This document shows, piece after piece, positions 1 through 64,000 of a stretch of DNA of 64,000 nt. This DNA is from Owenia fusiformis (Eukaryota; Annelida; Polychaeta; Sabellida; Oweniidae), in contig CAIIXF020000002.1 of assembly GCA_903813345.2 (NCBI GenBank), positions 3,078,001 through 3,142,000 of the forward strand, read 5' to 3'. A model generated the notes under the pieces. That model ran no database searches and was not told the origin of the DNA. It saw nothing but the letters and a program-made list of their open reading frames with translations. A program made the translations under genes and the position numbers. Numbering within the stretch: the stretch's first letter is position 1; each line of letters opens with the position of its first letter.

Positions 1-1655
1 TACAACAGGGAAATGTGGCTGTCTCGGTGGCTGTAAATTTTTCGGGAATAATCGCACGGGTCAGAATTTTTTCAGTCGTAGCAAATTGGATAAATCTGGC
101 TGTCTGAATTCCGCAACATTCCAGCTCCTATTGGATGGTCCAGATCTTGGATACGGGCAGAGTATTCTCCACAAGGGGAAGTTGATATTTGACATCAATA
201 GTTCAAGCTTTCCTGGGACTCCTATCAAATATGCGTATGTGACCTCCCCCACGAGTCCAACCACCCCCATGACAAACATTACCCTGATGGATGTCACCCC
301 CCAGAGTGATACCATTGATGACGTTACATTGACTCGTGACCAGGACCCACTTCAAATTGATACAATGCGTCTCAGCGAGTCTACTCTACAGGGCTCAACT
401 ACATTACATACTCCAAGAAGTGTGGACAGTTCAGTAGACTATACAATCCCTGTTGATAGTGAGTCTGAAACTGATACCGGAACAGCAACACCAACTAGAG
501 ATGATATAAGCAATAGTGAATCAATCCCGAGTAATTTTTTCCCGATGGATGCAATTCCTGATGCTTACGATACAGACCGTTATGCAAGTAGCCAATCAGA
601 TTCCACTAGCTGGGGTCCCGGTCTTCCAGGAAGCGTCACGAGTCTGCCGGAGGTTAGCAAAGCTTTTAAACCATCTCATGAGAGACAAAGGAGTTGTGAC
701 GTCCCAGGGAATATACAATCTCTAATATCTGAATCACGGAGCTATCATGGGACTCCTCCGCCAATTCCACGACGTCTTTCGAAAACCTCCAACCCCAGTT
801 CAGGCTCTGGGGGATTATATCAAGGCAGTACAGCTGTAAGCCCGACTCTGAAACGTTTGGCGTCAAAGGGCTCGATTCATCGAACAATATCAACAGTATC
901 TTCAGGAAGTGAATTTTTCAGTGCAGCTGAGGACAGTTTAAGTGAAGTAGGATCACCCCAGCCTGTTGATTATGATTTTCCCGATAGCTTCCCTGTGAAC
1001 TATCCCAGGGTGCTTCATGTTTTAAAGGAACGAGAATCATCATCAGAACGGAACACCCCAGAGAGGGGGACAGGCAATGTTAAGGATCCTGAGACTGTTA
1101 TCTTCAATCGGCAACTTTCAAGACGTGATAGACGTGCCTCTGATAGTGCATCAACGGAATCGTTTGTCTCGGCACAATCCTCGTCTCAACTCTCTGGAGA
1201 TTCCAACTTGACGGAAGTACAATTAACTGAGCATGAGATGAACATGTTAGATTTACACGGTCAAATAAACAAACCAATCACAAAATCTCCACTTTTGATG
1301 GCGTGCTACAACAACCATGTGACCCAAATGAAGTGTGCTCATTGGTCAACGCAATCTCCTCTTCCCCAGTATATCTACCAACCAATGACTCCGGGTGATG
1401 ATGTTGACAATGATTCGTCAATGCCTGCGGAATTTTCCGTCCAATCACCAACCACTTCAAAAGCGCAGACGCATAATTGGGTACCAAAATTCATGCCGGT
1501 TAGAAATGGATTCTCGGCTGGTTTTATGGTGGAGAAGAAACGATTCCTTGACCCCCCAAGTCCCAGCAGGGTGCTTCATAGTCCTGTGAGTGACACTGAC
1601 CCCTGGGAGAACCCCCGGGCAAAGGGGCTCTTTGAGGGAGAGGACCAAATGGAAG
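1..1655 (+). CDS. BLTP1: BLTP1 exon 1 (5' end outside window)
   Basis: The frame is open from base 2, with a cysteine-rich start (KCGCLGGCKFFG, about bases 11-46) followed by a long Ser/Thr/Pro-rich, probably disordered, segment. I end it at 1655 (GGAAG|GTTTGA, phase 1) because this fits exon 2. The frame itself runs on to a TAG at 1682. The donor is weaker than the others in the gene, so the 3' edge is the least certain part. Confidence 0.85.
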
Positions 1656-4600
1656 GTTTGACATTTTTCTCAGAGAGTTTGTAGATTGTTTTCTTCTTTT
1701 TTCTCATTATTTAGACTATAGTGTGATTTGTTGTCTTTTTCTGCGATTAAACAATGATGGATTTACATGCATTTTTATCAAAATGTGATTTCAAAATGAT
1801 TAAAAACTTTAATTTAATTCATTATAATGAATGTTTTAAGTTATAGAATTTGTTAATAGTAAGTAGCATCTTCAAGTTCCAATCTTTATGAGATGTTATA
1901 AACAATGATATTAATAAACTGATTTCATAATAATGATATTTTATTGAATCCTGATTTCATTGCAATAATATTTTATTACATTTTGTTACATTTATTTGCA
2001 GTGGGTCCTGCAATGTCATATGAGGACCAGACTTCCAAGACAACAGCTATTGTGAAACTGGCTGGTTCAGTTGACATTCTAGTCTCCCCTCTATTACTAG
2101 AGTCTCTTCAGAGGTAAGTCCATAGAAAATAGGCATCTATATATAAAATAGGCATCTATGTAGAAAATAGGCATCTATGTAGAGAATAGGCATCTATGTA
2201 GAAAATAGGCATATATATATAAAATAGGCATGTATGTAGAAAATAGGCATCTATGTAGAGAATAGGCATCTATGTAGAAAATAGGCATCTATGTAGCACT
2301 CATTTGGAGTGTTGAACCTATTCTGGTAAATGTGTTTTCCAATAAATTAATTACGAGTGACGTTATATGTGCATTAAGAATTTTTTTAAAACAAAATATG
2401 AAGTTGAAATCGGATTATTTTCCAATTCTTTTATTAATTTATTTTTTTGCATTACAAATTGCATTCTGCATCTGTAACAATTTGCAGGTGGTGACATTTT
2501 GCTTCTTAATGCCTTGTATGTGTATGTTTAAGTCAATTTTTCATTTATAGGTATATTGAAGCAGTGACCCCTACTATTACAAAGCTTCATCCCTCCAGTA
2601 TCGTTGACAAGCTCCACTTTCGCAGTTCAAGTGCCGTCAAAGCCCAGAATAAGCTCAAAGAGCAGGGGGTAGGGGGCAGCACTGATGAAAATGATGGCGA
2701 GAAAAAAGATGAGAAAAAATTAGCAGAGGAGACAAAAGCATCTCAGTTCCAACTCATGGTCACTATGTCAAAGGTATGGGATTATATCAAAAGTATGGGA
2801 TTATGTCAAAATTTGGGATTATATCAAAAGTATGGGAATATATCAAAAGTATGTGATTATTATCTAGGTAATATGATTATGTCAGAAGTTTTGGATTTTG
2901 TTTATAATTAATGGTTATGTCGAGACTGTTAAATGACATGTCCTTGCTTGTTCTTCTCTTATTCCACAATTTTCCAATATTAAAATGAGTCGATTTTGCT
3001 AATATGATTTAACGCAAACATTTTCTTTTTGCAGATTAACCTTTGCGTTCTACAAGCATCTATGGTGGAGGAAGTGATCGCACTTTCCGCATTGGAACAC
3101 GTCAAGGACCTAACGTGTGTCTCCCTATTGGCTGTCTGTCTCGACAACATCTCATGTCAATTTCTAACCAATCACCAATCAGAAAGAGCAATTGAAATGC
3201 GCCAGGAAACTAGTCCTGATGAGACTTATAAAAAGTTCGGGAAATTGCCCATGGGACATAAAAGGAAAATGGCGGAAAAGGCTGCTACAGCTGAGCTTCG
3301 TGAAACAGTTGTTGAAAAGCACAAAGAAGATCTCGTTGGGAATTTAAATATCTCAAAGATACATTTCCAGTTGCGGAGATTAACAAAAGATTGTAATTTC
3401 ACGCAAGATGTGGTGCTGACATCTATACCGGAATATCGTTCGAAAGTCTTGTTCACATTCGACAAGGACAAAATCAGTAATATTGCCCCAGTGACAAAAC
3501 AGAATTTGACAGGACAGGCATCACCAACTTTGAAAACAGGTACTAGGGTGGAGCTGACCCCAGAGGAGCAAATCCTTGGGGTCATAATGTGCGAGTGGGG
3601 GTTGGAAGACATCAGCTTAAGAGCAGCTAAGAGGAGTGGATACGCATCAAAACCATCAGAAAATACACCAGGAATGAGTTTAACTGAAGCGAAAATCAAT
3701 GAGCTTCAGGAAAGAATACGAGAAGAGAGCTCCGGTTCTAAATCATACTCCAATGCCTCAACAGCAGGATCAAAAACTGTCCCCCAGGATCAAACTTCCG
3801 TACGGCTTGAAGACATGAACTTATTAGAAAATGAATCTTGGGCCTCCCGTGAATCGATCCCATCAAGTGCGTCCACAATGAGTGAGGAAGTACTGCCGAG
3901 TAAACTTGAGGGGGACGCATCCAACTGCTCCCTTGAGATCAGAGGGGTGTGGTTCAACTTTGCAGCACCCCCTCCCTCTCCTAGCTCCAGGAAGTTGGAA
4001 TATACAAGGTAATTTTAGATTTGCAATTTACGTGCGACAATTCTAGCAATTCCAAATTATGAATAATTAAAATGCAGCACTTAGAAAGTAGAAACGCAAT
4101 TCTGAGATCTGTGAATACGAATGGTATTTGGAGGAATAGACCAATCCAGTAGTCATGCCATCTATTGGTTATGATGTTATTCTTACAATTTCAGTGCAGA
4201 AATAGGATTAAAATATTGCTAATTTTCAAAAACTTCTTTCAATTTTGTTTACAAACGCAGCTGCCTGTAGAGTATGACATCATAAATCCTTGGTTATTTC
4301 ATAGTTTCCTTGGTTCACAAAAAGTGGTCAGGATTTATTGGAAAGGTCTATTACTCTCTTTCTAGTATATGGACAAACCTGTCTAAGTGGAACATATTTG
4401 GTACCTCAGAAGAGTGTTCCACTTGGGAGGTGTTTCACTTACAGAGGTTCAGTTAACTGCATTGTGGAAGTGTTCTTTATTAAGAGATCTCCCACTTTAC
4501 ATGTTTTACACTGTAATATTAATCCGATGTAATTATTGCTTTCAAACAAGACTGGAATCTTCTCAGTACTGCGACGCAATATGTTATACTTATGGAGGTG

Positions 4601-7600
4601 TTCCACATTTAAGATTGTTCTACATTAAGAGGTTTTCCACCTTACAGATGTTACTGTAGTACTACAACTAATATATTTATTGCTTTCAGACTAGACTGGA
4701 ATCTTCTCAGTACTGCGACGCAATATGTTATACTTATGGAGGTGTTCCACATTTAAGATTGTTCTACATTAAGAGGTTTTCCACCTTACAGATGTTACTG
4801 TAGTACCAACTAATATATTTATTGCTTTCAGACTAGACTGGAATCTTCTCAGTACTGCGACGCAATATGTTATACTTATGGAGGTGTTCCACATTTAAGA
4901 TTGTTCTACATTAAGAGGTTTTCCACCTTACAGATGTTACTGTAGTACTACAACTAATAAATTTATTGCTTTCAGACTAGACTGGAATCTTCTCAGTACT
5001 GCGACGCAATATGTTATACTTATGGAGGTGTTCCACATTTAAGATTGTTCTACATTAAGAGGTTTTCCACCTTACAGATGTTACTGTAGTACTACAACTA
5101 ATATATTCATTGCTTTCAGACTAGACTGGAATCTTCTCAGTACTGCCACGCAATATGTTATACTTATGGAGGTGTTCCACATTTAGAAATGTTCCACATT
5201 AAGAGGTGTTCCACCTTACAGATGTTACTGTAGTACTACAACTAATATATTTATTGCTTTCAGACTAGACTGGAATCTTCTCAGTACTGCCACACCAGCC
5301 ATTAATGCCTGGATGAATCCCAGTGATAGACTGATCGTAGCAACGAAGGTCATGCTATCTTCCCTGAGCATCAGAACTAGTGCAGTTATGGCATGTATTA
5401 TGACAGAGGGCTTAGATGTACAGGGCATACACATGCCATTTAAGGTGAGGGCATGCATTATTTAAACCAAAATCTAGAAAATAGATAATTAATAAAAGGC
5501 AAATAATAGGCATTAAAGGGTATAACTTTTTACTATAGATCTGAGCTAAATGTCCATATAAAGGCAACAGGGCAGTTTTTCAGATTTGACCGTCAATTCT
5601 GAATTTTTTATAAAACAACATTGTATTTAATTATGTACACCAACAAGCCACCAACTGAATGAAAAGAGATTATCTATTCTGTTTTCAATAGGCTGTAGAA
5701 CTGTAGAATAGATAGAACTGTAGAAATATTTCAGACATCAAACTGAAAATAAATTATTCCATTGCATTTGAAATAGATTGTTTTTTCTTAAAAATTATCA
5801 AATTTGATTATTTTTCCTTTTCAGAGTAAATATAACAAGATGTCTGGTCTGTCAAAAGCGTTACAAGAAGACCCGTCCTGTCAACTACTAACTGTGCTAC
5901 GTCGTTACATCACCCTGACACCTATTGAGAACATTGAGGAAATGGTAGCCATGGAAACTATGCCCCAGTTGTTAACGATACAAAAGGGATTGTTAGCCCT
6001 AACAAGGCAATGGAAGAATATTATCTATCTGCCAGGTTTGGCGGATCCAAATTTTCAACACAGTAAACGTGCGCGACCTCTGACTGTATCGTTTGCCCTG
6101 CCCCCTGGTGAGAGTATTGAAAACTTGGATGATGAAGATGATTTATCGGATGTTGATGCGGAAAATGAATCACTGTTGAATGCTGGGAGCTTGAAAGGAT
6201 CGGTTGACAATCTTCGAAGTCGCAGTCCTGAGAGACTACGTCATGAAAGTGGTGATTCTCAGGATGCAGATAAAGTACTGAAATCGGGGGGAAGACCAAG
6301 GAACGGACGAGAATCATCCCAAATACAAGATTCTCCTTTACCAACATCGTTCAATCCTCGTAACTTGTATAATAGTCTTGCACAGCAGGCATCAAATATA
6401 TTCCGACGAAACGAATCAAAGCTGAGCTTGTCCCAGCGTTCTGCTAGTTGCCCTAGCCTTGGGGGTGAGTTTCAACTCCCCGGGGGTACTCCTGTGGGAG
6501 GGACCCCTGTCAAAGGAAGTGCTCTACCATTTGGACAAACTGGGCGATTGGAGAATGAGGACCTTTACCAATGGATGGCACGACAACAGGATATGAGTGG
6601 AGAGTATTATTTCACGACGCGACAGGATTCAGTTATGAACACTGTTGCTAGTGAATATAGCCAAGATGAAACTCAAGACGTCAACTTTCAGCGTTACGCT
6701 GTGGCCACAACGCTACAGCTTGCTGACGCTCAGGTTCTATTCAAACCGCTCTTACAGAGCCTTGGACTCCAAATAGAAGGAATTCGAACATCTCCGCTAA
6801 TGAAAAAATTTGGTGGAAATATTTCACTGACTGGATTTTTGATATCACTCAAAATTGATATAATCGATTCTGAGGCAGGCTCTAAGAAAACGAAAGGGAA
6901 GGGAAAGGGGAATTCCAAAAAATATCCTCGGATTAATATGGACACTGGATCGGAGCTTCCAGCCTTTCAGTGCAATCTGTTTTCAGCGATGGTACAACTC
7001 AAAGACGTTGTTGATTTTGAGAAAGATTTTAATAATATTGATAATTCCGCAAGGAGGAAATCAATACGGACATTACAGTGGGCTATGGACAGCCTAGAGG
7101 GAAAGCCGACAACAACAAAAGCCAATTTGAACGTCAATTGTCAATCAGTTAACCAGCATGTTAATATATCCCTTGTGAGACTTGTTCACCAGGTAGTAAC
7201 TATGATAGACAATATTGCTATCACAAAGAAAGAACTGAAACGAAATAGGAAAAATAACGAGGCGTATAAGACACATAGGAAACAAGATTCTAAGGGGTCT
7301 TCGGGCACTGATTCACAGAGTATTCATTCTGATTCAAGTCGAACACCGGGAGTAAGTCCACTTGTTGACCAAGAGATCAATGAAGGAGAAAACCTTGGAG
7401 AGAGCTTTTCCTTTACTCGCACATCCTCCCCTGGAGATGAACAAACAAGTACAGTAGATGGTAAGAGATCAAAGCGACCAGAACGATTGGTTCTTTCAGG
7501 CTCTAAAAAATCCCCGAAGAAATTCACCTTCAGTAAACGGACCCGGCTTTCTGAGCTGCTAACACCAACCAAATCCTACAGTCAACCATTTAGCGATGAC

Positions 7601-10600
7601 CATCCAGATAGCTCTTCCCCTATTCTAGCTGAGAAAACCATTGTGGATGAAATCAAAGAAAATACACCAAAATGTTGGCGCACACTGTATCATCTCTTAG
7701 ACTTATACTCGACCATGCCGGAAACCAAAACTGTCGGAGCGAGATTTATTCAAGCCCGGCTTCCCGCGATTTCAGAGGAGCCAGAACGGGAGACTCCACC
7801 CTCAGGCAAGGGTGATACCCCCAAGGCTAAGAGAGAAGAGGAGGATGTAGAACAAGGTCTGAGGGGGAGAAGCAATTCTCTGGGAAGAAGGAGAACTTAT
7901 ACAGTTGGAACATCTTTTAAACAAAGTAAGTTGGTAGCCTAGTAGTAAAGACTACTAATTTTCCAAATAAAATTAGTGGTCCTACTTAACCACCAAATAA
8001 CCCTTTTAATTTAAATGAATTTATGACTCATTCATCTTCATATTTTATTTATCTTTAGTATAGATCAGACAGAATTGCTTTTGATAGAAAACTCAGACAG
8101 TGACTCAAGCTCTTAAACTCAAAATGTTATTTTCCATTTCAGGTATTTACATAGGGTTTTATTGGGAATGACCAAGATTTGTCACATCCATATAACTGAC
8201 AGTGACTCGAGTGCTTAAACTCAAAATGTTATTTTCCATTTCAGGTATTTACATAGGGGTTGTATTGGGAATGGCCAAGATTTGTCACATCCATATAACT
8301 GACAGTGACTCGAGTGCTTAAACTCAGAATGTTATTTTCCATTTCAGGTATTTACATAGGGGTTGTATTGGGAATGGCCAAGATTTGTCACATCCATATA
8401 ACTGACAGTGACTCGAGTGCTTAAACTCAAAATGTTATTTTCCATTTCAGGTATTTACATAGGGGTTGTATTGGGAATGGCCAAGATTTGTCACATCCAT
8501 ATAACTGACAGTGACTCGAGTGCTTAAACTCAAAATGTTATTTTCCATTTCAGGTATTTACATAGGGGTTGTATTGGGAATGGCCAAGATTTGTCACATC
8601 CATATAACTGACAGTGACTCGAGTGCTTAAACTCAAAATGTTATTTTCCATTTCAGGTATTTACATAGGGGTTGTATTGGGAATGGCCAAGATTTGTCAC
8701 ATCCATATAACTGACAGTGACTCGAGTGCTTAAACTCAAAATGTTATTTTCCATTTCAGGTATTTACATAGGGGTTGTATTGGGAATGGCCAAGATTTGT
8801 CACATCCATATAACTGACAGTGACTCGAGTGCTTAAACTCAAAATGTTATTTTCCATTTCAGGTATTTACATAGGGGTTGTATTGGAAATGACCAAGATT
8901 TGTCACATCCATATAACTGACAGTGACTCGAGTGCTTAAACTCAAAATGTTATTTTCCATTTCAGGTATTTACATAGGGGTTGTATTGGGAATGGCCAAG
9001 ATTTGTCACATCCATATAACTGACAGTGACTCGAGTGCTTAAACTCAGAATGTTATTTTCCATTTCAGGTATTTACATAGGGTTTTATTGGGAATGACCA
9101 AGATTTGTCACATCCATATAACTGACAGTGACTCGAGTGCTTAAACTCAAAATGTTATTTTCCATTTCAGGTATTTACATAGGGGTTGTATTGGGAATGG
9201 CCAAGATTTGTCACATCCATATAACTGACAGTGACTCGAGTGCTTAAACTCAGAATGTTATTTTCCATTTCAGGTATTTACATAGGGTTTTATTGGGAAT
9301 GACCAAGATTTGTCACATCCATATAACTGACAGTGACTCGAGTGCTTAAACTCAAAATGTTATTTTCCATTTCAGGTATTTACATAGGGGTTGTATTTGG
9401 AATGGCCAAGATTTGTCACATCCATATAACTGACAGTGACTCGAGTGCTTAAACTCAGAATGTTATTTTCCATTTCAGGTATTTACATAGGGGTTGTATT
9501 GGGAATGGCCAAGATTTGTCACATCCATATAACTGACAGTGACTCGAGTGCTTAAACTCAGAATGTTATTTTCCATTTCAGGTATTTACATAGGGGTTGT
9601 ATTGGGAATGGCCAAGATTTGTCACATCCATATAACTGACAGTGACTCGAGTGCTTAAACTCAGAATGTTATTTTCCATTTCAGGTATTTACATAGGGGT
9701 TGTATTGGGAATGGCCAAGATTTGTCACATCCATATAACTGACAGTGACTCGAGTGCTTAAACTCAGAATGTTATTTTCCATTTCAGGTATTTACATAGG
9801 GGTTGTATTGGGAATGGCCAAGATTTGTCACATCCATATAACTGACAGTGACTCGAGTGCTTAAACTCAGAATGTTATTTTCCATTTCAGGTATTTACAT
9901 AGGGGTTGTATTTGGAATGGCCAATATTTGTCACGTCCATATAACTGACAGTGACTCGAGTGCTTAAACTCAAAATGTTATTTTCCATTTCAGGTATTTA
10001 CATAGGGGTTGTATTTGGAATGGCCAAGATTTGTCACATCCATATAACTGACAGTGACTCGAGTGCTTAAACTCAAAATGTTATTTTCCATTTCAGGTAT
10101 TTACATAGGGTTGTATTGGGAATGGCCAAGATTTGTCACATCCATATAACTGAAAGTGACTCGAGTGCTTAAACTCAAAATGTTATTTTCCATTTCAGGT
10201 ATTTACATAGGGGTTGTATTGGAAATGACCAAGATTTGTCACATCCATATAACTGACAGTGACTCGAGTGCTTAAACTCAAAATGTTATTTTCCATTTCA
10301 GGTATTTACATAGGGGTTGTATTGGGAATGGCCAAGATTTGTCACATCCATATAACTGACAGTGACTCGAGTGCTTAAACTCAAAATGTTATTTTTCATT
10401 TCAGGTATTTACATAGGGGTTGTATTCGGAATGGCCAAGATTTGTCACATCCATATAACTGACAGTGACTCGAGCTCTTAAACTCAAAATGTTATTTTCC
10501 ATTTCAGGTATTTACATAGGGGTTGTATTGGGAATGGCCAAGATTTGTCACATCCATATAACTGACAGTGACTCGAGCGCTTAAACTCAAAATGTTATTT

Positions 10601-13600
10601 TCCATTTCAGGTATTTACATAGGGGTTGTATTGGGAATGGCCAAGATTTGTCACATCCATATAACTGACAGTGACTCGAGTGCTTAAACTCAGAATGTTA
10701 TTTTCCATTTCAGGTATTTACATAGGGGTTGTATTTGGAATGGTCAAGATTCTTCACATCCATATAACTGACAGTGACTCGAGTGCTTAAACTCAGAATG
10801 TTATTTTCCATTTCAGGTATTTTCATAGGGGAACACATCCCTCTGGTAGTGTTTGGGATGGCCAAGATTCGTCACATCAATATCACTGCCTATCTCAGTG
10901 GTCTAAAGCTGGAAAGCAATGTTGACCATGTACATGCAAGCATTACACATAGGGAAAAAATAAAAGGTAAATGAGAGGTAGAATTGGTAAATTTGACATT
11001 TTTCATTGTTTCTCATTTTGACTGAAAGCATCTTGGAACTTTTCCCACATTTGAGGCAACTGTTCAATTACTGAGTTCTGTAGCCAATTCCATCGAGCTC
11101 AACTTTGAAATTTTGCCAACCTTGTACTGCAACAGTGTAACCTGTATAATTTCCCCATTTTGACCAGAACTTGTCCAGTTTTGAGCAAAAAAAGTTTCCT
11201 GGGTGAAATCATAACAATTACCATATATAATATTATTTTATATCATTCCTTATAAGGTGTGAAGAAAAAGCGGAGCAGTGAATCGTCAGCCACAGCTTAT
11301 ATTGGGCATTCCATGATAGCTCTCCTAGAAGGGGTACCACCTCAACTCCAGTAAGTTATTAATGTCCTAAAAATATCATAATAAGGAAATATACTTAAAG
11401 GTTCAACATTATTCGAAATTTCTCTCTACAGTCCTCGTTGCCCCTTTAATGAGACTCAAAGGGATAGAAACAGTTTATATAAGTACATTTTGATTTCATC
11501 GTTCCATGTTGCGACTTTTCTAAATATTCTGATTATAAACAGTTCTGAGTAATCCTGCAATTTTTAAGGTTGCCTGATAATCCTTTCTAATTTCTGTGAA
11601 AAAATGAATATTTTTAGCCTTTCATTTCGAAGGACAAAGCTGAAAAAGTATAATTTATATAGAAAATGTGATGTGTATATAATACTGAAGATTTGAAATT
11701 TTCTGAAAATGATGAGTTTTCATTTAGCCACATTTACTAATGCCTTTGTATGATTTTGTACTGCAATTATAGATAAATCTATAAATAAATAAATGAAAAT
11801 ATATGAAATAAATAATAAATTGATAAAATTTACATTTTCATCTACATGAAAGAGATACTGTAATGAAAATATGTATTATCAATTTTTCATTTTCAGGATG
11901 GTTGTCTGCGTGAACATTTCCAAATCACAGGGTTTGTATTCCACGAAGGTGAAACGTCACAAAGAGACCAACTCAGCCCTTGGTACCCTGGGTAATGTTG
12001 ACATAGATATCCCGCAGCACCCTGTGGCGCTACATGGCATGGTTGCAAGGAGCTCTAAAAGAATATCTAGTACGCTAATGGAGTTTATACCAAAGAAAGG
12101 TCCTTCTAAGACCAGGTATGTTCTGGAAATAATTTACACAGCCAATATAATTTGACGCCGTTTCGGCATTGAAAAAATTTGGCGCTGTTTCGGCACCGTT
12201 TCGACACCGTTCCGGCACCAAAACCTTTCGACACCAAAATTTGCCTAGTCAGTCCATTTGGTGCCAAAATTTGGCACCGAAACGGCGTCGACAATCAGAT
12301 TGCATTTTGGGGGTGTATACATGACTGAAGAATATGTAGCTTGTAACAATTACACTTCCACTGTTATACTTTTGTTATTAACAAAAGCTATAAGAATTAA
12401 TGTTCAGTTTACTTACTGTCAACAGCTGCAGACATTGATATCATTAATTCTGGATTTGTTTGAAAGTATCTGATATATGTAGATGTCTCCCCAGTAACTA
12501 AAGACAATGCAGCTTATATTATTGAAATGTATAACATTAAAATGCCTTTCATATTCAGGCCCGTAGCCAGGAGGGTTCGCAGGGTTTGGACAAACCCCCC
12601 CCCCCTCCCCCCTAGCCAAAAGTTCTTTCAAAATTATGCAGTTTTTCACTATTTTGAGCACTTCTCAAGTGATTTTAGCCATATTTGGGCCAAAATTGTC
12701 AAATGTGAACCCCCCTGGAAATTTTTGAAAACTGAACCCCCCTTGGCAAATCCTGGCTACGGGCCTGATATTACAATTATATGATTATTTTGTGATAAAG
12801 CTATAGAAATTATAAAACAATCCCATTTATAGATCTGCAGACAGTATAGATGGCATTCCACGTGATCAACCCTCGAAGCATTCTGACATTAACGAGGATG
12901 AAGTCGCACCTGCGGAGGAGAAAGAGCTTCCACCTTCAGCTCCTCTTATGGTTGTTAACTTCAAATTGGCGCTGCAGGGAATGACGATCGGGGCTTCTTT
13001 ATTACCGTCATTAAAGGCACAGTATAAGGTATAAAACATAGTTTAACTTCAAATTGGCGCTGCAGGGAATGACGATCGGGGCTTCTTTATTGCCGTCATT
13101 AAAGGCACAGTATAAGGTAAAAAACATAGTTTAACTTCAAATTGGCGCTGCAGGGAATGACGATCAGGGCTTCTTTATTGCCATCATTAAAGGCTCAGTA
13201 TAAGGTAAAAAACATCGTTTAACTTCAAATTGGCGCTGCAGGGAATGACGATCGGGGCTTCTTTATTGCCATCATTAAAGGCACAGTATAAGGTAACAAG
13301 GCATTAATATGCAAATTGTCAGCACATGCTATTTGGTACAGACACCAACCACCAAACTCCAGCTACCAAACACCAACCATTAAAATACCAACCACAGAAC
13401 ACCATCCACAAAAAAGTTGGAGACTATAACAATATGTCACGGAGGTGACATAAAAAACCATAATCTGCTTCCACATACAAATAATGCAATATGAATAAAA
13501 ACCCGAGACTAGGCAGATGGGGTGGCATTGAGCTGAAATGTTCCCTAAAGGAAACAATAGGATATAGTTGATATGGTTACTGAACTGTGGCATCGCATGG

Positions 13601-16600
13601 CCTCGGTAGATTGAGGAATGTACTATAGAACAGTATTAATATTGCGTTTTAGATCGGGAAGCAGAATAGAATGAAAATGTTGTATATGTATGTTTTAGAT
13701 CGGGAAGGTGTCTAGTCGAGGGGTAACTGGAAAAGAGGCTAGATTCACAGTGGAATATCCAGAACATTCGCTCAGCTTCAATTCACAGGTAGGTTCTCAG
13801 AATGTTTTTTTGCATTTCAAACACTACAGTTGCCCAATATTACTTTAGTTGTCCAATATTACTTTAGTTGCCCAATATAAGTTTAGTTGCCCAATATTAC
13901 TTAAGTTGTCCAATATTACTTTAGTTGCCCAATATAACTTTAGTTTCCCAATATTACTTTAGTTGTCCAATATTACTTTAGTTGCCCAATATAAGTTTAG
14001 TTGCCCAATATTACTTAAGTTGTCCAATATTACTTTAGTTGCCCAATATAACTTTAGTTGCCCAATATTACTTAAGTTGTCCAATATTACTTTAGTTGCC
14101 CAATATAACTTTAGTTGCCCAATATTACTTTAGTTGTCTAAGTTTACTCCAAGTTGCCCAACATTATTCACATTTTTTTCAAATTTTACTCACATTTTCC
14201 CAATATTACTTGAAGTTACCCAAAATTGGTCACAGTTGTCCAATATTACTCAATTTTAGTAACACATTAAAGGTCGTAAAATACAAAAATAAAAAATTTC
14301 AAATGATACCCCATAAGTTATGAAAAAATACAGTGTTTTATCCCCGGGATTTTATCAGAATTTCTGGATCGGCCCATATAAACTGCTACAAGAAAAACAA
14401 TGAAGACATTTTTGACTTCTTACTACTTTATTTTCGAGAAATATGAACTGAATTTCATGAATTATTTTTTTTATGCCTTTTAATACTTATCATTGTCTGC
14501 AGGAGGGATGGTTTTTCCCCCTTGTTTAAAAATTTGTCCATGTCGGTGCTCCAGGAAATTCCAGATCTTGGCTGTTCTGTTAACACCCCCTCTGAATTGT
14601 ACTTGCCATTCAATCTAGTGGCTCCACATCTTGAATACCACCAGCCGCCACCATTTAAAGACTGGGCACAGTGTACTTTGCCATTTGAGTCATTGTCACG
14701 GTCATTCGTGGAAAATTCCCTGTTTCTCATACTCAAAGCTTGGGCACCTGCCGTACCCTCCAAAAATGACCCGATATATGCTTTGTAATTCTCTGTCTCA
14801 TTAGATATTCTGAAATTCTCATGAATCGAGTAGTACCATGTCCCATTTGGGTGATGAAGATCGAAACGAATTTTGTAATCATTTAACGTTACCAGCTCAT
14901 GAATTTTCTCATTTCCAAGCCAAAATTCACCATTTAAATCGCCAAATCCATTTTTATATTCATCCCAAATTTTGTCATAGAAACTCACTGTACCGTCAAT
15001 CCGTCTTTGTATGACACTCCATCCATTGTCAGCCATATTGCAATAGATGTGAAATGGCGGTAGATTTAAATTTGGCTGTATGACGTAACTTCCACTTTTT
15101 CTTATCCCCCTGTTAAACCAATCTTCACAATCTCTTGGGGCGGTAACAGCCATTGAATACCACCCGGCATCGACAAATTTCGCCGATTCTGGCACAGGAA
15201 ACTCACCATAACTGACATGTTCACAAACCCCATCTTTAGGGTTGTAATTCACGGCCCAGCATGTTAAATCGCGTGTGCACTCTGCAGCGCAATCCAGTCT
15301 CGTGACCCCTATGTCTGTTCGAATTGCCTGAGCTCGTAAAACTTTGTATTGGTTTATATGATAGGTGTTCTGAATATATACATGTCCAATACACTGATGT
15401 AATATCCCAATCATAAGTACAGATGTAAACATTTTAATGATTAATTCCTTAATCATTTATACATGTAGTTTTATACATATATTATTTTTCTTTCATTTCA
15501 TCCTTTGTATGTCTCTTTCATATTATTGTCTTTTTATTGACATATGCAGATATCTCACCTGGTGTATAAAATAAATCCATGAATCAACTGTTGATAGTAT
15601 TTAGTAAAAGTTAGTTATAACCATTTTTTGTTTAGTTTTAACTTTGTGTAATTATCATATATTTGTCTGATAATATATGTATCCTCTGGTATATAGAATA
15701 CTGTACAACCATAAATCAATGGTCGTCAATAGATTTCAACAATTACATGTAGTTAATAATTCTTCATTAATTTTAAGTTTGTGTAATTATCATATACATA
15801 TTTGAAGACTAATGCAAACTCGTGGCATCTTGTTCATACATCCTAAACATTTTTTAGAATAGATCATATTTCTATCGAGTATGTTGATTTAAAACTCCCG
15901 GTAAAGGGAATAATAGACACATACATGCTGTCCATCACTAACAGCAGTTTGTCAAAGGTTGTATTTGAAAGTCATTTTCTGTATTTCTTCGATCATTGCG
16001 AGTCTTTGTTGATGTAGTCTGTATAGTATCCAGGGTAATGAAATTCCAATTTTGTTTGCTAAGAGTTTCTTAGTTAAAGTGGCAAAGAGAGAAATGAACA
16101 GTGTTGGGAAAAAGTGTAACATTTTTAAAATCAGAACATTTTTATGAAATAAATTCACAATTTTTAATTTTTTTTCAAAAATAGGCAGCATTGACTAGAA
16201 ATTTTGTGAAAAAATGATGAAAAATTAAGACAATTTCAAAATACTATTCCCAACTCTTGTCCATCCTTTAGTGTCCCTTTAAGAATAAATTGTGTTTCTA
16301 AATTGTCTATGATATTTTCTTCTTGATTTGTGTACTTATTCATTCTTTGTGGACTTACGCTGCAGTAAATCTCAATTGCTGAATCTAAATGAAGCTGCAG
16401 AATCATTAATGAATAGTTAGGCTAAAGCGATTAATTTCTAAGTTTCACGTCACAATTTCAGTCAATATATTTTTCCCAATAAGTCATGCTTTTGTTTGCT
16501 ACACAAAAGAAACAGAGATATATTGGCTAGATTTGAAAAAAGCAAGCTGCCCGCTTGTGGTTTAAGCTAAAAAAAGAATATTTTTAATGGAGGATGATCA

Positions 16601-19600
16601 CTCTAATAGTTTGTGTTAGAATGTGAGTATGCTTTATCAGAAGTACTTACAGTTACAGTAGACAATTTTTGTACTTTGGTACATTATTTCATGAGATTTA
16701 TGTATTGCTATTCTCTCAGATGTCAAAGATTGAATAATGAGAAAATATGAGTGCAAGGTTACTGAACAAAATTTTATATTTTTCTTCTATTTGCCATCAA
16801 TTTCTGATGTTAGCTTTTAGTAGAACTCTAGTTATTGAGAAATAAAAAGCGGGGAATGTTGCAAAAACGTTGAAAAAAATAAAGGTTGCAAAATAATATT
16901 GGGCAGTTTTTAAAAAAGCCAGATATGGCCAAATTATCGAAATCGTTGTTCCCTCTTCAAAAGAGAAGACGCGAAAATCTTTCCTTATAAGGGCAAAATA
17001 TTTCCCATGATGCAGTTCGCGGAGGAACAAATTTATACTTCCTTATTTTCCCTCATAGGTTTAACATGGGGATTTTCACACCTATTTTTCAAACGATATA
17101 TTCGTTCATATTCCCGTACGAGAGTACAGAAAAAATTATTAGAAACGATTGATCTCTCATTAATCTTAATATAACAGCTATTTTTTTCATTGTATTAATT
17201 CATAGCGTGGTGAAAACGATGATTGAAAAGTGAGAAAATATTCTGAAAGAGAAGGTCACGTGATCAGTAGACTAGTCGCCATATTGGAAAAAACAATTCC
17301 ATTCGACTTTCAATACTTTCATGCCAATCTTACCGCACTACAAACTGCGACATCGATGCAACAACTGAATAAAAGTATTCATCTTCAAATTACATTATAG
17401 AGTTACGTTGAAAACCCACAAACAACTGAGCAGTAGACCAAAGAAGATGCGTCGCTATTATCTAGGTCAATCTGTTCAGTGGTCCGAAAGCAAATGTATA
17501 GTACTCGTTTCCGAATTTTGTTGTTCATTGTACAATCTTTTATTGATTAAACTCGGTATACTGACCATTAAAGCAATGACAAAGAAGAATACTTACGATG
17601 GTGTCATTGTTTTATTTAGCGTGCGGGTGTAAAAACAAAATTGAGTAATTAGTTTGATTTAGAACTTTCGTGTCACGCAAATAGCTACGCGAAATGCATA
17701 GTGGGAAAATATTGACCAATCAAATTTTGTCCTTTTTGAGTGCTTTTTCAGTGCATATTTGCGAACGTTCTGATTCAAAGAGCGAACTGCGAAAAGGAGA
17801 ATTACCAGCAGCTTAGAACCAATCTGATATCAGTATCTAGACAAGGTGCATAATATTTATTTATACTGGCCTATTAGAATTCACAAAAGGTTTTATTGCC
17901 TGGCAGTTTGTTTGTTTCTCAAGGGCTCATTAGTTTTTATGCTTATTAATCCTTAGTGATGCAGTTTTATGGCTTAATCTTAATCTTTGATTATGAATCT
18001 AGCTCAGTGATTCACTCGTAACATTTTGTTGATCTTCTGTTTTTCTGTCATAGGTGTAAGCCAGGCCAAATAAAAATATATTGATCCGTTCAATCGAAAC
18101 TGTGAAAATAAATCAATTGCATTTCTGTATAATACCAGGATGTCAATTCAAGGTTTTTACACAATTTATTTTTAACTCAAAAGCTGTTTATTCACCGACA
18201 AAAATGACGTACTTATTTATTTGAAGTAACAAATATTTTAATTGATATTTAGACTATCCAGAATAATTATTAGAAGCCTTGTTAAAATATGTTAAAAATT
18301 TGTAATCGGAAAACAATCATTCCTTATTGTATGACATTTGTGACTTTTTCAATAACTTTGTATTGGATCATAATAGGCTTCCAACTTATTGTTTGCAATT
18401 AGATAAGCATGATTGACATTTTCATCGCATGTGCTGATTCATTTTAGTCGTTGAAGAGCAGCTTTTGAGTAAAAACTTGTGTGAAAATCTTGTAAAAACG
18501 AATAGTTTCAGTTACACATTACACATATTAGGATAACATCCCATGATAATTAAGAGTGTTAAATACAAGGTCATTCTCTTCATTCCTTGCTCCTTCCACT
18601 CTTTTCCACTTTATAATCTTTAACACATAGCTCTAACAGTTTTCTTCTCAATTTATCTTGGCTGAAAAAATATATCTTGGCTGATTTTCTTCTGATTTAT
18701 ATATTGTTATTAAGAGTGTTTACTTAATGCCTTGCTAATGCATCTCATTTCTTCATTTTCCACTTAAACACAGAAAGCTGTAACATTTTCCTTCTCATTG
18801 GGTATTGTATTTTTATGAGGGTTAATATTCATTTTGCAAGGATTAGCAGATCTATGTTAATCTTTATAATCCTATCAATTCCTGATAAGCATCTCATTCC
18901 TGATCCAGTTATTGTTTTTACCCTTCCATAAAAATGTTCTAACTATGTTCTATTTTTATATCCCCACAAAGAATTTGTTATATCAATTGTGTTTTAGTGA
19001 CCAGTGTTTTTTCCATTAGTCTGTTGTTGTATGTTGGTGCTTGGCTTTTGTTACAAACCGTTACACTTTTGTAACCTTTCACAAGTTAGGTGGCATTTTG
19101 CCATGTTATATTGTTGGTAATACTGCTGCAATAAGTCCATGGTTTTAGATTTATGTTTTAATGTTTATCTCAGTCTTTTCAGATTTGTTAGAATGTCTCC
19201 CTATTTTTCATTTAGTTGATTAAGTTGAGTTGATTGTTTGTAATATTTTGGAAGGGTTCAAGATTGTAAATTGCCAATAATAATCTTAAGCGAATCTAAT
19301 GCTCTTTTAATAACTTCCTTGCCCTGGCAACAATTTTAAGACGGTCATGTTTAAAATGTAAAAAGAATGAAATAGAGAGGAATTAGCAAGGAATAAATTA
19401 AATGGGCTTATAAGCGATACCCTAACTGAAACAGAAATGCTAGAAAATCAGTTTTTTCTTTAATTTTAAAGAGAAAATCAGTGGAATATCCATGTAATTG
19501 GAGGAATTTTATCAATGGGTAATAGGAATTTTATCAATGGGTAACATCTTTATCCTTTTTCTCTAAGCTTAATCAAAGGTAGAATTCAAGAAAATATATT

Positions 19601-22600
19601 TTCTGTGATATAACATCTTTCTGTTTCACCTGAAACACACATGATGTACTAATACCACAGAATTTAAACTTCATCCTATCTTTTTCACAAGTGAATCTAT
19701 TCAGTGTTCAAAACTGTCATGACAATTTTTTTATTTTATTTATCTGTTTTGATTCCTCAGGAATGCTTTTGTAGCAGCGGCTCAACAATTGCGTTCGTCC
19801 ATTTGAACATTTTCATATTGACAATTTGTAAAAAGTATTCCTTTTTCCATCCAGAATAATATTTCTCAATGATATGTCTCGATATGTATAATGATGAATA
19901 TTCAAAAATCTTGATTTTATCTTTCAGATGACAACTTCAGAGACAAATCTCCCTACATCAGCTAATATTGATCTGCCTCCCATGCACCTCCATGCGGAAT
20001 ACCGGCAACATACTGGGGAAAAAGTAAAGTCCAAGGGCCTCACGGAGGGGCTCGTGTTCAGGGAGGGGAACTATTTCAATGCTGTTGCAGAGGTGAGGTT
20101 AACCATTTTTTGGTTTTATATTTACAATATATTCAATCTTTATTGTTATCGTTAATTCTAACGCAATTCAATAATTTTACAGAAACTCCAAGCTTTTGTC
20201 TGAAAAAATTGATGATATTTTCTACTTTTTTCTCTAACAATTATTTGTCATTTCTGGAATAAAAAATAATAAATATGTTAAAAGGAAAGGAAATATAATG
20301 GTACAATTATAATGGAATAATGATTGTAATGGTACAATTATATTTTTCCAGGTTGGCTCTTTTGAACATAGTCTTACAACAGATCTGCTGAATCACCTGG
20401 TCTTTGTACAGAAAGTCTTCATGAAGGTAAGAAATCTTGATGAGGATGTTTCTGTAAGCATCTGTAACATTTGGGGATATACACTTTATTAAGTGTCACC
20501 CATTTCATCTCTCTCTCTCTCTACTTCTACAGTGAACAACATTAATAACCTGTAAAATAATATGTGAAAATAAAGATTTATAAAAAAAAGTGTCACCTAT
20601 TTCATGTTTTATATCTTTGTGTGTATTTGAAATAAATAAATAAAAGATAAATAAGAACTACACTTTTTAACCATTTGAGTGATGGTGACATTTTGACATT
20701 TTAATTCCTTGTTTCGTATTAGTTTTTTTCGCTCTTTGCAGCAATGAACAAGTTGCCTATTGGGTAATGGAACAAATTCCAATATGCTCAATACTGGCAA
20801 TCGTGGTTTCAACATAAATGGTAATATATGGACACAAAATCAGTTAAATCGAATGAATATTTTTCTTTAAATTCTTTTGTAGGAAGTGAACGAAGTGATG
20901 CAGAAAATATCTGGGGGAGATAAACCAGTTCCCCTCTGGAGTACCGAAGGACATAAGATACAACAACATGCACCTAACCCACTGTTGTATTCACTTCAAT
21001 TCAAACTGAAGGTAAGTAATATGTTTCCACAGACCACAAAAATGTGGTTGAAGTAATTCTTTCATTTAAGTATTTTGATTGAATGGTTGATTGACTGATT
21101 TGCTTGATTGATTGATTTAATTTAATTCATTGATATCCCTTGATTAGCCCTGACTAATATTGCATAAATGTGATGTCTATATATATTGAAATGAAAAATA
21201 ATGAAATTAAGACAAAATCTACAGGCTGTCCTCTGATATAAATATTAAGTGTAGTGACTATTCGCAAGAGTTAGCCTGTAGACTTATTAAAAGAAAGTTA
21301 TTATAAAAGTCTATATTTTCAGGGTATTCAAATCACAGCCAATACTCCCACATCATCTGCAGTGAGATTCGAAACTGGGGCCATTGAATTAGAGCTATCT
21401 AACCGAGTACTAAACACCCAAACGCAGCTAGCTCCGCAGAACAAATATCTCAAGGTTTTCATCAAGGCGAAGGTTGATTTGAACCTAGCATTAGGAGAGT
21501 TGAACAAGGTGTGTCAATACAAATCAAATTTTAAAAGATCTGATATCATTTAATTCATTTATCAAATATTACAGTGTAAAAAAACATTTTTTCGAGGTCT
21601 CCTCTGCCGAAGGCAGCGCGAAGTAGGAGCGTAGCGACTACTTTGCGGGAGACCTCGAACCATTGATCACGTTTGCTCCTGTAATTATTCACTTCTTCAC
21701 CTCTTTAAAATGTGATTTCAATCAGTAGATCAAATTTTCGGACTCTGACCTCAAATTCAAATATTAATATTTATAAGAAAAAATACTGACTCATATCTAT
21801 ATTTTTAAAACTCTTTTAAATAAAGTGAAATGAAGCCAAAATCAGCTAAAATTATGCAATGTCGTAAAATGGCGTGACTGGAATATGATGCAATCGCCTG
21901 TGACGTCAGACACATATTGCCACATCAACAACTAAACAAACAATTAATATAGACTTCACTGATTGGTTTAAAGATTATTCGCATCATTTGTGACGTCATA
22001 AACATGTTACCAACAACTAAACAAATAACAAATAGGCATATAGGTTCATTCAGTGCCACGCTCTTGAATCAGTTATAAACAGAATAATCAACAGATATAT
22101 GAGAGGCTCAGGCATTTTTTGGACTTGGAGACCTCGACTCGAGGAGTTTGCTGCATTTTCTTGTTAGCATTTTCATTCAATTTATTGTAATTTAAAAAAA
22201 CATACTTGCTGAAATATAAAATAAAATGAATTGTTTGCTGAAAGTAAGCGAATTTTTGTCTGTAAATTCAACCCCTTATTATCGCCCATACAACAGGAAT
22301 CATGAGATGAGGTTCAGATAGCTATTTGCGAGCTCAAATATAATAGTCACCATATATCCTTGCTTGAAAGTATGGTTTGCCATATATGGTTTAACCTCTT
22401 GACTACCTGGAGTGACGAGATTTCTCGTCACCTCTGATATGACCTTGAAACCCAGAGCGACGTCTAATTTTACTAAATTGAGCATCTAAAGTTGTATAGG
22501 TTTGTAGTAAAATGTCAACTGGGCAAAAATGAAAAATTCTCTGGTTTCAACCGATTTTAGAGCCTGGGATTCAAGAGGTTAAATAAAGTAAGTGTAGAAG

Positions 22601-25600
22601 AACCGCTTTTTGCCATACATTTTTAAGTTTTTTTTTCTTTTTACAGACTTTATTAAGGTCACGTAAGTTATATGCATCATTTTTTTCAGAATCCAATGTT
22701 TGAGGAGGCCGAACCAGAGTTTCAAACATTGGCTTTCTTCAAAACCCGAATTGAGATTCGAAATGCGTTACAAGATGAGATGATTCCTGGCCAATCAGAT
22801 GATCAGGAAGCTCTTCTGATATCTCTCTGTCGACCAATCATATTCTTTGAACCAATAGCCGCAGATAAGGCAGTGTTGGTCTGGCTTAACTATAGGAATG
22901 CTTATGAGTATTGGAACGAGCAGCGCCTTGGGCTAAATAAAGAGGTATTAAAACACATTAAAATAGAGTGGAAAAGGAATAGAATTGGCAAGGAATAAAG
23001 TAAACAGCCATACGGTTGACACTCTAAATTATATAGAAATGCAAGAAAATGTAAATCATTCGTATTTATCTATAACCATCAATGACCAGGTTTCAAAGTG
23101 GAAATTTAGAGGAGAAAATGGTGAAATTTAATGGAGTATCTTTGTTTGATGAAATGGGCATCTGTGTACCTTTAATAGTGCAATCTAATGGATTATCTTT
23201 CTTTCTAGGTACAACAAGCCACAAGACAAGTGTTTGATAGAATTCCAGTGACCAACATACAGCCAGATATATCCACCCTTGGGACACTGTTCCTACAGCT
23301 GACTGTAGATGACATGGGCATCTGTGTACCTTTAATAGTGAAATCTAATGGATTATCTTTCTTTCTAGGTACAACAAGCCACAAGACAAGTGTTTGATAG
23401 AATTCCAGTGACCAACATACAGCCAGATATATCCACCCTTGGGACACTGTTCCTACAGCTGACTGTAGATGACATGGGCATCTGTGTACCTTTAATAGTG
23501 AAATCTAATGGAGTATCTTTGTTTCTAGGTACAACAAGCCACAAGACAGGTGTTTGATAGAATTCCAGTGACCAACATACAGCCAGATATATCCACCCTT
23601 GGGACATTGTTCCTACAGCTGACTGTGGATGACATGGGCATCTGTGTACCTTTGAAGACATCCAAGGTAAACTTATGTAAAGTATGATATTTTGACAAAT
23701 TTTCACTAAACCATTAAATACGGTTTTTAAACGCTGAATCCTATGGCTTATGGATTTTTGCTACTTGAGTTACATAATTTGATTTAGATGATCCTGAAAA
23801 ATCTAGTGATGAACTATCCCAAACTTCGATGGGTATGACTATTGACTGTTAATTGTTTACTTTTGACTGATCTTTCATTCATTTATAGTTAGTTGTAAAA
23901 TATTTTACCATAAGTAGGTAAGTTAAATTAAAACAGTAACTACATGTTTAAATAAAAGTTAATATATGATATTGTTACACATTGTTATTTAGCTTTTGAC
24001 ATTGAACTCGATGGCAGTCTGGCCCAACCAAAACAAATAAAGCCAGTTGTGACATCTATTTATTCAGCTTTAATAGAAACTCCCTTATTACCAATTAACC
24101 ATGGAATTAAGAGAACATCCTATGCTTTACTCATGATATGATGTTAACAGACTCATGGATATTGATATCTACACTCTCTCGCTACGTTTGCTTGTGCAGA
24201 TATCATATCCATTCATGGATAAAAATCATATCACTCATAAATCTTACATCTACATGTATAAACAAGACATTTACATGCGCAATGTCACAACCTACCATTT
24301 GTTACAGACTCAAATAAATCCTACTTCTACATTGGGCATGTCAATGCCTTGTTTATACGATGTCACAACCTGGAATTCTTAAAATTAGATAATGATTTTC
24401 AATATATTTTGACGTACAATAAACTAGGATTTTTGTATTATTGTATTATAGGATGTTATTGGTGTTCCTCAATTGAGTCGCATGATGGATAATGAGCCCG
24501 GGTCAGCCCTAGTGCTTACAATAGAGAGCACCCTAATATCTGCTTGCTCAAGGGGGTCCCTAGTCAGTAAAGGAGACTTTAAAGGTATGTGTGCAAAAGA
24601 AATGGATAATCCTTTTGACCCAGTGGATAATTCTTTTGACCAAGTGGATAATTCTTTTGACCCAGTGCTGCATACAAACTGGGCAAGAAGAATGCCAAGA
24701 TTTGAGCTTATTTAGAAGGCCGCTTTTTTATTTAATGTTACGAGCTTGACAAAATCCTAATAGGTTTTCTGACTTGTAAAAGGGACTGGACAATTGATTA
24801 TGATTATGTATTTGTCAGAAGAGACTCTACACAGCCAATATAATTTGGCATCGAAAAAATTTGGCGCTGTTCCAGCACCGTCTCGACACCATTCCGGCAC
24901 CAAATCCTTTTGACACCAAAATTTGCCACCGGACTAGTCAGTCCATTTGGTGCCGAAACGGCACCGAAATTTGGCACTGAAACGGTGTCGAAAATCAGAT
25001 TGCATTTTAGGAGTGTATTGTTAATGGCCTGCGCATGTAAAATTTTGGTGAGGCAATTGCCTCATCTACCTTTTGCCTCACTGCACTGATTGTCCTTATC
25101 CTCTGTTGCAGGATTCTGTTTGCGTTTCACCGAGGAGTTTGAGATGTCATGGGACGACTGGAAGCCATCTAGCAATATAAGTCCCGTAATGAATGCATGT
25201 GTCGTACCCCAAGGGACCTATGAGGTCTGTTCTAGAACCGTCAATAAACCAGGTATACTATTCTGTCTTATTGAATTGTAACTGGGGATATAGTTCTGTT
25301 GCACTTTGAAAAAGTGCTGTATTATAGTAGTTGGGCACAACATTCTTGTTATCAAAATTCCAAGTTCAATTTTTACAGAGACAAGAGCAGACAAGTCCCA
25401 AGATGTATTTAGGTTTGGGCATGCTTTGTAAATTACATTTGGCCAATTTGTTTTAAAAGTCAATGATGAATGCAGGTTTCAGGTACCCTAGGGAACCTTC
25501 ATTTTCACATGTTATTTTTCCCCTGGAAACTCTCCTATGGAAAAATAACACCCAACTTTTTCCGCCTTTCTAGTTTTCATGCATGTAATTAAGTGGTGAT

Positions 25601-28600
25601 TAAATCCATCGCTTCTATTAATATTTCAGATTTGAACAGTCAAAATGCTAAATGGATTCTGAATGTCTTATGGGAAATGAAAGGCATTGATATCCACATA
25701 AACACATTGATGGGGCATCTCATAGTTTCTCTTAACCTTTCAGATTGAAACAGTCAAAATGTGAAATGGATTCTAAATGTCTTATATGGGAAATGAAAGG
25801 CATTGATATCCACATGAACACATTGATGGGGCATCTCATAGCTTCTCTTAACCTTTCAGATTTGAACAGTCAAAATGCCAAATGGATTCTAAATGTCTTA
25901 TGGGAAATGAAAGGCATTGATATGAGCACATTAATAAGGCATCTCATAGCTTCTCTTAACCTTTCAGATTTGAACAGTCAAAATGCCAAATGGATTCTAA
26001 ATGTCTTATGGGAAATGAAAGGCATTGATATCCACATTAACACATTAATAAGGCATCTCATAGCTTCTCTTAACCTTTCAGATTTAAACAGTCAAAATGC
26101 CAAATGGATTCTGAATGTCTTATGGGAAATGAAAGGCATTGATATCCACACGAACACATTGATAAGACATCTCATAGCTTCTCTTAACCTTTCAGATTTA
26201 AACAGTCAAAATGCAAAATGGATTCTGAATGTCTTATGGGAAATGAAAGGCATTGCTATCCATATGAATACATTGATAAGACATCTCATAGCTTCTCTTA
26301 ACCTTTCAGATTTGAACAGTCAAAATGCAAAATGGATTCTGAATGTCTTATGGGAAATGAAAGGCATTGCTATCCATATGAATACATTGATAAGACATCT
26401 CATAGCTTCTCTTAACCTTTCAGATTTGAACAGCCAAAATGCCAAATGGATTCTAAATGTCTTATGGGAAATGAAAGGCATTGATATCCACATGAACACT
26501 TTGATGGGTCAACTTCTCTCTGGACTTGGACAGACTCTTACCGGACTTGCTGGAGACCACTCATCTGATTTGGATGTTGTTGATAGTGGCCTACAGAATA
26601 TTCCATCTATAAAGGTACAATCACTTTATTTTGATTTTTTAGAGGCTGTCATATGTTCACTCTAAGGTTCCATATTGTGATTGAACAAACGTAAGGTGCT
26701 CACGCATCTCAAACTTCCGACCTCATGGTTACAGCACTCTACGCTGCACCCGAACCTCTATTACATCGTCATTTTTGGTCTAATTGATCTAAATAAGCCG
26801 GTCTAAGAGACATCGTTGCTATACCCCATTTATCGCCCAAGAACACTTGATGGACGTTTTACACAAAACAAAATGCATCGGAGTCCAACGTAATAACAAA
26901 TCCCCAGGGATCTAATTTGCTAATTTTGCAACAATTATTTTTCATGATTTTACCGCAATCGCGAAGAGCGCGAAAATAAATCGCACGCAAAAAAATACTG
27001 GGAGTACAGTAAACAAATAAATGAATAATAAAAAAAATGAAATAAATAATTTATTAATTGTTTAATTAGTCTCGATAACATGATTGTTTAGTCATATTTC
27101 CTGCACAAAAGACAGCAGTATACATACAACTGGATACCTTTGTAACCAATATATAACAAAACCTACATTGACCTTCTTACAGGTGGACCCTGTTTTAAGA
27201 AAGCAGTCCACATTGACAGAAGTCCTCCCTGAGTTTGTGTATGACACAAGCATTGAGCCAAAACAGCGTGCTAGACTTATAGAAAGAGAAATGAATGAAC
27301 AAGCAAAGGTAGGCTTATAAGGACCAGAGATTTATTTCAATAGTTTTGTTTCTATGTTTGATTGATTTGTTTCATCAGATTGTTTTTTTCTTTCCCTGCA
27401 TTTTTTTTGTTTCCCAATATTTGTGTTTTTTGTTTCACCATGTTGGCTGATCCATTCACCACATTCATTGATTTGTTTCATCACACTGGTTCTTTTGTTT
27501 CACCAGGTTGTTCAAGACCTAAAGCAACTAGGGGCCAGCCAACAAACTGTTGAATCTGAGGAACAAAAACTACACGAACTAGAACAAGTTCTATCTAATG
27601 ACTTCCGTCGCGACGTCATCCAAAAACTTAAACGTCAAAGCGTTAAAGCCACTGCTCTTAAAGACAAACTTGGTTTAGGCTACAAACCGGCACATTACAG
27701 GTATGTTGTATATATTTTGTTTATATGATTTGAATAACAAAATAGACATTGTAGATTAAATTAAAATTATTAGGGGTGAGGCAGGCTGTGTGGTGTTCTT
27801 TGACCGTGCAAGTTGAGGTTGACCAGATTTTTGTACCCTGGTGTATTGTATGAACAGAGCGAAAGGACTAGGCTCTTTAAATGTTTAAAAATAATTAATT
27901 GGTATTAATATAGTACAATATAATTGGCTCGTTTATACCTAATACTAGAATAATGGAAGACCAGCTGTAAGTTAATCAACATTGCATGTTGTGCTGTGTA
28001 ATTTTGAGGAAAGTCATGGTGGCCATGTTTTAAAATGCAAAATAGAGTGGAAACGAGTGGAATTAGCAAGGAATAATGTAAAGAGTCATGTAGGTGACAC
28101 TTTAAATTGTATAGAAATGCAAGAAATCAGACACTTCATTCAAATTTTAGAGAGAAAAATGTAAAATATGCAAGACAACCATCATGACTTTTCCTGTTGT
28201 TCTTTTTTATGTGAAATATTACAACTCAGTTGTTGTAATTGTTGTTATTCCAATGATTTGATTTCAATTACTCACTTAGGGATGTTGTCAAATTATCAAC
28301 AGTAGTGGAAATTCAAGTTAATTTTGTTATCTAACGAAATATTAAAATGTTGTTTTTTCTTTCACATGAATATTAAAAAATCAACACTATTCTCTAAAGA
28401 AACCAGCATTTAGCCCCTCCCCATAATGACATAAACTTCGTTCTTCCTCAACTGTTGATAATTGAACACTATCCCTTATGTCTGTTGATTCATCAAATCA
28501 ATTGATTCATTCATTAATAGCCCAGTTGAATTTGCCAAATAGCTAAAATACAGTGTGTGTCCTTTTCTTTTGTTGTTTTGTATAATTACTGTTTTTGGAA

Positions 28601-31600
28601 TGTTATATTTTACTATGATAGGCTGTAGTGAATGTTGCCTTGTGATTTGTTGTAAACCTTCCCTCTTTTACAATACCCTACCACCTTCCTTTTCAGCTCA
28701 CATGTTTAATTTGAAACTTAATAAGAAATTGTTGTGCATCAGATTTTGATATTATCTTAAATAATCCCAATAATTTTAACTTGACATGTAAAGTATTATT
28801 ATGATTATAAAGATGATAATTATGAGATTATAATCATTCTGAAAAACGTTCTTAATTCATATAGTCTCGGACCCTCGGGGTGGGGGGGGGGGGTCACAGA
28901 TGTTTAGCAAGACTGTTATTCGATAGTTCACTTTATTGTGATGTTTTTTTCTCTTATTATTCAATTTTGCAATATTCTTTAATGTATGGGATTGGTCACT
29001 CAAAATTCAATCTGAACATGCACAAATGTAACATCTTATCTGAGTATTTAATCTGAATATTCAATTTGGACATTTATTCTGAACATTCAATTTGGACATT
29101 TATTCTGAACATTCAATTTGGACATTTATTCTGAACATTCAATTTGGACATTTATTCTGAACATTCAATTTGGACATTTATTCTGAACATTCAATTTGGA
29201 CATTTATTCTGAACATTCAATTTGGACATTTATTCTGAACATGTACAGATCTGAACATTCAGTGTGAACAAACAGCGAAAGTGTCACTGCTGAGACAGTA
29301 TTCAATAAACTGAACTTTGATGCGTTTAATTCTATTATTCATGAAAAGTATTGGTTTGATGTGAATATGAATACCTTTTTTAATTTCAGAGGGAATTGGA
29401 GGTAGAGTAATGCTTTAATCAAGTAAATGTCACACTTTTGTACAGCTTTATATAGAATGCCTCTTTCTGAAGGCATTTTTCATAAAGCACAGACAGTGTG
29501 TACCAAGCACACACACACATACTGTATTTTCAAATCATTTGAAACAAAACTCCACCCTTATAGAAAATGCAGTACATTAATTAATGCTATGGTGGTCAGT
29601 AGTGCCTTACTTGTAATTTGCTCGTTCTTTAATATAATTATATATTCAACTTTTAACCAATAATACAGAGGCTTGTAAAATAAAAAATGATTATATTTCA
29701 CTCCTCTGAGTTTTCCTCAAGATAAAACAATGATTTCTGCAAATTACATTCTGCGGGAGGAAAGCCATTTACACTTGAATTCTCTGGAATTTCTTTCAAA
29801 AATGTGAGAAATGAAAATATTGAGTTCCTTATGGTGTGCTACCATCTGGTGAGTAAAACAAAATAATTGAAATTATTCTGTGGTTTAGGACGGAATCATG
29901 CATTTTATTAATTCTGAAATACCAAATTTATGTTAGCTCAGCGTGAGATTCGTCATTAATTGAACAAAACTCAAGATTCTGTAAATCTGTAAGTGGATTA
30001 AAGTCAGATGAGTGATCTTAATGCTTGTACGTTATATCTTATATGTGGCTTTATGCAATAAAATATCAATAAGCAAAATTAAAGTATAAAACTTGCTTTA
30101 TATTCAAGGCAACAGCTGAGATTGTATACATATCCAATCTTGAATATGGCCTGAATTAATAATGAAATTGGCTTAGATTCCAAAATAAGGCCTCGCTAAA
30201 AAGAGGGCCTCTGGGAGTGCCAGGGAACCTTAAATCTGAATCCTATGACCAGCCTTATAAGAACTCAATAATCATACCAAATAAAAGCTTGATGTTTCAG
30301 GTTCTCACTCCACTCTTCATTAGTATTGTGATATGAGCCTGGCCATGGGAAAACCGGTCTTATCACAAAAATTAAAATTGTGCTACAGAGCCAAAAATGT
30401 GCTCAAGATTAAGAGGAAAATTTGCTAAATTCAAATCAGTCTTTTGGTCTATATCTGCAAGAAAAAATTGTTAACACGTAAGCCATGGCTAATTTGAAAG
30501 GTCTCTTTGTGTTTTTTAAGATAAACAAAAAATCAAAAATTGAAAAATATGTGATAAGATCCCTTTTCCTGTGGCCTGGCTCATATAATCTCTATTGCCA
30601 ACAAAAACAATAACATTGATTTTGAGCTTTGTTTACAAAACAACATGAATTATTGATAAAGCTGCCACATTTATTGATATTGGCATTGATTGATATTATA
30701 TTATAAGATTGGCCTGGGAATCACTGTGAGCCTCCATCAATAAAATTCTAGATTCAGAAGATTTGTTGTAATGTTTAGATTTATTGGACTTTCCCCGTTT
30801 AACATACAAATTTGATTTTGGAACATTTAACCCTTCAATTTTAAAGAGTTAACTCTTGGATCTGGGGCATTCAATCTTTTAACTTGGGGAATTCAACCCT
30901 TGAATTTGGGAAAATCAACCCTTGAGGTTGTGACATTCAACTTTTGAATTTTGGACATTCAACCCTGGATAATCATTCCTTGAATTAAGGACATTTCCCC
31001 CAAGGATTATTCTATAGAAAAGTTAAAATAATAGACGAAAAACAATATGTTGTGAAATTGATATTTACAACAAATATTTCATTTTGTTCACTTAGGGATG
31101 GAGACCCGGCTCATGAGGAGTAATCTTTATTTGAAAATAGTTTTAGATTTAAAGTTTTAGATTTTGCTTCATGGAGATTTCTAACATTATTCAGTACACA
31201 ACATCTCTCACATCTCTCAGCATAAATTTATATCTTAGTATAGCAAATTCTTTCAGCACAAAAATATCTCGACATAAAAACTGGAAATAAAAGCACATAA
31301 TAATCATAACATTATCTTTCAGCATAAAATCAAATTTCACCATATTATATCTGAACAATATTATCAATGCTCAACTTCATATGACATTAAAATGACATCA
31401 TATGACATATAAATGATGATGTCATTCGTCTCAAATCAGTTATCAAAATTTAAAAAAATGAAAAGATGTTGTGTACTGTTAAATGAAAAATCCAGTGTGT
31501 TGCTTCGATTTACTTCCAAATGCAGTTTTAGAAAATGAAATTGCTTAAATTGCACAAATGCTAATACTCAATTTTTGTATTGTATTTATTTCAACAAATG

Positions 31601-34600
31601 CAGTTTTATATATAAAATCACCGGATCCACTCATCGGACCAAACATAGTTGGTTCTTAATAGATGTCTCTCTTTTAGAAGGTTTGACGCACTTTAGACAA
31701 ATTTTCTGTATTTTTTAACTTTTACACAAATATATGAAAACTTTTATGAAAAATCTTTACATTAGTTCATTACTTTACCATTAGGGGATCATGTCAATAT
31801 ATCAATATTGTCCAAAATGTGATGAATTATTTTTCAAATTGAGCCATCCCCTCAATAGCAAAATGCATAAGAACCTTTTTGATTTTTCAAATAAAGGTTG
31901 ATTTTTTTACCTTTATTGATTTTTCAAATAAAGGTTGATTTCTTTAAAAAAAATGTCAATACAAATATATTAATTACTTAACATTATGGAATTTTCCCAT
32001 TTCTTATATTTGATTATGTTTGTGGGCACATTGGTATATTGTCATTACCCTTAAATTTGTGATTGCTTTAAATATTGTAATTTATTCTTGCATTATAAAG
32101 ACAAAATATAATATCATTAAGTATCAACTCTACTATTGGTAGTAAGTAGATCTAGTTAAAAAAATTGATAAAAATAAAATGAAAAAACTAGTGTTTGTCA
32201 GTGCTTTATAGATAGGAATTACGGCAATAGTACATATGTTAATTTATACAATAAAACAGAGTGTTCAAATTTTATTATCGAAATATTGCTTATATTACAC
32301 ACATTAATAAGAGAGAAGGCATATTTATGATCAATTGAAAATTACCTTTATTTTTCTCAATAAAATAGATTATTGTATATTAATAGATAAGAGGTATTAT
32401 ACTACTTACTTCTATTTAAGGTTACACTTTATGCCTTGCTTAAATATTATGACATCAACTTCCAGATCTAAGTCAACGAGTGCAGGGATGCATGCGTGGA
32501 AGAAAAAAGATTCAATAACGGACAAAGAGAAACTTTTCCGCACAAAGAAGTCTGTTCATCCTTCGTTATCGCATAATCGCACTCAGTCCTTTGACTATAC
32601 AAAGATTGAAATACCTACCGTCACATTTAATAAAAGCACAGACCATTCCGACTCTGATTTAGAGTAAGTAGTGTCTAAATATCGTGAAGAAGCTGTAAAG
32701 CCAGAACATTTTGATCGACCTTTCCAATAAATCTTGACCGCTTTTGGTAAATTAAAGAATTGGCTTAATTTATGATTTCATACTGTTGGATTTTTAGATT
32801 GAAGAGAGCAAAAAAGTTTTTCGAAATTAACTCTCAACTCATCTCTTGAAGTTGTTTTTTTTATTCCCTTTTTTTATTCATAGAAAACATTTTTATGGTG
32901 TTTTTAAGAAAGTTTAATTTTAAAAAAGTAAAATTTAATCTTTAACATGTATTTTAGCTTAGATGACATTGATTTACTCAGCAAAACATTGGACGATCCC
33001 TTTGATTCCAAGATAAGAAAAAGCCCTAATATTCCGCCAAGACGTCCATTAGAAAGAAAACCGGCGATTATTGCTGAGAAAAGTGATGGGAGCTCTTCAA
33101 GTGAGGAGGCTAATTTGGAAGATGTGTATCTAAAACACGCATCTGAAAGGTAACCTAAAGAAATTAAATAAATCGGCTTATTTGATAAAATTATGTATTA
33201 TTCCTGATGCATTAAATCCAAGATTTTTACTGTTTTAACAGCCAACGTTTCAGCTAGTTTATTTTAATGAAAATGTACAACTGTGATGACACTAGTTTGT
33301 GTTTATGTATCAATTTATTAAGTGAAAACTGTCCTCTTTCAGAACTCACGGTCCCCCTCCCCCAGTGGTCACCAGAAAATCAAAGTCCTCTACGAGTAAA
33401 GAGTCCACTGCGAGCATGGGAAGTGGAGGTAGCGGGAAAAGTGGCAGTACAACGGAGATTGGAATCGACTTTGAGTTTGATTTGAAAGTTGAAATTGAAA
33501 GTGGGCAATGCGTGCTGCATCCAAAACATACTGAAGATGCAGAAGAAAATGTGAAAAAGTAAATTTCATTTTTCAATGTTTGATTGGTGTGGAAAACTAA
33601 AAGGCTTGTGATTTTTTAGAGGCTTTTGTAGGGTTTCAAACATCGGCAATGCAAATCTGAATAGGAGGTGCAAAACTAAGTAAACAATATAGGATATTCA
33701 TGGCTGGGGCATAGTCTTAAAATTGTTCGTCTATTTCCTGTGAAATATTGTTGAGACAAATGCCTCATAGATACTGTAAACTCCCTGTTAGGAGATATTT
33801 ACCTAGATAGGCATATCTCCCTCTCGATAAACCCCATATCCAAAACCTTCCAGTACATAACCCTTATGTAACATATATGTATGATTCTTACTCCTTTGTT
33901 CCGCCATTGTAGGGGAGTTAAGAAAACTATGTCTGGCCTTTCATCGGACAGCAGTCCCATTTTGGGGAGGAAGAAAACAGGGAAGAAAGATTCAACAGCC
34001 AAGTTGAAACAACAGCAGAGTCAGCAATCATTAGAGAATACAACGTTCTTCCTCCCTGGATTGGATGTTAAGGTAAATATTTTCAAAATTTAATTAAGAT
34101 TTAGGGGTAGAAGACCCAATACAACGTTCTTCCTCCCTGGATTGGATGTTAAGGTAAATATTTTCAAAATTTAATTAAGATTTAGGGGTAGAAGACCCAA
34201 TACAATGTTCTTCCTCCCTGGCTTGGATGTTAAGGTAAATGTTTTCAAAGTTTAATTAAGTTTTAGGGGTAGAAGACCCAATACAACGTTCTTCCTCCCT
34301 GGCTTGGATGTTAAGGTAGGTGTCTTCAAAATTTAATTAAGTTTTAGGGGTTGACTACACTAGCCTTTAGGAAGACCCGATACAACGTTCTTCCTCCCTG
34401 GATTGGATGTTAAGGTACGGGTCTTCAAAATTTAATTTAGTTTTAGGGGTTGACTACACTAGCCCTTAGGAAGACCAAATACAACGTTCTTCCTCCCTGG
34501 ATTGGATGTTAAGGTACGGGTCTTCAAAATTTAATTTAGTTTTAGGGGTTGACTACACTAGCCCTTAGGAAGACCAAATACAACGTTCTTCCTCCCTGGC

Positions 34601-37600
34601 TTGGATGTTAAGGTAGGGGTCTTCAAAATTTAATTTAGTTTTAGGGGTTGACTACACTAGCCTTTATGAAGACCCAATACAACGTTCTTCCTCCCTGGCT
34701 TGGATGTTAAGGTAAATGTTTTCAAAGTTTAATTAAGTTTTAGGGGTTGACTACACTAGCCTTTATGAAGACCCAATACAATTTTCTTCCTCCCTGGCTT
34801 GGATGTTAAGGTAGCGGTCTTCAAAATTTAATTTCAGTTCTTAGTTTTAGGGATGGGTTACACTAGCCTTTAAGTGGACCTAATATTTTGTCATTTAAGC
34901 CTAAAGATGTGTATTTTTAGCTACATTTAAAAAAGGCTTGATGTTCGCTGAAAATTGGTCTCTTTGAAAAAATGGGGATATTTTTATTTAAAATTTGGGC
35001 CAAAATAGATTAATGTAGTATTAATGTCAGAATTGGAAATTATATGAGAAAAAACAACATTCTGCCTGCTTTGAATTTTGTAACAAAATGAATTCATTAC
35101 CGATTAGATTATTGTGGGTACAATCCCATTATTGGCACTGTTATTAAATGAACATTGACGTACAACCAAAAAAAGTCACATTTAAAGATATTGTTAATGT
35201 ATTTCAATTTAAATGATGTACATGTATTTACTTTGCAAAGCTGTACACTTTTTTGCAGATCACTTATTTTTAGATTTTTAGATTTGCTGTTCTTCGAATT
35301 CCAGTTCTATTTTGATATTTTCAGTTAATTTTCAGTCCTATTTTGGTATCCAAAGTAAATATCTTTGTCCAATTTGTGATGGTGCTATACTAATCAAAAC
35401 ATTATCCTATTTCACTATTCCAAGCTCATATCCAATCCTATTTTTCGCAATTTCTCCCCGTAGTATTCATTCATGCGTTCATTTTGGGCAACTGTAAATG
35501 TATCTTTCCATCCATCACTCGTACCTACAAAAAGTATCATTTTTGTATTTAAGTATTTTATAATGAGATTAAAATGCAATTTTTAAATAACAGATTTGTA
35601 TACACAATAGTCCCTTTTTCATGCCTTGACAATGATGTTAATAAATAAAATATTATATTTTACTTTATTTTTATTTTACTTTGACACAGCCCCAAATCAT
35701 TTATTTCCCATACCTTTTCCCATATGTTGCAAAGAATCATCTTTCATGTTTAGAGACTCCCGTCCAGCCTTGAAGACGTCATTAGTTGCTGGGTTCTGGC
35801 TCATGTTTGAGAATTTAAGATGTTCCGCCATCTGGCCTATTGTCTCATCAGGGATGTCTTTTCCAAGGAATTCGGCCACATCTTTTATGACCTTCGGCAT
35901 ATCCTATAGAAAATTCAAACTATATAAAATAAGTTTACTGGTAGGAATCCTTTACCCTATTTTGGCAAAAAAAGGTTCTAGTTCGTTAAAATCTGTACTA
36001 TTTAATAGGCAGTAGTGAATACAGATTGTAGAATACAGAGTATGGGATATAGATGGTGAATACAGATTGTAGAATATAGAGTATGGGATATAGATGGTGA
36101 ATACAGATTGTAGAATACAGAGTATGGGATATAGATGGTGAATACAGATTGTAGAATACATCTGGTGACATTTCTTTACTCAAATCATTGGATAACATGA
36201 AATACACATACTGACCTGCTTCATGTCTTCAAATCTTATGAACAATATTTTGTTTCCCAAACTTTCCCTGTTCACCCACCATTTCTCCACTGCATCTATC
36301 CATGGCCCAAATGGAACTGAAATATAAATTGATTTCTTGACTCAAATCAAGGCCATTATAAGTTATTCAATGATTCAAATGAAATACAGAAAATATTTTT
36401 CCCGAGAAGGTCTGTATTTCACCACCCGGTACTAACTTCGACCGTTGATTTGAATTTTTGACCTACCAGATGCTCGAAAATCAAGGATTGCGGGTCTCAT
36501 ACTGCACCGTTTTTTTCTTCAAACTTATACCATTAAAAGCAAAACAAAATTGCCTTTCTGTCGGTGCATTATTTTATTGTAAAGAGTCCCTCATTCTAGC
36601 AGCGCTTTGGTCCCCAGCTGTTAGAAGGCCTCCTTACAGCTGGGGACCAAAATGCCGCTGGAAGTAGGGACTCTATTTAAGAGAATAAAGTACCCACAGA
36701 AAGAGATTTTTGTTATGCTTTGAATGGAACAAGTTTGAAGAAAAACGGTGCAGTATGAGACTCGTAATCCTTGATTTTCAAACATCCGGTAGGTCAAAAA
36801 TTCAAATTAACGGTCGAAGTTAGTACCGCATGTTCACGATTCGCTAGCAGATTGATATTCCTTCAAAATCTTTTCGGACTTGTTGTTTGCTAAAATATTT
36901 TATTATACAGTATGTTTGATTTTCTTTCTTTTCTCTTCAATTTCATCTGCTGGAAATGCAGTGTAGCGAAACGTTTTTTTACTTTCGTCTGCCATATTGG
37001 ATTTTTACTAGTTCTTACAAACAATGTGCATGCTTCATATTGATTTCTTATATTAACAGATGCATGTTTTCATCCTAAATTTATAAATTGTGATGATCTA
37101 CTGAAAGCGATAGGGGACATGCGCATAATTCAAAATCGAATGGAGTTTTAACATGGGAGTGATATCACACACCGCGGCCCAGTCAAGTAGATTTTATCGC
37201 TCACTGAATGAATTACAGGGGCCGCGTTGTGCAAAGTTAATTAAAATAAAGTGCGCAGAAATTCCGGCATTCAGTGCGCGATGAAAAAATGATTATCTGT
37301 GAATAAAAAACGAATAAAAATTCGTGGCACCACGAATTTGATTTTTTTCAAAAGACTGCGGAGTGAACCAGCGAAATGACAATTTTGGATAATATTGATG
37401 GCTCTAACGAGGAGAACTTTGAGATTTCCTGATTCTAGCGCGCAGCACATCCAGGACATGCTTACTTTTATCAGATTCGATTCTAATATGGTTTCAAAGA
37501 TAATGTTCATTAAAAGAGGGCGTATGCATACAGATTACACGTGGCGTTGTGTTGAAGTGACCCTTGCAAAGGGTTCCATTGAAAATATATTATTTTGGGC

Positions 37601-40600
37601 CATTTCATATCTTTTAATTGATATTGTATAAAATATTTTCAATGTTTGAAAATTATAATCTTATAAATAACATTTTATGTAATAAAACTGTAACGAAATG
37701 GTAAATACGGAATATGATGCAATACAATGCAGTGCAATATGATGTTATACAATGCAGTGCAATATGATGCAATACAATGTGGTGCAATATGATGTAATAC
37801 AATGCGGTGCAATATGATGCAATACAATGCAGAGCAATATGATGCAATACAATGCAGTGCAATATGATGCAATACAATGTAGTGTAATATGATGCAATAC
37901 AAAGCAGTGTTATATGATGCAAAAAATGCAGTGCAATATGATACAATACAATGTAGTGCAATATAATACAATAAAATGCAGTGCAATACGATGCAATACA
38001 ATACAGTGCAATATAATGCAATACAATGCAGTGCAATGCAATACAGTGCAAAACAATGCCGTGCAGTGCAATACAATGTAGTTCATTTCAATACAATGCA
38101 GTGCAATACAATGTGGTACAGTGCAATACAATGCAGTGCAATACAATACATCGCAGTTCAATACAGTGCAATACAATGTAGTGCAATGCAGTGCAATAAA
38201 ATACAATACAGTGCAATTCAATACAATGCAATACAACACAGTGCAATACAGTGCAGTGCAATACAATACAGTGCAATACAATACATCGCAGTTCAGTGCA
38301 GTGCAATACAATACAGTGCAATACAATACATCGCAGTTCAATACAGTGCAATACAATGTAGTGCAATGCAGTGCAATAAAATACAATACAGTGCAATTCA
38401 ATACAATGCAATACAATACAGTGCAATACAAAACAATGCTGTGCAATAGAATACAGTACACTGCAGTACAATACAATGCAGTGCAATAAAATACAATGCA
38501 GTGTAATAAAATGCAGTGTAATTCAAGACAATGCAATACAATACTGTGCAATACAATACAGTGCAATATAATACAATGCAGTGCACTGCAATGTAATGCA
38601 ATACAATATGGTGCTGTGCAATATATTGCAGTGCAATTCAAAACAATGCAGTGTAATACAATGCAGTGTAACACAATGTGGTACAGTGCAATACATTATA
38701 ATGCAGTGCAATACAATACAATGCAGCACAATACAATGTAGTACACTGCAATACAATACAATGCAGTGCAATAAAGTACAATGCAGTGCAATATAATATA
38801 ATACAGTGCAATACAGTACAATATAATGCAATAGAATACAATACAGTGCAATACAATAAAATGCAGTGAAATACAATAAAATGCAGTACAATACAATACA
38901 ATGATGTGCTATACAATACAATACAATGCAATGAAATGCAATTCAATGCTATGAATGTACACCTTCTACAGTCAAATAAACACAGATAAAATTGTAATAG
39001 TATGTTAGTGTATGGAGTTTGAAGTGGGTTGGGGATACAATTTCCAGTCTGCTGATTGATGACTTAATAACTTAGAAAAGATCTCCTAGCTTTTAACAGG
39101 TGGCACTTATGTCTACCTTATGTTCTTGAACAATCTCGTCTAAGAATACAGACCCGTATCCTGGATTAACCTGGGGGAGTGGTTTTACCAAGGGGGAGAT
39201 TTTGCCAAGAGGGGGGAGCTTTTTGACAGTTATGGCAAAAAATCATGCGAAAAGTGCTAAGAATGGTGAAAAACTGCATGATTTTGAACGAATATTTGGC
39301 AAGGGGGAGGGGGGTGAGGCCCCCTGGCTACGGCCATGGAATACATATAGGAACTTTCCTTCTACCAGAAGAAATGGTATACAGGTATTACATCAATCAT
39401 TCTGGTATTTTGTATACGAAGGTCTGTAGATACTTTATTGAAAGATGGCAGTGTACACCGTGTACTACCATTTTGAGGTCAGTTTGACTTTATAATTCTG
39501 CGCACTATAATCTGTAATTCTCATAGATATCCTCTCTAGAGGCATCACTGTGATCCAAAATTACAATTTCGCAGGTCAAGTCTGCAGTCTTTCGAAAAAA
39601 GTTGAATTCGTTGTGCTACCCTTTCTTGTTGGGCATTTATTAACAGAAAACTATAATTACATCGCGCCAGCATATACAAGCTTCAGCGCGATATTTTGAG
39701 TGTGGTAATAAATAAAGTGCGCAGAAATCGATCTTACTGGGCCGCGGTGTACGATATCACTCATAAACAATTTTTAATTGCGCACTGAATGAATTACAGG
39801 GGTTGTGCAAAGTGAATTAAATAAATAAAGTGCGCAGAAATATATCTGACTGGGCCGCGGTGTGTGATATCACTCCCATGTTAAAACTCCATTGAATTTT
39901 AAATTCTGCGGTGTATCCCCTTTCACTTTCCGTAGATGATCACAGTATCATTTCCTGATATTTAAATCTAATATTTCTAGCAAAATGCAAAGATTAGCAC
40001 ACATCGGTGTAAATTAATCGGCATTGATTTTTTCAGTAATAGTCATATCCTGGATATTGTTCACCCTGTGCCTTGTTATTTTATGGTAAAATGTACAGTT
40101 TATTTATGAATGAACATCATGGAGTACAGATATCATCTACTGCACTTAACGTTAACACATACTCGATCAACAGTTATCTAACACTAAACAACAAGTCAAG
40201 TGGTGTTTGAAAAACCAAGTATCACAATTCAAAACCTCATGATACTGTTTGTACAATACTTACAATTGGCTATGTCATCTGTTAGTTGATATTTTAGCAA
40301 TAATTCTGCATCAGGTTTTTTCTCATAAAACATATCATTTGCGGATGACTGGTTTAACTTGTGGAAACTCGCTAGCACAGATTTGGGGTTCCTGAGAACG
40401 ATTATTACCTAGAGTAAATAGAAAAAATCATTTAGATGTCAAATAAGTTTGTCAAGTAGGTAAAATGTATAGTTCGATATCAAGAATATGAGAGAAGAAA
40501 CAATTTCATATATGGAATGTTGGAAGAGTTTAAATTCCATATATGGAATATGGAAGGAGTAATGATTTAATACAAGTAATGTGAGGGGAGCTTAGATTCT

Positions 40601-43600
40601 ATACATGGCATGGCATGGTTTCAGTGTCACTCATTTATCAAAGTGCATATACAGTAGTTAAAACATTTTCTTTTTTTTTATTTATATATTTATACAAAGA
40701 ATACACAAAAGGTACATATTATATATAAGGCAAATGGGAGAAATTAAAACTTCATATTAAGGAATGTGGGGGCAGAAGTGAGTAGCTCCCACAATTCTTC
40801 CATATTCTATCGTATACTGGGATTCCCCATTATATGACGTCCAATCAAATTGTAGTATGTGATCACTTGAGCAATCATGAGCACGTGCTCATTCAGTGCT
40901 GCGCATGCGTGAAGTGAAATTTTAAATCGTGGAAATTGCGTTTATTTCAGTTTAACATCGTTTCAACATCATCATTTCAAAACTATGATAATACTATTGA
41001 AGTTACTCGATCCAAACTTGTAGAGAATACTCATAAAACAACAGCGAACATTCCGAGATCCATTTCAATGACAAATGAGGCCTGTTTACAAATTGGTCAT
41101 CGAACGTGCCGAATACTACAGGTCATCTTTGGGAAATCTCCATGGGGGAGTTTGAATTTCTATATTTATAGGAATGTGGGAGGAGTTTGAATTTCTATAT
41201 TTAGGAAAGTGAGAGCAGTTTGAATTATGTATAAGGAATATGATATGAACTTGGATTGTATATTTGGCAACCTTAGACACTCACTTATCCTATCATACTG
41301 AAGATGGCCAAATAAGTACAGAAATGAATCAATTCCATATATTGAAGGAATGCAAGTGGAGTTGTGATTCCATATAAGGAATATGGGAGTTCTTGAATTC
41401 CAAATATGGAATTGTTGTTCCCTACCTTACATTTGGCCTTTCTCACATCTTCAGGAAGCATATCATAACCCAAATGAGTGGAAAACAGTCTTGGTGATGG
41501 TTCTTTCTCGGCCTCTTCCATGGGGTTTGGCCCCCATTCACCTGCAAGGGCATCCACTTTTCCTTTTATAGCTGAAAGAGCAAAAAGAGCAAATCGCAGT
41601 GTTCCATACTTGATAGGAATATCTCATTATTATGTCACCACCAGAAAGTGGTGACATATTATAATGCTACAGTCTCAAATTTTTTTGTGAAACATATTTA
41701 GTGGTTGGTGTTTGGGATTTGGCTGTTGGTGTTTGGTATTTAGTGGTTGGTGTTCAGTGTTTATAACAAATGGCAGATTGTGACATTTTGCATGTTAATG
41801 CTTTATTATGCTTTTCCCTTTTAAAAATGACCATATAAGACAATTTTTTGACAATGAAAAGTTAAGATACTTCAATAGCTATTACATACTGGTACTGTCT
41901 AATAAATTTGTTCGTCAATATCAGCCTTAAAAATTTACCAGGTTTTGAAAACTCCATCCAGATACTTCTGTCGTGTATATGGACATCTTTGACAGCATCT
42001 ATGTCCCCATTGGTCATCACCAAGTTCACCATAGCAATGCTCCAGTGGGTGCCTAGAAAATGAACAGATTCTTTATGTTATTTTTGACCAAATGAAAATT
42101 AAAAAGTTACTTTATTGTTGCTAAAACTCTAAAAACAAAAACGTTTAAAAAATTACAAAGAGTTTTTTGCAAGGGTTAAATGCTCAAAACTACTGTCAAC
42201 ACTTACCATTTGACCTTTGACCTGCATAAGCACTTGCCTTGCTATTCCTTATGATACTATTTATAGGTTTTCAGTCAACTTAAATCTTTAGTTTTTCTAA
42301 AATGAAGTATGCACTTTGAGTATTTTTAGAAAATTGACATGACAAGCAATAATATGAGCTAAAAATATTCTAAAATTGAAACACATTTTTTTGATTAGGT
42401 TACTTTCTAGGCATGATTCTCCCTTTTAAGAAATGAATACTCTTACCAGATCTGGGATATGAACTAAGCACAACATCGTCTTCCCGCATTTTGTAGTTGT
42501 CCATGTTTTCAATGCAGTCAAGATGAGTTGAGACTGTGGTGAACAATCTCCCCTTGATGAGCCTACTACGCTCTGTCAGCATTTTCGAGTCTTGAAAAAA
42601 AGCCATTTTTCTGATATCTAGTAAATTGTTGTAGATTGTTAGTTGCCTGGCTTCTTAGTACTGGTGTCTCAAAACGTGGAGAATCCAATATTTTTTGGTT
42701 GATGTTATACAGGTGTCTCAAAGTGCAATGTCTGTCTTAACAGGCATTTCACAATCATGTGTAATATTAAATCTTGTTATGAAAATTACTCTGTCAACTA
42801 CTTGTTCATTGTATGTTATCAGTTAATGTGTATATACAGCTTATTGACCTTGGACTACACTTGAAAATACACCCAACTCTAATTCTAAATAAAAGGGTAA
42901 TGCTTAAAAATGGTGTATTAAATAGGGAATTAAAAGCAAACAATATATTTAACTGTATAGAAAAGCAGATGATCTGACAGTTCAAAAATATATTTAAGGT
43001 GATGTATGCGTCACATATAAGATTATGATAGTAAACTTTAGGACCAAAGTTCATTCTGCAAATACAGATAGGCAGATGTGCAGTGTACTTTTAAGTGATA
43101 TAGCAGTCACTGTAACTCTCAGTTTTGCTTACATATTATTTTCACTAGTTATTCATTATTCCCACCTCTTATTATTTTGTGTCGTGAATAATCAGAAATC
43201 ATGTTTCTTACATTTGTATACATGCTTTTTGACTACTATACATATTTACTTGTTCCTTGTGTACATTATTTACCCTTATGTATTTTTTTCTTGACCCTTG
43301 TGCACACCCTTCTTAACCCTTGTACTGCTTGTCTATTTTGCACATTCTTCTTTGTGCAATTTTTTTGACCCACATGAAACTTTACTTGGCACTAGCAAAC
43401 CCACATGAAACTTTACTTGGCACTTGCAAACCCACATGAAACTTTACTTGGCACTTGCAAACCCACATGAAACTTTACTTGGCACTTGCAAACCCACATG
43501 AAACTTTATTTGGCACTTGCAAACCCACATGAAACTTTACTTGGCACTTGCAAACCCACAAGAAACTTTACTTGGCACTTGCAAACCCACATGAAACTTT

Positions 43601-46600
43601 ACTTGGCACTTGCAAACCCACATGAAACTTTATTTGGCACTTGCAAACCCACACGAAACTTTACTTGGCACTTGCAAACCCACACGAAACTTTACTTGGC
43701 ACTTGCAAACCCACATGAAACTTTACTTGGCACTTGCAAACCCACATGAAACCTTACTTGGCACTTGCAAACCCACATTAAACTTTACTTGGCACTTGCA
43801 AACCCACATTAAACTTTACTTGGCACTTGCAAACCCACATGAAACTTTACTTGGCACTTGCAAACCCACATGAAACTTTACTTGGCACTTGCAAACCCAC
43901 ATGAAACTTTACTTGGCACTTGCAAACCCACAAGAAACTTTACTTGGCACTTGCAAACCCACATGAAACTTTACTTGGCACTTGCAAACCCACATGAAAC
44001 TTTATTTGGCACTTGCAAACCCACACGAAACTTTACTTGGCACTTGCAAACCCACACGAAACTTTACTTGGCACTTGCAAACCCACATGAAACTTTACTT
44101 GGCACTTGCAAACCCACATGAAACCTTACTTGGCACTTGCAAACCCACATTAAACTTTACTTGGCACTTGCAAACCCACATGAAACTTTACTTGGCACTT
44201 GCAAACCCACATGAAACTTTACTTGGCACTTGCAAACCCACATGAAACTTTACTTGGCACTTGCAAACCCACATGAAACTTTACTTGGCACTTGCAAACC
44301 CACATGAAACTTTACTTGGCACTTGCACATATTATGCTTGTATACATTCTATTTTACCATTGTGCACATTCCTTTTGACCCTTATGCACATTCTAATTGA
44401 CCTTTATGTACATTATTGACCCCTGTGCACATTTATTTTGACCCTTGTGTACATTGTGTACATTCTACTTCACCATTGCGTACATTCTTGACCCTTGTAT
44501 ACATTCTACTTACCCTTGTGCATATTTTGCTTGAGCTTTGCTAATATTCTACTTGAATCTTCGGAAATTATCCTATGCAGGCAGTACTTGCAGAAAACGC
44601 CTGTTGCAGATATCATATCGTGTGTGCTCAATGCAGAATGACCAATTATTTTTGAATCCAATTTTCGAAATATTTTTACTAAGCCATGTAGGGTATTCAG
44701 TTATATTCTCATGACATCCGCATCAAGCTTTTTATTCAAGCACCATCTTCATAGAGTAGGGATGATACACTCTACTCCATGAAGCTACTCAACATGACCT
44801 AACTATCTTAATGATCTCAATACATGCTCTCCTTTCTTCCAGGTCCACTATGAATCCAAAGCAAATTCCAATTCAACAGAGAGTCCATCAGGTTCATTAA
44901 ATCTGACCTGCCAGTCTTAATGATCTCAATGCATCCTCTTTTTTCTTTCAGGTCCACTATGAATCCAAAGCAAATTCCAATTCAACAGAGAGTCCATCAG
45001 GTTCACTGAAACCAGACATTTCAGCTGAAATTTTAGAGAACACCAGCAACACCTCACAAGCATCTGCCACAAAGAGACCAGGCAACAAGAAGGCCAACTT
45101 GTATGCATGGGTGTCACTTCAGAAACTACCTGAGGTAAAATTAGATTATGGTTTAGATTTAAGAAAAATGGCAATAAATATGTTTTATTGCCTCTGTTTT
45201 CTTCGTGTGATTACTTTCAGTGGTTGGTGTTAGGCAGTTGATATTTTGCATCCAGGCCTGTAGCCAGAAATTGCTGAGGGAAGATTCACTTTTTCAGAAA
45301 TTTTAGGAGACGTTGACTTTTGAAAGTTTTGGCCCAAAGTGGCCAATGTCACTCAAAAGGTGCTCAGAATGGTGAAAAACTGCATGATTTTGAAAGAATT
45401 TTTGGCCAGAGGGGGGGGGGTACACAGAGTGTACATGTGAAAAGTGCTTGAAGGTACATACTTCCCACATGAACTGCAATTATATGTTTCACTTATTCCA
45501 TAAAAATGTAAACCAGTAAGACTAGGAAGGATGTTGTTTAGAATTTTACAGTTGAAATCCTCTTGAGTTGAATTTTCTCTTTACACTTTCATTTTGTAGA
45601 GAAAAAGCTTTGCCAATTTATTTCATTGTTAAAAAACAAATCATACGTTCTCATTTATTTTAGTACATAAACCATTTTCTATTCATTTATTTTTCAAAAT
45701 TTCATAGAATTTAGATTTCTAATTTCTAATTTGTAGGAGATGTTAATCAGTCCAACCCTGTTGGATTACCTTGAACAGACCCTGGAGCCAATTCATATGG
45801 AGGCTTGGTATCTTTCAAAGGCACATGCTAAAGGTAAATGCGCAATTATGTGAAGGTGGAAATGAAAATCCAACTGCTTGTCCATTAAGGATTTACGCCC
45901 TTGACTCAGTGCAAAAAGGAAGCACAATTCCTATAGTACATTACGAACGGTAATTTCTATATAGTATAGTATAGTACAAGGGAAGGGCAATTTCTATAGT
46001 ACAGTACATGGGAAGGGCAATTCCTATAGAACAGTACAAGGGAAGGGCAATTCCTGTACTACAGTACACGGGAAGTGCAATTCCTATAGAACAGTACAAG
46101 GGAAAGGCAATTCCTGTACTACAGTACACGGGAAGTGCAATCCCTATAGTACAGTACAAGGGAAGGGCAATTCCTGTACTACAGTACACGAGAAGGGCAA
46201 TTCCTATAGTACAGTACAAGGAAAGGGAATTCCTATAGTACAGTACAAGGGAAGGCAGGGCAATTCCTATACATGAAGTATATATACAAGGGAAGTGCAA
46301 TTCCTATAGTACAGTACAAGGGAAGCGCAATTCCTATAGTACAGTACAAGGGAAGTGCAATTCCTATAGTACAGTACAAGGGAAGGGCAATTCCTATAGT
46401 ACAGTACACGGGAAGGGCAATTTCAATAGAACAGTACAAGGGAAGGGCAATTCCTGTACTACAGTACACGGGAAGTGCAATTCCTATAGAACAGTACAAG
46501 GGAAGGGCAATTCCTGTACTACAGTACACAGGAAGTGCAATTCCTATAGTACAGTACAAGGGAAGGGCAATTCTTGTACTACAGTACACGGGAAGGGCAA

Positions 46601-49600
46601 TTCCTATAGTACAGTACAAGGGAAGGGGAATTCCTATAGTACAGTACAAGGGGAAGGCAGGGCAATTCCTATACATGTAGTATATATACAAGGGAAGCGC
46701 AATTCCAGTACAGTACAAGGGAAGCGCAATTCCTATAGTACAGTACAAGGGAAGGGCAATTTCTATAGTACAGTACAAGGGAAGGGCAATTCCTATAGTA
46801 CAGTACACGGGAAGGGCAATTCCTATAGTACAGAACAAGGGAAGGGCAATTCCTGTACTACAGTACACGGGAAGTGCAATTCCTATAGTACAGTACAAGG
46901 GAAGGGGAATTCCTATAGTACAGTACAAGGGAAGGGCAATTCCTGTACTACAGTACACGGGAAGTGCAATTCCTATAGTACAGTACAAGGGAAGGGGAAT
47001 TCCTATGGTATAGTACAAGGGGAAGGCAGGGCAATTCCTATACATGTAGTATATATACAAGGGAAGCGCAATTCCAGTACAGTACAAGAAGAGGGCAATT
47101 CAGGTCCTCCAGAACAATATTAATTTCAATTTCTCAAATTATAATGCAATGAAAAGCAATAATATAACATTTAAAAGTATAACCCAACAAGGAACTTGTG
47201 CAGTGCAACCAGTGCAGAAACAATGAAACATAATATGCCTTGGTATCAAAGACAATCGCGAATAATATTATGATTTGTTGTCACTGTAGCTATGCAGTAA
47301 TAATGAAATTTTAATGTTATCAATTGTATCAAAATAACCCTATCGAGATTGAGACAAACAGAAATATATGAAATTGTTAGCAAGAACAATAACAAAATTG
47401 TAACAATGAGAAAATTGTTTCAATAACAAAAGTGAGATCGTAACAAAATTGAAACAATAGCAAAACTGTGACACTAGATTCTTTATTATTAATTCAGAAA
47501 TATGGAGAATGGAGATCAAGTATTTCTTGATTGTTAACTACAAAGAGTTAGAAAGTAAAACAAATCTCAGTTTAACCTCAGTCAATTTATTACTTGATAC
47601 AATGATTGTAATGTCCCTTGGTGTTCTGGTCCTGGATTGTGATATTTGGATCTCAATTGGAGGGTGGAAGACATTATTTCTTTTCACTTTAGATCATGGT
47701 TTTGGGATATATAGCGTGTATTTTTCTTATGACAGGTTTATACTTAGAGTTTGCTTTTCTTTACAGTTTTTGTTCCTTTGGCTTTGTGCTTAGATATTTA
47801 ACCTCTTGACTACCTGGAGTGACCAGATTTTTCGTCACCTCAGAAATGACATTGAACAGAGTCACGAGAAAATCTGTCACAAAATGCTTCACTAAAATTG
47901 CTCTTGTTGAACAATTTCCGTCCAATTTACACAAAAATTGTTTTAAAATGTGTAGAAATTATCTAGTATGCTGTCTGATTTTACTAAGTTGAGCATCTAA
48001 AGTTGTATCATAGTATAATATCAAAATGTGGCAAAAATGAAATATTCTCCGGTTTCAACTGATGAGCCTAGCATTCAAGACGTTAAACATCTCGACACCT
48101 GATACATTTCATATTGATGAAATATCAAAATATGCCACAGTGTATTTGAAGACTGTTGGCATTTACATTTAGTGAAGCCCATGTAATGAAGTCAGTGTCA
48201 TATCTTCATCAACAGCAACGGTTAAAAGGTCAAGGTAATGGTCACATGATGAAGGGTCAAGGTAATGGTCACATGATGAAGGGTCAAGGTAATGGTCACA
48301 TGATGAAGGGTCAAGATAATGGTCACATGATGAAGGGTCAGGGTAATGGTCACATGATCAAGGGTCAAGATAATGGTCACATGATGAAGGGTCAAGGTAA
48401 TGGTCACATGATGAAGGGTCAAGGTAATGGTCACATGATGAAGGGTCAGGATAATGGTCACATGATGAAGGGTCAAGGTAATGGTCACATGATGAAGGGT
48501 CAAGATAATGGTCACATGATGAAGGGTCAAGGTAATGGTCACATGATGAAGGGTCAAGATAATGGTGACATGATGAAGGGTCAAGGTAATGGTCACATGA
48601 TGAAGGGTCAAGGTAAAGGTCACATGATGAAGGGTAGAATTATACCAGTATGTTTACCACATATGGCCAATTCAAAAGTCACAAGATTCATTATTTATGT
48701 TGTTTGGCTTGCGATCAATTCAAGTTTATATCAGTGTTGCTACAAAATTGATTTTTGTAGAACTCATTAATAAAGAAGTCTTGTTCTTTTCACTTGTTGT
48801 TTTTTTATATTTGTAAAATAAATAAATTATTCAACATCTACAATAGTAACATACAGTTTTGTTTGGCATCCTCAGATAGAACTTCATAATCAGTCCTCAT
48901 GCAATTAAAAATAAAATTTTCTCCTTTAACTGTGAAGTTAATAATAAAACTATATGGTATCACCAAGGAGTAAAGACATTGTTTTTGCCACTCTTCTATC
49001 AATGGTGGTGTTTGTAACAAAGATATTACACTTTTGGAATCTGTAACACATTGGTACATTTTTGATGGATGTAACTTTTGAAAGTTGTACTTGGAAGTGG
49101 CAATATGTCACGTTTTGTTTTCATGAGAGATTCATGTCTACCTTGAGCATGTATTTGAGAGAGAAATCATTTTGAAGCTCTGCTTTCACTCTACTATACC
49201 TAACTCCTAGAAATGCATATGATACTCTGTTTGTCTAATTGTATTGTTAAGTATATTTTTGAAAGTACCTTATTAATTTTCTAACAGTCATCCAAGAAAC
49301 ATTAATAAGGAACAGACAAATAAAAACAAATAACGAAATCATTATTATAAGTCAAATGGGTCGCTCATGAACACCAAATGCAAGGTATAGTAGAGTGGCT
49401 TTGGGAGGATGTGTCTGATCATGTTTCAAATTATTCAAATCCGCACTTCAGAACAATCCAGTAGATCATGCTACCTACTTTCTGTGATATCATTATTGCA
49501 TTTTCAGGAAAGAAATATTTTACTATCTTGGAAAAAGCTTCTATCAATTTTTAGTACAAGCTACAGGCCGTAACGTATGATTTTATGAATCGGGTACCAC

Positions 49601-52600
49601 AACCTTGTATCTTAGATTTACGAAAATGGATAGGGATTATTCGAAAGGTCTAAGTATCCCAAATCATTTCACTGTCCTCATAAATCGTACAATGACATTT
49701 TAACTACACAGGGAGATATGCTGAGTACTAAAATAGTACTCATGGCATTTTAGCGCTTATTGAGTACTCATTTCAGCAAATATTAGTACTAAATGAGCAC
49801 TTGTGACATGAGTACTGATTTATTGCATGTTTTGGTACTAAATGAGTACTCATATGATGAGTGATAAAATAGTGCTAATTTCATTGATTTTTCATTACTC
49901 AATGAGCAATCATACTATGAGCACTAATTAATTGCATGTTTTAGTACTAAATGAGTACTCATATGATGAGTGATAAAATAGCGCTAATTTCATTGATTTT
50001 TCATCACTCAAAGAGCGCTCATATTATGAGTAATAATTTATTGCACATGTTTCACGAGTGATAGATTAGTACTCACAAATTAAAATGTTGATAATTTTTT
50101 TCTAATTGATGAAGTAAAATATACAATACGTAATAAATTACATTTTAATTATACGAAAACATGGATAAATATATCATTAAACTTTTCCAAAAATTCCCAT
50201 TCCTGTAGCTATTTCATGTAACGGGTTGAAGCTAGGAAACTAAATGACAGACACCATATTGTTCTATTCTTGAGAAAAGTCCATATATATATACACTGCT
50301 TTGTCATCCAGAATAAGTGAAAGATGAGGTAAGTAGTATTAAATGGGAAATCACTAGGTTGCATGGGACTTGTATCCCAGCTAGAATGATACCTATTGAG
50401 TGCTTATTATTTAGTAAATGAACAATACTTTAGTGCTAAATGAGCAATTTTTTAGTGCTAAAAGAGCGCTCAAGTAGCACTGGATCATCACTTAAAATAT
50501 TGTTACTAAAATGGTACTATAATAAACACAAAATTGTCACAAAATGAGTACTAAAATAGCACACAAGTAGTAATAAATTAGCACTCTGGCAAAAGTGCAC
50601 TCATGAGTACTCATGCCACGAGTGCTAATTTTGTACTAATTTAGTACTCGGCATATCTCCCTGTGTATCCTTTTTAAATACAGACAACTCATCCCTCTTA
50701 CTCATTAGTATACCGCAATTTAAATTGTAAAGAGCATAAATTATGTAAGTGAATTCAATGCTATATTGAACATCTAATGTGAAATTATCATGAAGTTTGT
50801 TACAGTTGTAATAACTTTAGAAATGCAACATAATTATATTGAACTTCTGCAAAATACATTTGCTGTCATATTCATATTCATACTGTCATATTTCTCACTC
50901 TCTGAGAAAAATCCACCCTGGTGAATATAACAGTGAATAATAAAACAAATATTTAATTCTATTTTTCCCTCAATAGAATTAAATATTTGTATAATATTGA
51001 ACATCTATGAAATGTTTGTACATGTATATACAGAGAGAGACCAGAAATTAATTTTGAAAAATACTTTGGTGGAATCATCTTGAATCTTTTTTTGTTTTGT
51101 TATAATGGTCAATGGACCAAAATGAGTAATATTTATATCCACTTAGATTTAGGGATTTTTCGAATCTTTGCATGCTCTTCTATCAAAACATATAGCAATG
51201 CAGAGAAACCCGTATTTGTCATTTTTAAGCACATATCAAATTCAGTCTATCATTTTTGACAAAAATTAAAGAGAGTTGAAATTGTGACGGAAATTCCAAT
51301 TTCAAAAAATTGCTTTTGAATTTTTACTGTTATGCAAAGACTTAATGCAAGCATATAATAACCTTCTCATAATAGTGATAGTTGTGATATGTACACCTCT
51401 GTTTGTTCCATTGAACACTCCATCTACACAAAGAAATGGAGGAAGATTCCACTCCATAATTTAAGCTGTTTCATAATGTTTGCTGTTATTTCAGTTTGAT
51501 TGAAATTGATTGGAATTTTTAAATTTTATTTTAATCAAAAAACTTTTAGACTAGTCATTTTCATTTGAAGTCAACAATTTGATACTTCCAGATTCTTATA
51601 ATCTTAAAAACCTTACTCACTTTTATCAGCATTTTCTAAATTCTTAGAATCACAAAAACATGTTCACTTTTATCTACATTTTAGACACACATAATGAATA
51701 ACGCTAAGGTTATATTATATACATTTTCAGTTTGGACTTAAGCTCTTCTATGTTATCTTTAACTCATATTTGGATATGAAAGGATGACATTTCTATTTAA
51801 AAATAAAAAGTAAATATTGAAATTGGTCAATTCCTAAGCAGAGGTAAACATACTTTAAACATGGCTTATTTTGTGTCTTATTGTATCTTATCATTTTAGT
51901 CAGCAACTTTGGAACCATATATAGAAACTATTGTGAACTTTTTCCCTCACCTATATTATTTATAGGATATCCTATGATTTTGAGGAATATCATTTTTATC
52001 TATGAGATGATATTGATATCTGCACGAGAGAGCAAAGCAAACGAGTGCGTATATCAATATCACAGAGTAGATTAAAATGATATTCTGAAAAAAATCATAC
52101 GATGTTCTTATTATCCTACACTTACAAGGAGACTACTAAATGTATAATATCATTGCAAAATGAATTTCATGCCAAATAGAGTCAATTTGGCGGGATTTCA
52201 ACAAGCAGAGTATATTGTCACAATATCCTCCGCATATTGGGTTTTCAAAGATAATTCAATTTTGACTGTACAGTTATCAGGTTGAATTCAGATTATTACA
52301 TACTACTACACAATAAAAAAGTTAGAATGAAATATTCATAATAATCAACCATCATATATAGTTATGCCAAGTAAAGAAATATTTAAAGTATGTTTAACCC
52401 ACATTTTGTTCAAATTCATTTCACAATTGATGAGTTAACCTTATAAATAGCAAACTCTGAACCTGGAAATTGGAATTTGTTGCTGATATCAAGCTGATAG
52501 TGCTCACATCCGGGATCACATGTGCATTCATAATTACACATGGTGGCAGGGGTGGTGGGATCTTGGGCACCTATTGGAACACAATTCTTAAATTTTCCAT

Positions 52601-55600
52601 TGAACATATCCTTTCTATTAGAAGGGTCCCCATACACTGTCCTTATCATAGATTTTTTCACGGTAGATAAAGCGTAACAGATCATACCAGATCCCTCAAC
52701 GGTAACCTCAAAGTTTTCCAGTGTTTGATTCAAATCTATCGCAACCTTTGTCAAAACCATTCCACTAGAGAATGGTGGTGTAAATGGTTGTATCTGCTCA
52801 AACATGTCACCTATTTCCCGGTAAAGAGAAAGAGGTTGTTCACTTACATCAAACACAGTGAGACCAAGACGTTCTAATTTGTTGTGCAGAGGCTCGATAC
52901 ATCTCACATAAGATTGATATTCACACTTTCGAAGACCAAACTGTTCAACACAATCATCAATGGAAAGTGCATCATATGGACAAGTAACTTGAAACGCACG
53001 TTTAGGAATGGCATAGCAGAAACTTTTTACTTCATCAAGCCCTGACTCTGGTAACAGTTGTTCACAAAGCAGTTTTGCCTCTTTTATTTGGAAATTAGGA
53101 CCGCATACTGGTGTCCAGTCTTTCCCTTCAACCTTAACCTCAACCAAACCTTCCAGAGAAATACTGCTGCCATTTTCCAGTTTGAAGGGGGGTCCTTTCG
53201 TTAAACGATATTCAGGTTTGTTAGCAAAACATTGAACACCTGCTCCTCTGCTGCACCAATGCTTATTCAAGTCAAATTGTTCAATTTCACATTCTGTAAT
53301 TCTATTCTCAGCTCCTGTACATCGAGTCAAATAAATGGCAAACTTGTTGTTTTCATTTCTGTAATTCGGATTCGAATCTCTAATCGCTTTCACATATGTT
53401 GTGGGCAATCCTAATTGTCCACACACGACCTTTGCTTCTATTTCTGTCCACTCGTCGCCACATATCTTACCCCAAGCTCCATCTTGGAAAATGGAAATTC
53501 TTCCAGACTGTTCTGTTCCTCCAAAAAGTTGAATGTTGCCTTCTGTCTCTTCTTTAAAACATTCAATGGTCACATCATACTCGTGCTGCCAGTTATCATA
53601 AGGAAGTGTTAGAGGCTCATGCCAACATCCCAAGATGTCATCTGCATTGGGAGCTTTATTACAGTTCACCCTATCAAATAACTCAATGTATTCATACAGT
53701 GGAGCGTCATCGAAGTCCAACCAGTTAGCCTTGTGTGCTAGACCTGTTGAAAATCCAAGATTTCTACACACAATGTTTGCCATGTTGTCTTGTTCATTGT
53801 CATCCTCTGCAACAATAGTACCTGCTTCACCAACTGTGCCGGTGATACCATTCACCGTTATCACTAATATCCCACTAGATCCATCACCGCCAGCTAATTC
53901 ATATACTGGTTCTTCATCGAGACAAATCACACCAGCCATATTCACCGCAGTGCATTGAGTATCATTGGCCCATCCCTGATTAAAACATTCTCCAACATTT
54001 TCCTCTAAACCAGTACAGTCTAAACCCATGAGCCATGAAAAGTTAGATTTACTCGGAAATATATTCATGTGATGACCTAAGAAAGTTAATTCATTTGGAT
54101 CATCACTGTAGTAGCTAGGTTCAATGTTGTAGGCTCTAACAACATTGGTAGCTAGTCCTAGCTGTCGGCAAACAACTCTCGCTGCATTCTCATTCCATCC
54201 ATCTGAACATACTGTACCCCAGTTGTCCAAGGAAGATACCTCAATCATTCCAGAGTCAACCATCAATGCAGTGTATAATGATACCTCATACTGTTCAACC
54301 GGACCTCTATCACAGTTTATTCCAATCAATGATGTGTCATATTTTATTGTATTTTGACTACTGGCTCTTTGAAAGTTACAGTCAGCAAGTTGTGTCATTT
54401 CATCGCCTTGACAACCAGGTATACGTATAACTTGTGGATATATGTCTGATCGTGGCAGCAGGTTCTTCATAAGAAAATAATCTGTAAACTTTTCGAAAGT
54501 ATGCCTTGATTCTTTGAAGCCTAATTCCTGACAAATAACATCAACATGCTCTTTGATACTATGGTCTTGAAAGTCAACCCAAGTCCAAATGCCATCATGT
54601 TTCATTTGAAGGAAACCACTATAAGGGGTACCACCTCCCATGAGCCTCAGTTGGGGTTTCTCAGTAAAGCAGCCTATTGATGCTATACCGTTGTTACAAG
54701 TACCAGGATGAACATTACATTCATTGATTGCTGCAGCTGTGTCAGTTGTGCAATTGACAATAAATGTTGCGGTGTCAGTAAGTTCGAAAACATCATGTTC
54801 TCTATAGTAATTGTATGGAAATGCAACTGGATATTCAGTAGAAAGGCCAGCCTGACGACAAAGTATGGTAGCTTCATTAAGGGTTAAATTATCTCTACAT
54901 ATTTTCCCCCAAGTGTTGTTCACATGTATATGAGGAACCCCAAGTGGTCCTGTTCCTTGACCACCATTAAGTTGAATTCCTTGATTAGTGGTAACATGGC
55001 ATGATACAATATACCCTCGACAATATTCTGTACCCCAGGCATAACCCGGGCATTCCCCGACATTCGATTCAGTTCCACTACAGTTAGGACTGCGTGACAA
55101 ATCATGTGAAATGGAGAATAGTGTTCCATCCCCATGGTCTCTTGTAGTAGAATATGATTGTATACCAAAGCGATCAAACCCAAGCTGACCACAGAGAACG
55201 CTGAGGAAAGAACTAACTTGAGTTGGATCTGCATCATTGGCAATGCAGACGCCTCCCCATCTGTCATCATAGAATACTTCTAATTTTCCTTCATATGGTC
55301 CTGCACCATAGACTAACCGTGCTTGGATTTCATTTGGATCAGTGGACCATTCCTCAACACCTGCCAGGTTTTCTTGCCCACACATTGTCACATTGACACC
55401 AATATTGATATTGCAGTCAACAAGTGATGTTTCCTGTCCAGTACAATCTACCAATAGTGTTGATTCAACAAATGATTCATTCCCATACGTGTCACTGTAC
55501 ACACCGTGTAATGGTTTCATTGGTGTTGACAGGCCCAGTTGATGTCCAATAACATCTGCTTCTGCTTGTTCCCATGTATTTTGTGCAGCACATATAAAGT

Positions 55601-58600
55601 TCCACTCATCATTCACATAAGTGATAACTCTCCCTGCTCCACCGATTCCATATAGTAGTTGAACATAACCCTCAGCGGGGTCTAATGGTAAGCATTCAAG
55701 GCCAACAGTGTCTTCTCTGTCAAAAGCGGCTTTATCTAACTCCTCATTTGTCCATGTTTTGAAATATTCTGGGCATTCTGTTATACGTTTTTCATTTCCA
55801 ATGCATGAAAATTCACCGAGTTTGCCTTTGGGATATGCACCTGCTCTGTAAAAACCACCCTTATGGATAGCTGCAAATTTCAATCCCAATTGCCTACAAA
55901 TAACTTGTCCGGCCTCGTTGTTAAAAGAATGTCTAAAGGAAGGTTCTTCAAATGGCCCCCAACCACCAAAATGGTATATTTCGACACGTCCACTGTATTT
56001 ATTAGGTCCATCAACAAGCCTCACAGACCCTTCTTCTACCCCATCACCTAGGAGATCCACATGAATGTCACAAACTTCTTGTATTGCTAAACTATATGTC
56101 CCAAAACTGAGGACTACAAGCGTCCCTATCCACCAAGCCATTGTTGAAGGACTGAAACTATGATAGTCAGGATTCAATTATCAACACCTAACAGCCTCAC
56201 CTGCTACAGTTTTGTTGTATTTTCATTTCCAGGACAACGGCAAAATATTATTATGTCGTACCCATTATGCATTTCATCGTCTAGCAACGTACAAACAAAT
56301 GAACTGTGAATTCCATACAGATTTGTTCCTGAGGCCAGCACTCAATTCATTATGATTTCAATTGATAGTGCATTTGATGAATTTTTGATGATCATATATC
56401 GAATTTCACAACATTTTTCTCAGATTCATATTTGGGTGAATAGAATAAATTGAAACGTTCTGCAAATAAAATATTTATAAACCGTCTCAGCATAATTTGT
56501 GGTTGTGCATTGTATATTTCCAATGTTTAGAAAACAAACAAAATATGTCATATACTTGTGGGGCTTGAGAAATTGACACAACCATGGGCGTAGGGCTATA
56601 TTTTGAGTTGGTACGCACACTCGGGGATGCCTGATTGCGTGGCCGAAGGCAGCGCATCGCGGGGGTCTGGGGGTATGCTCCCCCCGAATTCTTTTTTAAG
56701 GACGTTATTTGATGGAATCTAAGCGTTTTTATCAACTTTAAATGTTGACAATGGTAAACATACAAATTAATTAATGCATTTCAACACATTTTCAATTTTT
56801 TTCAAATTCATTTGGTACGCCTGTGCGTATTTTGCTTAATAGGCGCTACGCCCATGACAACATTGTGAAATTACCATAGTTTTTAACCATTGCTAAAGTA
56901 TGCTTGTTTAACATTTTATTCCAGGGTATAAAATCTACCACGCTATAGCATTAGCAGAATTACTTCATAGTGATTTAAAAAATACTGTCATTCAGTTTTG
57001 GAGATAATATAGTCTCTTAAAATCCACCAATCTTCTATTCCCTAACTTTGGGGGGGTCAAAATGTTTAGTTAAAATTGGTTATTTTATATAAAATATATA
57101 CACTTTATCATAAAATTATTATTTAGGCTTCTAGGTAAACAAGTTTTCTTAAATTAATATTTTAGGTAATACATACATTTAAAAGTGATAAAATGCATAT
57201 TAAGTCGATGAAGTGTATTCATATCTCTGGTATTTTATTTCTATTTCAGAATCAGAAGAACAATTAGAGAATGGAGGACTTGATGAAAGCATGACATCAC
57301 TGACTCCAGTGTCATACGCTTACACATTTCCTGTGAATGTCATGGTGTGTATACGAGTCAACCCCTCAATCATACGCTTCACATGCCTCCCTGTATCAAG
57401 AGTGGAATGCATTTTAAGGTAAGATTACGCTTACACATTTCCTTTGAATGTCACGGTGTGTATACGAGTCAACCCTTCAATCATACACTTCACATGCCTC
57501 CCTGTATCAAGAGTGAAATGAATTTAATGGTAAGATTATTTCATACACTTATACATTTCCTGTTAATGTCATGGTGTGTATACGAGTCAACCCCTCAATC
57601 ATATGCTTCACATGCCTCCCTGTATCAAGAGTGGAATGCATTTTAAGGTAAGATTATTTCATACACTTATACATTTCCTGTTAATGTCATGGTGTGTATA
57701 CGAGTCAACCCTTCAATCATACGCTTCACATGCCTCCCTGTATCAAGAGTGAAGTGAATTTAATGGTAAGATTATTTCATACACTTATACATTTCCTGTG
57801 AATGTCATGGTGTGTTTATGAGTCAACCCCTCAATCATAAGCTTCACATGACTCCCTGTATCAAGGGTGGAATGCATTTTGAGGTAAGAATATTTCATAC
57901 GCTTATACATTTCCTGTGAATGTCATTGTATGTATACGAGTCAGCCCCTCAATCATACGCTTCACATGCCTCCCTGTATCAAGAGTGGAATGCATTTTAA
58001 GGTAAGATTATTTCATACACTTATACATTTCTTGTGAATGTCATGGTGTGTATCCTAGTCAACCCCTCAATCATACGCTTCACATGCCTCTCTGTATCAA
58101 GAGTGGAATGCATTTTAAGGTAAGATTATTTCATGCGCTTATACATTTCCTGTGAATGTCTTGGTGTGTACACGAGTCAACCCCTCAATCATACGCTTCA
58201 CATGCATCCCTGTATTAAGAGTAGAATGCATTTTAAGGTAAGATTATTTCATACACTTATACATTTCTTGTGAATGTCATGGTGTGTATCCTAGTCAACC
58301 CCTCAATCATACGCTTCACATGCCTCTCTGTATCAAGAGTGGAATGCATTTTAAGGTAAGATTATTTCATACACTTATACATTTCTTGTGAATGTCATGG
58401 TGTGTATCCTAGTCAACCCCTCAATCATACACTTCACATGCCTCTCTGTATCAAGAGTGGAATGCATTTTAAGGTAAGATTATATCATACGCTTACACAT
58501 TTCCTGTTAATGTCATGTTGTGTTTACGACTCAACCCCTCAATCATACACTTCACATGCCTCCCTGTATCAAGAGTGGAATGCATTTTAAGGCAAGATTA

Positions 58601-61600
58601 TTTCATTCGCTTATACATTTCCTGTTAATGTCATTATATGTATACGAGTCAACCCCTCAATCATACGCTTCACATGCCTCCCTGTACCAAGAGTGGAATG
58701 CATTTTAAGGTAAGATTATTTCATACGCTTATACATTTCTTGCTAATGTCATGGTGTGCATACGAATCAACCCCTCAATCATACACTTCACATGCCTCCT
58801 CCCTGTATTAAGAGTAGAATGCATTTTAAGGTAAGATTATTTCGTACACTTATACATTTCTTGTGAATGTCATGGTGTGCATACAAATCAACCCCTCAAT
58901 CATACGCTTCACATGCCTCCTCCCTGTATTAAGAGAAGAATGCATTTTAAGGTAAGATTATTTCGTACACTTATACATTTCTTGTGAATGTCATGGTGTG
59001 CATACAAATCAACCCCTCAATCATACGCTTCACATGCCTCCCTGTATCAAGAGTGGAATGCATTTTAATGGAAGTCTTTATAGAAGGACTCGAAGGACTT
59101 CAAATAAAAGTTTAGTTGTCCCACATATGCATTGTTAAGCATAGTTCCTCTGCTTAAGAAGAAATTTTTAGTATGGCCATTTTCCTTTGAATATACATGA
59201 ACATGAAACCAACATTTTAAGATATATTCACATTGAATTCATGTTGCATATTAACAGGTTGCCATCCCTTGACATGGTTTTCTCCACAAAGAGGATTGAA
59301 ACAGAGAACCCCCTCGTGACATCCAAAGATGGGGGAACTCCTCCAATGAAATCAAAATGTAAGTAGGATACAAACATTTCAGATGAAGATTCTGCTAATT
59401 TGATGAAATCTTAGCCAAGAGGCCTGTCACAAATTAGTTTTCAACATTTAGAGTAAAGGGAAAAAATATCTCAATTATTTTTTGACCTTGAATAAAACAT
59501 TTTTTAAAACAGGTGAGAAGCAATTACCCAAATATTATAAGTTATGTGTCGATATTTTCCATCCGAGCCTGTTTGTTAAATCGCAGGCAATGTTGGGTCA
59601 GATATTTGTTTTCTATTCTAAATTGTCAAGTCTGAGTATATATTAATGTCATCCCAATAATTGTGAAATACTCCTAATTGATATGACCCCAAATAATGTT
59701 TTGATATGATCTATTAAAAAATTGTATTTTTGAGATTACTGAATAGGATCTGAAACTGTGAATGAGCAAGTTTTTATATTGCAGTAAACCGCGAAAGGTC
59801 TGCGAGTGGAAATCAAGGTCAAGGTCGTAATCTCAACTCTGGTTCCGTAGAGAATCTTCTCCCAGGGGGTGGTCTACAAGTGACAGCGTGTCTCAGTGAC
59901 TTCTCCCTCTTTATCTTCCATCCCTATGGGGGTCAGAACAAGAAAAGTGGCGAAAGCCTGCTTGGGGGACCTGTCATGACTCCCCCCTCTTTGGGTAAAT
60001 AAAAAATATTATTACATTTTTTTAATTTTAATTTTGATTCTAAAATGTTTTTAACTTTATTATGTACAGTCGTAAAATATATATTAGAATGTATTACATA
60101 CCTAGCGAAGCATTTGTATGGAAGTCAATGGAGCTGAAGGACGGCTATATATTCCTGTATAGCCGCCAAACTTTTTACCATGACAATCGTATGACGTCAC
60201 GTTTCATTTCTTACATGTTCACTTTGCACACAGATGTGTGACGTCATTGATATAACATGAAAACAAAGCATTTTTGTCTTTTCACGCATTTCTGCATATT
60301 ATATTCATGAAATGTAATGTAAAATGTACTTTAGGTATGTAATACAACAATTATGTCAGTATCATTGAATATATGCCTTCGGTCTGTCGTAAATATAACC
60401 CTCGCAAGCTCGGGCTATATTATTCACATAGTGCTGTTAGACTTAGTATGCCAATTTGTGGAAACAATCAAAGGGGTCCAGGGGCACACTCTCATCTGAA
60501 AATATTTTGATTTTGATGTTTTTTTATATAATATTTATTTCAATCTAGTGGGAAAGTATTTTCAAATTATTTAGATTTATTTTAGCTATATGCATTAGCA
60601 TACGTCGTACTTAAATGAGCGTAACAGGGTTTACATGAAAACGTCCAACAACATACTCTTAATTTGATTTCACTGAATATTTCAGAATGATATATTTCAC
60701 TGATATAAGTGTAATTGACATTCATGCTGTATTTATTTATCACATTAAAGGGTCTATGACAGATGGCGCTGCGTCACCTCTCTCTGCGGCAACAGGACGT
60801 AAAGATTCACTCAGCCTCAATGTGGAGTTTGTCAAAGTAAACATATCCAGGAGCAGGAAGGGAATCATTCAAGCCTCAGACACACACATTAGTCCAAATC
60901 AATTGAAGGCCGGAGGAAAGAAACCTAGTGGAGGTGCATCAAATATTATAAGATTTTCAAGTAAGTTAATTAAATATCATTAAATCTTACAAGTATCAAA
61001 TATTATAAGGTTTTCAAGTAAGTTAATTAAATATCATTAAATCTTACAAGTATCAAATATTATAAGGTTTTCAAGTAAGTTAATTAAATATCATTAAATC
61101 TTACAAGTATCAAATATTATAAGGTTTTCAAGTAAGTTAATTAAATATCATTAAATCGTACAAGTATCAAATATTATAAGGTTTTCAAGTAAGTTAATTA
61201 AATATCATTAAATCTTACAAGTATCAAATATTATAAGGTTTTCAAGTAAGTTAATTAAATATCATTAAATCTTACAAGTATCAAATATTATAAGGTTTTC
61301 AAGTAAGTTAATTAAATATCATTAAATGTTATAAGTATGGCATCTTAAGATTATAATATTAAATATCATCAGATTATCAAATGTAATCTGATCTCAAGTT
61401 CGCTATTACCTGGCCCAAGCTATTTCAAGTGCTCTACAACTCTGTGAAAATAATGTATTTCTTTCTTTATGAGTGTGTCAGAATCTTAAAGAATTTAAAA
61501 GAATTGAGCAAGTCCAAGTTTGCTTAATGTCTCTGAATATTTCATTACTTTATTATTCTTTCAGCCATATGTGATATTGGATCTGCCTCATTTAAATATA

Positions 61601-63663: not shown

Positions 63664-64000
63664 GTAAGAGGTGATTCAAATAAGTCATCTATCACCTTAG
63701 ATCATAAAGTACTTTGAAAAATGGCATACAATGTATTTCTATTTAGCATATTAATAAGGTGATTTACTTATTGTATTTTTATACAGTTGTTGTTCTGTTA
63801 ATATTAAGGTTCCATAAAACAAAAACTCAATAAAAGAACACTATAAATAGATCCTTACTGAAATTGGTGTTATCTCCAAAAACGTGATGCTTAACCATTT
63901 GTAATGATAAGGATCGGTTTTTGATTGATGATTTCATTTAGGACAGTCGCAACCATGTTGAATTAAATACTGGTACTATTTATCAGGTGGCACACCACTA
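63664..64000 (+). other. BLTP1 intron 34 (runs off window)
   Basis: No coding or repeat signal seen. Confidence 0.7.

Follow-up and report, generated by a model that had tools for sequence, protein, structure and literature searches.

Gene content of the BLTP1 locus

We analyzed a 64,000-nucleotide stretch of the Owenia fusiformis genome (hereafter the window; C2:3,078,001-3,142,000; the assembly totals 498 Mb, divided among 525 contigs) with a model of splice sites and codons that was trained on this same stretch. The model comprises 34 exons on the forward strand with 67 junctions, which form the middle part of one gene, and its phases are consistent across all 34 exons (3,274 codons, zero stops). 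Model peptides spanning most of the exons that carry the arrays described below matched the Pfam families BLTP1_M and BLTP1_C, and on these sequence matches the gene is identified as BLTP1. The gene is also known as KIAA1109 or Tweek. A first model run gave 320 exons, mostly tiny, and the model was rebuilt with a minimum exon length; 7 of 41 model rows were then removed manually (two that are copies of exon 17, three inside simple arrays, and the rows at 39145 and 53099, these last by judgment, though they preserve the frame). The 716-aa frame of exon 6 had no match in a search against the PDB. All matches from three family searches (255/255) fell on contigs C1 to C12 and C288; hence, the genome is seemingly represented by 12 chromosome-sized contigs.

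Two open frames lie antisense inside BLTP1 introns. One, at 52416-56177 (reverse strand, intron 28), is 1,253 aa long with eight SRCR-domain stretches and is a putative single-exon gene, and the other, at 14455-15456 (reverse strand, intron 11), spans 333 aa with PAN and fibrinogen C-terminal domains.

Tandem arrays at exon edges

Tandem Repeats Finder, combined with the gene model, identified 10 arrays lying over exon edges in the window, at the donor edges of exons 3, 10, 26, 29, and 32 and at the acceptor edges of exons 5, 7, 17, 20, and 27. These are given below together with the gene and one further diverged copy:

1-64000, forward strand: middle part of BLTP1, 34 exons, exon 1 of the model cut at the window start (Pfam PF25039, PF25040)
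2764-2860, forward strand: exon 3 end and donor (donor 2773), 19 bp x 5.2
4533-5290, forward strand: acceptor and exon 5 start (exon start 5264), 144 bp x 5.3
8096-10831, forward strand: acceptor and exon 7 start, 103 bp x 26.6, older and neutral-looking copies with gaps relative to the exon
12955-13296, forward strand: exon 10 end and donor (donor 13028), 88 bp x 3.9
23148-23653, forward strand: acceptor and most of exon 17 (exon start 23529), 160 bp x 3.2
25607-26505, forward strand: acceptor and exon 20 start, 114 bp (38 codons) x 7.9
34037-34844, forward strand: exon 26 end and donor (donor 34072), 81-bp units followed by 99-bp units
44806-45005, forward strand: acceptor and exon 27 start, 109 bp x 1.8 (one extra copy)
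57312-59068, forward strand: exon 29 end and donor, 118 bp x 14.9, neutral-looking copies with stop codons in 3/14
60938-61338, forward strand: exon 32 end and donor (donor 60960), 57 bp x 7.0
61551-61653, forward strand: one diverged copy of the acceptor and exon 33 start (exon start 61697), upstream of the exon

The initial annotation counted 12 exon-edge arrays, at 12 of the 67 junctions, and 11 of 67 stand: the 10 arrays and the single extra copy at exon 33 (aligned over 103 bp with a score of 158; the best of 300 random intron pieces scored 28.5). The array claimed at exon 11 was dropped because its 13-bp match (score 26; null 95% point 21.5, null maximum 28) lies within the null range, with 67 junctions open to inspection. 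The ranges of unit length (19 to 160 bp) and of extra copies (1 to 26) given at the outset were both correct. Copies within an array are similar to one another (97% in the exon 7 array, for example) and, with boundary units pooled, differ from the exon. When the exon 7 and exon 29 units (2 of 11 arrays) were searched against the assembly with very common words skipped, they matched their own locus alone, and a dispersed satellite or transposon was rejected as the source of these two arrays.

A further donor-edge array (86 bp x 23) occurs in the 9.9 kb of BLTP1 that follow the window. A long intronic array with approximately 136-bp and compound units, situated off exon edges, also lies shortly past the window end (window coordinates 67365-69102).

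Chance placement and the distribution of arrays in other genes

For arrays with unit ≥25 bp and score ≥100, the chance expectation was obtained by placing one unit uniformly across all positions that are intronic or cover one edge. In the window, 10 of 22 arrays touch an edge, where 1.80 are expected (P = 2e-6, an optimistic value, as the window was picked for its edge arrays), and so high a density of edge arrays in BLTP1 is not accounted for by random placement. A sample of 29 other 10-kb stretches, picked blind to repeats and holding 666 junctions, comprised a motor-gene set (twenty stretches, 12 of them at dynein and 8 at myosin matches) and a replication set of nine ABC-transporter stretches, for which the test was fixed in advance. 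Edge arrays made up 13/37 in the motor-gene set (6.29 expected, P = 0.0035), and the excess was not replicated in the small ABC-transporter set (1/10, 1.37 expected). For the 29 stretches together, 14 of 47 arrays are at edges (7.66 expected, P = 0.01), and the joint P value at four other thresholds is 0.053, 0.058, 0.16, and 0.28. Whole-exon arrays, which would cover two edges, are too few to inform (0.72 expected in the samples). The claim that repeats straddle exon borders more often than chance would allow is borne out strongly in the BLTP1 window and moderately in the joint sample, with no excess seen in the ABC-transporter set; against random placement, edge arrays do recur in other genes, with a modest excess. 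The arrays had been noticed in one gene and are not confined to it, with 14 more on the 666 junctions of the other stretches (2.1%).

All 14 of these sample arrays are on supported exons, eight by a match in another stretch (the weakest with an E value of 0.002) and six within an unbroken Pfam match. Several manual decisions enter the counts. We removed 36 predicted exons by hand in 16 of the 29 stretches, and in one ABC-transporter stretch (L023), an exon start was shifted to agree with 311-bp homologues; keeping the start as predicted would give 2/10 rather than 1/10 in the replication set. Merging overlapping repeat rows differently and dropping the limit to the span from first to last exon changed the motor-gene count from 12/25 (5.46 expected) to 13/37. 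Array density is uneven from gene to gene, with arrays at 10/67 junctions in the window versus 14/666 in the sample.

Other features were observed outside the window. One myosin stretch (L018, G000:C4:24495000-24504999) carries three edge arrays on 14 exons, such that density differs strongly by gene. In the stretch L009 (L009:7816-9068), an array of 89 bp x 14.1 begins 17 bp past a donor and leaves the donor uncovered, and is possibly an edge array minus its exon part. At G000:C9:37986009-37994334 (reverse strand), one myosin-head exon (profile approximately 23-84) is present in at least 11 copies within 8 kb, an arrangement resembling a cluster of mutually exclusive exons.

The excess at edges could arise if duplication were triggered at splice sites, whether by AG/GT microhomology, by R-loops, or by nicking or fork stalling tied to transcription or splicing, such that births cluster at exon edges. 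Excesses in BLTP1 and in the motor-gene set are what this would predict, although the ABC-transporter set has none and sample arrays with fewer than 2.5 copies (unit ≥25) lie at edges in only 2/16 cases, with 2.72 expected. Moreover, neither edge is preferred (14 donor and 12 acceptor among 26 arrays), and such near-equal counts argue against any mechanism tied specifically to GT, AG, or the pyrimidine tract. Crowding of intronic arrays next to junctions was also not significant, either within 50 bp (6/36 versus 4.41 expected, P = 0.27) or within 25 bp, which was run before (5/36 versus 2.29, P = 0.07). We consider a trigger at splice sites unlikely, and an AG/GT-specific cause, one of those listed as possible in the initial annotation, is not supported, given the near-equal edges and the random edge rate of low-copy sample duplications.

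Arrays of at least 3 copies and units ≥35 bp in the sample are at edges in 10 of 18 cases (3.58 expected, P = 6e-4), unlike the low-copy arrays, in a split that was made post hoc, after the data had been seen, and is exploratory. The contrast holds at 12/12 combinations of unit and copy cut-offs, with P ≤0.0042 for the high-copy arrays throughout; in the window, low-copy arrays likewise exceed expectation at higher cut-offs. When all loci are pooled, the median copy number is 6.7 for edge arrays (n = 24) and 2.2 for intronic arrays (n = 37; P = 0.003). It is only suggested that arrays with an edge are more prone to amplification or persistence than arrays within introns. Tentatively, exon edges might act as minisatellite anchors, a reading to which we give limited credence: births would be random, and duplications holding an edge would amplify or persist as the exon supplies a conserved, recombining template from the exon alleles of the population. 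If so, intron growth in this genome would be driven partly from exon borders.

Splice sites, reading frame, and substitutions in the copies

The dinucleotide GT or AG is kept in 159 of 164 copies, and the splice site could not be aligned in five more (23 of 25 arrays alignable; two arrays in the stretch L012 gave no alignable copies). Median splice-site scores are 7.0 for decoys and 7.2 for true sites, with the decoy set of 174 including 12 true acceptors; the frame count leaves out those 12. Among the resulting 162 decoys, use of 155 would cause a frameshift or run into a stop, and the seven that keep the frame are in the exon 20 array (5/7) and in the sample stretch L025 (2/2). Exon 20 has the sole array in the window with in-frame, stop-free decoy acceptors, and the copies there and in L025 might be used, as their decoys keep the frame. 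The exon 20 array is open for 309 codons in the exon frame (25736-26665, forward strand), and a decoy acceptor there could add 38-aa repeats. Unit lengths modulo three are distributed 8:10:8 among 26 arrays, with no frame preference.

Differences between the copy consensus and the exon fall 9:3:36 on codon positions 1:2:3. Exon-copy pairs have an omega of 0.20 (bootstrap over 21 arrays, 0.10-0.36), and 0.1% of replicates reach 0.5 or more, approximately the omega expected for dead copies ageing beside a constrained exon if the omega of the exon is about 0.1. Among copies, omega is 0.48 (0.27-0.75, 22 arrays). Singletons comprise 23 synonymous and 54 nonsynonymous changes (23:54; P = 0.19 against neutrality); the corresponding counts are 31:27 among shared variants (P = 0.008 versus singletons) and 36:11 among differences fixed against the exon. 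These ratios indicate that older variation arose under coding constraint and newer variation without it. Hence, the arrays are probably young and non-coding and derive from other functional exon alleles, and the substitution patterns suggest exchange between haplotypes as the probable route of the founder alleles. This reading is weakened by the amount of synonymous difference fixed between copies and exon, approximately 11% (33.8 of 294 sites), which is high for allelic divergence and requires a very diverse species or another source. Two arrays look older and neutral: that of exon 29, where events fall 16:14:14 over the codon positions and 3/14 copies have stop codons, and that of exon 7, with fixed differences of 3:3.

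A rival reading is that the copies are used, either as alternative splice sites or as translated repeats under selection. Third-position bias is indeed present among copies (events 38:37:71) as well as against the exon, and the exon 20 copies have an open frame. Nonetheless, the bias is confined to older variants and absent from the singletons, and as proof of translated copies it was lost once singletons were split from shared variants; unit lengths ignore the frame, and nearly all decoys break it or meet a stop. Use of the copies is accordingly improbable.

Proposed origin of the arrays and relation to known systems

We favor, as the likely explanation, minisatellites of the "mirage" type, that is, silent tandem duplications of one exon edge that were later amplified, with copies that are young, non-coding, and drawn from other exon alleles. 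In this account, a tandemly duplicated segment, tens to hundreds of base pairs long, would happen to span one splice junction, while the outer, original splice site would still define the exon and the mRNA would be unchanged. Inner copies would have no partner site with which to define an exon, which could make the duplication silent, and exon definition is the likely reason that inner sites are neglected. The duplication would then amplify and homogenize like other minisatellites, with copies whose substitution patterns suggest an origin, probably through haplotype exchange, from functional alleles of the exon that differ from the adjoining one. Of the causes put forward initially, tolerance of arrays where spare splice sites stay silent fits best with the intact decoys, the unit lengths, and the predominance of frame-breaking decoys, as predicted from sequence.

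Tandem duplications of intron-exon borders are described for the amphioxus genes Adh3, those for globin and troponin C, and PGBD5, in the available text of two reports, where the arrays in Adh3, globin, and troponin C were named mirages (PMC3087553, PMC3902484). As presented there, many copies bear AG or GT and splicing is apparently normal (PMC3087553, PMC3902484). The arrays in Owenia share with them units of approximately 10-160 bp that lie over one splice junction, at both 5' and 3' borders, as far as the amphioxus descriptions extend (PMC3087553, PMC3902484), and many copies bearing AG or GT. The anatomical features that define a mirage are found here as well: units span the exon-intron border in the 10 arrays and the exon 33 copy, as in the 14 sample arrays, and 5' and 3' borders are both represented. 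Unlike the amphioxus cases, the present arrays come from a genome of 12 chromosome-sized contigs, 11 are within one gene window, and they reach up to 26 extra copies; beyond those cases, they also provide a rate on 666 junctions and substitution evidence on age. Conversely, splicing and length instability are shown in the amphioxus accounts, whereas the arrays here are known from the sequence of one assembly.

Among open-licence full texts, mirage reports were found for amphioxus alone (PMC3087553, PMC3902484). Outside amphioxus, none were recognized by title or abstract in open-licence texts, except boundary repeats in human genes (PMC2812944) and an intron gain in potato (PMC4974935). Human genes in segmental duplications likewise show minisatellite expansion at exon borders, although those repeats are tied to new introns or alternative transcripts (PMC2812944), and the present arrays carry no sign of a new intron. 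An annelid gene, earthworm metallothionein, is reported to have minisatellites in its introns, together with duplicates of exon 4 that are silent and do not appear in the transcript (PMC12783039). The portion of that report available to us does not describe the units as spanning splice junctions (PMC12783039), unlike the present arrays.

The initial annotation had also proposed that the arrays may be the raw material from which new introns form when AGGT-containing sequence is duplicated, along the lines of the model of Rogers (1989). A precedent is given by the potato RdRp gene, in which, according to the passages available, tandem duplication across intron-exon borders likewise occurred and the duplicate became a new intron (PMC4974935). 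In Owenia, however, each unit holds one existing splice site and the copies sit within existing introns of a continuous frame. No new intron from duplicated AGGT was seen in the window, where the 34 exons form one frame and the copies are left in introns, and this part of the claim falls away; we regard it as very improbable. Copy numbers do depend on the assembly, but differences among copies are structured (shared variants, gaps) and the same structure recurs in unrelated genes here and in published amphioxus genes, so false repeat expansion by the assembler merits scarcely any credence. The mirage-type explanation therefore stands as the preferred one: the BLTP1 arrays are real, of a known kind, and unusually dense, and what they add is evidence on rate, age, and neutrality.

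Implications

These arrays extend the amphioxus mirage phenomenon to, probably, another phylum. By extrapolation, if the proportion of approximately 2% of junctions holds genome-wide, very many exons in this genome would carry strong duplicate splice sites that the spliceosome has to ignore. Such arrays would allow exon definition, intron growth, and the birth of minisatellites to be studied in a natural setting.
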